Shown here in pieces: positions 1 to 45,073 of a stretch of DNA of 45,073 nucleotides. The first letter of the stretch is position 1, and the number at the start of each line of letters is the position of its first letter. The translations under genes were made by a program, and so were the position numbers. Origin of the DNA: a virus; IMG/VR virus record IMGVR_UViG_3300044855_000188, positions 1 to 45,073 of that record. One strand, written 5' to 3'. A model generated the notes under the pieces. It was not told the DNA's origin and ran no database searches. It worked only from the letters and a program-made list of their open reading frames with translations.

Positions 1-314
1 GCGGTTCCGGGTAAGTAAAACGGTTGCCCTTTTATAAGCACCCAAAGGCCGTGCAGCCTTTTGTGCCATTCGGCGGCTACAATAGGCTTTTGATCTTTTA
101 TCTCCATACTTTCAAGATTTGCCGGAAGAACAGTTCGGGCGAACTTTTGGTCTTCCTCCGGCAATCCATAGTTCACCATCTGTTCAACAGACGGCTTAAA
201 CGGAACAGGCACACGAAGATCAAAGCCCTCAATCTTGATAAAGTCTGAAGGTTTCCCCGGCCTTTTTACATAAAGGTTTGGAGCAAGAGACGGAACATTT
301 GGATGTATATACAA
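1..314 (-). CDS. Second terminase-like protein, N-terminal fragment (cut by window edge)
   Basis: About 104 residues are visible before the frame leaves the left edge. The end of the fragment reads EWHKRLHGLWVLIKGQPFYL followed by PGT. This resembles the N-terminal 'G-[YL]-W-x-x-x-x-G-x-P-x-Y-[IL]-x-G' block of large terminases of crAss-like and other Bacteroidota phages, as I remember that family. The frame is open from a TTG at 314-312, directly after the TAG stop of the 51-aa gene and in the same frame as that gene; there is no ATG near the N-terminus, and the next internal ATG would lose the first ~46 residues. A complete lambda-type terminase lies at 10194-12038, so this would be a second packaging enzyme, more likely from another phage. 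The assignment rests on one motif and is moderate. Confidence 0.5.
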   Translation of the reverse strand, partial: MYIHPNVPSLAPNLYVKRPGKPSDFIKIEGFDLRVPVPFKPSVEQMVNYGLPEEDQKFARTVLPANLESMEIKDQKPIVAAEWHKRLHGLWVLIKGQPFYLPGT

Positions 315-470
315 CTATCTTTTTTTGCTTTTCCCGGCAGCATTTAGGGCAATGGCTACGATTTGTTTTTGGCTTCGTGGTTTGCCGCCAGCACCGCGTT
401 CGCTTCCTTTCTTTTTGTTGTCCGCTTTAAGCTCGCGAATATTTTTTGATACGTTTTTACCAAGTGGCAT
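315..470 (-). CDS. Small basic protein, 51 aa
   Basis: The frame encodes 51 residues rich in Lys, Arg and Asn, starting MPLGKNVSKNIRELK and ending AALNAAGKSKKR-like (IVAIALNAAGKSKKR). The segment GKPRSQKQIVAIALNAAGK resembles small phage proteins (DUF6496-like) that carry 'PRSRKQAIAIAL' segments; their role is not known to me. It follows the 41-aa membrane protein by 17 nt and its TAG stop directly abuts the terminase-like frame. The upstream leader is A/T-rich with no Shine-Dalgarno sequence. The organised codons and the tight packing support a real gene. Confidence 0.6.
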   Translation of the reverse strand: MPLGKNVSKNIRELKADNKKKGSERGAGGKPRSQKQIVAIALNAAGKSKKR

Positions 471-487
471 AGTTTTTAATTTTACGG

Positions 488-613
488 TTAGTCAATGCAG
501 TCAATTTTTTCAAGCGCCCACATCCCGATCAGCAGCGGCACAATAAACAGGCAGTACATTACCGCGAACAAGCTACCAAACAATGCCTTGCACAGCATAG
601 TCCTATTCTTCAT
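488..613 (-). CDS. Single-span membrane microprotein, 41 aa
   Basis: The 41 residues start MKNRTMLCKALFGSLFAVMY, continue through a hydrophobic segment (residues ~9-33, with CLFIVPLLIGMWAL) and end in an acidic tail, EKIDCID. The start overlaps the end of the preceding 50-aa membrane protein by 11 bp, as expected for co-translated phage genes. A holin or other inner-membrane role is possible, but nothing in the sequence decides it. Confidence 0.5.
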   Translation of the reverse strand: MKNRTMLCKALFGSLFAVMYCLFIVPLLIGMWALEKIDCID

Positions 614-755
614 ATTCGTTTAGTTTGTCATATATTTTTTCAATAATCCAGTAATTAAGATTTGCAATGAAAGAAACGACTACAAGCCCGGCTAAGATCG
701 GAAGTGCGATAAGCCCGGCGGCTGCGTAGGCGATGTTGGTTAGGATTGTAGTCAT
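603..755 (-). CDS. Single-span membrane microprotein, 50 aa
   Basis: The frame encodes 50 residues with one long hydrophobic helix (residues ~4-32, rich in Ala, Leu, Ile and Val) followed by a charged tail ending KIYDKLNEYEE. Its ATG overlaps the TGA of the 210-aa protein by one base (TGATG), which suggests translational coupling. It lies just outside the end-to-end repeat, so the right-hand copy of the cassette has no counterpart; there the 210-aa gene couples to the glycine-rich fibre gene instead. Function unknown; holin-like in size. Confidence 0.55.
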   Translation of the reverse strand: MTTILTNIAYAAAGLIALPILAGLVVVSFIANLNYWIIEKIYDKLNEYEE

Positions 756-1387
756 CAGAATCGAAGTATATATTTAAGATCAAGAGAAATCCAGCGCCCT
801 TCGGTTTCTTTGAATAAGTCAACAATCACGGCGTCTGTCGCCAGCGTTTCCGTACCCTGATAGCGCCGTAGCCGTATCCAATTACGGCTGACAATATCCA
901 GCGTAAAGTTCTGCGTTCCCTGCCTAAAAACCAAACGCCCGGCGGCGTTTCGGCGGATGGATGCGGTGATTGGAGAGCCGCCGTCAATGCGAATAGTAGC
1001 CGAAATGCTCTGTATTGTATCCGGCAAAAATTCCTGGCCAACAGCGTTCTGTACCACGCTGAAATAATCCTGTCCAACAAGCCCGTTAAGCGCCGTGTTG
1101 GCCGCCACCACCTGTTGCCGCACCCGGTTAAGGCGTGCGACTTGTACGGCCTTGTTTGCGGCGTCGGTCGTGGCTGTGAATACCGGCCCGATAATGGCGT
1201 TTACCACGCCTGCTGTGTCCGCGCCCAAAGGCGTTTCTTCGGTCACGATCCGCCCGGATTGAAACGTTGTTTTCGTGACGGTGTAAAAGATGCCGCCCCG
1301 GTTTTCATAGGTGACGGCGGTTGTGTCCGGTTGATCTTGCGCCAACAAGGCAGCCGGGAAAAGGAGAAGGAAAAGGATGTGTTTCAT
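755..1387 (-). CDS. Secreted fibre-cassette protein, 210 aa, copy A
   Basis: Residues 1-16 are a signal peptide (MKHILFLLLFPAALLA, cleavage likely before Gln17). The rest is a soluble domain with many Thr and Val residues and an Arg/Leu-rich C-terminal part. I do not recognise the family. It starts 15 nt after the stop of the 675-aa fibre-like protein and is almost certainly co-expressed with it. A second copy lies at 43218-43850. The two differ at 9 residues, all beyond residue 80, and end at the same offset although the last bases differ. It could be a fibre-associated or adhesin accessory protein. A signal peptide is odd for a virion protein assembled in the cytoplasm. Confidence 0.75.
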   Translation of the reverse strand: MKHILFLLLFPAALLAQDQPDTTAVTYENRGGIFYTVTKTTFQSGRIVTEETPLGADTAGVVNAIIGPVFTATTDAANKAVQVARLNRVRQQVVAANTALNGLVGQDYFSVVQNAVGQEFLPDTIQSISATIRIDGGSPITASIRRNAAGRLVFRQGTQNFTLDIVSRNWIRLRRYQGTETLATDAVIVDLFKETEGRWISLDLKYILRF

Positions 1388-2610
1388 ATTTTAATGTTTG
1401 TTTTATCCGCGTTGCATTATAACCCAGTTCGTGCCATTTGATACCAGCAGCGCCCACGATCCAGCCGTTGCTGAAAGTATCGCCGTTCCCGCCGTATTGC
1501 TGCCAATAGGCAAAACGTTAGACGCGTTTGAGTTCACCGCAAAAGCGGTGATATTTTTGATTGTGAGTTCGCGGCCGCTCCAACTTGATGCCGCCGGAAG
1601 GGTGATCGTTGTTGTTGCTGTTTCGTCACAAATTAGCCACGTGGTAGATACGTCATTTGTCATGACGTATGCTGTGGCGTCAGTTGATACGGGCGCGTTG
1701 CGACCGAGGGTGCCTTCAATTTGCAACCTGTTTTCAGGACTTGTGCCGCTACCAATATTTACGTTGCCGTTGTGGTTAATTGTAAATCGTGCACTTCCTG
1801 AAGTTGCCCCGTTAGGAATCGTGTTAATTGTAAACCTCGCGCCATTTGCAGAGGTTGTCCAGTTTTCCGTAGCAACAGCAAGCATGACTACAGATGAAAG
1901 GGATGCGAACGCCGTCCCGTTATGGCCACGAAAAGCGTTTGCGCCCAATACATCTCCATTAAGGCAGGCTGTTGGCGACGCAATAGTTCCGTTCGCGCGG
2001 CGCTGGATAATGTTTGCGTTTGCTGTGTATCGCTCTACAACGAAGTTTGATGGGTCGCCTGAAACGTTCGTTACAAAGTGAAACTGACTTTGCGGCGAAC
2101 TTGTCCCAACACCCAGCCTGCTATTAGTCGCGTCCCAAAAAAGGTTTGTTGATCCGCTTGCCCGCCCATTCGCATCCGCAAAAAACACATTTCCCGCCGT
2201 ACCAAGTCCCGTACCCGTAGCCGAAATCAGCGGCGTTTCCCACGCGTCCGCGTCATAATACTCAAACGCCCCATTAGTAGTATTATAGCGCGTCATACCA
2301 ATAGTAGGCGTTCCCGGCCGCTCCGCCGTAGTCCCCAGCGGCAACCGCAAAGCGTCCCGGCCAACGATCTGAATGATCGTGTCCGCGCCAGAAATTGACT
2401 CTTGGACAATCGTCGAACCCAGCGCCGAACTTGATGTCCATTTCGGTATCGCGTTTGTCGTTGGCGTTCCCGTGATTGTTGGATGCCCGGTCGTGTTAAG
2501 GGCTGTGCCCGACATAGACAAATTACTACCCAACGTAATCGCGCTCACATTACCCGTACTACCGCGACCTAACAAATTAGAAGCCGAAAGCGCCACCTCG
2601 CTAAGGGTGC
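769..2610. repeat. Left copy of the ~1.84-kb end-to-end direct repeat
   Basis: This segment matches 43232-45073 in the same orientation with a constant offset of 42,463 bp. From about 1230 to 2610 I saw no mismatch. From about 1226 down to 769 substitutions accumulate, and similarity ends at 769, beyond which the two flanks are unrelated. It holds most of the 210-aa gene and the last ~400 codons of the 675-aa gene. Confidence 0.95.
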
Positions 2611-3430
2611 CCGATCCGCTGGCAGTACGAGCCAACACGCTGTTACCTGCTACGTTTTGGATTTTTGCGTAAGTCACCGCCGCGTCCGCAATACCCGCCG
2701 TCGCCACCGTCCCAAAGCCCAAAGTAGTACCCGACCTGCGCAACACAAAGCCGTCTGTACCCGCGTTTATTTCGGCGAAATCCCCGGCGCTGTTTGCGCT
2801 TCGCCCAACTACCGAAAGCCCGGCGGCTGCACTGTTCTGCATTTTCGCGAAAGTTATGGCGTCGTTAGCAACCGTAAAATTTGACCCGCTTTGGGTCAAA
2901 TCGCCACCTACTGTTATCTCTTCTACCGATCCAGCCCCGGCCGTTGCCCGGCCTAAAATGCGGTTTGTGTTGGATACGTTTTGGATTTTTGCGTAATTCA
3001 CAACGGTGTTATCGATCGTCCACGTAGCGCCGGAAGCGGATACCGTTATGTCGCCCTTGTCGCCGTCGGTCACGCCGCCGCCACCGCCACCGCCGCCAGC
3101 GTTAATCCGCACCCACGCGCCCGAACGGTAATAATACAGCGAATCACAGCCGTTCACAACAAACAGCGATTGCCCCGTGCCCGGCGTGTAGGCAGGTGCG
3201 GCGCACCCGGATATGGTTTGTATGCGCTCCCCGGCAAGGTTCCACGCGCTGCCATAATACACCCACAAGTCAAGGGTTGAATTATCAATCGCCCAGGCAG
3301 AACCGGACGCCGACGGCGTGTGCGTTGGCGTCCCGGTTGTGTAAGGTATAGCGGCCGTCTTCACGATCTGCGAAAATGCGGCAGCCGGAAAAATGAAAAT
3401 AAATAAAGAAAATAAATATTTGTTTATCAT
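1403..3430 (-). CDS. Tail-fibre-like protein with signal peptide, 675 aa
   Basis: Residues 1-20 look like a signal peptide (hydrophobic FSLFIFIFPAAAFS, then Q). Residues 112-119 are a run of eight glycines. Three spaced repeats with the core [YF]AK[IM]QN followed by a Gly/Ser/Ala-rich strand (near residues 147, 193 and 248) resemble the beta-structured stalk repeats of trimeric phage fibres. The middle (VGTSSP and INHNGNVNIGSGTSPENRLQIEG) is typical of fibre and adhesin proteins ahead of a C-terminal tip. The start overlaps the 71-aa gene stop by 4 bp (ATGA). The last ~402 codons are duplicated without visible change at the right edge. A receptor-binding role is likely; the export signal is unexplained. 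Confidence 0.75.
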   Translation of the reverse strand: MINKYLFSLFIFIFPAAAFSQIVKTAAIPYTTGTPTHTPSASGSAWAIDNSTLDLWVYYGSAWNLAGERIQTISGCAAPAYTPGTGQSLFVVNGCDSLYYYRSGAWVRINAGGGGGGGGVTDGDKGDITVSASGATWTIDNTVVNYAKIQNVSNTNRILGRATAGAGSVEEITVGGDLTQSGSNFTVANDAITFAKMQNSAAAGLSVVGRSANSAGDFAEINAGTDGFVLRRSGTTLGFGTVATAGIADAAVTYAKIQNVAGNSVLARTASGSGTLSEVALSASNLLGRGSTGNVSAITLGSNLSMSGTALNTTGHPTITGTPTTNAIPKWTSSSALGSTIVQESISGADTIIQIVGRDALRLPLGTTAERPGTPTIGMTRYNTTNGAFEYYDADAWETPLISATGTGLGTAGNVFFADANGRASGSTNLFWDATNSRLGVGTSSPQSQFHFVTNVSGDPSNFVVERYTANANIIQRRANGTIASPTACLNGDVLGANAFRGHNGTAFASLSSVVMLAVATENWTTSANGARFTINTIPNGATSGSARFTINHNGNVNIGSGTSPENRLQIEGTLGRNAPVSTDATAYVMTNDVSTTWLICDETATTTITLPAASSWSGRELTIKNITAFAVNSNASNVLPIGSNTAGTAILSATAGSWALLVSNGTNWVIMQRG

Positions 3431-3642
3431 AGTATTTTTTTTACAATTCCGGCCGGTATTGCGTCGTTGCCCGCCGCAACTACATAGAAGTCGCCAACGG
3501 ACAACCCGCCTGTTATTGCAGCCGCATCGTCAACGTATGACGGCAGCGCCTTTAGCACCAGTGCGGGGTCTATTGTGTCGTTCGTTTGAAACTCCGTTAC
3601 ATAACCCGTACTGCCTACCTTTAGCGGTTTAACGTTAGGCAT
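3427..3642 (-). CDS. Small protein upstream of the fibre, 71 aa
   Basis: The frame gives 71 residues starting MPNVKPLKVGSTGYVTEFQTND. The N-terminal 'K-x-L-K-[IV]-G-[ST]-T-G-x-x-T-E' pattern is shared with the next gene upstream (MAKFLKIGTTGLATEE), so the two may share a short N-terminal attachment or trimerisation motif. Its stop overlaps the fibre start by 4 bp. It lies in the fibre operon and is probably a virion or fibre-network component; I know no family for it. Confidence 0.65.
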   Translation of the reverse strand: MPNVKPLKVGSTGYVTEFQTNDTIDPALVLKALPSYVDDAAAITGGLSVGDFYVVAAGNDAIPAGIVKKIL

Positions 3643-3655
3643 TTTTTATTTTTTT

Positions 3656-4159
3656 TTACGCGCGCACAATTGGCGCTTGCGGCTCGAATGTGAGTTCGGT
3701 TGCAGATACGGCGTAGCCCACCACCTGGACAATATCCCCGGCAGCGGTCGGGATTGTGAGCGAGACAGCGCCAGTTGCCGTGTCAGACAGGAAGTACGTC
3801 GCGCCCGGCGTCAAACTGGTAAGCCCCGTGATCGTGCCCTCGAAAAATACACTCACCGATGCACCGCTTGCGGCGGACGCGGTGACGTACCCTACGGCGG
3901 CTTTTGCGACGGCGTTAGCGTCTGCCTTCAGCACCGTGCCCGTACCGCTGATATACACCAGATTTCCGGCGCTCAGCGCTTCGCCCGTGGTCATGGATTT
4001 TGAATCATTGCCAACACCGGCTGGCAGGAAGGTAGCGTCCAGTTTACCCGAACCGTTGGTTTCAATAATCTTGTTTGCATCGCCAGCGCCGGCGCTTACG
4101 TTAATTGCGGCCTCTTCAGTTGCTAGGCCGGTTGTACCGATTTTAAGAAATTTTGCCAT
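3656..4159 (-). CDS. Probable fibre or decoration protein, 167 aa
   Basis: It starts MAKFLKIGTTGLATEEAA. The segment 'LDATFLPAGVGNDSKSMTTGEALSAG' is typical of tail-fibre N-terminal regions, where an 'x-L-D-x-x-x-L-P-x-G-[VI]-G' segment precedes the rest. The C-terminal half (residues ~55-165) is an Ala/Gly/Thr-rich beta domain resembling the DUF2190-type fold also seen in the 180-aa neighbour ('SAGxLVxIxxxGxVxxA'). It sits between two other presumed fibre-associated genes with short gaps. Cytoplasmic virion assembly is assumed, since no signal peptide is seen. Confidence 0.6.
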   Translation of the reverse strand: MAKFLKIGTTGLATEEAAINVSAGAGDANKIIETNGSGKLDATFLPAGVGNDSKSMTTGEALSAGNLVYISGTGTVLKADANAVAKAAVGYVTASAASGASVSVFFEGTITGLTSLTPGATYFLSDTATGAVSLTIPTAAGDIVQVVGYAVSATELTFEPQAPIVRA

Positions 4160-4162
4160 TTG

Positions 4163-4705
4163 TTATAATCGAATTAGTGATGAATCTATATTAATATTGA
4201 TTGAATTGGCGCTCAGCGCCGTACCGACGTATTGAACCGAACCGGATGCGCCCGGCGTCGAAAATAGTTCGCCGTCCGTACGGCTGTACACCGGCGCGTC
4301 AGGCGTGAATGCGAATGCGGCGTCGGACAGCACGCCCGCGACCTGCACCTGCACGGATTGCCCGGTTGCTGCGGAGGTCTTTGTCACGCCCAGCGCGCGG
4401 CCTGCGTGCGACGGCGTGCCGGGTTGGAAATATCGCACCGCGCCGGAATCCAGGATAACCAGCCGTCCGGCGCTAAGGTTTTGCGCAGCCGGATAGAACA
4501 CCACAGCACCGCCCGGCGGCCCCGGCTCACCTTGCGGCCCCTGCAATTCAGTTAATAGTATTAAGTCCGTCCACGTTAGCGAACCGACGTACCGCCATTG
4601 GATATGCGTCGAAGTCGTGCGTAGTTCCACCTCCCGACCGGACGCGCCAGGCGCACCAGGCAGTGCGGGTGTAACAATTACGCGGACTTTCTTTTCAGTG
4701 GACAT
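4163..4705 (-). CDS. Collagen-like fibre or decoration protein, 180 aa
   Basis: A short collagen-type segment (GPQGEPGPPGG, residues ~56-66) joins an N-terminal part (PGAPGASGREVELRTTSTHIQW, the 'GxxGREVELR.....IQWR' module common in phage fibres) to a C-terminal beta domain with LSAGRLVILDSGAVRYFQPG. That C-terminal domain resembles the DUF2190-type fold. Collagen-like triplets in phage proteins usually drive trimerisation of fibres. It starts 1 nt after the tail-terminator gene ends, so it is in the same operon. Confidence 0.65.
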   Translation of the reverse strand: MSTEKKVRVIVTPALPGAPGASGREVELRTTSTHIQWRYVGSLTWTDLILLTELQGPQGEPGPPGGAVVFYPAAQNLSAGRLVILDSGAVRYFQPGTPSHAGRALGVTKTSAATGQSVQVQVAGVLSDAAFAFTPDAPVYSRTDGELFSTPGASGSVQYVGTALSANSININIDSSLIRL

Positions 4706-4706
4706 A

Positions 4707-5564
4707 TTAGATATATTGCGGCTCTATTACGATTGTGTTCACGATCTCCTGCTCCACGATCAGCGACGGGTTCACGACTTCCAGAATAGCCTTGTACGTC
4801 CCCGGAATCATTGTATTTTCGAGCGCTCCGACGGTAGCGTACACGATGTTATCCGTCGCCGTCGGGGTTTTCAAGATTAGCGGATCAGGGTCGGTGACGA
4901 ATTGCTTCAACCCCCAGCGAAAAGTATATCCGGTAAGGTTAACCGGCATTCCCGTCGGAGTGAAAAATTCGTACTTCAGACTGTAATTCGTGCCAGTCTG
5001 GAATACATACACGCCGCCGTCCGGGTCGGTTTCACCCGCTGCCAGTTCACTCGCAACGGTTATCACGTTGGCCGGATCGGCTCCCATCAGTACGGTGATC
5101 TGCGATAATACCGGCAGGTTTTCAGCGTCGTTGTGCTGAACCATCAGTCCGGCGGTGAATAGTGTAAGTGCGTACGTCCATATCCCGTCGGCATGTTCGA
5201 CGTACCGGTATTCGCGGCCATACAAGCGGCCCCAGCTGTCAGGCTCCCAGCCTATAATCTGCTTCGTGACGGCACGGCTCAACCAATGCACGCCCTTATC
5301 GCCTCGCAACGTGCGGGCCTGTATTACGACTTCCAGTTCAGCGGTTTCACGCTGCACGATCTCGTTCGTGGAAAATATCATCGGCTTGCCGTTGAAGCCG
5401 TCTTCATTGAACAGGCTCGACTTGTAAGCCACAGTCACCCGCCCGAACTTGAACGGCCGGTCATAGTCACCGTCCCGGTCAGGCAGCGCGACCACCTCGA
5501 ACCCCAGCGCCTTCAGCGGCTCCAAGCGGGCAACTATTGCATCTTCAAGTTTCGCGTAGTTCAT
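4707..5564 (-). CDS. Tail terminator-like protein (Mu Gp37 family) with C-terminal Ig-like domain, 285 aa
   Basis: Residues 1-150 (MNYAKLEDAIVARLEPL ... TFRGDKG-like middle, then YALTLFTAG) follow the pattern of the Mu Gp37 family, proteins of about 150-180 aa that cap the tail tube or complete the tail. Residues ~175-285 form an extra beta-rich domain ('LKYEFFTPTGMPVNLTGYTFRW') resembling the Ig-like domains of baseplate upper proteins (BppU-type). The fusion makes the protein about 100 residues longer than the family norm. It follows the joining-protein gene by 37 nt. The upstream leader contains a CA-rich stretch (CATAAACACAACGCA) before the ATG and no Shine-Dalgarno sequence. Confidence 0.6.
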   Translation of the reverse strand: MNYAKLEDAIVARLEPLKALGFEVVALPDRDGDYDRPFKFGRVTVAYKSSLFNEDGFNGKPMIFSTNEIVQRETAELEVVIQARTLRGDKGVHWLSRAVTKQIIGWEPDSWGRLYGREYRYVEHADGIWTYALTLFTAGLMVQHNDAENLPVLSQITVLMGADPANVITVASELAAGETDPDGGVYVFQTGTNYSLKYEFFTPTGMPVNLTGYTFRWGLKQFVTDPDPLILKTPTATDNIVYATVGALENTMIPGTYKAILEVVNPSLIVEQEIVNTIVIEPQYI

Positions 5565-5601
5565 TGCGTTGTGTTTATGTGGCGGCTATTTGATAGCCCG
5601 C

Positions 5602-5955
5602 CTATATATCCTCCACCGGCTGCAATGTAGCCCGGTACGTCTTGCCGTCGAAGTCCGCGCTTACCGCCCGGACGTGATATTCTTTTCCGTCAATCGTGAC
5701 GGTTTCCGGTGCCATGCGCGCCTCCACGCGTTCGATCAATCCCGGAAAGTCGCCGTCCTTGTACTCCATTTCGTACCGGTAGGGATCGTACTGAAAAGTT
5801 CCACCTGGTGAATAATTCGCCGTCGGATTATTGAACAATACCTTTCCCGTCCAGTTGGCCGTGCCATCCACCGACGTCCACGCAGCGGCGTATCCGAACA
5901 GGTTTTTCGCCTGCTCGAATACGCCTGCCTGCATGGTATCGAAGTTGGACGGCAT
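5602..5955 (-). CDS. Head-tail joining protein, 117 aa
   Basis: The N-terminus MPSNFDTMQAGVFEQAKNLFGYAAAWT resembles small phage head-tail joining/attachment proteins of the lambda FII or ATP-binding-sugar-transporter-like type. The C-terminal part (ETVTIDGKEYHVRAVSADFDGKTYRATL) fits the beta barrel of that family. It lies between the decoration protein (3-nt gap) and the tail-terminator gene, the usual place of a connector. Length matches the family (about 110-120 aa). Confidence 0.7.
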   Translation of the reverse strand: MPSNFDTMQAGVFEQAKNLFGYAAAWTSVDGTANWTGKVLFNNPTANYSPGGTFQYDPYRYEMEYKDGDFPGLIERVEARMAPETVTIDGKEYHVRAVSADFDGKTYRATLQPVEDI

Positions 5956-5958
5956 GGA

Positions 5959-6330
5959 TTAGGCCGTTTGCAGCTTTACCTGCACCGTCGCGTCCGTCGA
6001 AGCGGCAGCCGTCCAGGCGTAGCCCACGAAAACGTTGGAACCTACCGTCGTGGTCACGACTTTGTTGGTGTCGTCCCAATACAGTTTTGCGCCCAGGTTG
6101 ATAACGAGCGGGTTTGTTTTCGGCAGCGTGAAAACGCCGGAGAGAGCAATCACTGCCACGTCGCCGGATGCGGATGCCTGGTTGGCGAACACGGTCTGCC
6201 CGTTGCGGGTCAGGCTCAGAATAACGCCGAACATTGAACCGACCAAGCGGCCCTTGCCAGCTCCAAGGGTTGTTTCGTTTCCGAGGGTCACCTCAATCCG
6301 GCTGCCGTCGGTAATATGGTTTTGTGCCAT
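5959..6330 (-). CDS. Capsid decoration-like protein (DUF2190 type), 123 aa
   Basis: The 123 residues include GDVAVIALSGVFTLPKTNPLVINLGAKLYWDDTNKVVT. This is the 'G-x-V-x-x-x-G-V-F-x-[LV]-x-K...G-x-x-[LV]-Y-W-D' pattern of DUF2190 proteins, which decorate capsids of tailed phages, and the gene sits directly after the capsid gene as expected. The upstream leader is A-rich and an imperfect -7 box (TAACTTCG, 6355-6362 on this strand) lies between it and a GC-rich hairpin, so it may be made in excess from its own transcript. Confidence 0.75.
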   Translation of the reverse strand: MAQNHITDGSRIEVTLGNETTLGAGKGRLVGSMFGVILSLTRNGQTVFANQASASGDVAVIALSGVFTLPKTNPLVINLGAKLYWDDTNKVVTTTVGSNVFVGYAWTAAASTDATVQVKLQTA

Positions 6331-6362
6331 TGTATGATTTTATTTTTTTTGATGCGAAGTTA

Positions 6363-6385
6363 GGGGGAGGCATTGCGCCTCCCCC
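6363..6385 (-). terminator. Stem-loop between capsid and decoration genes
   Basis: GGGGGAGG (6363-6370) and CCTCCCCC (6378-6385) form a perfect 8-bp stem with a 7-nt loop, 21 nt after the capsid stop. On the transcribed strand it is followed by TAACTTCG and then an A/T-rich leader, not by a U tract. It may be a weak terminator or an mRNA-stabilising hairpin. Confidence 0.5.
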
Positions 6386-6406
6386 AGTTGTCATTTTTCG
6401 TCAGGC

Positions 6407-8368
6407 CTATGCCGTGCCGTTGTTCTTCACAACGCCGCGCCAGCCAATTGCGCCGACACCGTAGTCCAGGCGGATTTTCCAGCGGATGCCGTCCACGTCG
6501 AACGGCTCGTCCTGCTCCAAGTACGGGGTCTGCACGCCGTCCAGAAACACAACCTCGAACACCGGCTCTTCCATCGGGTCGGCCAGCAGATACCAAGCAG
6601 TGCCGGAAAGGCGCGGGGTATCCACAACGTCCGACACCAGGCCGCGCACGTTGTTGGCTACTTGGAACTTGTTGGTCACGTCGGGGTTATATTGGTTTTC
6701 GTTTGTGACGCGCGCCTGCCCGCCAAGCGACACGGGGCCAAGCCACAGCGCCGGGCGGAGATCGAGAAAGTCGTTACCGGCCGGGTCTTTTTGCGTTGCG
6801 AGTTGCACGCGGGCGGCGTCGAATGCGTCCACGGTCGGCTTCGCGTTCGTGGCAGCGATATTCGAGTGCGTTGCATGGAACAGCGGCTGACCGTCAGCCA
6901 TGGTCGGACCGTTACCGCTGTTCAGTCCGAACAGGGCGAAAACGTCGCTTTCAATCGTGCGGGCGGCAGCGCGTCCCAGCATGGCAGCAAGGCGGGTGAA
7001 TGCGGAAAGGTCGTCGTTCACGATCATTTTTCGCGTTACATTGATCGTGTTGCCCTTCGTGCCAGCCACGATGCGCTCGAACTCGCCGTCAGGAATCGCC
7101 TTCGTCTTGTACGTTCCGTTCTCGTTGAGGGTTTCCAGATTGGAAAATGAACCCATGCGCAGGCGCTTGTATTCGCGGAAGTCGCCAACGGAACCGACGG
7201 AGCAGAAACGCCGCCAAGTGTCAGCCATGTTTGCGTAGGCGGCCAGCAGGACGCGGCGGTTGGTGCCTTCCAGCAGCACGGGAAAGTCCGATGTGCTGGA
7301 GGTGATAGAGCGCTTCACGATCTCCATCTTGTCCATGCCGCGGGTGGAAGTTCCTGTGCGCTCGACGGATTCGCGAGCAAGGTCAACCAGCGTGACACCG
7401 CGATATTGCTCAGCGGCACGGCGGCGGTCAGGCGTGTTTTTCAGTTCCTTTTCAGCCAGCGTCGGCTCTGCGCGCAGGAACAGCGCGTCAGCAATAGCCT
7501 CGGCGCGGCCTTCAGCCTCATTGTCTTTTCCGACGGTTGCGGATGCGTTCGGGTTTTGGCTGCGCGTTTCAATCTGCGCGGCCTGCTTCGCCCATTCGTC
7601 AATAATCAGCGCGCGGGCGCGGTCAATATCCGTGCCGTTAGCGATCAGCGTTTGCGCGAACTCGCCCGGCAGTTTGGCCGCGCGAACGGCGTCTTGAATG
7701 CCCGTCACGCGTTGGCGCTCAGCCGTAATGGCTTCGCTTCGTACCTTTTCGGTATCCACCGGCGTCGGGGTTGCCGGGTTGTCCGGCGTGTGGGTGTTGA
7801 CGTCCATGTTAGGTTTGTCGTTAGTGATTGTAATTGTTTCGGTTTGGTCTGCCTCCGAACGCACCATCGCGTTGCGGTCGGCAGGGACTTGTACAAGGCT
7901 TATCTCAAACGGCTCCCAGTCAACGGCGCGGACAGTTCCGAGTTCGCCGGGATTTGCAGGGAGCGTGCGCTCGTATTTGTTCACGCGGTACCCCACGCTG
8001 ATATTGCGCAGAATACCGTCTTTTACCTCCTCCATTGCCCGCGTGCCTTTTTCTGACTTTGAAAAGCGGACTTTTGCGTAGCCCTTTGCGCCGTCCGTCC
8101 ATGCGCGCTCAACCACGCCCAGCACGTTGGTAACGCTGCTGAACCGGTCGTGATTGTCCAGCAGCGGCGCGCCGTTGTTCAGGCGCTCCAGGTTCACCGC
8201 GCTGCGCTCAAAGGATAGGGATTCAAGCATAGGCCCGTCCCATGTATTAATCCGCACCGGCGCGTCCGAACCAAACACTACCTCAACGGTACGGTCGGAT
8301 TCGTTCAGCGTGTCCGGCGCAAACATTGCGCGAACGCTAAGGTTGTCTTTGATCGTGTTTTTTTCCAT
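6407..8368 (-). CDS. Prohead protease / major capsid protein fusion, 653 aa
   Basis: Residues ~1-165 resemble the HK97-type prohead protease: VFGSDAPVRINTWDG, LLDNHDRF with the candidate catalytic His, and ILRNISVGYRV with the candidate Ser. Residues ~200-330 are charged and helical, as in a scaffold. The remainder (from 'VTLVDLARESVERTG') matches the Mu gpT-like major capsid proteins: DFPVLLEGTNRRVLLAAY, LFGLNSGNGPTMADGQPLFHATHSN and the C-terminal YGVGAIGWRGVVKNNG. Known fusions of this kind self-cleave to release the capsid subunit. It lies between portal and decoration genes. It is probably the most abundant virion protein. Confidence 0.9.
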   Translation of the reverse strand: MEKNTIKDNLSVRAMFAPDTLNESDRTVEVVFGSDAPVRINTWDGPMLESLSFERSAVNLERLNNGAPLLDNHDRFSSVTNVLGVVERAWTDGAKGYAKVRFSKSEKGTRAMEEVKDGILRNISVGYRVNKYERTLPANPGELGTVRAVDWEPFEISLVQVPADRNAMVRSEADQTETITITNDKPNMDVNTHTPDNPATPTPVDTEKVRSEAITAERQRVTGIQDAVRAAKLPGEFAQTLIANGTDIDRARALIIDEWAKQAAQIETRSQNPNASATVGKDNEAEGRAEAIADALFLRAEPTLAEKELKNTPDRRRAAEQYRGVTLVDLARESVERTGTSTRGMDKMEIVKRSITSSTSDFPVLLEGTNRRVLLAAYANMADTWRRFCSVGSVGDFREYKRLRMGSFSNLETLNENGTYKTKAIPDGEFERIVAGTKGNTINVTRKMIVNDDLSAFTRLAAMLGRAAARTIESDVFALFGLNSGNGPTMADGQPLFHATHSNIAATNAKPTVDAFDAARVQLATQKDPAGNDFLDLRPALWLGPVSLGGQARVTNENQYNPDVTNKFQVANNVRGLVSDVVDTPRLSGTAWYLLADPMEEPVFEVVFLDGVQTPYLEQDEPFDVDGIRWKIRLDYGVGAIGWRGVVKNNGTA

Positions 8369-8416
8369 AGTTTAACGCCGCAATATTACAGCGATTTTTT
8401 TGGATTTGCAATTTTT

Positions 8417-9934
8417 TTAAGTTTGGCCGTTCGGGCCGTTGTCGCCGTTGTCGTCCGGGTCGTCCGGCGTGTCGTCGTCGTCCGGCTCTTGGTCAGGCAT
8501 ATTGCCGCCGCGGTTAGGGTCGTAGCGCGGGTCGCAGGTAAGCAGGAACCCGGCAGCGTCGAAGCGATCGTAATCCTGTTTCAGCTCGTCGGCCGTCATA
8601 TCCGGGTCGTACCCCATCTGCCGAACCGCCTCCTGCCAGGACACGAACCCGTTGCGCACCTGCTCGGATAGTCCCTTCGTTTCCTTAACTGGATCAATCA
8701 TCATTCGCGCGGGCGGCGTCCAGGATACCGTCAGGTTAGGAGCAAGTACCCCGGCGATTGATCCGGCTTCGGCCCACCATGAAAACACCCGGTCGCATAG
8801 TTGCGGCACCAGCATCAGTTCCTGCCAGTCGGCAATAATTCGCCCCATTTCAATCCAGCCCATGCGGCCGGAAGAAAAATTCACGTTGGACAGGTCGCCC
8901 GTCAGCGCTTCGTAAGTCACGCCGTACCCGGCAGCGATGCCCTGCAATACCCGGCGCGAATAGTCGTTGTACCCGTCGGCGGGCGGCGGATTTCCGAACG
9001 TAACCTGTTTTCCCGGCGGAAGATATTCAATCATACCCGGCTCCACACGTTCAATCGGGTATGAATTTCCGTTCGCCTCACCCGGAAGCGGGTCTTTTGA
9101 ATCAGTGACAAAAGCAGCGAAACACGCCGCAATTTTCTGACGTATCAGCTGCGCGTCCTCGTACTCATCGAAGTCTCGCAGCCGGGTCATGCCAGAAACG
9201 CCGAACGGCACGCCCCGGATTTGGCCTGGTCGCTCCTCATAGAAAATATGCGCGATTTCGTTAGCCGGAATGCGCGCGGAAGTCATAGAGCGGTACAGCC
9301 GATTCTCGCCGGGATGATAATCGAATAGCCAATAAGCAGCGCGCTCGCCGTTCGCATCGAACTCGATGCCCTGCATAATATACCCGCCGTCCGGCGTGCT
9401 GATTCCGTCTTTCGCCGTGTCGAGAAAATCTGCCTCCAGAACCTGAAGGCGAAGCGGCACGGGACGCGCTGCGGAAGAACGGCGCGCACGGATGAGCACC
9501 TCGCCGGATTCTGCTACGGACTGCATTACCAGGCGCTGTATGCCCGCGAACGTCTTGCGGCCTTCATAATCGCAGGCGGTCGTATCCGCCCAGGCGCGCC
9601 ATGCCAGTTTTGCGTTGCGCAGGGCTCGGCTGCCGGACGCCTGTATAGACGGCTTAATACCCGTACCCACCACGTTGGCGGAAATTACCGATACAGCCTT
9701 TTTCGCGTACGGATTGTTACGAACCATGTCGCGGTGATTATTCCGCAGGTCACGCGCCGCCGCCGATATTTCGGTGTTCGCGGACGTGGACGGGTTCTGT
9801 CTCGGATTGCGGCGTCCCTTGCCAGCGCCGTCGTATTTTCGCTCCGTCAGTATAGCCTCAACTGCCCGCGCGCGGGCGCGTCTTGCGCCTGCTTCAGGGC
9901 TGAAAAAGGAAACTACACGGTCAACTATATTCAT
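8417..9934 (-). CDS. Portal protein, lambda family, 505 aa
   Basis: The protein fits the lambda gpB portal family: the N-terminal 'ARDLRNNHRDMVRNNPYAKKAVSVISANVVGTGIKP', a central 'GVPFGVSGMTRLRDFDEYEDAQLIRQKIAACFAAFV' and 'LTGDLSNVNFSSGRMGWIEMGR'. The length (505) is usual for the family. The C-terminus is a low-complexity Asp/Pro-rich tail (PDQEPDDDDTPDDPDDNGDN). It forms the dodecameric DNA gate at the capsid vertex and binds the terminase. The leader has the CA-rich run CTGCACACACATACAG before the ATG. Confidence 0.93.
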   Translation of the reverse strand: MNIVDRVVSFFSPEAGARRARARAVEAILTERKYDGAGKGRRNPRQNPSTSANTEISAAARDLRNNHRDMVRNNPYAKKAVSVISANVVGTGIKPSIQASGSRALRNAKLAWRAWADTTACDYEGRKTFAGIQRLVMQSVAESGEVLIRARRSSAARPVPLRLQVLEADFLDTAKDGISTPDGGYIMQGIEFDANGERAAYWLFDYHPGENRLYRSMTSARIPANEIAHIFYEERPGQIRGVPFGVSGMTRLRDFDEYEDAQLIRQKIAACFAAFVTDSKDPLPGEANGNSYPIERVEPGMIEYLPPGKQVTFGNPPPADGYNDYSRRVLQGIAAGYGVTYEALTGDLSNVNFSSGRMGWIEMGRIIADWQELMLVPQLCDRVFSWWAEAGSIAGVLAPNLTVSWTPPARMMIDPVKETKGLSEQVRNGFVSWQEAVRQMGYDPDMTADELKQDYDRFDAAGFLLTCDPRYDPNRGGNMPDQEPDDDDTPDDPDDNGDNGPNGQT

Positions 9935-9957
9935 GTTTTTCTGTATGTGTGTGCAGG

Positions 9958-10170
9958 CTACTGGAACCCCTTATCGTATTGTGCCACCCGGCGCGTCCCC
10001 TGGAACGTTGCCGCCCCGCTGCCGATGCCCAGTTCCTGCTCCATTAGTTTCAGTATTTCCAGCATCTCGGACAGGCTCCGGTATTGCACCCGCTTATCAG
10101 CGTACTGCACCATCAGCGCCCCCTGCGCGATTGCGGCCTTCAGCGTCGTGTATTGCTCGAGTGTGTACAT
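9958..10170 (-). CDS. gpW-like head-tail joining protein, 70 aa
   Basis: The 70 residues (MYTLEQYTTLKAAIAQGALMVQYADKRVQYRSLSEMLEILKLMEQELG...) fit the lambda gpW-like small connector family, which plugs the portal. The location between terminase and portal agrees. The start ATG lies exactly 5 nt after a TATCTTTG promoter box (10176-10183), which predicts a leaderless transcript starting at or next to the ATG. Confidence 0.75.
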   Translation of the reverse strand: MYTLEQYTTLKAAIAQGALMVQYADKRVQYRSLSEMLEILKLMEQELGIGSGAATFQGTRRVAQYDKGFQ

Positions 10171-10175
10171 GCCCG

Positions 10176-10183
10176 CAAAGATA
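10176..10183 (-). promoter_or_regulatory. Bacteroidota-type -7 box TATCTTTG for the gpW-like gene
   Basis: On the minus strand the sequence reads TATCTTTG-cgggc-ATG. The box matches the TAnnTTTG consensus of Bacteroidota promoters. The 5-nt spacing to the start codon is the same as at 13168, 14026 and 33123. Confidence 0.6.
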
Positions 10184-10193
10184 CAATTTTTCT

Positions 10194-12038
10194 CTACCAG
10201 AAATTAGATTTTCTTTTCGGCGTTTCCTCAGCACGCGGCTGCGGCGTTCGGCCGGTATATTTCGCCTGGAACGCGTCGAAGTGCTGATCCTCCCAGCGGT
10301 CAATACCGACCAGCGATGCGGCAGCGCGGGCGTACACCCGGCAGTCCAGTGGTTCATTGCGGTCGAAGTGTTTCACCCATTCCCATTGAGCGAACCCGCG
10401 AATCATTTTTTTCTGCAATTTTTCCGCCGTCAGGCCCTTAAAAAAGTTCGGCCCGTATTCCGGGAAGTGGCAATATCCGGCAGGCGCGTTGCCCGCTTCG
10501 TCCTTGTGCAGTTTCAGCCAGCCGTACAGTTCGGATTTGATGATCGAAACGCCGACGTTGTATAGCCCCAGCGCCCCGGCCGGTTTCCCGTCGCGTGTGC
10601 GGTCAACGGCGCGCGGGGTCGTTACCATCACCGGCTGTTTTTCCTGTCCCTTGATCGGCACCACGCGGGTCGGGTCGAAGCGCCTGCAAAAGTCATACAC
10701 CTGCGTAGTATTGTACCCGCTATCCACGCACATGCGCGCAAGGGAGAGCGACACGCCATCTTCGCGCTCCCATGTTTCGCCTACCACTTTCGCGAGTTCT
10801 TGCCAGACGGCGTGATCGGAGGTATTGCCCACCAGCACGCGGTAGTCCACCGACCACGACCTTTTAGATTTTCCCCAGCCTACTACTTCAAGTTCGATTC
10901 GATCTTTCTGCACGTCCACGCCGCACGTCAGCACGATAACGGATTTCGGCGGGCGGTTGATCGGGTATGTTTCCCGGCGGTTGTACAGTAGTTCCCATGC
11001 GGGCACTTCGCCCTGTTCCTCCCACGGCAGCCCCAGCACGGTGTTCGTGAATGCCTTCAACTTGTTCACGTCTTTCTGCGCCTCCTCCCAGTCGCGCACG
11101 GCGTCCGTCCATGAATACCAGCCGTACGGCGAATATAGCGAATTGATATGATACCCTGCCACGCGAGCGGTCTCGTTATCCGGCGCTTCAGGCGTCCAAT
11201 GCCCGGATTCCAGCATCAGCGGCTTATAACGCTCTTCGATCAGTTCAGCACAATGCGCGCATTCGTACTTCGCTGTTTCCGGCTGCCCGGTTTCCCAGCG
11301 CACCTGCTCCCAGACTAATTTTTGCAGGGCGCCGCAATGCGGACATGGAACGTGATAGTACCGCTGATCGGTTCCGAAAAATTCGCGTTCCACGACGGAC
11401 GCGCCCGCCGTTACCGGCGTCGAAACAATGTAGATTTTTCGACGCGCAAAGGTGCGGGTGCGAGCGAGCGCAAGGTCAATCGGGGATCCCTCGCCGTCCA
11501 GGTCATCCGGGTAGGCGTCCACTTCGTCAAGAAAAAGGTACCGCACCGGCATAGAGCGCAGGCCCACCGCCGAATTAGCGCCGGATAATACCAGCACGCC
11601 ACCCGGAAAAGATTTCTGCGTTGTGTTGTTGTCCCCGTCACGGCTGCGCACCGGTGCGATCTTGTCGCGCAGGCGCGGCGTCGCTTCAATCATCGGCGCG
11701 ATACGCATCTTGCTATTTCGCTTCACGGTTTCGTCCGTCGGCATAACTGCCAGCATCGGCCCCGGCGCGGCGTCAATGACGTACCCTATCCAGTTGCAGC
11801 CCGCCTCGGTGAACCCTAATTGCGCGCCTTTCATTACTATAATCTTCTGCGTCGGGTCATTGGCAGACAGGCGGTCGAGTATTTCACGCAGATACGGGGT
11901 GCGCGCCGTTCGCCACAGTCCCGGCTCGCTCGATGCAGTGGACGACAGGAGCCGGTGACGGTCGGCCCACTCCGAGACGGTTAGCGACGGTTCAGGTCGC
12001 AGCCCGGAAAGGAAGCCCGTAATCAGTTCGTATGCCAT
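10194..12038 (-). CDS. terL: Terminase large subunit, lambda gpA type, 614 aa
   Basis: The DNA-packaging ATPase-nuclease. I chose ATG 12038 (MAYELITGFLSGLRPEP) because the 26 residues of the longer frame are not family-like. Domains in order: ATPase with IIVMKGAQLGFTE (Walker A-like), VRYLFLDEVDAYP (Walker B), and SPVTAGASVVEREFF-like motif III (VSTPVTAGASVVE). A zinc-binding insert follows (CPHCG ... CAHC), then the nuclease domain with GVDVQKDRIELEV and the distal acidic cluster. The length is about that of lambda gpA (641). The small subunit lies 25 nt upstream. The leader is a CA-rich run (CGCAACACGCAACACACAACACC). Confidence 0.95.
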   Translation of the reverse strand: MAYELITGFLSGLRPEPSLTVSEWADRHRLLSSTASSEPGLWRTARTPYLREILDRLSANDPTQKIIVMKGAQLGFTEAGCNWIGYVIDAAPGPMLAVMPTDETVKRNSKMRIAPMIEATPRLRDKIAPVRSRDGDNNTTQKSFPGGVLVLSGANSAVGLRSMPVRYLFLDEVDAYPDDLDGEGSPIDLALARTRTFARRKIYIVSTPVTAGASVVEREFFGTDQRYYHVPCPHCGALQKLVWEQVRWETGQPETAKYECAHCAELIEERYKPLMLESGHWTPEAPDNETARVAGYHINSLYSPYGWYSWTDAVRDWEEAQKDVNKLKAFTNTVLGLPWEEQGEVPAWELLYNRRETYPINRPPKSVIVLTCGVDVQKDRIELEVVGWGKSKRSWSVDYRVLVGNTSDHAVWQELAKVVGETWEREDGVSLSLARMCVDSGYNTTQVYDFCRRFDPTRVVPIKGQEKQPVMVTTPRAVDRTRDGKPAGALGLYNVGVSIIKSELYGWLKLHKDEAGNAPAGYCHFPEYGPNFFKGLTAEKLQKKMIRGFAQWEWVKHFDRNEPLDCRVYARAAASLVGIDRWEDQHFDAFQAKYTGRTPQPRAEETPKRKSNFW

Positions 12039-12063
12039 GCGGTGTTGTGTGTTGCGTGTTGCG

Positions 12064-12612
12064 TTAGTTAATATCGCGCTTCGTAATATCCGACAACTGC
12101 GTGAGCGTATCCGCAATAGCGTCGGATATTACCTTGTGCGCCTCAGCACGGTCACGCGCCGCAAGTACGGTATCCGTCACGCGGTCGGGTATTGCCTGGA
12201 ATGCCGCGCGCACTTCCTGCCCCATTGCAAAAAGTTGCGCATAGACTTTTTTCTTATCTACCAGTTCATTTTTTGCTTTTCGCAGTTCAATCGCCTCAAG
12301 TTGCAACTTAATCTCGGCGTGCATTTTCTTAATCTCTACAAGGCTGCGCCCCTGCGATTCCGGCGCGGGCGTTCCACCCTCTGACGCCGCCTCAAGTTTC
12401 CCGTAGAACACCTCGTTTCGTGGATAGGCCGGATTGAAATTGCGCCCCCATTCCTTGGCAGCGACGACCAGCAGAATAGCCGGTCGGTTTTTTTCGTCGT
12501 ACTGCACGCCCTTCACGATCTTGCCGTCCTTAATCGCCTTGCGCACAGCGCCCTCGGTTACGGACAGGCGGCGGGCGAACTCGCGGAGGGATATGGTGTT
12601 AGTGTCACGCAT
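12064..12612 (-). CDS. terS: Terminase small subunit-like DNA-binding protein, 182 aa
   Basis: Residues 1-35 (ISLREFARRLSVTEGAVRKAIKDGKI) form a winged helix-turn-helix of the Nu1/TerS type, and residues ~95-175 are strongly helical and charged, as expected for oligomerisation. The position directly upstream of terL supports the role: recognition of the packaging site and loading of the large subunit. It overlaps the ParB-like gene by 8 bp. The call is from the fold pattern and position. Confidence 0.75.
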   Translation of the reverse strand: MRDTNTISLREFARRLSVTEGAVRKAIKDGKIVKGVQYDEKNRPAILLVVAAKEWGRNFNPAYPRNEVFYGKLEAASEGGTPAPESQGRSLVEIKKMHAEIKLQLEAIELRKAKNELVDKKKVYAQLFAMGQEVRAAFQAIPDRVTDTVLAARDRAEAHKVISDAIADTLTQLSDITKRDIN

Positions 12613-13168
12613 CGAAGCAGAAGTTACAGTTTGGGCACTTGCATTTTTTGCCGGATTTTTTTTGAATATCCGTATTTGTATTTTCGATATACGTTTTTTC
12701 TAATTGATTCGGCTCATTTCCTACCCCGGCGTCCCCAGCCCACCCCTCGGGCAATATCCCTGCATCGCTTTTTAGCAACGCGGAAATTTCCTGCTCATCG
12801 AACCCCAGCAGGTCAATATCGAAGTCGGCGTCTGCCAGCGCCTCGATTTCAACAGCCAGGCGCTCAAAGTCCCAGCCGGAAGATAGCCCGATGCGGTTGT
12901 CTGCCAGCGTCAGCGCCCGACGTTGGCGTTCGGACAGGTGCGTAAGCCGTATGACGGGGACGGCGTCAAGTCCCAGACGTTCGGCGGCCAACAGGCGACC
13001 ATGCCCGGCAATAACGGTATTACCGCCGTCGCAGATAATCGGGTTCGTAAACCCAAACTCCTTAATCGAAGCAGCGATTTGCGCTACCTGTTCCGGCGTG
13101 TGCGTACGGGCGTTACCTTCGTACGGGCGTAAGCGGTCAGGGTGAATGTATGTGACTTCCATTTTCAT
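12605..13168 (-). CDS. ParB/Srx-domain protein with C-terminal zinc ribbon, 187 aa
   Basis: Residues ~5-95 form a ParB N-terminal (ParB/Srx) domain: RLRPYEGNARTHTPEQVAQIAASIKEFGFTNPI, then VIAGHGRLLAAERLGLDAVPVI and TLADNRI. The extreme C-terminus carries C-x-C-x2-C-x2-C (CKCPNCNFC), a likely small zinc site. In many phages this ParB domain is fused to a DNA methyltransferase; here the methylase half is missing. The start at 13168 (MKMEV) is preferred over 13186 because TACCTTTG lies inside the longer frame, 5 nt before this ATG. It probably binds or nicks DNA next to the packaging site. Confidence 0.8.
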   Translation of the reverse strand: MKMEVTYIHPDRLRPYEGNARTHTPEQVAQIAASIKEFGFTNPIICDGGNTVIAGHGRLLAAERLGLDAVPVIRLTHLSERQRRALTLADNRIGLSSGWDFERLAVEIEALADADFDIDLLGFDEQEISALLKSDAGILPEGWAGDAGVGNEPNQLEKTYIENTNTDIQKKSGKKCKCPNCNFCFDA

Positions 13169-13173
13169 CGCAG

Positions 13174-13181
13174 CAAAGGTA
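13174..13181 (-). promoter_or_regulatory. -7 box TACCTTTG for the ParB-like gene
   Basis: On the minus strand the sequence reads TACCTTTG-ctgcg-ATG, a match to TAnnTTTG with 5 nt to the start. It implies a leaderless mRNA and fixes the start choice. Confidence 0.55.
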
Positions 13182-13186
13182 CGCAA

Positions 13187-13432
13187 GGTTTTGGGAAGTA
13201 CGCAAATATTTTTTTGGGCCGGCCAGCCGCCCGTAGGGGTTGCTCGGAGGCGGCTGGTCGCGTAAGAAACGGACAGCGGCTCGCTGGCGAAATTTCGGGC
13301 GTCGGGGCCGCGCAGAACGTCCTACCTGCGGAGAACCTAAACCCGTACCCCCAATTCCGCCCCGTACCCTATGCCACGCCCATCATACTGTCCCGGCACA
13401 CCCGTATAGACACTACCCCCGACACCTACACA
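13187..13432. other. Intergenic region with hairpin and G-rich direct repeats
   Basis: No credible gene is seen in these 246 bp. A 9-bp perfect stem, CCAGCCGCC (13223-13231) with GGCGGCTGG (13249-13257), may end the gpZ-like transcript, although no U tract follows on the minus strand. Two copies of ACACTACCCCC (13410-13420 and 13430-13440) lie 20 bp apart; their complement is G-rich (GGGGGTAGTGT). As the region lies just upstream of the ParB-like and terminase genes, a packaging (cos/pac) site is possible. Confidence 0.4.
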
Positions 13433-14026
13433 CTACCCCCCCGTCCGTATGCGCATTAGTTCGTGCGTGAGGCGTTGCGGGAACTTCTGGTTAATCGTAT
13501 CAGCAAGGTGTTTCAGGACGGTATTGTGCGACATAGCCTTCGGCACTGACACGCTGGTAAGTTGCGTGATCGGGAGGTCGTTTCCATTTTTTCGCAGGCG
13601 CTTATTTCGGTACTGAAATTCGTTACCATTGTACACGCCCCGTGCATATACACCCCGGCCTCCGCTGGGCATATTGGTAATGAATGCCGAACGCACTAAC
13701 TTGCGGGTTCCCATTACGTTCACTGATACCCCGCGTTTTCCCTGCCTTGCCCCAAACCCGATAAGCGGTAGTTTCACACCTTGCGCTAATAACATGCCGT
13801 GCTGCGCGATCTGACGGGCAACAGCGCGGCGTATAATCATAGCCCGGTTCACGTCTCTTGCCCGAATCTTATACACCGTTTGGATTTCACGCCGTGCGGC
13901 AGTTTTCGACTGCTCCAGCGTTCGGTTAATAGCGCGGGCAATACCGACGGCAATACTCTTATCGTTCAGGTCAGAAAACTCCCGTCGGGCGTCTGCAATG
14001 GCTTTTCTTACATTGATTTCAATCAT
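13433..14026 (-). CDS. Minor tail protein Z-like, 197 aa
   Basis: From ATG 14026 the protein reads MIEINVRKAIADARREFSDLNDK...ARAINRTLEQSKTAARREIQTVYKIRARDVNRAM, which matches the lambda gpZ (prophage minor tail protein Z) family, with the Lys/Arg-rich C-terminal half. Family length is about 190-200. It acts at the tail-head interface. A longer frame to 14125 exists, but a TATCTTTG box sits 5 nt before ATG 14026, so the shorter start is chosen. It is separated from the other tail genes and has its own promoter. Confidence 0.75.
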   Translation of the reverse strand: MIEINVRKAIADARREFSDLNDKSIAVGIARAINRTLEQSKTAARREIQTVYKIRARDVNRAMIIRRAVARQIAQHGMLLAQGVKLPLIGFGARQGKRGVSVNVMGTRKLVRSAFITNMPSGGRGVYARGVYNGNEFQYRNKRLRKNGNDLPITQLTSVSVPKAMSHNTVLKHLADTINQKFPQRLTHELMRIRTGG

Positions 14027-14031
14027 GGCGA

Positions 14032-14039
14032 CAAAGATA
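14032..14039 (-). promoter_or_regulatory. -7 box TATCTTTG for the gpZ-like gene
   Basis: The minus strand reads TATCTTTG-tcgcc-ATG, again with a 5-nt spacer. One of the TGTAAAC boxes (14063-14069) falls about 24-31 bp upstream, in the -33 region, so a protein bound there could control the promoter. Confidence 0.6.
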
Positions 14040-14062
14040 CGTTTTTCGCCCCAAAAAACCCT

Positions 14063-14436
14063 TGTAAACGGCCTTTTTTTGAAGTGTAAACAAGACTTGT
14101 TTACACCTAAATGATTGTTAATCAATTATTTATAAACATGTGTAAACAGGTGTAAACAGACCTTCGTTTACACTTTTTTCGCCGTAACTCTTTGATTATC
14201 AGACCTCTTTTATATTATATATTTATTTGTAAACAAATAAATAAATAAATATATCCCCATGGAAAGTTTTTTTAATTTTTAACAATAGGTATAGGTGTAT
14301 ATCTATGTATATAGGGGTATATATTCCTTTTTCTGTTTACATTGTTGACAAAATATGTAACTTGTTGATACTCTAAGCGTAACTGTGTGAATTTTTTTGC
14401 AAACAAAAGCCAAGTGTAAACAGGATTTTGTTTACA
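14063..14436. repeat. Cluster of TGTAAACA/TGTTTACA boxes (operator or iteron array)
   Basis: The AT-rich intergenic region holds at least nine TGTAAAC-type boxes. They are TGTAAAC at 14063-14069; a perfect inverted repeat with 11-bp arms and one central base at 14084-14106 (GTGTAAACAAG / CTTGTTTACAC); tandem GTGTAAACAG at 14140-14149 and 14150-14159; GTTTACAC at 14166-14173; TTTGTAAACAAA at 14226-14237; TGTTTACA at 14334-14341; and GTGTAAACAG at 14414-14423 with TGTTTACA at 14429-14436. The intervening DNA is nearly all A/T with ATAAATAAATAAAT runs. This is the look of a replication origin with iterons or of a multi-operator control region. No gene lies between 14026 and 14535. Confidence 0.75.
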
Positions 14437-14461
14437 TGGATGGGGCTGGATGCCCAAGGGC

Positions 14462-14496
14462 AAAAAAATAGCGCCCTATCTTACGACGGGGCGCTA
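14462..14496 (-). terminator. Rho-independent terminator of the lysis cassette
   Basis: On the minus strand TAGCGCCC (14496-14489) pairs with GGGCGCTA (14476-14469), an 8-bp perfect stem with a 12-nt loop, followed by seven U. It lies 39 nt after the hydrolase stop and would end the lysis operon before the TGTAAACA array. Confidence 0.85.
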
Positions 14497-14534
14497 AGTC
14501 ATGAAACAACTTATACCTAATTCTACTGCTCTGC

Positions 14535-15323
14535 TTATTTCGTTTTGCGGGCGAAGTCGTCACCTGCAATGATCGTTGTCGGAAAAAAGAAATTCGGATC
14601 GGCAATATAACGCGGGTCGCGCCGGCAAAGTTGAATAAACTGTTCGTGCAATATCCACGACCGCCCAACAAGACAGCCTTCCGACCACCAGCCAACGCGC
14701 TCCGGCCTTATGCCTACCCGCGTGCTGTGCTGGTTAATACCCTCCGCCCAGTCCAGCGCATCGCCTGTGCGCTTGCCGTCGCGGTTAGCGTCACGATGCA
14801 CTCGAAGCGGGCGACGTTGCACCAGCGCCGGGTGATTAGGCCCCTGCGTTGCCTGTCGGTGGAACCCCATCTGCCAGACGGCGAACTGCCCGAATTGAAT
14901 ACGCGCCACGCCTCCGCGACGGCGTGCGCCTTCGCTGTTCGTGGCTGCCAGTCCCGGCTCCGTGGTTGCCTCGGCATTGTGTACGATCACCGGGTGATTC
15001 CCGTCCATCTCGAACATGATAACAATCCGGCGGTCATTCCAGCCGTCTATGCGGTCTGCGTTCGGCGTTCCGTCGGAGTCTGCGCCTTCGATGTACACGA
15101 TGTTCACTTCCCCGGCCTTGCGTGCCAGGGCGTAGCCCTTCGCCGTCATGTATTGTACAATGCGCGTTGCCAGCGTCGGCTGCGTTGCCTGCAATTTCAG
15201 CGCGTTGGCGGTCGGCTGCGTTGCCTGTGTTTTCACCGCGTCAGCCGTCGGCTGTGTCGCCTGCGCGTTCCCGGCTCCGGCCTTTTCAGCCTCCCGATTG
15301 AACAACTTATGCGTTTTCCCCAT
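14535..15323 (-). CDS. Peptidoglycan hydrolase-like endolysin with N-terminal repeats, 262 aa
   Basis: Residues ~20-52 are three near-perfect 11-residue repeats (ATQPTADAVKT, ATQPTANALKL, ATQPTLATRI). The main domain (residues ~55-262) has ATTEPG, RIQFGQFAVWQMGFH, VHRDANRDGKRTGD, INQH, WSEGCLVGR and FPTTIIAGDD. I recall this pattern from phage and bacterial proteins thought to cut peptidoglycan; the S/E-x-G-C-L-V-G-R element with an upstream His resembles the His/Cys site of L,D-transpeptidase-type enzymes, so Cys and His are candidate catalytic residues. It has no signal peptide and needs a holin. It follows the spanin-like gene by 3 nt. Confidence 0.65.
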   Translation of the reverse strand: MGKTHKLFNREAEKAGAGNAQATQPTADAVKTQATQPTANALKLQATQPTLATRIVQYMTAKGYALARKAGEVNIVYIEGADSDGTPNADRIDGWNDRRIVIMFEMDGNHPVIVHNAEATTEPGLAATNSEGARRRGGVARIQFGQFAVWQMGFHRQATQGPNHPALVQRRPLRVHRDANRDGKRTGDALDWAEGINQHSTRVGIRPERVGWWSEGCLVGRSWILHEQFIQLCRRDPRYIADPNFFFPTTIIAGDDFARKTK

Positions 15324-15326
15324 GCG

Positions 15327-15863
15327 TTATTTTCTTTTTTTCAGGTATGCAATGAACCCCATGGTCATTATAATTGTCAGAATAAGATACAAATTTTCGA
15401 TCAGGGCTGTGCTTCCTGTCTCGTTGTTATATTCGCCCGCTCTTGCGCCCGACTTCGCTCCTGTGCCTGCCCCTGCGCGCTTCCCGTCCGTTCGTGTTGC
15501 CTGTACCGCCTGCACCTTGCGTGGCTTCGTGACGGCCTGCACCTTAATTCGGCGCGTGCCGTCGGCCTGCGTGATCGGCGTGAGCGTGATTGTGTGCGTA
15601 TCCGTATGCACCACCTGTTCGGACTGGGCGACGGCCTCGGCCAGCATTTCCACGACGGCGGTATCCGGCGGCAGTTCAACGGCTGCCAGTTCGGCGTAAT
15701 TGAACTCCCGTAACAGCACAACGCCGTTGTTTCGCTCATATTCGGCAATTATACTGTCTATTGCCGTTTGATGCGCCTGCATGTCCTCCGCGATTTTCGA
15801 TTGCAACACACAGCCAGGCAGGGCGAATAAGCCGGATATTGCCAGTAAGTAGTATTCTTTCAT
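15327..15863 (-). CDS. Candidate unimolecular spanin (lipoprotein plus C-terminal TM), 178 aa
   Basis: The N-terminus MKEYYLLAISGLFALPGC has a lipobox-like LPGC with Cys18, predicting an outer-membrane lipoprotein. The C-terminus carries one hydrophobic helix (residues ~150-173, NLYLILTIIMTMGFIAYL) and the basic tail KKRK. Between them lies a Thr/Val-rich then Gly/Ala/Lys-rich periplasmic stretch. A lipobox at one end and a membrane span at the other is the layout of one-protein spanins such as T1 gp11, which fuse the two membranes in the last step of lysis. It sits between the holin-like and hydrolase genes. Known examples are shorter (about 130 aa). Confidence 0.6.
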   Translation of the reverse strand: MKEYYLLAISGLFALPGCVLQSKIAEDMQAHQTAIDSIIAEYERNNGVVLLREFNYAELAAVELPPDTAVVEMLAEAVAQSEQVVHTDTHTITLTPITQADGTRRIKVQAVTKPRKVQAVQATRTDGKRAGAGTGAKSGARAGEYNNETGSTALIENLYLILTIIMTMGFIAYLKKRK

Positions 15864-15895
15864 CTGTATTTCATACGGATTTTGGCTCCGTTTTT

Positions 15896-16102
15896 TTATC
15901 TCCTATCCATTTTTTCAATCTGCGCCTTCAGTACCGATAGTTCCAGTTTCAGCAGCGACTGTTCGGCTTTCAGGTTCAGTACGGCCTCGTTCAGCGCCGC
16001 CTTGTGCGAGAACCATTGCCCCAGCAGGGCAATAATTAGAGAAAATATGTATATCAATTCGCGCGCGTTCAGTTTCAGCGGCTTTTCGGCGTCCGTTTGC
16101 AT
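15896..16102 (-). CDS. Holin-like membrane protein with coiled coil, 68 aa
   Basis: One hydrophobic helix (residues ~15-30, ELIYIFSLIIALLGQWF) is followed by a heptad-like coiled coil (LNEAVLNLKAEQSLLKLELSVLKAQIEKM). It is the first gene of the lysis cassette, 16 nt after a TATATTTG promoter box and directly after a strong terminator. Position and size fit a holin or a phage lysis regulator; one span is fewer than in the best-known holins. Confidence 0.55.
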   Translation of the reverse strand: MQTDAEKPLKLNARELIYIFSLIIALLGQWFSHKAALNEAVLNLKAEQSLLKLELSVLKAQIEKMDRR

Positions 16103-16119
16103 TCAATTGTTTTTCGCTG

Positions 16120-16127
16120 CAAATATA
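16120..16127 (-). promoter_or_regulatory. -7 box TATATTTG, promoter of the lysis cassette
   Basis: The minus strand reads TTTTTTTCG-TATATTTG-cagcg..., 17 nt before ATG 16102. It directly follows the terminator of the primase gene, so the lysis cassette is a separate transcription unit. Confidence 0.6.
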
Positions 16128-16129
16128 CG

Positions 16130-16161
16130 AAAAAAACCCCGCGCTCAAAGCGAACGCAGGG
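16130..16161 (-). terminator. Rho-independent terminator after the primase-helicase gene
   Basis: On the minus strand CCCTGCG (16161-16155) pairs with CGCGGGG (16143-16137) with one G-U pair and an 11-nt loop, followed by seven U. It ends the replication operon. Confidence 0.75.
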
Positions 16162-16186
16162 CCACACAACATTATCGGCTGCAAAA

Positions 16187-16194
16187 ATACTTTT
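16187..16194 (-). promoter_or_regulatory. Possible additional -7 box TATTTTTG
   Basis: The box TATTTTTG lies between the primase stop and the terminator. A transcript starting here would meet the terminator at once, so it may be a chance match or an attenuated start. Confidence 0.25.
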
Positions 16195-16214
16195 TTCAGC
16201 CGGATAACGCCGGA

Positions 16215-18851
16215 TTATTTCAGCCGTTCGATCGGCACGCGAACCGCGCGCGATTGGTGCCCCGGCCCGAAGCGGGCAGAAGTGATCTGCACGGCTCCGT
16301 CAATTCGCAGCAACGTTCGCCCGACGGACTTCACCCAGGGGCTGTTTTCGAGCGCCTTCAGCACGGCGTGATGCGATTGCGATACGAAGAAAAAATCTCC
16401 GTCTACCTTGAAGCCCATGCGCAGCAGGCGATCGTGTGCTACCTTGCTCGATATTACGTCATCGAATACCTCGTTACTTGCGATAAGCACCAGTTCGCCC
16501 ACCGTTCGCTCCAGATTCGGCCCGTCCACCCGTACGATCTGATCCGTCAGGCGTGCCAGCAGCACGGTTTCATCCCGTGAAAGGTCGGAACCACGCTCTT
16601 CTTCCCAGTTCTGCCCCTTCACCCATTCCACCGCCGCATCGAACTGGATTTCATTAGACGAAAACAGGCTGTAAGCGCCAGCCAGCAGTGCGCCTAATTG
16701 GTCGCCAGCGCGTTGTTCCCCCAGTTCATACGCGACGGCGTCGGCGAACGTATCGGCGTTGTGAAGTATTACGGGCATAATCGAAACGGTGCGGGCCTGC
16801 AGGCGCTTCACGAACTCAGGCGTAATAATCTCACGGTGTAATACCTTCAGTTTTTCCCAGCGTTCAGCGCGTACGGCGTCCGACGGCTTGTTAAGCGCCA
16901 ATATAGACACGCGGCCCCGATCGGACGCCTGCGTGATCTGCACGCCGATTGAAGCGAATGCGAAGCACGATCTAATCCGGTACATCTGCGCGCGCCCTCC
17001 GGCCGAACCCTTCAACATCACCCCGCCGTCCTCGGCGCTCGAAGCCCGCATCAGGGACAATACCGCCTCCATGCGTTCCCGCGAGCGCTTATCTTCGCCC
17101 TCCGCTTCATCGAACACGATTGGCAGCGCGTCGTTCTTAATCGTCTGCCGGATACCAGCCTCCGATGTTTCCGACTGCACAGCCAGCACGTTGCGCCCGA
17201 GCAAGCGCCGTACGATCTGGTTGAACACCCACGATTTCCCCGTGCCTGCCGCGCCGGTGATCCATACATGCGGCCTCCATTTCAGCGCGCCGCATATTGG
17301 CGCTATTACACACCAGCCGGCAAGCAGGTGCGCATTCACGGGGCGCTCCCAGTTCACCAGCCCCATTACCTCCATCAGCCTGTTAGCCTCCTTATTAGTC
17401 AGCGGGTTTTCCGTCGGAAAAGATAGCGGCGTGCTTGCCTCGTACATATACCGGGTATCTATCCCGCCTAACCTGTGCCGCCGCCCGTCCACCACCAGCC
17501 CGTCGCCGTGGTGTATTACCACGCGTCCGCTATCCATCCATGCCCCGCGTCCGCGCGTGTTCGTCGGCGAATATACCCCCGCCTGATCGCCCTGCCGCAT
17601 CAGCCAATTCATTGCCGTTTCAACGTCGAACGAAGATTTCGATTTTGATTTCGGAAAATACGTCTGCCAATAATCCAGCGGCGCGAGCAGCAGCAGATTG
17701 GGCGCGGTCAGGCTCGAAGGCTTCAGAACATGAACCTGGTGTTGCAGTTCCGAAAAAAACGCATATACCGTCTGTTCGTCCTGCTTGAAAAACCCAAGCA
17801 CCCGGAACGGGTCTTCGCGCATATCTTCCGCATCAGCACCGAAGTCATCAGGCGGTGGGTTGTATTCCAATTCAGGCGGCTCCGGCATTGGCGGCGCGTC
17901 ATCTCCGCCCTGTGTGCTCATACCAGGCGCTGCGCTCCCAGCGTTCGGTACGTTCCCGATATGCGCGCGAACGTACGCAAGTGCCTGGTCGGCCGTCCAT
18001 TCGGCGTCTGCGATATCCCATTTTTCCGGCAATTCCGGCGCGTTCGTAATCCACTTCACCGCCGGGCATTTTTCGCGGATTGCAGCCCAGACGTCAAGCA
18101 TTGCCATTACGCCGGGCGCATCATTGTCAGGCCATATCACGACTTTTCGCCCGGCCAGCGGCCCCCAATCCGTGTTATGCACCGCCCGCGCGCCCCCCTG
18201 CCAGCAGGTTGCAACGACGTGCGGCAGCAGGGACTGTGCGGCGTCGGCAGCCTTTTCGCCCTCCACGATCAGCACCGTTGCTGCCGGATTTCCGGCGATG
18301 CGGTCAAGTTGGTACAGCGGTCTCGGAACGTCGAACCCCTGCCATCGCCATTCACGGCGCGTGCCGTCTGTGCGGAACGTGTACGGCACAATCTGCTTGC
18401 CTTCCGGCGTATCGAAACGGCAGATCAGCCCGTCCAGTTGTCCGTCGGCGGTGCGGTACTCCCATACCCGCGACGGCGCGCCGTATCGGTAATGCACGAT
18501 CTGCCCCGGCGTCGGAACCGGCGTAGCCCGCTGCCATTGCACGGGTTTTTTCCGGTCAATATGCACCTTTTCGGGCGTGTGCGTGTTTAGCGCTTCGCCG
18601 GATAGTTCCGCGACCGCTTCAGGAAATGTCGCGCCCATTTCAGTCAGAAAATCCAACACGTCCCCGGATTTTCCGCAGGCAAAACAGGCGAACACCTGTT
18701 TTTTTTCATTTACCTGCAGGGACGCCTTCGTGTCATTATGGAACGGGCAGATTCCTACCCATTCCTGTCCGCGTTTCGCAAGTGACACGCGCCGCCCGAC
18801 TACCTCGACAATGTCTGTGCGGGCCTTCAGTTGTGAAATTTCAAAACTCAT
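16215..18851 (-). CDS. DNA primase-helicase, 878 aa
   Basis: Residues ~1-85 form a DnaG-type zinc finger (CPFHNDTKAS ... CFACGKSGD). Residues ~190-290 form a Toprim domain (VLIVEGEKAADAAQ, then VIWPDNDAPG with the acidic metal site). The C-terminal half is a DUF927/SF3-like helicase with Walker A (GAAGTGKS, near residue 530), Walker B (PIVFDEAEGED) and SIGVQITQASDRGR downstream. It makes primers and unwinds the phage DNA and is the core replication enzyme. No phage polymerase is seen, so the host polymerase is presumably recruited. It is the last gene of the early operon; the leader is A/T-rich. Confidence 0.92.
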   Translation of the reverse strand: MSFEISQLKARTDIVEVVGRRVSLAKRGQEWVGICPFHNDTKASLQVNEKKQVFACFACGKSGDVLDFLTEMGATFPEAVAELSGEALNTHTPEKVHIDRKKPVQWQRATPVPTPGQIVHYRYGAPSRVWEYRTADGQLDGLICRFDTPEGKQIVPYTFRTDGTRREWRWQGFDVPRPLYQLDRIAGNPAATVLIVEGEKAADAAQSLLPHVVATCWQGGARAVHNTDWGPLAGRKVVIWPDNDAPGVMAMLDVWAAIREKCPAVKWITNAPELPEKWDIADAEWTADQALAYVRAHIGNVPNAGSAAPGMSTQGGDDAPPMPEPPELEYNPPPDDFGADAEDMREDPFRVLGFFKQDEQTVYAFFSELQHQVHVLKPSSLTAPNLLLLAPLDYWQTYFPKSKSKSSFDVETAMNWLMRQGDQAGVYSPTNTRGRGAWMDSGRVVIHHGDGLVVDGRRHRLGGIDTRYMYEASTPLSFPTENPLTNKEANRLMEVMGLVNWERPVNAHLLAGWCVIAPICGALKWRPHVWITGAAGTGKSWVFNQIVRRLLGRNVLAVQSETSEAGIRQTIKNDALPIVFDEAEGEDKRSRERMEAVLSLMRASSAEDGGVMLKGSAGGRAQMYRIRSCFAFASIGVQITQASDRGRVSILALNKPSDAVRAERWEKLKVLHREIITPEFVKRLQARTVSIMPVILHNADTFADAVAYELGEQRAGDQLGALLAGAYSLFSSNEIQFDAAVEWVKGQNWEEERGSDLSRDETVLLARLTDQIVRVDGPNLERTVGELVLIASNEVFDDVISSKVAHDRLLRMGFKVDGDFFFVSQSHHAVLKALENSPWVKSVGRTLLRIDGAVQITSARFGPGHQSRAVRVPIERLK

Positions 18852-18878
18852 ATTAAAATATTAAATATGCGTTAAAAG

Positions 18879-19271
18879 TTAAAAATGTAACACGCCTACC
18901 TGCTCCGCATCCGTCAGCACCTCCGCAATACCGCCCGCCGTCCGTACCTGCGTAATGAAGTTAATTTGTTCGGCCGTCGGTTTTTTCCCCGGCACTTTCA
19001 CTTCGACGGCTGTGAAAACAGCGACCTTGCGCCCGACCATGTCCGGCGTGATCTCCAACGTAGTCCAGCCGATCAGGTCGCTACTGCCCTCGCACAGCCC
19101 GGCGTGCAACGGCCTTGCTCCATGAAGTGCGACGGTTCCGGCCTCCGTTCTATGTATTAGCCTCCCGGCCCACCCCATACCGACGTTGTTTCGGAACAGG
19201 CGGACGTGGGGCAGGCGTTTTGCCGCTGCGAGCAGGATTGCGCGTAGAGTGTTGGTTTCGGTCATAACCAA
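18879..19271 (-). CDS. VRR-NUC domain nuclease, 130 aa
   Basis: The protein has the VRR-NUC pattern of small stand-alone phage nucleases: RLFRNNVG near the N-terminus, EGSSDLIGW with the metal-binding Asp, AVEVKVPGKKPTAEQ with the E-x-K core, and INFITQVRTAGG. Such nucleases are thought to resolve branched DNA. The stop lies 27 nt upstream of the primase-helicase start, and the start overlaps the kinase gene by 10 bp, which places it in the replication operon. MTETN at 19265 is an equally good start. Confidence 0.85.
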   Translation of the reverse strand: MVMTETNTLRAILLAAAKRLPHVRLFRNNVGMGWAGRLIHRTEAGTVALHGARPLHAGLCEGSSDLIGWTTLEITPDMVGRKVAVFTAVEVKVPGKKPTAEQINFITQVRTAGGIAEVLTDAEQVGVLHF

Positions 19272-19795
19272 TCATTATGTAACGCCAATAATTCGACCTG
19301 TTCGCGCACAAAGTTCAGCGAGTGCGGGCCGTTGTGTATCGTATCGAAGTACCAATCGTCCAGCGCCGTCTCGCTTGCGTGATTCGGCGTGCCGTTGTCG
19401 TACCCGTGCCGAACCACGCGGATAACCTTACCTCCGCCCGCTCGGATTGCGCTCGCTTCGTTCGGGAACCTGACGTCTGTAATAATGTAATTGCGCTCCG
19501 GATCCAGTCCGGCGAACAGCGCCCGCACCCAAACGTCCTGGTGTAAGTTATTGCGCAGGGCTTCCGTGCCGATTCGTTGAAACATCTGCCGTCTGGTAAT
19601 GCCCCACGGCTCCACAATTTTCGCCTTCCATTCGGGCGTGTCCTGGACTTGTTCGCCCGTGATTATTTCGTATACCTTTTTCAACTTATCGGCGTACGCC
19701 ACGATCTGCCAGTCCATCTGCGGGCAAATTTCGCGCAAAATATTGGCGACCGTATTTTTTCCGTGTCCGGCTTTGCCGGTTATTCCGAGTATCAT
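19262..19795 (-). CDS. Deoxynucleoside monophosphate kinase-like protein, 177 aa
   Basis: Residues 1-20 (MILGITGKAGHGKNTVANIL) hold a Walker A loop (GKAGHGKNT). The following 'ADKLKKVYEIITGEQVQDTPEWKAK', 'RRQMFQRIGTEALRNNLHQDVWVRAL' and 'YIITDVRFPNEA' fit the phage dNMP kinase family (T4 gp1-like fold). It should feed dNTP synthesis. Start 19795 (MILG) is used because the upstream in-frame residues do not belong to the family. Confidence 0.85.
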   Translation of the reverse strand: MILGITGKAGHGKNTVANILREICPQMDWQIVAYADKLKKVYEIITGEQVQDTPEWKAKIVEPWGITRRQMFQRIGTEALRNNLHQDVWVRALFAGLDPERNYIITDVRFPNEASAIRAGGGKVIRVVRHGYDNGTPNHASETALDDWYFDTIHNGPHSLNFVREQVELLALHNDWL

Positions 19796-19809
19796 GTGTT
19801 TATGTGTTT

Positions 19810-20616
19810 TTAATCTGTTGTGCAAAAACATTCAATTTCTAAATCTGAATTAAATAGCTCTGGTGCCGTTTTAACCATATATACAAGCCGCTCATAAGAC
19901 AAGCCGTTCCTAAACGTTGCACCAGTCGCATTTTCTTGCTCAACCCACCATCTTACCCGATTCGGCTCCTTTTTAATTATTTCTTTCAATTTAGCCCGAC
20001 TTTTTAAAAAACACATATCGCAATTCCCTAAATAATTCGGAATATTCAAGTCAAAAGACTGCTTGGCCCAAAAATTTAAAACCATCGGCTTTGTTATGCG
20101 CATGTCATAAAGCGGGGCAATAGATTCATAAGGCTCTTTTGAGAAAGCGTTTGCAAGCCGGTTGTATCTTCTCGGCTCATCGTATCGAATGCCAATGGCA
20201 TTATACCACTCGGAAAATCCAAGAGATTGCATAAATTTTTTTATAGGCCTAATTTTTAACTCTGTTGTACAGTATCGGGTAACGGCATTCGGAAGATATT
20301 TTTTCCTTTTTACAAGTTTGGCGTAAGGTTCGCCGTTTCGGCTTGCTGTTTCATAATCAACAACTCTGAAGCCTTCGGGCGTGTCGTCGTATTCCAGCCA
20401 ATGCACTTTAATTCCAAAGTTATTTTCAATGTTTTGCACAAAAAAAAGCGTTTCTTCATGCTCTTTGCCGGTATTTGCAAAGCAAACTATCCTTTGATCT
20501 TCAGGAATATTGTCGCAAATTATTTTCGCCATCATCCCAGAAGTGCGACCGCCTGACATGGAAATCATATAAGGCATATCCATTTTAACGTTGTAATTGA
20601 TTTGTTCCTGTTCCAT
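19810..20616 (-). CDS. PAPS reductase-family (PP-loop) protein, 268 aa
   Basis: The PP-loop ATP-binding motif MSGGRTSGMMAK (near residue 20) and ANTGKEHEETL identify the phosphoadenosine-phosphosulfate reductase/adenine-nucleotide alpha hydrolase family. Cys residues in RYCTTELKIRP and in GNCDMC could bind a metal or Fe-S cluster. Phage members are common, but their substrate is usually unknown; sulfate reduction, tRNA or DNA thiolation are candidates. The gene is visibly more A/T-rich than its neighbours, suggesting separate acquisition. ATG 20616 is preceded by AAAGGATTGAAATC, one of the few Shine-Dalgarno-like leaders in the window; MMHEL at 20658 is the alternative. Confidence 0.8.
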   Translation of the reverse strand: MEQEQINYNVKMDMPYMISMSGGRTSGMMAKIICDNIPEDQRIVCFANTGKEHEETLFFVQNIENNFGIKVHWLEYDDTPEGFRVVDYETASRNGEPYAKLVKRKKYLPNAVTRYCTTELKIRPIKKFMQSLGFSEWYNAIGIRYDEPRRYNRLANAFSKEPYESIAPLYDMRITKPMVLNFWAKQSFDLNIPNYLGNCDMCFLKSRAKLKEIIKKEPNRVRWWVEQENATGATFRNGLSYERLVYMVKTAPELFNSDLEIECFCTTD

Positions 20617-20714
20617 GATTTCAATCCTTTTTTTTGTAAATCTTAATTCGTGCATCACGCGGATCCCGGTTCACAAAGAAGTTATTTTATTGTATTGTGT
20701 GTGTGTATTGTGTG

Positions 20715-21563
20715 TTATCGGCAGAACTCCGCCGAATAGTGAATATCTTGTGCGTGATAGTGAAAAATAAGCCATACACCGCCTAACGGTTTCGGCGGCA
20801 TACCCTTTTCAACTGCCCAGCCTTCGCCGGGATTGTATTCGTCTTTGTAACTGCCTAACTTCACGTGCAGTTGTTCGTCTGCGACCTGCTCCCCGTTTTC
20901 TTTCAGCCGTATGCGTGATATTGGAAAAATCCACCTGTCGTGGGTGTGACCGCTTACCACGATCTTCGCGTCCGGCAGATACACCGCCTTTCGGCTGGTC
21001 TGAATCACATCCTTCGTCACCGGCCCGCCGCCGCCGTATCCGTGGTGGTACGACATTGGTATCGTGCGCACGCCTCCGCCTGTTTGCGACGCCGTTTCCG
21101 CCTCAAATCGCCACAGCACCCAGCCGGAATACGTCCCGCGTTCGCAGCCCAGTTTTTCTGCCAGCCGTGCCGTCAGGTCGGTTTCGTGTCGCCCCAATAT
21201 TGCGGTTTCATGGTTGCCAGGCGTGATGAAACATATTAGGTCTTTGTAGGCCTCGAAAAAATCAGCCGTCGTGTCTATGAGCGCATCCAGATAGTTGTTC
21301 ACCTGGTGTTCCGGTCGCAGCGCGGATTTGTTGGCGCGCTTGTCGTACTTTCCCTGCATCGCACAGAACAGGTCACCGAACACCATTATCGGCGCTCCTA
21401 TCTTGCGGGCCTGCTCCAGGTGCCGCGTCAGCAGGTCGCGGTCGCACTTCGGGTTGTCCACGTGTATATCGGACAGCAGTAGCGCGCGAAAATTCCAGTC
21501 CGGCGAACGGGTGTAAGGTATCCGCGCTTCGATCGTGTACGTTTTAATTTTCTTGATTTCCAT
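20715..21563 (-). CDS. Calcineurin-like metallophosphoesterase, 282 aa
   Basis: The metallophosphoesterase motifs are in order: D-x-H (LLSDIHVD, residues ~28-35), GD (MVFGDLF), GNHE (TPGNHET) and GHTH (VVSGHTHDRW). The length of 282 fits stand-alone phage phosphoesterases. The substrate is not visible from sequence: nucleic acid ends (Mre11/SbcD type) or nucleotides are possible. It lies upstream of the PAPS-reductase-family gene. The start is 12 nt after a perfect 11-bp hairpin, with an A-rich leader (AAAAATAAAATT). Confidence 0.85.
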   Translation of the reverse strand: MEIKKIKTYTIEARIPYTRSPDWNFRALLLSDIHVDNPKCDRDLLTRHLEQARKIGAPIMVFGDLFCAMQGKYDKRANKSALRPEHQVNNYLDALIDTTADFFEAYKDLICFITPGNHETAILGRHETDLTARLAEKLGCERGTYSGWVLWRFEAETASQTGGGVRTIPMSYHHGYGGGGPVTKDVIQTSRKAVYLPDAKIVVSGHTHDRWIFPISRIRLKENGEQVADEQLHVKLGSYKDEYNPGEGWAVEKGMPPKPLGGVWLIFHYHAQDIHYSAEFCR

Positions 21564-21575
21564 AATTTTATTTTT

Positions 21576-21603
21576 GCGCCGGGGCGTAGCAACGCCCCGG
21601 CGC
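21576..21603 (-). terminator. Perfect 11-bp stem-loop between two early genes
   Basis: GCGCCGGGGCG (21576-21586) and CGCCCCGGCGC (21593-21603) pair perfectly around a 6-nt loop. It sits 7 nt after the stop of the secreted protein and 12 nt before the start of the phosphoesterase. On the minus strand it is followed by A-rich sequence, not U, so it is more likely an mRNA element or a partial terminator than a classical one. Confidence 0.5.
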
Positions 21604-21610
21604 TCGTTGG

Positions 21611-22012
21611 TTAATCAACTAGGTGCGCCTCAATCAAATGCAGGTAACAATTAGGCTTCGGCGCTAACAATACGTCCGAGCGATTCCCGGTCGTGTACAC
21701 GGCTCCGAGCGACGGTATATGAATTTCAGCGTAGCCCCGGATTGCGTACACCCACATCAGCGGCACGCCGTCAATATACTTCTCCGAGACAATACAAACC
21801 TGCTCCGAATAATCCGGCAGCACGATGCACTCCGTGACCTCGGCGGGCCATTCGATCGGTATTTCTTCCATCGGAAAAACGAACGACGCGATACCCTGCG
21901 CGTGATCGTACTGGATCGTGGCCATGCCCGGCGTACTGATGTCCAGATATTGGGCGCGGGCAGAAAAGTTGAAAATGAGGGAGAAAATAAATATAAAAAT
22001 TGTATGTTTCAT
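21611..22012 (-). CDS. Secreted protein of unknown function, 133 aa
   Basis: From ATG 22012 the N-terminus is MKHTIFIFIFSLIFNFSARAQ, a clear signal peptide with cleavage after ARA. The mature part (~112 aa) is a small beta-rich domain with two Cys (ECIVLP and QVCIV) that could form a disulfide in the periplasm, ending in APKPNCYLHLIEAHLVD. The start overlaps the 25-aa gene (ATGA). No family is recognised. A periplasmic effector, for example one excluding other phages or modifying the envelope, is possible but not shown. Confidence 0.65.
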   Translation of the reverse strand: MKHTIFIFIFSLIFNFSARAQYLDISTPGMATIQYDHAQGIASFVFPMEEIPIEWPAEVTECIVLPDYSEQVCIVSEKYIDGVPLMWVYAIRGYAEIHIPSLGAVYTTGNRSDVLLAPKPNCYLHLIEAHLVD

Positions 22013-22086
22013 AAAAGTAGCAAAATAAGTGAAATAATAATGATCAAATAATAGTTTACGTCTGTAACGGTTTCGGCTTTTTTCAT
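22009..22086 (-). CDS. Tiny membrane peptide, 25 aa
   Basis: The 25 residues (MKKAETVTDVNYYLIIIISL then ILLLL) are a polar start and one hydrophobic helix. It overlaps both neighbours by 4 bp (ATGA), as do the next genes, so the chain looks translationally coupled. A chance frame cannot be excluded. Confidence 0.4.
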   Translation of the reverse strand: MKKAETVTDVNYYLIIIISLILLLL

Positions 22087-22217
22087 AGCGTGAAAGTATC
22101 CCAGGCAAACGTCAGCACGTCGAACAGCCAGCAGATAATCTTGCCGGTCACGACCGCGACGCAGGCCCACATGTACACTGCGGCCCAAAAGTAGGCGTTT
22201 TTTGTGCTCTGTTTCAT
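22083..22217 (-). CDS. Membrane microprotein, 44 aa
   Basis: The frame encodes 44 residues starting MKQSTKNAYFWAAVYMWACV with one long hydrophobic region (residues ~9-41) rich in Trp, Val and Ala. It overlaps the 25-aa peptide downstream and the 68-aa gene upstream by 4 bp each (ATGA). Function unknown; inner-membrane location is likely. Confidence 0.5.
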   Translation of the reverse strand: MKQSTKNAYFWAAVYMWACVAVVTGKIICWLFDVLTFAWDTFTL

Positions 22218-22420
22218 AACTTTTCAAGTACCTGGTCAATTTTTGCCAGCGTTTCGTCCACAATTCGCTCGCTTTTCTTCGCCATTGCCAGCGCGGTTGC
22301 CTTTTCTGCGCTATCCCTCGGAGCGGCAAAATATTTGCGCTGCCATTCCCGCATTTCGCGGACGTTGGCGGCAAATTTTCGGGTAGCGGCCTTCAGCACG
22401 CCGAAATTTTCAGCGCCCAT
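22214..22420 (-). CDS. Small helical charged protein, 68 aa
   Basis: The 68 residues are Lys/Arg/Glu-rich and appear all-helical (LKAATRKFAANVREMREWQRK ... KSERIVDETLAKIDQVLEKL in separate helices). It overlaps the 80-aa gene by 11 bp and the 44-aa gene by 4 bp. Resembles no family I recognise. Confidence 0.6.
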   Translation of the reverse strand: MGAENFGVLKAATRKFAANVREMREWQRKYFAAPRDSAEKATALAMAKKSERIVDETLAKIDQVLEKL

Positions 22421-22652
22421 GGGTCAGGTGTTTTTGAATTTCTACAATGGGGCCGTCATACGGTTCCGGCGGAACTGCCCAGGCAATGATATCGAAGTCC
22501 AGGTGAAATTTCCGGTTAGCCGTCAGCCAGCCTTCAATCGGGTCGAAAAATCCGTACCCGAAAAAGCGGGTTTTGTCCCGGCGCTCTACCGTAATCGCGT
22601 AGAACCCGTGTTCATACGGCGTGCGGTCTGTAATCCAGTTCATTTTTTCCAT
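22410..22652 (-). CDS. DUF551-like small protein, 80 aa
   Basis: The pattern MNWITDRTPYEHGFYAITVE ... DIIAWAVPPEPYDG matches the DUF551-type phage proteins ('W.....P......YLV......VT.W.PLPEPP'). The function of that family is not known. It is followed, with an 11-bp overlap, by the 68-aa gene. Confidence 0.7.
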   Translation of the reverse strand: MEKMNWITDRTPYEHGFYAITVERRDKTRFFGYGFFDPIEGWLTANRKFHLDFDIIAWAVPPEPYDGPIVEIQKHLTHGR

Positions 22653-22658
22653 GAAAAA

Positions 22659-22754
22659 TTAGTTTTGTCGGTCGGCAAAAAATGCCGCCAGGGTGATGAA
22701 AAGTGAAAGTAGGAAAAAGGCCTTCATAAGGCGCTCAAAGTTGTTGTTTGTCAT
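22659..22754 (-). CDS. Membrane microprotein, 31 aa
   Basis: The 31 residues (MTNNNFERLMKAFFLLSLFI then TLAAFFADRQN) have one hydrophobic helix and a short polar tail. It lies 6 nt after the stop of the lysozyme-like gene. Function unknown; it may be a small holin-like or signalling peptide. Confidence 0.45.
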   Translation of the reverse strand: MTNNNFERLMKAFFLLSLFITLAAFFADRQN

Positions 22755-22760
22755 GGTATT

Positions 22761-23558
22761 CTATTGATAGTGTTGAAAATCTCCGCGTTTTTGCAGCGCG
22801 CTCAGCGCCGATTTGCCGCCCCGCAAAACCACTTCGTCAATACCGTTCCACATCGCCGCCTCCATTACTCTGCTTGCTCGGTGGTTGTTCGTTGCTACCT
22901 GCGTTCGCATCCATGCCGCCGTAACGGTGTCGCCCGTGCGGCCCGCTTTCAAGTGTCGCCACAGCGCGGAGCGCTTCAAGTTGCCGTACCCCCAGTTGAA
23001 CGCCAGCGAAGCTACCGCCAGTTGTTGGCGGCGGTTGGTGTTCGGCAGGTCGCGTTTGATCTGCTCGCATAATGAGTGAAATGTCTGGTACATCATTTTC
23101 CGTGCCTGCGCCTCGGTCACTTTCCAGCCCTGCCGTTTGCAGGTGCGTTTCCAATATTCGGAAAGATACCGGACGTGATTTCCGTACCCGATCGCCCACT
23201 CGCCCCCGTCCTTATACCGGCGAAGTTCAGCGCCGGGACGCCCCAACGCCTCGCGGCGTTTACTCTCGATGATAATACACCGAAAGTAATTTACGCTGCC
23301 GTCGTCGTTGTACCACAAGTTCGCCTTGCGCTTTGGCGCGCGCACGTGTTCAACCGGTAACGCGGACGCCTCGACCTGCATAACAGGCGCTTCTGCCTCT
23401 TCCGGGTCTTCGTCAGGGTATAGGCTATACGCATGGTACAGGTGCATCTTTTCCTCCTCCAGCGGTTTGCCCGGCCGGGTGGATTTGCGAACACCGTACA
23501 CCCAGATTCCGATTCCAATCAGCGCTACCAGCAGCCAGCCTTTGACTTCCTTATTCAT
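22761..23558 (-). CDS. Membrane-anchored lysozyme-like (GH24) protein, 265 aa
   Basis: Residues ~8-23 form an N-terminal membrane anchor (WLLVALIGIGIWVYGV). A charged linker follows, then a GH24-type domain from ~residue 90: YKDGGEWAIGYGNHV resembles the active-site strand of phage lysozymes (YKD..G.WTIGYG.T), and LAVASLAFNWGYGNLKRSAL the later 'ALVSFAFNxGxG' helix. The Thr of the classical Glu-Asp-Thr triad is Ala here and the spacing from the candidate Glu to Asp is longer, so activity is uncertain. The anchor could be a signal-arrest-release type. It is in the early block, away from the lysis cassette. Confidence 0.7.
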   Translation of the reverse strand: MNKEVKGWLLVALIGIGIWVYGVRKSTRPGKPLEEEKMHLYHAYSLYPDEDPEEAEAPVMQVEASALPVEHVRAPKRKANLWYNDDGSVNYFRCIIIESKRREALGRPGAELRRYKDGGEWAIGYGNHVRYLSEYWKRTCKRQGWKVTEAQARKMMYQTFHSLCEQIKRDLPNTNRRQQLAVASLAFNWGYGNLKRSALWRHLKAGRTGDTVTAAWMRTQVATNNHRASRVMEAAMWNGIDEVVLRGGKSALSALQKRGDFQHYQ

Positions 23559-23560
23559 AA

Positions 23561-24004
23561 TTAGAAAGGTAAGTCGCCTCCGTCGTCAACGGTCGGCGCG
23601 ATAAAAGTTTGCGGTTTCGATTCCGGCGCTCTTGCGCCCGGCGGCGGCGGAACCGGTATATTTTCCGGCAGTCCGTCCTGTTTGTCTTGCTTTTCCAGGC
23701 GGCGAACAGTTGACGCGACTACTTCCGTAATCGTGCGCTGTTGGCCGTCTTTTTCGTATTTGCGATACGTTATTTTGCCCACAATGCACACAAGTACGCC
23801 TTTTTTCAGCCCGGCGCAGCGTTCGGCGAGCTCACGCCATACGACGATGTTGTGCCACTCGGTAGTTTCCTGCCATTGCCCGGCCTTGTCCTTATAGGAC
23901 TCAGACGTGGCCACGGAAAAGCGGGCAATAGTTGTGCCGCCCTCAAGCGTTCGGATTTCGGGATCCCCGCCAATGCGGCCGATAAGTGTAAGTTGGTTTA
24001 TCAT
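23561..24004 (-). CDS. ssb: Single-stranded DNA-binding protein, 147 aa
   Basis: The N-terminal OB fold is intact: MINQLTLIGRIGGDPEIRTLEGGTTIARFSVATSE, then EWHNIVVWRELAERC and GVLVCIVGKITYRKYEKDGQQR. The C-terminus (DDGGDLPF) is the acidic tip by which SSB recruits other replication proteins. Length is usual. It should protect ssDNA for the primase-helicase and the RecE/RecT pair. The stop is 2 nt upstream of the lysozyme-like start. Confidence 0.95.
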   Translation of the reverse strand: MINQLTLIGRIGGDPEIRTLEGGTTIARFSVATSESYKDKAGQWQETTEWHNIVVWRELAERCAGLKKGVLVCIVGKITYRKYEKDGQQRTITEVVASTVRRLEKQDKQDGLPENIPVPPPPGARAPESKPQTFIAPTVDDGGDLPF

Positions 24005-24052
24005 TTCGAAAAAAAATTTTGCCCAGCCGGAGCGGGCGTGAGAAAAAAAATG

Positions 24053-24310
24053 TTAAATGTTCTCAAATTCCATTTCAGCCGCTTTCAGTTGCGCGGCCAG
24101 GTGGCGACGGTAATCGGCCAGAAATTGCTCCGCAAATTTCGGCATGCCATTTTTTAAATCAAACGAATCCAAAAAAGTGCCGTTTGAGTGCAGCACGATA
24201 GTGCCAGTCCCGTCCAGCGTGAACCCCTTGTCGAACGCCAGCAGCAGGCGTTTGATCTCGGAAATTCGGTTTGAAAGTTGAACGGCGGCATCGAGTTGTT
24301 GCTGTGTCAT
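24053..24310 (-). CDS. Small helical protein, 85 aa
   Basis: From ATG 24310 the protein is MTQQQLDAAVQLSNRISEIK, ending AAQLKAAEMEFENI, with helices on both sides of a short beta part (GTGTIVLHSNGTFLD). It lies 48 nt upstream of ssb. A longer frame to 24367 would code the downstream (CA)n run as His-Thr repeats, so the shorter start, with the CA run as leader, is preferred. Function unknown. Confidence 0.6.
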   Translation of the reverse strand: MTQQQLDAAVQLSNRISEIKRLLLAFDKGFTLDGTGTIVLHSNGTFLDSFDLKNGMPKFAEQFLADYRRHLAAQLKAAEMEFENI

Positions 24311-24311
24311 G

Positions 24312-24338
24312 GTGTGTGTGTGTGTGTGTGTGTGTGTG
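24312..24338. repeat. (GT)n / (CA)n microsatellite leader
   Basis: Twenty-seven bases of alternating G and T lie directly upstream of the 85-aa gene; on its mRNA they are a (CA)n leader. Shorter CA-rich runs precede several other starts in the window. Being a slippage-prone repeat in a leader, it could vary in length between isolates. Confidence 0.8.
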
Positions 24339-24341
24339 AAT

Positions 24342-25034
24342 TTAGCGCGCATGCCAAGAAGTGACAACGTGATTTGTGCGCCAGTGCGTTGGCCGGCCGT
24401 TTTGAAACCGAATTATGTACCTCTCTCTGCGGTACAGAGCTAGAAATTCACCTGACAAGTCCGGGTAATCATCGGCAAACTGGTCATTGTCGACCCAGCT
24501 TGCCGGATTATAGTTAATATGGTCGAATCCAAATTCTACCCCTAATGTGGGGAATTGAATCCTTTGGGACGTAAGGTCGGGCCCGTTGTACATGTTGCCG
24601 TAATATCGTTGATAAGGAGTTCCGTAGAGCTTCATAACTAAGTTTTTGAACTCGCGCACGATAATTACGTACTCGTTACCAGACTCATCAACCTTGTATT
24701 CGGTTATTTTCTTTCCAATTGGAACCATGTCCCCATCGGCATTCACGAATACATCTTCTACTCTGTATTGGGTCGGGAGACTGGACAAGAACTCTTCTTG
24801 TTCGGCAGAAAACGCAGCCATAAGCCGCGAAAATTCTGCGCGATCCAGAACGATTTTTACGCTGGTGTTTTTAGGCGCGCCAATGTTGGCGCACAACTTT
24901 TCTGCTTCCAGTCCGTTAACTCCGAACCAGCAGAAATTCTTTTCTGCCACGGCGCAACCGTTAATGATATATTTTTCGCCGCGTTTCTCTGCCGTGAAAA
25001 CCCGGCCTGATTGAGAGGTAAATTCGTGTGCCAT
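24342..25034 (-). CDS. Protein of unknown function, 230 aa
   Basis: A soluble protein starting MAHEFTSQSGRVFTAEKRGEKYIINGC. It is rich in Tyr, Phe, Asn and Asp, with a central charged helical part (LDRAEFSRLMAAFSAEQEEFL) and a Tyr/Gly/Asn-rich segment (YGTPYQRYYGNMYNG). I recognise no family. It has its own promoter (TATCTTTG, 25082-25089) and a leader that closely resembles the one before the 86-aa gene at 34130-34390. It seems more A/T-rich than its neighbours. Possibly an accessory (moron) gene. Confidence 0.65.
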   Translation of the reverse strand: MAHEFTSQSGRVFTAEKRGEKYIINGCAVAEKNFCWFGVNGLEAEKLCANIGAPKNTSVKIVLDRAEFSRLMAAFSAEQEEFLSSLPTQYRVEDVFVNADGDMVPIGKKITEYKVDESGNEYVIIVREFKNLVMKLYGTPYQRYYGNMYNGPDLTSQRIQFPTLGVEFGFDHINYNPASWVDNDQFADDYPDLSGEFLALYRRERYIIRFQNGRPTHWRTNHVVTSWHAR

Positions 25035-25081
25035 AACTCAAAAATTTAAAGAGTAAAAAATGTGTTGTTTCAATTACCGTA

Positions 25082-25089
25082 CAAAGATA
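25082..25089 (-). promoter_or_regulatory. -7 box TATCTTTG within a duplicated leader
   Basis: The minus strand reads TTGCGCAGATTTGCATAACG-tccg-TATCTTTG, with a TTG element about 21 nt upstream as in Bacteroidota promoters (-33/-7). About 100 bp around it (25035-25135) closely resembles 34391-34490. Confidence 0.65.
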
Positions 25090-25132
25090 CGGACGTTATG
25101 CAAATCTGCGCAAGTTTTTTGCAAACTTTTTT

Positions 25133-26602
25133 TCAACTTTTTTTTCCAAGTGTCGGCCAGTTCCAGTCCTGCCCGAAAACCGCGTCGGCAAAATCAGCCC
25201 TTTTCTGCCGAGATTCAAAAACATAACGCGCCCACCCGCGCTTATATCCGCGTTCCTTTTCGATGCGCTCCAAGTCTGCCAGCGTTCGCGCGCGCCCTAC
25301 CTCCCGGCTCTGATTGCGGCGAAGTTGCAGCCGATCTTCGGCGGTAAGTTCCCGCAGTTCGCCGTCGGCCTGCTTCACCTGCCGGCCTTTCCCCTGCACC
25401 TCCAGCCCGCAATAAGGACACGCAGGCACATGCGGCTCGAATACAGCGTAACAGCCCTTGCACATGGTCACGCGCACGTTCGGTTCTTCGCCGTCCTTTT
25501 TCTTTTTCTTTTTCCGTTCCTCGCCGTCCAGGCTCCATGCCCGATCTTCGTCAGGAAGCCCGTGGGTCAGCACGTTGCCGACGTGATCTAATATTACGGC
25601 GCGCTCCTTCCCTTCCATTGTGCGCAGCGCCCGCCCGACCTGTTGCAGGTACAGCCCGGTTGACTGGGTAGGGCGGAGCAGGATTGCGCCAGCGATAGCC
25701 GGAATATCCGTACCCTCGCTAATAATATCGCATGACGTCACAACCTGGACGCTGCCGGTCGCCAGTCCGTTCAATATCGCGGCGCGCTGTGCGTCTTCCA
25801 TCGAACCGTCAACGGCGTACGACTTATATCCGGCGGCCTGGAACTCCGCAGCGACGTGCTGCGCGTGTTTCACCGAAACGCAAAAGGCAACGGCAGGCAG
25901 TCCGTTCAACGTGCGGCGGTAATGTTCGACGGCGTTGCCCGTGATCTGTGGCTTGTCCATGCGCGTTTCGAGTTCGTGCTTATCGAAGTCCCCCATTCGC
26001 GAACGAACCCCGGAAAGGTCAACCCTGTCTTTCGGCACATAGATTGCGGGCTTAACCAGGTAGCCGCCTGCAATGAGTTCGGAGACGGTTGGCCCCATAA
26101 TCAGCGTATCGTACACGCCGCCAGCCGTCACGCCAAGCCCCATCCCGTCGCCGCGAACAGGCGTAGCCGTCACGCCTAATTGATATGCGTTCGGAAATTC
26201 TGCCAGAATATCCCGGTACGTCTTGCTTACAACGTGGTGACACTCGTCGGTAATAATAAGGTCGAACGGCATTTTCCGAAAATAATGCGTTCGCTTCGCC
26301 ATGGTCTGCACCATCGCTACCTGCACCGGTGCGCGATAGTTCGGAGTGTAAGCTGGATTAATTAGCCCCGGCTGGATTCCGGCGCGTTGCAGCGCCTTCG
26401 CGGTCTGCCTGAGTAGTTCGATGCGATGTACCAGGATCAGTATGCGCTTGCCGCGCGCGCTGGACGTGGCGGCGATGTGCGAAAATACGACCGTCTTCCC
26501 CCCACCGGTGGGTAGTACCAGCAGCGGCGAACGCGCGCCCTGTAAATACGCCTGCCGAATTCGCTCAACGGCCGTTTGTTGGTACGGTCTAAGCGTTACC
26601 AT
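25133..26602 (-). CDS. SF2 DEAD/DEAH-type helicase (RadD-like), 489 aa
   Basis: From ATG 26602 (MVTLRPYQQTAVERIRQAYL) the motifs run in order: Q-like start, Walker A PTGGGKT, LILVHRIELLRQ (Ia), TDECHH (II), GVTATP (III), then the second RecA fold with DIISEGTDIPA and QQVGRALRT (VI). A Cys4 zinc ribbon (CKGC ... CPYCG) and a Lys/Glu-rich insert follow. It resembles RadD and phage DNA helicases acting in recombination or replication restart. The start overlaps the HTH gene by 14 bp; the stop is near the 230-aa gene's promoter. Confidence 0.9.
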   Translation of the reverse strand: MVTLRPYQQTAVERIRQAYLQGARSPLLVLPTGGGKTVVFSHIAATSSARGKRILILVHRIELLRQTAKALQRAGIQPGLINPAYTPNYRAPVQVAMVQTMAKRTHYFRKMPFDLIITDECHHVVSKTYRDILAEFPNAYQLGVTATPVRGDGMGLGVTAGGVYDTLIMGPTVSELIAGGYLVKPAIYVPKDRVDLSGVRSRMGDFDKHELETRMDKPQITGNAVEHYRRTLNGLPAVAFCVSVKHAQHVAAEFQAAGYKSYAVDGSMEDAQRAAILNGLATGSVQVVTSCDIISEGTDIPAIAGAILLRPTQSTGLYLQQVGRALRTMEGKERAVILDHVGNVLTHGLPDEDRAWSLDGEERKKKKKKDGEEPNVRVTMCKGCYAVFEPHVPACPYCGLEVQGKGRQVKQADGELRELTAEDRLQLRRNQSREVGRARTLADLERIEKERGYKRGWARYVFESRQKRADFADAVFGQDWNWPTLGKKS

Positions 26603-26783
26603 CGCGCACCTCCTTTTCCCGCTTTTGCAGAGCCGCCTCCAGTTGTGCCAGCAGCGTGAGCGTTTTCGTACCCTTTTTCCAGCGCTCGACAACGCTTCGG
26701 TCAACGCCCGCGTCCATACACAACTGCGTGAGGTTAGTTCCGGCGGCCTTGCACCGCGCCTTCAGATTCTCGATAATGTCCAT
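26589..26783 (-). CDS. Small HTH DNA-binding protein, 64 aa
   Basis: The 64 residues hold a helix-turn-helix of Cro/C1 type (GTNLTQLCMDAGVDRSVVERWKKGTKTLTLLAQLE, residues ~15-50). It is the first gene after the divergent promoter and overlaps the helicase gene by 14 bp. The position suggests a regulator of the early operons, perhaps repressing its own promoter. It lacks any extra domain, so it is more Cro-like than CI-like. Confidence 0.75.
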   Translation of the reverse strand: MDIIENLKARCKAAGTNLTQLCMDAGVDRSVVERWKKGTKTLTLLAQLEAALQKREKEVRDGNA

Positions 26784-26813
26784 ATTTTATTTTTGTTTGA
26801 AAAAAATCCGGTG

Positions 26814-26850
26814 CAAAGTTACGCAAATTCGCGCAAACGTTGTATCTTTG
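26814..26850. promoter_or_regulatory. Divergent early promoters
   Basis: Two face-to-back -7 boxes lie 21 bp apart: TAACTTTG on the minus strand (26814-26821), firing toward the HTH gene and the early block, and TATCTTTG on the plus strand (26843-26850), firing toward the RecE/RecT operon. Between them is CGCAAATTCGCGCAAACG, with an imperfect repeat GCAAA. Only one polymerase can likely bind at a time, so this is a natural control point. Confidence 0.65.
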
Positions 26851-26902
26851 CCCAAGATTTTTTTTTCACCGGCATATTGCCATTAACACACACCTTATTA
26901 TT

Positions 26903-27757
26903 ATGCTCACACGCGACGATTACCACGCCGACGTCAGCCGGATCAGCAAGTCCGGTCTTGACTTGATTGCCAGAAGCCCGTATCATTATTGGGCGAAATA
27001 CATTAACCCCGACCGACCGGCCGAAATGCCGAAAAAACACTTCGTGGTCGGCTCGATCACGAACGACGTGCTGCTCCAGCCCCACCTGCTGGATAGCCAA
27101 TACGCTATCCTGCCGCCGGATGCGCCGCGCCGTCCGACGGCTGCGCAGATTAACGCGAAAAAACCAAGCGAAGAAACGCAATTTGCGCTCGAATGGTGGG
27201 CGGCGTTCAATCACGGCCTCAACGGCCGCACGGTTGTCGAATCGGACGATTACGATAAGGCATGTCGCATGCGCGACGCCGTACATGCGCACCCTGCCGC
27301 CAGTGTCTTGTTGAGAGACGGCGTTGCAGAAAAGACGTTGAAATTCACGGAACCTGAAACGGGGGCGAAGTGCAAGTGCCGCCCGGACTGGATCGGGAAG
27401 TTAGGCAGCGGTCATATCCTGATTGACTTGAAAACCACCACAGACGCCAGCCCGGATTCGTTCGGCCGCTCCGCGCTTTCGTGGCGCTATCATGTGCAGG
27501 CAGCCTTCTATTCCGAGGGCTTCTACCACGCGACTGGAAATTTTCCGCAGATTTTCGGATTTGTCGTAGTGGAAAAGGAATACCCCTTCGCCGTTGCGTG
27601 TTACTACGCGGATGAGCGAACCCTGGAACTCGGTCACAAGGCATATATGCGCGACCTTCGCACCTACCTTGACTGCCTGCAGGCGGGCGTTTGGCCGGGG
27701 TATTCCGACCAGTTAGAGCGGTTGGCGCTCCCAGAGTATATATTTAAGCAACTTTGA
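26903..27757 (+). CDS. PD-(D/E)XK exonuclease-like protein (RecE-type), 284 aa
   Basis: Starting MLTRDDYHADVSRISKSGLDLIARSPYHYW, this matches the RecE-like PDDEXK family (DUF3799-type) that resects dsDNA ends: 'KSALD.....P..Y...', a central CRPDWIG and HILIDLKTT, giving the D...D-x-K site, and the later WRYHVQAAFYSEGF. It is the first gene of the plus-strand operon and precedes the RecT-like gene by 27 nt, the standard nuclease/annealase pairing. The leader carries ACACACACC and no Shine-Dalgarno sequence. Confidence 0.88.
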   Translation: MLTRDDYHADVSRISKSGLDLIARSPYHYWAKYINPDRPAEMPKKHFVVGSITNDVLLQPHLLDSQYAILPPDAPRRPTAAQINAKKPSEETQFALEWWAAFNHGLNGRTVVESDDYDKACRMRDAVHAHPAASVLLRDGVAEKTLKFTEPETGAKCKCRPDWIGKLGSGHILIDLKTTTDASPDSFGRSALSWRYHVQAAFYSEGFYHATGNFPQIFGFVVVEKEYPFAVACYYADERTLELGHKAYMRDLRTYLDCLQAGVWPGYSDQLERLALPEYIFKQL

Positions 27758-27784
27758 TTTTACAACAAAAACATTTTCAATATT

Positions 27785-28588
27785 ATGAAAAAAGAACTTT
27801 CAATCCAGCCGCAAAACGTCAGCGTATATGCCAGCGGCGATGCTTTCGAGCAGGGGCAGCGCGTGGCGAAAATGCTGTCCACCACCACGATGGTGCCAAA
27901 GGACTACCAAGGCAACATCGCGAACTGCCTCGTGGCGCTGGAAATGGCGAACCGCATCGGCACGTCACCGCTGATGGTGATGCAGAACCTGCATATCATA
28001 CACGGCCGGCCGTCGTGGTCAGCGACGTACCTAATCGCCTGTATCAATACGTCAGGCAAGTTTTCCCCGCTCCGCTTTCAGTTATCCGGCGACGGTGATG
28101 CGCGGCAATGTTTCGCCGTCGCTAAGGACTTGGCCAGCGGCGAAATTTTGGAGGGGCCGCCCGTTTCAATTGGGATGGCAAAAAAAGAGGGATGGTTCAG
28201 CAAGACAGGCAGTAAGTGGCAGTCAATGCCGGACTTGATGCTGCGTTACCGTGCCGCCGCGTTCTTTTCGCGCCTGTACGCCCCGGAGGTAGCGATGGGA
28301 CTACTCACCGCTGACGAAGTACACGACATCGAATATCACGACGTTACGCCGCCGCGCGTGCCTTCTTCGCCTATACCGGTCGTTGATCAGTTGAACGCCG
28401 CAATTAGCGCCCAGCACGCAGCACCAGCCCCGGCGAAGCCAGCCCCGGCGTCACGTCAGGCAGCAGCGGATATTAACGCCGCAATCACAACGGCGAACGC
28501 TGCTAAGCCTGCCACCGAAGCCACAGACGCCGAATATATTGAATACACGGACGAACCTACCGAACAGGTAGACGAACACCTTATATAG
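27785..28588 (+). CDS. RecT-like single-strand annealing protein, 267 aa
   Basis: The N-terminal two-thirds match the RecT-like family of Bacteroidota phages: PKDYQGNIANCLVALEMANRIGTSPL, VMQNLHIIHGRPSWSATYLIACIN and FSPLRFQLSGDGD, then the motif WQSMPDLMLRYRAAAFF. The C-terminal third is an Ala/Pro-rich linker (APAPAKPAPASRQAA) with an acidic tail. It anneals complementary ssDNA made by the upstream nuclease. It ends 6 nt before a strong terminator. Confidence 0.88.
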   Translation: MKKELSIQPQNVSVYASGDAFEQGQRVAKMLSTTTMVPKDYQGNIANCLVALEMANRIGTSPLMVMQNLHIIHGRPSWSATYLIACINTSGKFSPLRFQLSGDGDARQCFAVAKDLASGEILEGPPVSIGMAKKEGWFSKTGSKWQSMPDLMLRYRAAAFFSRLYAPEVAMGLLTADEVHDIEYHDVTPPRVPSSPIPVVDQLNAAISAQHAAPAPAKPAPASRQAAADINAAITTANAAKPATEATDAEYIEYTDEPTEQVDEHLI

Positions 28589-28594
28589 TAACAC

Positions 28595-28629
28595 GCCCCG
28601 GCGAACTTGTGTTTGCCGGGGCATTTTTT
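28595..28629 (+). terminator. Rho-independent terminator of the RecE/RecT operon
   Basis: GCCCCGGC (28595-28602) pairs perfectly with GCCGGGGC (28615-28622) around a 12-nt loop, followed by A and six T. It lies 6 nt after the RecT-like stop. Confidence 0.88.
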
Positions 28630-28636
28630 CTGAATT

Positions 28637-28774
28637 ATGAAACTCGATCCATTTTCCCCCGTCCGCCCCAAACGCCCCAAAACACGCACGCCTAAGCCCA
28701 AGCCAGCGACCGGACTCAAGGCATACCAGCGCGCACAGGCATTGTTAGCGCTATGCGACGGCGAACCTTTCTAA
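28637..28774 (+). CDS. Pro/Lys-rich microprotein, 45 aa (uncertain)
   Basis: The frame starts MKLDPFSPVRPKRPKTRTPK and ends AYQRAQALLALCDGEPF. The first half is basic and Pro-rich, as in small nucleic-acid-binding phage peptides, the second half helical. It lies beyond the terminator, so it would need readthrough, and its stop overlaps the convergent fibre-chaperone gene by 4 bp. Confidence 0.4.
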   Translation: MKLDPFSPVRPKRPKTRTPKPKPATGLKAYQRAQALLALCDGEPF

Positions 28775-29199
28775 GCCTGTATTATTGGCTCCTTTTCCGG
28801 CGGATCAGGAAACGCAACGTAAGGCCATGCCGGGTCTGTCGTAATTGTACGCAGCGCGTGTCGGTATTCGCGCCATCGCTGCGCCTCATCAGCCGTCAGT
28901 GGCGCGTCAGGTAATTGCGTCCAGTCCGATGCGGCCAACAGGTAGTTGCGCCTTGATCGCTGAAACGCTGCATGGCGCTGAACCTCTGTATCGTCAGGCT
29001 CCACCGCCCAGCGTTCGCCGTCCCAGCGCGCTACTTCGCCCTTGCTCCAGTCAGGCGGCGGCGTCAGCGTAGCGTTTACCGGCAATAGGTATTTGCCCGG
29101 CTCCAGCGGATTCGGGTCGGCGTATTCCCATGACGTGTACCTGCCCGTGTCGTCGTAACAATAGACGGGCACGGGTTCGTGTGTGTGTTGTGTGTTCAT
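28771..29199 (-). CDS. Tail fibre assembly chaperone, 142 aa
   Basis: The C-terminal 'RRNYLLAASDWTQLPDAPLTADEAQRW' followed by 'REYRHALRTI' is the hallmark of the tail-fibre-assembly/XkdW-type chaperones ('R..LL..SDW..LPD.PL.....WR.YR..LRDI'). It directly follows the collar-domain fibre, which it should help fold. The start region encodes NTQHTHE from a CA-rich stretch. Length is usual. Confidence 0.85.
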   Translation of the reverse strand: MNTQHTHEPVPVYCYDDTGRYTSWEYADPNPLEPGKYLLPVNATLTPPPDWSKGEVARWDGERWAVEPDDTEVQRHAAFQRSRRNYLLAASDWTQLPDAPLTADEAQRWREYRHALRTITTDPAWPYVAFPDPPEKEPIIQA

Positions 29200-29214
29200 A
29201 TTATCAATGATTGT

Positions 29215-30087
29215 TTATTGCCATTTGATTGCGTATAGCAGGGCAATGTTTCGCGGTCTCGTTTCCCCTTCGCCGCCGACCTGCGCCTGCGTCATCGTGG
29301 TTGTGCTATCGTTGCTATTCGCTACGGTCGTTGCATACGGACTGCTCCCGTTGTTGTTAATTCCTCCGAGCGTCTGCATACGAAGAAAGTGCGTGTGCGC
29401 TTCGGTCGCGTAGCCCTGTGCCGAACCAAACACGCGCCCAACGTCAAGTCCGCGCCCGTCGTCCCAGCCCCGTACGAACTCACCGCGCAAGTCTGGCAGA
29501 TTGAACGTCGTGCTTCCGTTTCCGACGCCGAACGTCGTGCCGATCTTCGCGAACAGCCCGGCGTACAGCGAGCGTGATACCGCAGCGCCATTGCACTTGA
29601 ACCAGCCCGTCGGCGGCGTATTCATTGCGAACGCCGCCACGCTCCCGATCAGTTGATCGTTCAGCGTAGCCAGGTCGGCAGCGCGCCCGATTTCCGACCA
29701 CGCCCCGAACGTTGGCCCGTCCGTAATCCGGCGCGTCCAGATTCGGTCAACGGTGATCGAGTGATACACTTGATAAGAGTACCCAAGCGTGACGTATTCG
29801 ACCACCTGGACGAACCCCTCGCTTGCGCCCGTCGGCTTGTTGGTTGTTGCCGTCGTGGCGTACCACCAGCCGGTATCCAGCAGGCTGTTTAGATTGCCAG
29901 CGTACACAGGTACGCCTGTTGTACCGAAGCCTAAGTTGTCAATTTTTTGCTTCAGCCACGCCGTCCGGTTGGCGAGTTGCTTGCCCTGAAGGTTAGCAAT
30001 GCCGGAAGAACCGCCCAATACCGGGTCGGTCGTTTCTAATTGATATATACCGGCTTCGTACACCGGTGATTCAGTCAGATTTGCCAT
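29215..30087 (-). CDS. Tail fibre with collar domain, 290 aa
   Basis: Residues 1-50 (TDPVLGGSSGIANLQGKQLANRTAWLK) are a typical P2/Mu fibre N-terminus that attaches to the baseplate. Residues ~150-215 form a phage tail-collar domain: PPTGWFKCNGAAVSRSLYAGLFAKIGTTFG then FNLPDLRGEFVRGWD. The C-terminal end (ETRPRNIALLYAIKW) is the conserved 'RP.N.ALLY.IK' tip. It is a receptor-binding protein distinct from the fibre cassettes at the window ends, so this phage may have two or more fibre types. It is followed by its chaperone. Confidence 0.9.
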   Translation of the reverse strand: MANLTESPVYEAGIYQLETTDPVLGGSSGIANLQGKQLANRTAWLKQKIDNLGFGTTGVPVYAGNLNSLLDTGWWYATTATTNKPTGASEGFVQVVEYVTLGYSYQVYHSITVDRIWTRRITDGPTFGAWSEIGRAADLATLNDQLIGSVAAFAMNTPPTGWFKCNGAAVSRSLYAGLFAKIGTTFGVGNGSTTFNLPDLRGEFVRGWDDGRGLDVGRVFGSAQGYATEAHTHFLRMQTLGGINNNGSSPYATTVANSNDSTTTMTQAQVGGEGETRPRNIALLYAIKWQ

Positions 30088-30103
30088 TTTTTCGATTTTT
30101 CAG

Positions 30104-30547
30104 TTAGAAAATAATTGTCCATGTGCCCTCCAGGCGGACGTCCGATGTTTTCGCGATATCAGCGCGCACCTTGCGGGCGAACAGCGTGTCGTCCTGACAT
30201 AGCAGCCCGTACTCCCGGATCGTAACGCCGTTGTTTTCCGCCAATTCCAGCGACCAGGCGAAGCGCACCTGTCCAGTTGCCGGATAGGTCACAGCCCCGA
30301 CGGCTTTCTTGAACTGCGTCGTGATTGCGGCGTCCGTCAGTACCGGCGATGCGCCGTTGGTGCCGAATGCAATTTGCGTGACGTCCTTCGTGGACGTCGC
30401 CGCCCCGATCAGTGATGCAATGGCAGACCGCCCGCCGTTCACGATCAGATTCCAGTCCTCGTATTGGTCAATCAGGCAGCCGTCGGCATTGTACACCCGC
30501 ATCTCGAATACGCCTTTAGGTGCGATAGTGTCGTTTCGTATATCCAT
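30104..30547 (-). CDS. Tail fibre-associated protein, 147 aa
   Basis: It starts MDIRNDTIAPKGVFEMRVYN with 'DGCLIDQYEDWNLIVNGGRSAIASLIG', a pattern found in small proteins encoded between tail protein I and the fibre in P2/Mu-like phages; the C-terminus (EYGLLCQDDTLFARKVRADIAKTSDVRLEGTWTI) recalls fibre tip domains with a 'E.GL....G.LFAR' motif. It lies 18 nt downstream of tail protein I. A fibre connector role is likely but not certain. Confidence 0.65.
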   Translation of the reverse strand: MDIRNDTIAPKGVFEMRVYNADGCLIDQYEDWNLIVNGGRSAIASLIGAATSTKDVTQIAFGTNGASPVLTDAAITTQFKKAVGAVTYPATGQVRFAWSLELAENNGVTIREYGLLCQDDTLFARKVRADIAKTSDVRLEGTWTIIF

Positions 30548-30565
30548 TTTTTTATATTTTTTCGA

Positions 30566-31285
30566 TTAGAAATTTTCAGTCACTGCGAACCCGCCGATCT
30601 CAATTGTGATTGTTCCCGGATCATTAGATTGATCGTAATTGTACGCCCCGGCGTATCCGCTTGCGCCGTCGTAATTCGCCCCGCTTGTAAGCGTGTCCGT
30701 CTGCGCATCACCAGCCCAAAAGTCTAATGTATCTTCCGGCAGGGTGTGTTCGGTCACCAGGTTCACCCGCAGCGATACGTCCACCAGGTGACTGCGGATA
30801 TTCTTATACGCTTCGATAATTGCCCGCAGCCTGGAAAACTCTGCCAGCGTAACGGGTCGCGTGTTCGGTATTTCGACAATTACGCGAAAAGTCGCCCAGT
30901 TGCCGCCCTCATAGTCAATCGTACCGGAATACAGATACTCGCCGTTGTAGTCCACGCCGACGCCCTCCGTAATATTGCACTCACCGAACCCAACGGCGCG
31001 CACGGCATTGCGGATCGCCCATACCGTACCCTTGTGCCGGTGCAGTTCAATCGCCTGCTTAATCAGCGCCCGCCTGTCTGCCTCCGTGTTGGCCAAGGCC
31101 CAGCCCTCCAGCCCCAGCACGTCGAACTGTTCAGCCAGATATGGCAGCGCTTCGACGTGCGTAGTATCCACGACGTACATCAGCAGCGGCGTCAGGTCAA
31201 TGCCTTCCAGTCGTTGCCGTGCCGCCTCGTCGAACGCTGTCAGATGCGGCGCGAATGATATGCCGGTTGCGACTGTATTAGCCAT
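30566..31285 (-). CDS. Tail protein I (P2 gpI-like baseplate protein), 239 aa
   Basis: The pattern LPYLAEQFDVLGLEGW, ALIKQAIELHRHKGTVWAIRNAVRAVGF is that of P2 gpI ('LP.LA.....W......R..I..A..LHR.KGT..AI...L...G'). It builds the baseplate wedge together with J. The start overlaps the J gene by 8 bp. It is followed by fibre genes as in P2. Confidence 0.9.
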   Translation of the reverse strand: MANTVATGISFAPHLTAFDEAARQRLEGIDLTPLLMYVVDTTHVEALPYLAEQFDVLGLEGWALANTEADRRALIKQAIELHRHKGTVWAIRNAVRAVGFGECNITEGVGVDYNGEYLYSGTIDYEGGNWATFRVIVEIPNTRPVTLAEFSRLRAIIEAYKNIRSHLVDVSLRVNLVTEHTLPEDTLDFWAGDAQTDTLTSGANYDGASGYAGAYNYDQSNDPGTITIEIGGFAVTENF

Positions 31286-32381
31286 TCACAAGTCCGGTTA
31301 TCGTGACGGAAATAGGGTTATCGAGCACCGGTACCTGCGTTGCGGAAATTACCACGTCGGCAGCAGGCTCCACCACCGTCACGTCGTACACGCCATCCAC
31401 CATGCACAGCCCGATAATCTGCGAGCGTGTAATGTCCTTGCCGATCTGCCGGGTACGTCCGTCGCAATACGCCTGTAGCGCCGCCTCGATCTGCTCCTGT
31501 ATCACTGTCGTATTGGCCGTGTTGTAGCACTCGATTTCCACCTCCACATCATACGTCACGGCGGTCGGCGTCAGCACAGCGACGGTATCCGTCAGCGGGC
31601 GAACGCGCTCCGCATTGCAGGCAGCGGCGACCAGATTCAGTATTGCGCTCGAAGTCGGCAGCCCGCCTTCAGCCAGCGGGTAGACGTTCACCAGTCCCGG
31701 CGAAGGCGACGTTACCGCCACGTCCAGAATTGCCGGACTTGCGGATTTCGCATGGAATTGATAGGCACCAACGCTGCCCGCCGTCGTGAATTGTTCCGGC
31801 GCTAACTTGATGCGCGCCCGCAGTTCATCATCAGTTTCAGCGTCCGCGCCGCCCGAAGTGACGGACAGGTTAGACGCCGATACAATGAACGGCTGCGGGT
31901 CGAGTATCTCGATTATTTCCGCGGCGGCGTACCCGTTGCCGATTGCGCCGATATTGTCAGCGAATGCCAACACGTCCGATGTATTGACACCTGCGTTCAC
32001 GTCGGCATTTTCGGCCGTCCGGAAAATTACTTTTCCGTCCTGACTTGCCACCCGCGTACCGGCAGGGATAACTACCCCGCCGTGACCGGATATCAGCGTG
32101 AAGCGGAGCGTGCAGGACGCTGCCGATGCGGACAGGCGTTGTACCCCTACCAGTTCGCCCAGGTAGTCCAGCGCGGGCGCGGACGCGAACGACACCAGCG
32201 TTTGCAGCGCGGCGTTCTGGATTTGTTGGCGCAGGATCAGTTCGCGGTATGCAAACGCGTTGATGAGCAGGCGCTCAGGTTGCGCCGGTTGCAGCACGCG
32301 CCCGGTGATACCCTCGTATATCTGTATTAGTTCAGATACGATCTGCTCGCCGTCCAGAGATAAAAATTGCGGTTGCGTCAT
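31278..32381 (-). CDS. Baseplate protein J (P2 gpJ-like), 367 aa
   Basis: The protein follows the gpJ/Mu gp47 family: PERLLINAFAYRELILRQQIQ, ALDYLGELVGVQRLSASAASCTLRF, VVIPAGTRVASQDGKVIFRT and 'TDDELRARIKLAPEQFTTAGSVGAYQF'. It forms the wedge of the baseplate. It overlaps both gpW (4 bp) and gpI. Family length is about 300-390. Confidence 0.93.
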   Translation of the reverse strand: MTQPQFLSLDGEQIVSELIQIYEGITGRVLQPAQPERLLINAFAYRELILRQQIQNAALQTLVSFASAPALDYLGELVGVQRLSASAASCTLRFTLISGHGGVVIPAGTRVASQDGKVIFRTAENADVNAGVNTSDVLAFADNIGAIGNGYAAAEIIEILDPQPFIVSASNLSVTSGGADAETDDELRARIKLAPEQFTTAGSVGAYQFHAKSASPAILDVAVTSPSPGLVNVYPLAEGGLPTSSAILNLVAAACNAERVRPLTDTVAVLTPTAVTYDVEVEIECYNTANTTVIQEQIEAALQAYCDGRTRQIGKDITRSQIIGLCMVDGVYDVTVVEPAADVVISATQVPVLDNPISVTITGLVNG

Positions 32382-32881
32382 ATTACGATATTGTCTCCTG
32401 TTTCCGTCGTCAGCGCGTCGCCGGATTCGGTTGTGAGCAGATAATCAGTCAGCACCGGCGTCACCTGCTGCGCTGCCTTCGCGACGGCGTCGTACAGTCC
32501 CAGCGTCACAAGCGCCTGCCCGGTCGTCTGCGTTTCCTTCAATTTCCAGAATACCCGGAACCGGATACCGGATTGAACCGGAGCGCTCACCGCGGCCTCG
32601 TTCTGAAATTCGTGTGATACCGACGTCACCGTGACGCGCGGCTCCCACAGCCCGACGGCGTCGAATATTGCGCGCTTCATGTTCGGCAGCGCCGCCGCAA
32701 TAGGTCGGTCTATCCAGTCCCAGATATCAGAACCGAACGTTGGACGGAACGGGTCGCTGCCCTTTTTCGTACTAAGGATAATTGCAATACATTGGTTAAT
32801 ATCGTCAATCCCCTCCACCACCTCGCGAAGTCCCGAAGTAGCCAGCGCCCAGTCTGCCGATTTGATATCCGATATATTCAT
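32378..32881 (-). CDS. Baseplate wedge protein W (gp25-like), 167 aa
   Basis: The gp25/gpW pattern is present: EGIDDINQCIAIILSTKKGSDPFRPTFGSDIWDWIDRP. It is one of the most conserved contractile-tail proteins and nucleates the sheath. The length is greater than in P2 gpW (115 aa), with an extra C-terminal ~45 residues (VLTDYLLTTESGDALTTETGD). It overlaps J and the 81-aa gene by 4 bp each. Confidence 0.9.
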   Translation of the reverse strand: MNISDIKSADWALATSGLREVVEGIDDINQCIAIILSTKKGSDPFRPTFGSDIWDWIDRPIAAALPNMKRAIFDAVGLWEPRVTVTSVSHEFQNEAAVSAPVQSGIRFRVFWKLKETQTTGQALVTLGLYDAVAKAAQQVTPVLTDYLLTTESGDALTTETGDNIVI

Positions 32882-33123
32882 GGCGTTATCATGCCCGCAA
32901 TGGTGGTTGAAATTGTGCCGGTGACGGCGCCAGCAGGCGATACCAGCACGGGGATATTGGTGACGGTTGCCGTCGTGACGTAGTCGTCCACAGCCTTCGC
33001 CACCGCGTTGGCGATTGCGGCCGCCAGCGCGTCAATCGCCCCGTCGAACGACGTGGTATTCGTGATGTTCGCCGCCAGCGCGGTTTTGATGGTGTTTTTC
33101 AGTTCTGTCTTCGATAGTGGCAT
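32878..33123 (-). CDS. Small Ala-rich baseplate-region protein, 81 aa
   Basis: From ATG 33123 the frame reads MPLSKTELKNTIKTALAANI then helical Ala-rich (DALAAAIANAVAKAVDDYV) and a beta tail (VLVSPAGAVTGTISTTI). A TATCTTTG box lies exactly 5 nt before the ATG, so a leaderless mRNA is predicted. It overlaps gpW by 4 bp. Small proteins of this kind, with a 'G.G' tail, occur between V and W in other Mu/P2-like phages; I know no name. Confidence 0.7.
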   Translation of the reverse strand: MPLSKTELKNTIKTALAANITNTTSFDGAIDALAAAIANAVAKAVDDYVTTATVTNIPVLVSPAGAVTGTISTTIAGMITP

Positions 33124-33128
33124 GGGCG

Positions 33129-33136
33129 CAAAGATA
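33129..33136 (-). promoter_or_regulatory. -7 box TATCTTTG for the baseplate genes
   Basis: The minus strand reads TATCTTTG-cgccc-ATG, with a 5-nt spacer as at three other genes. It provides an internal start for the baseplate and fibre genes. Confidence 0.6.
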
Positions 33137-33187
33137 CGTTTTTTTTCGCAGATATTTTCGGCGGCGTTCCGAGGGCTGCTTCCGGCG

Positions 33188-33724
33188 TTAATCGAACAGA
33201 TTAGGAAGCCTGTTCTTGATTGCCGTGTATTGCGCCGCATTGATCGGCGTTCCCGACGGCCCTACCCCGGTCGGGTGTGTTTCCGCCAGTATCGCGTCTA
33301 TCAGGTCGGATATAATTGCCTTCAGCGTTTCGCTGCCCCGCTTCACCACGAACCCGTCCTCAGTAATATCCAGTTCTGTCGTGCCGACCTTGACAGACAA
33401 TTTCGACGCCGCGCGGTCGTACTGGACGCTTGCGCCGTCCGTGAATTTCACCCGCACCTTGTCCTTGTTGCCGCCGTCTGGTTGCTGCGCCTGCGAGTAG
33501 ATAGCGCCCAGAATAACGCCGTTCTCCGCGTCCTCATCCATCAGGCACGCTACATGCTCGTTCACGTCGAACGCGTGCGAATACGAATTGCCGGACGCGC
33601 CAAGCGTCACGACGGGCAGCCAGCCCGACGTGACGCCGTCGTCATCGAATTGAACGCGTGCCAGTCCGTTGGCCGCGTCAATGTCACAGATGTTTCCGTA
33701 CTTAAGCAATATCCAAGTGCGCAA
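33188..33724 (-). CDS. Baseplate spike protein V (P2 gpV/Mu gp45-like), 178 aa, TTG start
   Basis: The OB-fold N-terminus (GNICDIDAANGLARVQFDDDGVTSGWLPVVT) and 'HVACLMDEDAENGVILGAIYSQ' mark the membrane-piercing spike protein of contractile tails. The rest fits the beta-helix shaft. The frame opens with TTG (33724), with no ATG before residue ~60, so an unusual start is used. A TAACTTTG box (33753-33760) lies upstream within the previous gene. The C-terminus (ETHPTGVGPSGTPIN...) lacks the His-x-His iron site of P2 V. Confidence 0.88.
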   Translation of the reverse strand: MRTWILLKYGNICDIDAANGLARVQFDDDGVTSGWLPVVTLGASGNSYSHAFDVNEHVACLMDEDAENGVILGAIYSQAQQPDGGNKDKVRVKFTDGASVQYDRAASKLSVKVGTTELDITEDGFVVKRGSETLKAIISDLIDAILAETHPTGVGPSGTPINAAQYTAIKNRLPNLFD

Positions 33725-33929
33725 GGTGTTGAAATTCGCCCTGCAGCTCAGGCAAAGTTACGCATATTTTCCATTGGTCAGCCCGCAAAATTGCGGAGGT
33801 CGGTTTGTGCATGGTTAGGTGATAGATTTCCGGTATTGAACCGTGTCCGCCGTACGCCGCCGTAATGCGGTACTGAGCGCCGGAACGGTGCAGGAAAATT
33901 TGTCCGACGTGATGCGTTAGTTCGATCAT
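33702..33929 (-). CDS. Small protein before the spike gene, 75 aa
   Basis: From ATG 33929 the frame encodes MIELTHHVGQIFLHRSGAQY followed by RITAAYGGHGSIPEIYHLTM. It is a small His-rich beta protein that overlaps the spike gene by 23 bp. The leader has the run AACACACACACAATATG, like other CA-rich leaders here. Function unknown; its position suggests a baseplate-related or accessory gene. Confidence 0.55.
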   Translation of the reverse strand: MIELTHHVGQIFLHRSGAQYRITAAYGGHGSIPEIYHLTMHKPTSAILRADQWKICVTLPELQGEFQHLAHLDIA

Positions 33930-34033
33930 ATTGTGTGTGTGTTGGTGACAAAAAAAGGACGCGCCAGCAGTCAGCGCGTCCCAGAACCAATTTCCCCGGC
34001 TCGTTTGCCGAGATCCCATGATAAGTCCTCGTG

Positions 34034-34124
34034 TGCCCGGATGCGGATTCGAACCGCGTGTAAAAACCGCCTTCAGAACCGATTAAGGTTGCCGCTTCCT
34101 CCAAGTCCGGCTGCCAATCCGGGC
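34034..34124 (-). ncRNA. tRNA-like sequence with intact acceptor and T arms, degenerate core
   Basis: On the minus strand GCCCGGA (34124-34118) can pair with TCCGGGC (34041-34035), a perfect 7-bp acceptor stem with discriminator A (34034). A T arm with loop TTCGAAT precedes it (four of five pairs). The 91-nt span fits a class II tRNA. However, no 7-nt anticodon loop with a proper 5-bp stem can be formed, the D arm is not recognisable and no CCA is encoded. I cannot assign an anticodon. It may be a decayed tRNA, a tRNA-like RNA or an attachment-site remnant. Confidence 0.35.
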
Positions 34125-34129
34125 GAAAA

Positions 34130-34390
34130 TTAAGAGTGAGAGAGTGCTATCGGCTTCACGTTGGAAAAATACCAAAACACGTTTCCGCCCGCAACAGATT
34201 GAATACAGCGATTCATCCAATCAAAATCCATTTTTTCAATATCAGAAACGCTTTTCGCGTTCATAGTTGCGATTTCTGCCGCCTCTGCGTACTTACGCGG
34301 CTTGTTGCAGTGCATTAACGCAGTGGCAACTGTTGTAGCATTGGGGGTGAAAGAAACAGTACCGTACAGTGAAATAAAAACCTTTTTCAT
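34130..34390 (-). CDS. Moron-like protein, 86 aa
   Basis: The 86 residues (MKKVFISLYGTVSFTPNATT...DFDWMNRCIQSVAGGNVFWYF...) match no family I know. The gene has its own promoter (TATCTTTG, 34438-34445), is more A/T-rich than the tail genes and interrupts the baseplate operon between the hub and the spike, beside the tRNA-like sequence. Its leader is nearly the same as that of the 230-aa orphan at 24342-25034. This is the layout of a moron: an added gene with its own promoter. Confidence 0.65.
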   Translation of the reverse strand: MKKVFISLYGTVSFTPNATTVATALMHCNKPRKYAEAAEIATMNAKSVSDIEKMDFDWMNRCIQSVAGGNVFWYFSNVKPIALSHS

Positions 34391-34437
34391 GTCTCAAAAA
34401 ATTAGTGAGTAAAAAATATTTTGTTTGTTTGATGATA

Positions 34438-34445
34438 CAAAGATA
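34438..34445 (-). promoter_or_regulatory. -7 box TATCTTTG of the moron-like gene
   Basis: The minus strand reads CTTGCGCGTATTTGCATAAC-gcag-TATCTTTG, very close to the promoter at 25082-25089. The region from 34391 to 34560 holds this promoter and no gene. Upstream of it, runs of A and T continue to the end of the hub gene, with the near-repeat AACGAACGT(C/T)AAAAAT. Confidence 0.65.
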
Positions 34446-34560
34446 CTGCGTTATGCAAATACGCGCAAGTTTTTTTGTAACTTTTTTTCAAAAAATATAA
34501 CGAACGTCAAAAATGTACAATGAACGTTAAAAATACGACCATTTTTCGATGCCAAAATGG

Positions 34561-35541
34561 TCAGCCGACCTTTTTCACCGTCAGGTCGGTCGTATATCCG
34601 CTTGCGCGTGATAGCGAGTGCCTGCTTTCTTCGATATGATACATGCCGGATAATACGCCCAGCCCCGTGAGCGTGAAATTGCTGCCAGCCACCAGCAGCG
34701 GATCACCAGGCAGGGACAGGCTGCCGGATTGCCGCCGCGTGTTCGCCCTGTGTAGCGCCGCCCTTGCCTGCGCCTGCGCCTGCGTTGGCGTTTCCGCCTT
34801 GCATTGCAGTACCAGGGTATCGCCGGACGTATCGGCAGCCGTCGCCGTCTCCGTGTGGCGGATAACTTTTTTCTGTACCGGATCGTGGTACTTCACCTCC
34901 GCAGCCTTATACGTTTCGGCGGTCTTATCCGTCAGGCTGTACCGTATCAGGTCGGTGCGGTCAACTTCAGACACCGCGTCAGCGCCTTCCAGTCCATAGA
35001 TTGTCTGGAACACCAGCAAGTCCCCGCGAACGCTGAAAACATGCCCGTACTTCCACGATATGCGCTTAAGGAACGCAAGGTCGGTTTCCCGATATTGTGT
35101 TGCGCGATTGATTCGGATTTCTTCGATTTCACCCTGCACAGTCAGCCCGTGAGCGCCTCCAATGGTATTGGCAATTTCCCGCAGTGTCTTGTTTTCGTGC
35201 GCCGAATTGTTGCGCGTGCGGATTGCGGGCTGCGTGCCCGTTGCCATGCCCCGGATTGATACCACGTCCGGCGGCCCGCTTATTTCTATTTCGTCTATCT
35301 GAAAAACGCCGCACGGCAGCAGCAGGTCGGTATATCCGGCCTCCACCTGCAATGTATCGCCCTTCGTCGGATACCATGCCCCGCGCCATAGCCCGTCCGT
35401 ATCTTCAAGTTGTATTTCGATCGTGTCTGATTCGCCTTCCGTCTTATCTGTGTACGTCACCCCCGTAACGTACGGCGTCAGGTCGGCCGTTACGTCCTTA
35501 TTATTGTAGGTTATCTTATAGGCTATTTCCCGTACTTTCAT
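34561..35541 (-). CDS. Baseplate hub protein D (P2 gpD/Mu gp44-like), 326 aa
   Basis: The protein fits the gpD (gp27-like hub) family: VTYTDKTEGESDTIEIQLEDTDGLW, YPTKGDTLQVEAGY, VFQIDEIEISGPPDVVSIRG, REIANTIGGAHGLTVQGE and 'ETDLAFLKRISWKYGHVFSVRGDLLVF'. It forms the trimeric ring to which the spike binds. Length is normal (P2 D has 387). It lies 4 nt downstream of X, as in P2. Confidence 0.92.
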   Translation of the reverse strand: MKVREIAYKITYNNKDVTADLTPYVTGVTYTDKTEGESDTIEIQLEDTDGLWRGAWYPTKGDTLQVEAGYTDLLLPCGVFQIDEIEISGPPDVVSIRGMATGTQPAIRTRNNSAHENKTLREIANTIGGAHGLTVQGEIEEIRINRATQYRETDLAFLKRISWKYGHVFSVRGDLLVFQTIYGLEGADAVSEVDRTDLIRYSLTDKTAETYKAAEVKYHDPVQKKVIRHTETATAADTSGDTLVLQCKAETPTQAQAQARAALHRANTRRQSGSLSLPGDPLLVAGSNFTLTGLGVLSGMYHIEESRHSLSRASGYTTDLTVKKVG

Positions 35542-35545
35542 ACTT

Positions 35546-35767
35546 TCAACGCTTCCAAGGCGGTAACAGGTTAGCAGCGGGCTGCGTTGCAGCGGCCTGC
35601 TCCAATATCGGAACCATCACGCGGATGCCAGCCGGATATTCAGCCTGAATAGGCAGCGCCGAATTAGCCTGCAATACGTCAGCCCAGGCGAACGGGTCGC
35701 CGTACGCCTTGTACGCTATCATATCCAGGCGGTCGCCCTCGTTCGTGATGTATTCGGTGTAAGGCAT
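35546..35767 (-). CDS. Tail protein X (LysM-like), 73 aa
   Basis: The 73 residues fit the P2 gpX family: YITNEGDRLDMIAYKAYGDPFAWADVLQANSALPIQAEYPAGIRVMVP. This is a LysM-like domain that helps to attach the hub to the tail tube. Located between gpU and gpD as in P2. Confidence 0.92.
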   Translation of the reverse strand: MPYTEYITNEGDRLDMIAYKAYGDPFAWADVLQANSALPIQAEYPAGIRVMVPILEQAAATQPAANLLPPWKR

Positions 35768-35769
35768 AT

Positions 35770-36627
35770 CTATTGCGGTTGCCGGGTCATTAGTATTGCA
35801 TTCAGCGGGCGAACGGCGTCAGCCAGTCCAGGCAGTGCGGCTTCGAGTGCATCGGCAGCCGTCAGCGCGTTGGCGACGTTACCCGATGCGATCTGCGCAG
35901 CCAGCGTAGTGACCACTGCCAAGACGCCGTCAAGTTGTGCGGATAATTGCGGCGCTTTCGCAGCCAGATTAGCGGATGCAGATACAGCGTCTTTCGCCGA
36001 CTTGTATGCGGCTTCGGCAGCCTCCAGAACCTTTTTTGCGCGCACCAGCAGGGACGCCTGCTGCGGCGTGTTCAACGGCGCTTTTCGCAGGGTCGCGATA
36101 CTGTCACGCGATGCGGCGTTACCGGCCTCCACCTGCTGCGAAGTGACGGACATTTCCGTAACCGGAGGGCGTACCAGGCGAACAGGCACGACCTTGTCGG
36201 CCCCGACGGCGAACGCTGCAGACTGTGCCGCCTGTGCCAGCGTTACCGACTTGTTCGGGTCGTTGTATTCTTTCAGCGACATAGTCACCTGCGCGCTGAT
36301 TGTGCGGCCGGTCGGCGTCGTCTGCGTGACGGTTTCTTCAATGGAAATTATCACGAAGTCCCCGACCACCTCGCCCTCGCCGGTGATCAGCGGCAGCACT
36401 TCGCCTGCTTCGCGATACGCGTCCAGCGCTGCAATATCTGCAGCTGGATCAGTGAATGCGGCGTGCAATGATACAGATACCGAAACGGTCTGCAATGCCG
36501 TACCCGTGCGCTGAAGTCGCGGTTTCCCGGACATTAGCGGAAGTTCTGCATAGACGGCTTCACGCGTCTTGCTCAGCGAGTCCAAGCCCCGCAGCCCCTC
36601 AAATTGTATATCGCCGAGTTGGTACAT
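35770..36627 (-). CDS. Tail protein U (P2 gpU-like) with helical C-terminal extension, 285 aa
   Basis: Residues 1-130 match gpU: MYQLGDIQFEGLRGL, AELPLMSGKPRLQRTGTALQTVSVSVSLHAAF and VVGDFVIISIEETVTQTTPTGR. The remainder (~150 residues, from NKSVTLAQAAQS) is an Ala/Lys-rich helical tail without similarity to known U. P2 U is about 160 aa, so this is a long form. It acts at the tail end near the hub. The stop is 2 nt upstream of the X gene start. Confidence 0.88.
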   Translation of the reverse strand: MYQLGDIQFEGLRGLDSLSKTREAVYAELPLMSGKPRLQRTGTALQTVSVSVSLHAAFTDPAADIAALDAYREAGEVLPLITGEGEVVGDFVIISIEETVTQTTPTGRTISAQVTMSLKEYNDPNKSVTLAQAAQSAAFAVGADKVVPVRLVRPPVTEMSVTSQQVEAGNAASRDSIATLRKAPLNTPQQASLLVRAKKVLEAAEAAYKSAKDAVSASANLAAKAPQLSAQLDGVLAVVTTLAAQIASGNVANALTAADALEAALPGLADAVRPLNAILMTRQPQ

Positions 36628-36633
36628 TTCTTT

Positions 36634-36918
36634 TTAATTTACACTTAGTGTAAGTTTTTTTTGCGGGCAAACACCCCGAATAATATCCTCAATGCACCCT
36701 TCCACCGTTTCGCCCAGCCCGCGCTCGTATGCAATGCGGCGCGCGTCGTTCCAGTCTTTTGGCCTCGCGATCAGCGTACCGGAAAACCGCACACCATCGC
36801 GGTACATCTCCGTCATGAATACGCGGCGTTCAGCGATTAGTACCTGTTGCACCATTGCAGGCAGCGTGTCGAGCGCCTGGAACTTTGTGTTAGCGTGGTC
36901 AATATCCGGGTATAACAT
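36634..36918 (-). CDS. Small tail-region protein, 94 aa
   Basis: The frame encodes 94 residues starting MLYPDIDHANTKFQALDTLP and ending VCPQKKLTLSVN. It is acidic then basic with Asp/Arg pairs (RPKDWNDARRIAYERG) and lies between the tape-measure gene (1-nt gap) and U, tightly packed. No family recognised. Confidence 0.7.
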   Translation of the reverse strand: MLYPDIDHANTKFQALDTLPAMVQQVLIAERRVFMTEMYRDGVRFSGTLIARPKDWNDARRIAYERGLGETVEGCIEDIIRGVCPQKKLTLSVN

Positions 36919-36919
36919 A

Positions 36920-38956
36920 TTAATATCGCGTTCTGTTTTTCTTTTCCATCGCCAATTCCACCATCTTAACCAGTTCGCCCTCGTATTGCCGGAATATTGC
37001 CAGCAGGTCTGTTTTCGATTGTTCTGTCACACCGCCCGTCCACGTAATGTTCGGCTGGAAATTAATCGTAACACCGCCGCCGGATGCAGCGGGCGCAAGT
37101 GACGGCCCGACCGGATTCAGCACGTCGGCGGCAGCGCGGGCGACCGTACCCATCGCCATTGTAAGCGGACGCGGTACGATTGCCTGCGCGATTGTTTCCA
37201 CGATTCGCACCTTGTGCAGGTCGCGGAACGGCCCCACCTTCGCGGGCGAAAACGGCAGGTAGTCGCGCATTTTCGTCACCACGTCCCGGATCGCTTCAAC
37301 CGGCTTCATAGCCAGCGACTTGATACCGTTCCACAGTGACTTAATTATGTTCACCCCGGCGTTGTAGAACATTTTTCCGATCTCCATTATTTTCCCCCAG
37401 TGCTTGATAATCAGCCCGTACGGGTGATAGTTCAGAAAAAAGTTTTTCAACCATTCCCAGAATTTCCAAAATATTTTTTTCACGTTCTCCCACAACTTCG
37501 CCAGCCACGGCCCGATCTTGTCCCAGTTCTTATAGATTATGAATGCCGCCACGGCGATACCGGTTATGATTGCGATAACCGGGTTAGCCAGAACAGCAAG
37601 TCGTAATATATTGAACGCCTTAACTACGAACCCCAGCCCCTTCGTCAGCGGCCCCATAACCATAGAACCGAACTCTATCGCTTTCGCAACGCCGCCGACA
37701 ATGTACATAACGCCGGACGTTGCCAGGCTGAATGCCGCGAACGCCGCAATAGCCATGCCAATACCGCCCGCAAGTTTTTGATTCCGGTCAATCCACGCGC
37801 CGAACTTAATAATAATCGGCGTAAGCGCCTGCATAACCTTGTTAAGGTGCGGTAACAACGCCGAACCAAACGCAATGGATACGCTCTGCACGTTGTTGCG
37901 GAATATCTGCATTTGAGCGTTGGCCGTCTGTTGTCGCAGGGCAAATTCGCGCTGCATAGAACCGCCTAATTTCGGGTCGTTCAATAGTCCGAGTTGCCGA
38001 CGGTATTCGCCGATGCCAGACGACAACCGCGCGACGTCATCGCCGTATTCCTTGCCGAATAATTGGGTAGTAACCCCGATGCGCTGCTCCTGCGGCAGCG
38101 CGTTCAATTTGTCGAGTACCCCCAAAATAGTATTTTGCGGGTCAATAGACATATTTTTCTGCAATTCGGACGCGGATATACCCAGCGCGCGAAGCCCGGT
38201 TTGGAAACGCTTCGGCTGCTGCTCCGCTATTGCAAGTTCGCGGATCAGCGCGTTGGATGCCGTCGCAGATACCTCCGCCGACGAACCCAGCGTCAGGAAC
38301 GTGGACGCCAGCGCTGCGACGTTATTAGCGCCCAGGCCCACCTGTTGCGCCGTACCGCCGACGCGCCGCATAACGTCTATAATATCCGTACCCTTCGCGA
38401 TTGCGTTGTCGTCCAGGTAATTAATCGCATCGCCTAATTTCCCGATCTGCGGTATCGGAATATTATACACCGTCGCTAACTTTCCCATCTGTTCGCCGAT
38501 CTCCCCCGGTGCGGCGTCGAATGCCGTCGCCATTTTCGAGACTTCACGCGTGTACGCTATCAGTTGGTCACGCGGTATTCCCATGCGACCGCCCGCCGCA
38601 ACAAGTTCCTGAAGTTGGTCTATTGGTATTGGTATTTCGCGCGCAAGGTTTCGGATTTCCGCGCCGAATGAAGCGAGCGCTTTCGGGTCGGATAACCCCT
38701 CCACGACCTTGCGTATATTCGCCATACCCGTCTCGAACTCGGCGGCCTTCTTGATCGGAACAGCCAGCGCGGCCCCGGCAGCAATGCCCATTGCGCCCAT
38801 ATCCCGCCCCATCGCGAACGACTGCTTCGATATTCGCTGCGCACGCGTTTCCACGTGCTGAAGTTTCGCCACAACGTTCGCGGTAGCCGTATTAACCACG
38901 CGGGTCATACGGTCAACGGCGGAAAGTATTACGGCAACTTCAAGTACCCTTTGCAT
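36920..38956 (-). CDS. Tape measure protein (TP901 type), 678 aa
   Basis: The N-terminal half has the TP901 pattern: DMGAMGIAAGAALAVPIKKAAEFETGMANIRKVVEGL, 'LQELVAAGGRMGIPRDQLIAYTREVSKMATAFDAAPGEI'. Hydrophobic segments lie near residues 395-420 and 450-480 (LAVLANPVIAIITGIAVAAFI), and the C-terminus contains PFSPAKVGPF. Its length sets the tail length and its end may be injected. The E/E' chaperone genes lie directly upstream, as in P2. Confidence 0.95.
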   Translation of the reverse strand: MQRVLEVAVILSAVDRMTRVVNTATANVVAKLQHVETRAQRISKQSFAMGRDMGAMGIAAGAALAVPIKKAAEFETGMANIRKVVEGLSDPKALASFGAEIRNLAREIPIPIDQLQELVAAGGRMGIPRDQLIAYTREVSKMATAFDAAPGEIGEQMGKLATVYNIPIPQIGKLGDAINYLDDNAIAKGTDIIDVMRRVGGTAQQVGLGANNVAALASTFLTLGSSAEVSATASNALIRELAIAEQQPKRFQTGLRALGISASELQKNMSIDPQNTILGVLDKLNALPQEQRIGVTTQLFGKEYGDDVARLSSGIGEYRRQLGLLNDPKLGGSMQREFALRQQTANAQMQIFRNNVQSVSIAFGSALLPHLNKVMQALTPIIIKFGAWIDRNQKLAGGIGMAIAAFAAFSLATSGVMYIVGGVAKAIEFGSMVMGPLTKGLGFVVKAFNILRLAVLANPVIAIITGIAVAAFIIYKNWDKIGPWLAKLWENVKKIFWKFWEWLKNFFLNYHPYGLIIKHWGKIMEIGKMFYNAGVNIIKSLWNGIKSLAMKPVEAIRDVVTKMRDYLPFSPAKVGPFRDLHKVRIVETIAQAIVPRPLTMAMGTVARAAADVLNPVGPSLAPAASGGGVTINFQPNITWTGGVTEQSKTDLLAIFRQYEGELVKMVELAMEKKNRTRY

Positions 38957-38976
38957 TGGTGCGGGTGTGTGTGGTA

Positions 38977-39102
38977 TTATTCTGTTCTATTGATTTCGCG
39001 GTGCAATTTTTCGGCTTCGACAGCCCAAAAAAACAACTCATCGCTCGGCATTTCCATTATATCGCTGTACGACCAGCCGGAAAAATGCGCGAGAAACATC
39101 AT
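38977..39102 (-). CDS. Tail assembly chaperone E' extension, 41 codons, made by -1 frameshift
   Basis: This frame reads MMFLAHFSGWSYSDIMEMPS then DELFFWAVEAEKLHREINRTE, which is the GpE' C-terminal extension ('FLAHF.GWSY.DIM.MP.DE..FW...A.KLHREINR'). It lies in the -1 frame relative to the E-like gene, and its ATG overlaps that gene's TGA (ATGA). Slippage at AAATTTT (39120-39126) would join them as E...NF-FVSPKQ-MMFLAHF. The seven-T run in it keeps the frame open, so no indel needs to be assumed. Confidence 0.88.
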   Translation of the reverse strand: MMFLAHFSGWSYSDIMEMPSDELFFWAVEAEKLHREINRTE

Positions 39103-39350
39103 TTGCTTTGGGCTGACGAAAAATTTTGCTCCGAAAATTTCGCCAGCAACTCAAAGTAGTCACCGGCCGGCATTTCGTCGAAGTCCTCAGGAACCAGGCG
39201 CGCACCGTTCACCGTTACAAGTTGCGCCATCATGCAGTTCAGATACATGGAATTGTCGCCCTCACTCATTTTCTGCGCCTGTCGAACGTGCCGACCTTTC
39301 CCCGGCTCGATCGTTGCCGTCGCCCCGGACGGTAGTGTGATTTCTGTCAT
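39099..39350 (-). CDS. Tail assembly chaperone E-like, 83 aa
   Basis: From ATG 39350 the protein is MTEITLPSGATATIEPGKGR followed by HVRQAQKMSEGDNSMYLNCM. This pattern ('LPSG......P..G.....A......') belongs to the Mu gp41/P2 gpE tail assembly chaperones. It coats the tape measure during tube assembly. It ends in the 0 frame at 39099 or continues in the -1 frame into the E' part. The leader is CA-rich (AACACACACACT). Confidence 0.85.
   Translation of the reverse strand: MTEITLPSGATATIEPGKGRHVRQAQKMSEGDNSMYLNCMMAQLVTVNGARLVPEDFDEMPAGDYFELLAKFSEQNFSSAQSK
39120..39126 (-). promoter_or_regulatory. Programmed -1 frameshift site A-AAT-TTT
   Basis: The mRNA reads caa-aat-ttt-tcg; the heptamer A-AAT-TTT fits X-XXY-YYZ with both tRNAs able to re-pair in the -1 frame. 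Frameshifting yields the fused E-E' protein, as in P2 and lambda (G/GT). Confidence 0.8.
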
Positions 39351-39384
39351 AGTGTGTGTGTTGGTATGTGTAATATCCGTAGTT

Positions 39385-39415
39385 AAGCCCGGCACGTTAT
39401 GCACGCGCCGGGCTT
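39385..39415. terminator. Stem-loop between tail tube and E genes
   Basis: AAGCCCGGC (39385-39393) pairs with GCCGGGCTT (39407-39415), a perfect 9-bp stem with a 13-nt loop. On the minus strand it is followed by AACTACGG, with no U tract; on the plus strand by TTTTCGGC and a T run. It probably limits readthrough from the highly expressed tube gene or blocks antisense transcription. Confidence 0.55.
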
Positions 39416-39452
39416 TTCGGCTTTTTTTCCTCGTCGCCGCCCCGGCCTCCAA

Positions 39453-39971
39453 TTAGATTCCGAGGTTGTTGCGGTATTGCGCGAGAATGTCCTCGCCCGC
39501 CACCTTGTAGATATTGGCCAGCACGTCAATTTCCGTGATTTCTTCGCCATTGATTTCCAGACGGCAGTAATACACGGAAAGGTTGCTTTCCAGTTCGACG
39601 TTGTCGTGCTGCTTGAAATTGCCCATAGGGAACCCCTTGTATTGGCATGTCAGGAAACACACGACCGGCTGCTGCTCAATTCGGCCTTCGGCGGTGTACA
39701 CCTCCAGGCTGGATCGTACCTGCAACTTCACAGACGTTACCGGGTTGGCGGCCTTTTTCATCGCGTCAGGGTAGAACGAGTTCCACTTAATTTTCGCCTC
39801 CATCTTGTCGATCCCGGCGAAAAATTCAGTCAGCCCGATCATACCGAGCGCCTTGTGCTCGACCATCTTGTGCGTGATACTCGGCAGGGTAACCTCTTCC
39901 GCCCGCCCGATCATGTTTGCGCCGTCAACGTACACGTTAGCGTTGGTAAGGCGGTTAACTTGAATACTCAT
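39453..39971 (-). CDS. Tail tube protein (P2 FII-like), 172 aa
   Basis: The protein fits P2 FII: MSIQVNRLTNANVYVDGANM, IGRAEEVTLPSITHKMVEHKALGMIGLTEFFAGIDKMEAKIKW and 'NVELESNLSVYYCRLEINGEEITEIDVLANIYKVAGEDILAQYRNNLG'. It polymerises as the inner tube. Length equals the family norm (172 in P2). It follows the sheath gene by 13 nt. Confidence 0.95.
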   Translation of the reverse strand: MSIQVNRLTNANVYVDGANMIGRAEEVTLPSITHKMVEHKALGMIGLTEFFAGIDKMEAKIKWNSFYPDAMKKAANPVTSVKLQVRSSLEVYTAEGRIEQQPVVCFLTCQYKGFPMGNFKQHDNVELESNLSVYYCRLEINGEEITEIDVLANIYKVAGEDILAQYRNNLGI

Positions 39972-39984
39972 TTTTTTCTGTTAA

Positions 39985-41409
39985 TTATGCGAGTGAGCGG
40001 AAAAGGTTAATATCAATGAAGCTCTCGAACGTGATCCGTTCGGCGGGCGTCGGCGGCAGGAACTCGATATCGAACGTGACGTGTCCCAGTGCCAGTTCGG
40101 TTGCCGGGTTCTTGTCCTTGTTGTAGATACATTTCCCGTCAATCAGCGCGCCCCGCTGAATCAGCGTACGGATGAACGCGTTCACGGATTCGCGGATCGC
40201 GTCAATGGTAGCCTGATTCAGCGGCTTATCAATGAACGGCAGCATCGCGTATTCTACGGATTCGTGCAGGATATCAGCCGTCCGGCGAACCGGGATGAAG
40301 TTATCCGGCGCTGTGTTGGTAGGCCACGATGCGGAGCGGTTGCCCCAGACGCGCAGGCCGGTGCCAAACGAGTTGAACTGCGTCACGATGCCGACTTCGT
40401 TCAGCGCGTTGGCCTCCGTGGATGCGTCGTTAATTGCAGCCGTGATCGTACGCTCCGGCCCGACTACGCCCTGAATTTCGTGATTCGACGGGCTAATATG
40501 GTAACCCTCATTCAGGTCGGTTGCGGCGATAACACCAGCGAGGTACCCGGAATACGGGCGAACCTGCACGGCGTCAGTAGCGGCGTCGTACACCTTCACG
40601 TTAGGGTATGCCAATACGGCGCGCTTGCTGCTGGTTTTCCAGCCTGCCAGCGTACCCGACGGCCCGCGGCCTGTGAGTGCCGTTGCCACCGTCGTGTTGT
40701 TCGGCGTGTCAATAATTGCGACCGCCTTCAGCGCTTCGGCCTGGGCAATCATTTCAGCAGCAACGGCTCCGGTGGATTCCTGCGAGTAGTTCGGCGCAAT
40801 AAGCACCTTCGGGGTGTATCCGAACGTCGAGTAAGCCAGCGCAAGGGACTTGAACCCGGTGCGAACGCCGGAACCGTTCACGCTGCCGATAATTACTGAC
40901 GGCGTGATCGCGGATGCGTTCAGGTGCGAATAGGCGAACTTAATTGCGCTACTCTCGGCAATGGAGGTGAAGTTCAGTACCGTCAGGTTTCCGAAGTCGT
41001 CAATCGAGTAGTCCGTGCCAGCGACGTAGGTCGTTGTGCCTGCGTTGTTCGTCACGACCACCGTGTTTGTTGGGGCATTCGTGGTTTTCGCCTTGCCGTT
41101 CGTAATTGTTTTCGTTTCGTTTGTTACGGCGGTCGTCATGGTCGCCGGATCGAAAACGTTCACTACCAGAACCGTTCCCGCACCCTGTGCATAGATTGCG
41201 GACAGGGCCTGCGGAATTGAAAACCCCGGCAGTTCGCTGCCGAACTTCGTCGCGGCTTCCTGCGCATTCAGCACCAGGGTAAGCGAATTGGGCGTGCCTT
41301 TCGGAGCGATGCCGACCAGACCGATAACGGCCGATTTCACGACTTGCACCGGGCGCGCGCCTTTTTGGATTTCAATGGTTTCTACCCCATGAAGATATGA
41401 TGCGGGCAT
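39985..41409 (-). CDS. Tail sheath protein (P2 FI-like), 474 aa
   Basis: The contractile sheath: MPASYLHGVETIEIQKGARPVQVVKSAVIGLVGIAPKG at the N-terminus, 'LIAPNYSQESTGAVAAEMIAQAEALKAVAIIDTP' in the middle, and 'RRTADILHESVEYAMLPFIDKPLNQATIDAIRESVNAFIRTLIQRGAL' in the conserved C-terminal core. It is longer than P2 FI (396), with an extra domain near residues 90-170. Its product is among the most abundant virion proteins. Confidence 0.96.
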   Translation of the reverse strand: MPASYLHGVETIEIQKGARPVQVVKSAVIGLVGIAPKGTPNSLTLVLNAQEAATKFGSELPGFSIPQALSAIYAQGAGTVLVVNVFDPATMTTAVTNETKTITNGKAKTTNAPTNTVVVTNNAGTTTYVAGTDYSIDDFGNLTVLNFTSIAESSAIKFAYSHLNASAITPSVIIGSVNGSGVRTGFKSLALAYSTFGYTPKVLIAPNYSQESTGAVAAEMIAQAEALKAVAIIDTPNNTTVATALTGRGPSGTLAGWKTSSKRAVLAYPNVKVYDAATDAVQVRPYSGYLAGVIAATDLNEGYHISPSNHEIQGVVGPERTITAAINDASTEANALNEVGIVTQFNSFGTGLRVWGNRSASWPTNTAPDNFIPVRRTADILHESVEYAMLPFIDKPLNQATIDAIRESVNAFIRTLIQRGALIDGKCIYNKDKNPATELALGHVTFDIEFLPPTPAERITFESFIDINLFRSLA

Positions 41410-41442
41410 GTATATTTGTTTTGATTGTTACAAGTTTGGGGG

Positions 41443-41646
41443 TTATTTCCCCGGAATTTCCGGCGCGGCGTCCTTAGCGGAAATGAACCCGACGGCAGCC
41501 AGGATTTCTACCCACGCCGCCTGCACGCACTCGAATAGCCCGCCGCCGTTCACGATGCACACGGCAGCGTCACCGATTGCGCCGCCGATCAGCAGCACGC
41601 CGATTGCGGTAGTAAGCCAGTTTTTTTTGATAATTTCAGTTAACAT
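41443..41646 (-). CDS. Small membrane protein, 67 aa (holin-like)
   Basis: Two hydrophobic segments are visible (residues ~10-34, WLTTAIGVLLIGGAIGDAAVCIV, and ~44-55, WVEILAAVGFI) and a polar C-terminus (AKDAAPEIPGK). Size and span number fit a class II holin, but the gene stands at the head of the sheath/tube operon. It lies downstream of a TAACTTCG box (41689-41696 region), so it may be transcribed with the tail genes. Confidence 0.55.
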   Translation of the reverse strand: MLTEIIKKNWLTTAIGVLLIGGAIGDAAVCIVNGGGLFECVQAAWVEILAAVGFISAKDAAPEIPGK

Positions 41647-41688
41647 ATTATTGTTTTTTCGTTAGCGTTGGTTTGTGTGTTTCGCGCT

Positions 41689-41696
41689 GCGAAGTT
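41689..41696 (-). promoter_or_regulatory. Weak -7 box TAACTTCG before the tail operon
   Basis: The minus strand reads ...ACCG-TAACTTCG-CAGCGCG..., one mismatch from TAnnTTTG, 42 nt before ATG 41646. It is a plausible start of the tail transcript. The leader contains AAACACACAAACC. Coordinates are accurate to a few bases. Confidence 0.45.
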
Positions 41697-41769
41697 ACGG
41701 TATTTTTTTCAATTTCCCGGCAAAACTTAATTAGGGCGGATTCGCCGCAATTAGCCGGGTCTGGCACGA

Positions 41770-41976
41770 TTAGCCCGGTTTCGCCTCCTCATCTTCAATG
41801 CGCGTCCGGTCAATCGCCTTACCCCATTGTGGCGCGCTGACGCCGTCGAACACCAGCACCATGCGTGCGTGCGGGTGATCTCCGCGCAGGTTTTCCGCAA
41901 TAATGCATAGCGCTTCTATTGCTTCGCCCGCCCGGCGCGGCCCGATAATGTCTGCAAGTTCGGATGTTACGTCCAT
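41770..41976 (-). CDS. Small soluble protein, 68 aa
   Basis: The frame starts MDVTSELADIIGPRRAGEAI and ends TRIEDEEAKPG. It is acidic and Ile-rich, with ARMVLVFDGVSAPQWGKAID in the middle. Its ATG overlaps the TAA of the 40-aa gene by one base (TAATG). No family recognised. Confidence 0.55.
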   Translation of the reverse strand: MDVTSELADIIGPRRAGEAIEALCIIAENLRGDHPHARMVLVFDGVSAPQWGKAIDRTRIEDEEAKPG

Positions 41977-42098
41977 TATACGTCTGCGTCCATGCCGGAC
42001 GCTGCTTTCATCGTGACGGCTGCCAGCGCGACGGTGGGCAGTATTACTGCACAGAACACCGCCGCCCAAAATGCCCGGATAATTTTTTTCATGTTCAT
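41976..42098 (-). CDS. Membrane microprotein, 40 aa
   Basis: The 40 residues (MNMKKIIRAFWAAVFCAVIL then PTVALAAVTMKAASGMDADV) have a basic start and one hydrophobic helix ending in ALAA, so this is a membrane anchor or a signal peptide. It starts 1 nt after the glycine-rich fibre gene ends. Confidence 0.5.
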   Translation of the reverse strand: MNMKKIIRAFWAAVFCAVILPTVALAAVTMKAASGMDADV

Positions 42099-42099
42099 A

Positions 42100-43218
42100 T
42101 TACAAAAAGATTATACGCACGTAACCATTGCCGCCGTTGCCGCCCGCGCCGGAGTTGTTTCCGTTCACACTCGCACCACCACCACCGCCACCGCCGCCGC
42201 GTACGCCGTTACCGCCAAGTCCTCCAGCGCCGGTTAGGCTGGACGCTCCACCGCCGCCGCCGCCGCCGCCAGTTGTTTGCCCCTGTAACGGCGAATACCC
42301 CCCGGACGCGTTTGGGTTTGCGACCGTGCCCCGGTTCACGACCAAGATTTGCCCGTGAACCACCGACTGCCCGCTGCTACCGTCCGATGCGGCGTTGCCG
42401 GATGTAATACCGCCACCAGCGCCGCCACCCGACGGGCCTCTCGACGAAGCAGCGCCTGCGTCCTGCCCCGCTCCGCCGCTTGTTGACGCCGAATTGCCGG
42501 CGCTGCCTTGAAAGTCGCCAGACGTACCAGCAGCACCGCCAGGGCCACTTGATGTGGTACCCCCTATTCCCGCTCCGCCTCGGAGCGCAAAACACAATAT
42601 CGCGTTCGTGTTCGACGTAACCTGCGAAGACGTGCCAGGGCTACCGTTCGCGCCGTCTGTACTGTCCACTGTACGGGCTGTACCACCGCTCCCTCCAGCG
42701 CCGACCGTAACTTTTAGCGGCCCGTCAATATCGCCCGCGCGTACCGTGATGGTAGAAAAAGTACCGGAACCGCCACCGCCTCCGCCACAGCGAACCGTCC
42801 CCGCAGCGCCCCGGCGCCCGGAACCGCCGCCAGCGCCAGCGCCGATGCAAATAATATCTATGAGCGTTGCGCCGGTCGGGATTGTAAGCAGTTCGTTGGT
42901 AACGGGGTTGCTATATTCGTATACCACCGGCGTGAACGCAGCGGCAGGCGCAGCGACCGGGATCCATGCCGTACCGTTCCATTGCAATATCTGCCCGTTC
43001 GTTGGCTCCGTCGCAGATACCGAGCGCCCGCGAATGCCGACTACTTCGGCACCGGTCAGCGGCCCGTCAATATCGCCCGCCGTGTCCTTAGATTGAACGT
43101 AGGCAGCCAGTTGGTCAGCCGTGTACTTGAACGTCTGCGCGCCCAGTGAACCGGGTAACTGCGTGTCCGCAACTACCTGTTGGCCGGGTTCAAGTTCGGA
43201 AATTTTTTTGTTCGCCAT
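42100..43218 (-). CDS. Glycine-rich tail fibre, 372 aa
   Basis: Residues 1-110 form a typical fibre N-terminus (MANKKISELEPG, DIDGPLTGAEVVGIRGRSVS and QILQWNGTAWIPV). From ~residue 128 the protein is dominated by polyglycine stretches (GAGAGGGSGRRGAAGTVRCGG, many GGGG blocks) with a few hydrophobic turns, ending NGYVRIIF. Polyglycine-II bundles of this kind occur in the adhesin tips of T4-like gp38 and other fibres and mediate receptor binding. Its start overlaps the 210-aa gene by one base (TAATG), so the whole cassette is co-translated. Confidence 0.85.
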   Translation of the reverse strand: MANKKISELEPGQQVVADTQLPGSLGAQTFKYTADQLAAYVQSKDTAGDIDGPLTGAEVVGIRGRSVSATEPTNGQILQWNGTAWIPVAAPAAAFTPVVYEYSNPVTNELLTIPTGATLIDIICIGAGAGGGSGRRGAAGTVRCGGGGGGSGTFSTITVRAGDIDGPLKVTVGAGGSGGTARTVDSTDGANGSPGTSSQVTSNTNAILCFALRGGAGIGGTTSSGPGGAAGTSGDFQGSAGNSASTSGGAGQDAGAASSRGPSGGGAGGGITSGNAASDGSSGQSVVHGQILVVNRGTVANPNASGGYSPLQGQTTGGGGGGGGASSLTGAGGLGGNGVRGGGGGGGGASVNGNNSGAGGNGGNGYVRIIFL

Positions 43219-43850
43219 TATTTTCGCAGATTATATTTAAGATCAAGAGAAATCCAGCGCCCTTCAGTTTCTTTGAACAGATCAACAATCACGGCGTCTG
43301 TCGCCAGCGTTTCCGTACCCTGATAGCGCCGCAAGCGTATCCAATTACGGCTAACGATATCCAGCGTAAAGTTCTGCGTTCCCTGCCTAAATACCAAGCG
43401 CCCGGCGGCGTTTCGCCGGATTGATGCGGTGATGGGAGAGCCGCCGTCAACGCGCATAGTAGCCGGGATACTTTGTAATGAATCCGGCAAAAATTCCTGG
43501 CCAACGGCGTTCTGTACCACGCTAAAATAATCCTGTCCAACAAGCCCGTTGAGCGCCGCGTTGGCCGCCACCACCTGTTGCCGCACCCGGTTAAGCCGTG
43601 CCACCTGTATAGCCTTGTTTGCGGCGTCGGTTGTGGCTGTGAATACCGGCCCGATAATGGCGTTTACCACGCCTGCTGTGTCCGCGCCAAGCGGCGTTTC
43701 TTCGGTCACGATCCGCCCGGATTGAAACGTTGTTTTCGTGACGGTGTAAAAGATGCCGCCCCGGTTTTCATAGGTGACGGCGGTTGTGTCCGGTTGATCT
43801 TGCGCCAACAAGGCAGCCGGGAAAAGGAGAAGGAAAAGGATGTGTTTCAT
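43218..43850 (-). CDS. Secreted fibre-cassette protein, 210 aa, copy B
   Basis: It has the same layout as the left copy: a signal peptide (residues 1-16) followed by a Thr/Val-rich domain. Nine residues differ, clustered beyond residue 80: V to I, T to A, T to S, I to L, S to P, I to M, I to V, I to N and F to K, reading from copy A to copy B. The N-terminal ~80 residues are identical. It starts 15 nt after the truncated fibre-like gene ends and couples to the glycine-rich fibre, so here the cassette appears complete. Function unknown. Confidence 0.75.
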   Translation of the reverse strand: MKHILFLLLFPAALLAQDQPDTTAVTYENRGGIFYTVTKTTFQSGRIVTEETPLGADTAGVVNAIIGPVFTATTDAANKAIQVARLNRVRQQVVAANAALNGLVGQDYFSVVQNAVGQEFLPDSLQSIPATMRVDGGSPITASIRRNAAGRLVFRQGTQNFTLDIVSRNWIRLRRYQGTETLATDAVIVDLFKETEGRWISLDLKYNLRK

Positions 43851-45073
43851 ATTTTAATGTTTGTTTTATCCGCGTTGCATTATAACCCAGTTCGTGCCAT
43901 TTGATACCAGCAGCGCCCACGATCCAGCCGTTGCTGAAAGTATCGCCGTTCCCGCCGTATTGCTGCCAATAGGCAAAACGTTAGACGCGTTTGAGTTCAC
44001 CGCAAAAGCGGTGATATTTTTGATTGTGAGTTCGCGGCCGCTCCAACTTGATGCCGCCGGAAGGGTGATCGTTGTTGTTGCTGTTTCGTCACAAATTAGC
44101 CACGTGGTAGATACGTCATTTGTCATGACGTATGCTGTGGCGTCAGTTGATACGGGCGCGTTGCGACCGAGGGTGCCTTCAATTTGCAACCTGTTTTCAG
44201 GACTTGTGCCGCTACCAATATTTACGTTGCCGTTGTGGTTAATTGTAAATCGTGCACTTCCTGAAGTTGCCCCGTTAGGAATCGTGTTAATTGTAAACCT
44301 CGCGCCATTTGCAGAGGTTGTCCAGTTTTCCGTAGCAACAGCAAGCATGACTACAGATGAAAGGGATGCGAACGCCGTCCCGTTATGGCCACGAAAAGCG
44401 TTTGCGCCCAATACATCTCCATTAAGGCAGGCTGTTGGCGACGCAATAGTTCCGTTCGCGCGGCGCTGGATAATGTTTGCGTTTGCTGTGTATCGCTCTA
44501 CAACGAAGTTTGATGGGTCGCCTGAAACGTTCGTTACAAAGTGAAACTGACTTTGCGGCGAACTTGTCCCAACACCCAGCCTGCTATTAGTCGCGTCCCA
44601 AAAAAGGTTTGTTGATCCGCTTGCCCGCCCATTCGCATCCGCAAAAAACACATTTCCCGCCGTACCAAGTCCCGTACCCGTAGCCGAAATCAGCGGCGTT
44701 TCCCACGCGTCCGCGTCATAATACTCAAACGCCCCATTAGTAGTATTATAGCGCGTCATACCAATAGTAGGCGTTCCCGGCCGCTCCGCCGTAGTCCCCA
44801 GCGGCAACCGCAAAGCGTCCCGGCCAACGATCTGAATGATCGTGTCCGCGCCAGAAATTGACTCTTGGACAATCGTCGAACCCAGCGCCGAACTTGATGT
44901 CCATTTCGGTATCGCGTTTGTCGTTGGCGTTCCCGTGATTGTTGGATGCCCGGTCGTGTTAAGGGCTGTGCCCGACATAGACAAATTACTACCCAACGTA
45001 ATCGCGCTCACATTACCCGTACTACCGCGACCTAACAAATTAGAAGCCGAAAGCGCCACCTCGCTAAGGGTGC
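43232..45073. repeat. Right copy of the ~1.84-kb end-to-end direct repeat
   Basis: This is the counterpart of 769-2610. From about 43694 to the window end I saw no difference from the left copy. Synonymous and missense changes begin near 43689 and grow denser toward 43232. The window ends inside the repeat, so its true outer end is unknown. Confidence 0.95.
43866..45073 (-). CDS. Tail-fibre-like protein, second copy (cut by window edge)
   Basis: The visible ~402 codons equal residues ~274-675 of the left copy at 1403-3430, with no visible change, including the C-terminus LTIKNITAFAVNSNASNVLP and WALLVSNGTNWVIMQRG. The N-terminal part lies beyond the window. If the genome is circular with a 42,463-bp period, this is the same gene as the left one. 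Confidence 0.85.
   Translation of the reverse strand, partial: TLSEVALSASNLLGRGSTGNVSAITLGSNLSMSGTALNTTGHPTITGTPTTNAIPKWTSSSALGSTIVQESISGADTIIQIVGRDALRLPLGTTAERPGTPTIGMTRYNTTNGAFEYYDADAWETPLISATGTGLGTAGNVFFADANGRASGSTNLFWDATNSRLGVGTSSPQSQFHFVTNVSGDPSNFVVERYTANANIIQRRANGTIASPTACLNGDVLGANAFRGHNGTAFASLSSVVMLAVATENWTTSANGARFTINTIPNGATSGSARFTINHNGNVNIGSGTSPENRLQIEGTLGRNAPVSTDATAYVMTNDVSTTWLICDETATTTITLPAASSWSGRELTIKNITAFAVNSNASNVLPIGSNTAGTAILSATAGSWALLVSNGTNWVIMQRG

Follow-up and report, generated by a model that had tools for sequence, protein, structure and literature searches.

A metagenomic virus contig that very probably fuses a circular contractile-tailed phage with a second phage at a shared tail-fibre cassette

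The window analyzed here, which is one complete virus record of 45,073 bases, is very probably a chimeric metagenome contig in which a circular phage (phage A) has been misjoined to a second phage (phage B) at a stretch that both have in common (core R). We infer that the joins were made by an assembler and not by the phages, and we likewise infer the assembler and its k. Unrelated sequences meet at core R (1230 to 2692), with phage B on its left flank and phage A making up the rest of the window, and each side is continuous with its own partner in a relative (one relative each: G005 for phage A and G007 for phage B). The repeat found at both ends of the window is most likely no feature of a phage genome, and the cassette shared by the two phages, composed of a fibre tip and a 210-aa gene, appears to be the real biology beneath the assembly effect. 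The features on which this reading draws are as follows.

1 to 570, minus strand: phage B, start of the terminase large subunit (314 to 3, running off the contig) and a 51-aa ORF (315 to 470); 83.9% nucleotide identity to G007
501 to 768, minus strand: phage B, 50-aa hydrophobic microprotein ORF (603 to 755) and flank, of the sort located behind the cassette in B-type and siphovirus-type phages; 73.5% nucleotide identity to G002, 69.1% to G004
755 to 1387, minus strand: 210-aa cassette partner gene, copy in phage B context; relatives in IMG/VR
1230 to 2692, minus strand: shared core R, 1,463 bp, C-terminal part of the fibre and start of the 210-aa gene; window equals the B-to-A copy in G001
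1403 to 3430, minus strand: phage A fibre gene, 675 aa, with a signal-peptide-like N-terminus and DUF5907 repeats
2566 to 2692, no strand: branching 127-mer where the upstream paths of A and B meet; G001 ends at 2566
2611 to 43231, no strand: part of the phage A genome present in single copy in the window; collinear with G005
42100 to 43218, minus strand: phage A glycine-rich tail protein after the cassette, 372 aa; PF21722 and minor-tail PHROGs
43218 to 43850, minus strand: 210-aa cassette partner gene, phage A copy
43693 to 45073, minus strand: second passage through core R as the phage A circle wraps around; same sequence as 1230 to 2610

Comparison of the window with itself at a constant offset of 42,463 defines the anatomy of the repeat. 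Positions 1230 to 2610 equal 43693 to 45073 over 1,381 bp with 0 mismatches, a length of exact match that puts a chance origin out of question. Positions 769 to 1229 differ from 43232 to 43692 at 35 of 461 bases (92.4% identity), and before about 769 similarity is at background level only. Thus, the repeat falls into three plateaus with abrupt edges: identical, about 92% identical, and unrelated. The coordinates, the offset, and the identity of the outer 1.38 kb or so given by a first-pass annotation of this sequence are exact. Its description of the inner 0.46 kb or so as diverging step by step is mistaken, since 60-base bins from 781 to 1260 hold 51 to 58 matches each with no trend. The outer edge of the repeat (768/769) lies 14 bases within the end of the 210-aa gene (755 to 1387 and 43218 to 43850), and beyond it the flanks are unrelated, as had been annotated, with a glycine-rich 372-aa protein on the right and small ORFs on the left. 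Further direct repeats of at least 30 nt in the window are only 34 to 36 nt long, and a search of the window for inverted repeats of at least 30 nt yielded none.

A long, near-identical repeat close to both contig ends could signify a linear phage with ordinary terminal redundancy, one copy of which has mutated. A direct terminal repeat would consist of identical copies at the outermost ends; here the left copy runs from 769 and is in part at 92.4% identity, and because it starts 768 bases inside the contig end it is not a terminal repeat. Furthermore, the flank outside it is terminase DNA of another kind of phage, although phage A has its own terminases at 10194 to 12612, and the exact end repeat of the A-type relative G005 is 127 bp (lengths of 20 to 399 tested). 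The position of the left copy and the terminase flank of the other phage both contradict plain terminal redundancy, and the chance that this explanation is correct is close to negligible.

To judge from its gene content, phage A appears to be a complete-looking contractile-tailed phage lying between the two repeat copies. It encodes small and large terminase subunits, portal, head, neck, sheath, tape-measure, baseplate, and fibre proteins, along with a primase, a helicase, an SSB, and a RecT-like protein. Its relative G005 (IMGVR_UViG_3300045534_000075; 45,933 bp) closes as a circle, as indicated by the 127-bp end repeat. Except for a few that are short and weak, the tblastx matches of G005 follow a single order around the window, from 41085 down to 3559, through the fibre (in both repeat copies), and then from 43230 down through the sheath at 41409 to 40960. 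In other words, G005 is collinear with phage A across the contig ends. After its fibre, G005 carries a 144-aa gene, a glycine-rich 422-aa gene, small genes, a 64-aa gene, and the sheath gene, and the start of the 422-aa gene, which is located between fibre and sheath, resembles that of the glycine-rich 372-aa gene of phage A. This gene order indicates that phage A natively continues from its fibre into the flank seen at the right of the window. It is most likely that phage A closes over the repeat as a circle of 42,463 bp, or is circularly permuted.

The left flank has a different origin. Positions 314 to 3 hold the opening 104 codons of a gene for a terminase large subunit; taken alone, this fragment has just a weak match among the PHROGs (E=0.012). 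However, G007 (IMGVR_UViG_3300016663_000133; 32,153 bp), a B-type relative, encodes a 693-aa protein whose beginning shares 88% identity with the 104-aa ORF and which matches the phrog_6681 terminase with E=1.4e-49. The second terminase-like gene that had been annotated at the left is accordingly real. At the nucleotide level, window positions 570 to 1 align with 12025 to 12591 of G007 (reversed) at 83.9% identity. G007 carries, in order, a GroEL gene, its own fibre, a 144-aa gene, a microprotein region that is 80 to 81% identical to those of G002 and G004, and the 693-aa terminase. Over the 6,328 bp that lead from the GroEL gene up to where the fibre starts, it is also 91.5% identical to the left part of a second public record, G001 (IMGVR_UViG_3300035663_000004; 87,523 bp). 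Because G007 joins the match to the left flank of the window and the match to the left part of G001, with a fibre between them, both B flanks belong to one kind of phage.

The donor of window positions 1 to about 1229 would thus be a different, podovirus-like phage and no close sibling of phage A. The putative assignment as podovirus-like draws on a distant terminase resemblance to the Cellulophaga phages Calle and phi19:3 and on the lack of a sheath match: phrog_23 has no match in G007 or in the left part of G001, in both of which the B genome is incomplete. Calle is described as a podovirus-like Cellulophaga phage (PMC8776804), and phi19:3 (Pachyviridae) carries tail-fibre genes and GroES-annotated genes followed by terminase and portal genes. 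In a comparison with core proteins of Pachyviridae and Pervagoviridae that covered the terminase alone, identity to the terminases of phages such as phi19:3 and Calle_1 is only about 24%, although the match with Calle_1 takes in 97% of the B-type protein. Phage B would therefore be at most a distant relative of these phages. These findings uphold one half of an explanation in the first-pass annotation, namely that the contig represents a circle of 42.46 kb with a foreign left end of about 1.2 kb (as borne out by G005 and G007). The other half, in which the donor was a sibling phage, gives way to a donor of another kind.

The join in the window has a reciprocal counterpart in G001. The right part of that record equals window positions 2566 to 45073 with 0 mismatches over the whole range compared. 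In its left part are genes for a GroEL-like chaperonin, a 3,142-aa LPD23-domain protein, an exonuclease, and a fibre of approximately 2,290 aa. This part and the window share one block of 2,331 bp at 97.8% identity and three other nucleotide matches (65 to 519 columns, 68 to 80%); tblastx of the window against this part revealed no additional structural-gene block. None of the 10 left-part proteins scanned matches a terminase or portal PHROG. Searches of the whole record with phrog_15 and phrog_2 yield the terminase of phage A alone, and phrog_6681 yields nothing. The absence of the phrog_6681 terminase from G001 and its presence in G007 are expected if G001 ends before the downstream flank of phage B. 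Specifically, G001 joins the region upstream of the core in B to the region downstream of it in A, and the window joins A upstream to B downstream, such that the two records cross-join A and B at the same common stretch of 1,463 bp. Two records carry a cross-join at core R, and none of those compared carries a native join at this core, either A to A or B to B. Both records, the window and G001, may have been assembled from one set of reads and hence may not be independent.

The positions of the joins and of the record ends were compared with the branching points of a reconstructed graph. Going upstream, the window and the B-to-A copy in G001 first differ at 2693, and 13 differences occur between 2693 and 3091. 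In a k=127 graph built from the window and G001 positions 1 to 60,000, branches are found only at 2566 to 2692 and at 1230 to 1356 / 43693 to 43819. G001 ends exactly at 2566, a branching vertex at k=127, and the right end of the window (equivalent to 2610) is off any such vertex. Branch positions are unchanged at k values of 77, 99, and 141, and extra branches appear at k=55; thus, a k of 127 is pointed to only by the coordinate at which G001 ends, 2566.

A circle that has one stretch in common with a longer path can be assembled as a loop on that path. The assembler would similarly have read the small circle of phage A as a loop on the longer path of phage B. In this scheme, the path of the window would make one round of phage A, cross core R a second time, and stop inside it. 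At its other end, the path would take the wrong exit from core R and continue into phage B downstream of the core, with its version of the 210-aa gene, the microprotein, and the start of the terminase. The window would read B downstream, R, once round A, and R again, and G001 would read B upstream, R, once round A, and on to the fork. The repeat would then be the self-overlap of the circle, presenting the A version at one end and the B version at the other. The two R copies in the window may be perfectly identical because one graph edge was used twice, and for this reason their identity does not prove that the A and B cores are identical in nature. The fork in the assembly arises because A and B really share the cassette of fibre tip and 210-aa gene.

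The same two records could instead be true pieces of a cointegrate of the form B-R-A-R-B, generated by a single crossover in the core. Together they provide exactly the two junctions of such a molecule, and phage A encodes a RecT-like annealing protein. However, the A-type G005 is a closed genome without B, the B-type G007 passes from its fibre to the microprotein region and terminase with no A insert, phage A by itself seems fully equipped with structural and replication genes, and G001 ends at the k=127 fork. We consider this origin of the records quite unlikely, and it is similarly improbable that the population contains real cointegrates formed through recombination within the cassette. 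A smaller true join, in which a minority variant of phage A has recombined with B and carries the downstream flank of the latter, would accord with the exchange of cassettes between A and B kinds over evolution. This variant would have the start of the B terminase in place of the glycine-rich and sheath genes of phage A, and with only about 1.2 kb of B on the contig a viable recombinant is not evident, making this a very unlikely source of the contig. The overlap between the window and G001 is also consistent with one true genome of about 90 kb, a candidate that we rejected since G005 and G007 each have their own part without the other. The first-pass proposal of two neighbouring elements, which would lie in one molecule, is improbable, as the pattern occurs in neither relative.

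If misassembly of phage A onto phage B is the correct reading, then G001 appears to fuse two different phages and would mislead analyses of genome size, taxonomy, and host, such that both the window and the public 87.5-kb record are in need of the correction made here. Repeats and common stretches in mosaic phages are known to produce branching graphs, fragmented assemblies, and chimeric contigs, as outlined in the Phables report (PMC10563150). The present case is like the chimeras described there in being a misjoin driven by a repeat, and unlike them in that the reciprocal join is present in a second record and the partners are known through relatives.

Beneath the misjoin, the cassette itself has the properties expected of an exchanged module. 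High identity between the otherwise unrelated genomes is limited to it (2,331 bp at 97.8%). Downstream, it stops 14 bases short of where the 210-aa gene ends; upstream, it reaches to about 3091, within the N-terminal region of the fibre and next to a module that related fibres also carry. The unit of fibre and 210-aa gene is present in A, in B, and in two phages of siphovirus type, G002 and G004 (G004 contains the sequence of G003 without a difference), whose fibres have a similar leader and an N-terminal region closely similar to that of the phage A fibre. G004 closes through a 127-bp end repeat, carries a phrog_9 terminase together with portal, head, and tape-measure genes, and has no match in a search for a sheath; its probable siphovirus type is deduced from this gene content and the missing sheath match.

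An alternative unit, composed of a glycine-rich fibre tip and the 144-aa gene, is shared by G005 and G007 (75.4% over 1,307 columns, with 144-aa proteins that are 88% identical). In G007, this alternative unit is followed by the same microprotein region that trails the 210-aa unit in the siphovirus-type phages. Thus, the slot is filled by either of two units, and each has turned up in one phage of the A type and one of the B type; the sample behind this is small (two A-type phages, two of B type, and two distinct ones of siphovirus type). This provides a clean case of a unit of fibre tip and partner gene common to phages of seemingly three tail types. The presence of two alternative units in the same slot makes the pairing of unit to host testable. 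The cassette would putatively carry host recognition and set host range. A swap of a host-range module between co-occurring phages, which had also been proposed from the sequence, is supported in part, in that the cassette of A and B is the source of their common stretch and would putatively act on host range. More speculatively, the mobile unit, both genes of which have Sec-like leaders, might be a plug-in host-recognition cassette that is passed around among contractile, short-tailed, and long-tailed phages infecting a single host, and that is perhaps exported to the host surface as well as being incorporated into virions.

Fibre domains reportedly move between phages, as seen by Haggard-Ljungquist and co-workers in their study of P2 tail fibres. 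Modules of receptor-binding proteins transfer horizontally among Klebsiella phages (PMC6872550), and such transfer is well enough known that the cassette described here adds one more instance to an established class. The cases are alike in that fibre domains move and the remaining genome differs. They are unlike in that the unit here combines a fibre tip with a neighbouring gene (of 210 or 144 aa), occurs in uncultured phages, and has two alternative forms. A further parallel is the pair of fibre and chaperone reported for Alteromonas myovirus V22 (PMC7289586). There, too, a fibre-adjacent gene travels with the fibre, whereas the 210-aa and 144-aa proteins have no PHROG match, would have a chaperone role only putatively, and in the case of the 210-aa protein begin with a signal-peptide-like sequence.

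Searches with the individual proteins and sequences of the window recovered few relatives. IMG/VR scans with the 210-aa protein found four loci, or five when an alignment served as the query, including a 43% identical relative (L145). No relatives of this protein were found among phage records, and in genome_contigs none of 454 matches to patterns spanning only its N-terminus was confirmed. The structures predicted for the 210-aa protein and the fibre tip (mean pLDDT 46 and 37, respectively) are unusable. An exact search of viral_contigs for the first 40 bases of the window returned nothing, possibly because the record of the window itself was left out. The sole relative of the phage A terminase in genome_contigs, at 30% identity in a Planctomycetota MAG, is little informative. 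A fibre search gave 79 loci, mostly weak, with G001 as the only close match. Finally, between the B and A copies of the 210-aa gene, 29 base changes fall in synonymous codons and 12 in residue-changing codons (stop codon excluded), a weighting by which both copies look like working genes under constraint rather than products of sequencing error.

The public record IMGVR_UViG_3300035663_000004 (G001; 87,523 bp) appears to be a chimera, in which two different phages are fused at the fibre core, near position 45,000. The right end of the window, 45073 (equivalent to 2610), lies 82 bases before 2692, the final base common to the contractile-tailed phage A and the podovirus-like phage B, and does not coincide with a k=127 vertex, a branching 127-mer in an assembly-type graph. 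At 10986-20414 and 34061-35653 of G001, phage B encodes an LPD23-domain protein of 3,142 aa and a chaperonin that is GroEL-like.

Outside the cassette formed by the fibre and the 210-aa gene, matches involve the following region of phage A.

Window 19262-21563: PAPS-reductase-like, dNMP-kinase and metallophosphoesterase genes

The left part of G001 matches the first two genes at ~68% nucleotide identity, and siphovirus-type phages match the third at 70-72%. Therefore, phages A and B and the siphovirus-type phages have further genes in common, albeit at lower identity.

A glycine-rich fibre tip and a 144-aa gene are likewise common to an A-type relative (G005, IMGVR_UViG_3300045534_000075) and a B-type relative (G007, IMGVR_UViG_3300016663_000133). 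This pair is a second exchangeable unit.

G005 41985-43275 and G007 (reversed) 10548-11834: glycine-rich fibre tip and 144-aa gene, 75.4% nucleotide identity

Both the fibre and the 210-aa protein open with a Sec-type leader-like sequence.

Window 1403-3430, 755-1387 and 43218-43850: leader-like start
G001 38104-46223: leader-like start
Fibre genes of G002 and G004 (siphovirus-type phages carrying the fibre and 210-aa unit): leader-like start

By eye, such a start also opens the 421-aa gene preceding the phage B fibre, and none was seen in the G005 fibre. Of the 50 listed window genes, 7 pass a simple hydrophobicity scan; besides the fibre and the two 210-aa copies, these comprise four further genes. 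A leader-like N-terminal start is unusual in a virion fibre.

Within the ORF at 14535-15323, a 36-nt unit occurs three times in tandem (window 15175-15282), with the other two copies 81% and 67% like the first.

Follow-up and report, generated by a model that had tools for sequence, protein, structure and literature searches.

We propose that the array of short TGTAAAC/GTTTACA boxes lying ahead of the gpZ-like gene in this phage is probably an iteron replication origin recognised by the phage's own primase-helicase, as in SaPI/PICI and P4. This is based on the array itself, its conservation, its association with one family of primase-helicases and its likeness to the repeats annotated as ori and crr in P4, from which we infer binding and unwinding by the primase-helicase, origin activity and any effect on a promoter. 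An iteron origin is an ordinary kind of element; what is unusual is its setting, and the element belongs to a wider pattern. The original prediction had offered either an iteron-type origin or a multi-site operator, and the comparative evidence favours the origin, leaving the operator as a possible second role, given the box at the late promoter both in this phage and in its closest relative.

The window, by which we mean the whole stretch of 45,073 bases from IMG/VR, holds ten exact boxes between 14063 and 14436 by motif search (starts 14063, 14085, 14099(-), 14141, 14151, 14166(-), 14228, 14335(-), 14415 and 14430(-)), six on the plus strand and four on the minus strand, so that the predicted “at least nine” was somewhat understated. 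Dinucleotide shuffles of the array region gave a mean of 0.20 boxes and a maximum of 2 (n=2000) against the ten observed, and a de novo scan returned the array at an E-value of 6e-10. As predicted, the boxes lie in AT-rich, gene-free DNA (14029-14534), flanked by an endolysin-like gene (14535-15323) and the gpZ-like gene, in a window whose main genes are encoded on the minus strand. The array surrounds the most AT-rich 100 bp and 300 bp of the window, the maximum being 83% AT in the 100 bp starting at 14210-14214. The perfect 23-bp inverted repeat, the tandem 10-bp repeats and the box pair at 14414-14436 that had been described were all recovered, the last as an inverted pair (Table 1).

Table 1. 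Coordinates of the box array, the adjoining late promoter and gene, and the replication genes in the window.
Feature	Position	Strand	Basis
gpZ-like minor tail / tail completion gene, first after the array	13433..14028	-	Pfam PF06763, phrog_27, start aligned with G2
Bacteroidota-type promoter of the gpZ-like late gene, TATCTTTG at 14040-14033, box 14069-14063 at -33	14033..14069	-	
Ten-box TGTAAAC array, candidate iteron origin	14063..14436	both orientations	motif search, shuffles, conserved in G2
Left cluster, six boxes (14063+, 14085+, 14099-, 14141+, 14151+, 14166-)	14063..14172		motif search
Perfect 11-1-11 inverted repeat, GTGTAAACAAG A CTTGTTTACAC, built from two boxes	14084..14106		
Two head-to-tail 10-bp units, GTGTAAACAG twice, spaced one helical turn	14140..14159	+	
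AT-rich core between clusters with isolated boxes 14228 and 14335, candidate unwinding element	14205..14340		
Right cluster, inverted box pair	14415..14436		
Primase-helicase, 878 aa: CHC2 zinc ribbon, Toprim, D5/SF3-like P-loop helicase, C-terminal alpha/beta domain	16215..18851	-	domain and model searches
C-terminal domain, aa 735-878, proposed box reader	16215..16649	-	model pLDDT 86.8
VRR-NUC gene, replication module	18879..19271	-	PF08774
ResIII / Helicase_C-type DNA helicase, replication module	25133..26704	-	domain search

The search for conserved boxes in relatives, put forward as a check in the original prediction, found the array at the same position in the closest relative, G2 (IMGVR_UViG_3300045534_000075; 45,933 bp), which is syntenic throughout and has a TerL about 79% identical. 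The same gap in G2 carries 13 TGTAAAC boxes, 11 of them within 355 bp, around an AT-rich core. Protein comparison found no counterpart in G2 of the PAPS reductase-like gene of the window (19810-20658), and a DNA-level phage search returned only one 102-bp match. Within the window, TGTAAAC occurs outside the array only twice, both times in the repeated end region, where 761-2610 and 43224-45073 repeat each other (97.8% by way of a longer contig). This repeat implies a unit of about 42,463 bp; the record has an over-long end or holds two strain versions of a tail gene region. IMGVR_UViG_3300035663_000004 (G001; L022-L026; 87.5 kb) joins a 42.5-kb part identical to the window phage (100%) to about 44.5 kb of different sequence with a GC content of 0.43-0.50, and is probably a chimeric assembly.

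The candidate ligand of the boxes is the primase-helicase encoded 1.8 kb from the array, with three genes between; that it would bind them is argued from the comparisons below. Its full-length model (mean pLDDT 73) matched DnaG primases and D5/E5/SF3 helicases in Foldseek, including the SaPI primase-helicase structures 7ola and 7pds, and the window thus encodes a primase-helicase of the D5/SF3 type, the type that serves as initiator at PICI/SaPI origins. The C-terminal domain, modelled with confidence on its own, shows a winged-helix-like order of helices and strands, with no significant Foldseek match in the PDB; this leaves its DNA-binding fold putative and counts against the origin reading.

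To compare phages, loci were gathered via the primase-helicase, TerL, the portal and named phages, and were examined with a scanner for mixed-orientation, irregularly spaced 6-8-mers over-represented against the local dinucleotide expectation. In the 79 test loci, which were found only via the C-terminal half of the primase-helicase, arrays were detected at E<1e-2 in 40 against 1 in dinucleotide block shuffles, and at E<1e-3 in 36 against 0. The other 39 have no array detectable by the scanner, some of them ending short there, and this counts against the origin reading. After removal of near-duplicates, 14 of 23 arrays lay 0-800 bp 3' of the primase-helicase gene, where the expected fraction is 6% (p=7.5e-12). 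In Bdellovibrio phage phi1422, for example, GGTAACA occurs 11 times, the first box 10 bp past the primase gene, with TerL following 7.5 kb later, and the scanner also found arrays in the named phages Acjo_20 (5' of its primase gene), ZRG1, MQ-4, KLER1-1 and S-H1. Loci with only a CHC2 primase, first meant as controls, were not negative, several of them having arrays close to the primase; the comparison was therefore made with shuffles and TerL-only loci. The scanner found no comparable array in TerL relatives that apparently have no primase-helicase (L006-L013, RcOceanus and W8red 2), and TerL proteins beside arrays are of several types: phrog_15, the type of the window, phrog_9 (L236) and phrog_2 (L247), the last accompanying TGTAAACA boxes like those of the window. 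What the array follows is not one terminase type but the fusion of a DnaG-type primase with a D5/SF3-type helicase. Nearly all matches in a genome-contig scan with the primase alignment were limited to the initial zinc ribbon, as is the case for cellular DnaG primases, with one long relative (L126).

Several other repeats were seen along the way. More distant CHC2 primase genes (L044, L046, L077 and L043) are followed directly on their 3' side by arrays of GTGTGCA, CTTCCCA or AGTAAAC, and a second array, AATGCAAT seven times, adjoins a TGTAAC array 3' of the primase gene in L038 (5429-5582) and L218 (1935-2088). In phage AcaML1 (L288, 7169-7507), six copies of GGTTTCCA, possibly another origin, lie downstream of the primase gene at a distance of 5.5 kb from TerS, and in L032 (15481-15697) a unit near TCAGAAAATATTTTAACACTTTTTTT is repeated eight times in tandem at the end of a contig.

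The box word itself varies by phage (TGTAAAC, TGTAACC, TGTTACC, TGTCAAC, TGTAGGC, TGTTTGC, TGTTGCA and others), with TGT present in 30 of the 41 box groups; this count was made in hindsight, over groups that are not fully independent. If the C-terminal domain read the boxes, the two might be expected to vary together; the correlation between box similarity and C-terminal similarity, corrected for the helicase core, is weak (partial r 0.12, p=0.05), a point against the origin reading.

How does the array compare with known systems? In PICI origins two iteron sets flank an AT-rich region, the whole directly following the 3' end of the initiator gene (PMC6092414), and the C-terminal domain of SaPI Rep reads iterons downstream (PMC7581432). 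The window shares with them short iterons grouped in sets that surround an AT-rich region (six boxes on the left, two on the right and two isolated in the core) and, as its proposed initiator, a phage-family primase-helicase (PMC6092414; PMC7581432). It differs in belonging to a full-size tailed phage and not a satellite, in the DnaG-type primase half of its protein, in the overlap of the array with a late promoter, and in the distance from the initiator gene, which is not immediately adjacent here as it is, within 800 bp, in the majority of the non-redundant relatives. In P4, where the scanner recovered both sites, the annotated type 1 repeats of ori are TGTTCACC and crr lies directly 3' of the alpha gene, as do the arrays of many relatives. 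Both phages have boxes of about 8 bp in both orientations, TGTTCACC in P4 and TGTAAACA in the window, although the latter agrees with the P4 type 1 repeat (GGTGAACA / TGTTCACC) only in TGT and a later AC, and P4 has two separated sites. Sequence and profile comparison aligned the P4 alpha protein with the window helicase only around the P-loop, which again weighs against the origin reading. In the VapE-type phages L111 and L115, too, the 3' end of the primase-helicase gene is accompanied by an array of boxes whose core is free of genes, but the helicase is of the VapE family, the boxes are TGTAACCA and TGTCAT, and the array lies within the replication module. Iteron plasmids of the RepA/RepE type also have repeated short sites adjoining an AT-rich region; such plasmids usually carry direct repeats of greater length, whose reader is a Rep protein that has no helicase activity, whereas the boxes of the window are short and of mixed orientation and their candidate reader is a helicase.

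The GC-skew change by which a bidirectional origin is recognised, and which the original prediction had proposed to look for, is not seen at the array site in the window. This speaks against an origin, but a switch may be lacking where every gene is on the same strand, and skew is uninformative here. In Acjo_20 the minimum of the detrended GC skew does fall close to the array, and in P4 it falls in crr. A further difficulty is distance, the array lying apart from the primase gene in the window, further away in G2 and about 12 kb away in PY223.

Could the boxes instead be a multi-site operator, at which a phage regulator controls, positively or negatively, the promoter from which the gpZ-like and packaging genes are expressed? 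We consider this unlikely as their main function, although the late promoter gives it some substance. The gpZ-like start at ATG 14028 aligns with that of the homologue, so that the mechanically listed TTG start at 14125 is not needed, and the TATCTTTG element stands 11 nt before this ATG. The pattern TAnnTTTG has six matches, against 0.8 expected, in the 60-bp regions upstream of the 49 gene starts of the window, an enrichment which suggests a Bacteroidota host. As had been predicted, a box covers the -33 region of this promoter, and it lies 23 nt upstream of TAnnTTTG in the window and 25 nt upstream in G2 (TAATTTTG), the conserved placement at a promoter that a late-operon operator would have. 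Moreover, in each of five phages whose boxes differ (the window, G2, ZRG1, PY223 and L226), the array lies immediately upstream of the gpZ-like gene, an arrangement that also suits a late-operon role. Against an operator, phi1422 has its array beside the primase gene and far from TerL, those of L111 and L115 are inside the replication module, and that of Acjo_20 is on the other side of the primase gene; up to 13 boxes and an AT-rich core exceed the need of one promoter, and the two other TGTAAAC copies of the window are not at the promoters checked.

A role in packaging initiation, with the gpNu1-like small terminase binding the boxes, appears improbable. The window TerL does belong to the lambda gpA group (phrog_15); in lambda, cos lies between lysis-type and packaging genes, a position comparable to that of the array, and cosB too consists of repeated protein-binding sites upstream of terminase genes. 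The arrays, however, are not tied to one terminase type, since loci with phrog_2 and phrog_9 TerL proteins have them and the TerL relatives L006-L013 and RcOceanus have none comparable near TerS; in L111 TerS is 3 kb from the array, and the type 1 repeats of P4 are annotated as ori and crr features. With several terminase families beside arrays, the TerS-like protein that had been named as a ligand is not favoured. The ParB-like protein, also named, is encoded two genes downstream of the array, but it has no counterpart in G2, which has maintained the array, and we have rejected it as the ligand. As the box sequence varies by phage, a phage-encoded reader fits better than DnaA or another host factor, and a site for either a partition-like ParB or a host factor is therefore very improbable indeed.

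In light of the array being a probable origin, how might it work? The primase-helicase would bind boxes on both sides of the core through its C-terminal domain, the AT-rich core would then melt, and the protein would load itself and prime DNA synthesis, in the way described for P4 alpha and the Rep proteins of SaPIs and PICIs (PMC6092414; PMC7581432). In the window lineage, the origin would no longer lie by the initiator gene, having shifted to the start of the late operon; its occupancy there may also affect transcription through the box at the late promoter; the position of the array before the gpZ-like gene in five phages, together with the box at the promoter in the window and G2, makes such a second role possible.

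Arrays of this kind with a primase-helicase have been described before mainly for small phage satellites, and our comparison suggests that full-size phages share the arrangement; in the literature searched, no description of the wider pattern in full-size phages was found. More tentatively, iterons of the form “TGT + four or five variable bases” around an AT-rich core could be a widespread class of origin in full-size tailed phages, read by a fast-changing C-terminal domain of the primase-helicase. Since each phage has its own box word, such origins would be private to their phage, and that of the window lineage would be joined to a late promoter. Origin annotation is absent from most of the phage records examined, and, if the pattern holds, the origins of phages with a primase-helicase could be located by computer, while the pairs of initiator and box over many phages would provide a natural data set for a recognition code. 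If the whole proposal is true, the binding of the initiator in the window lineage could time late expression.
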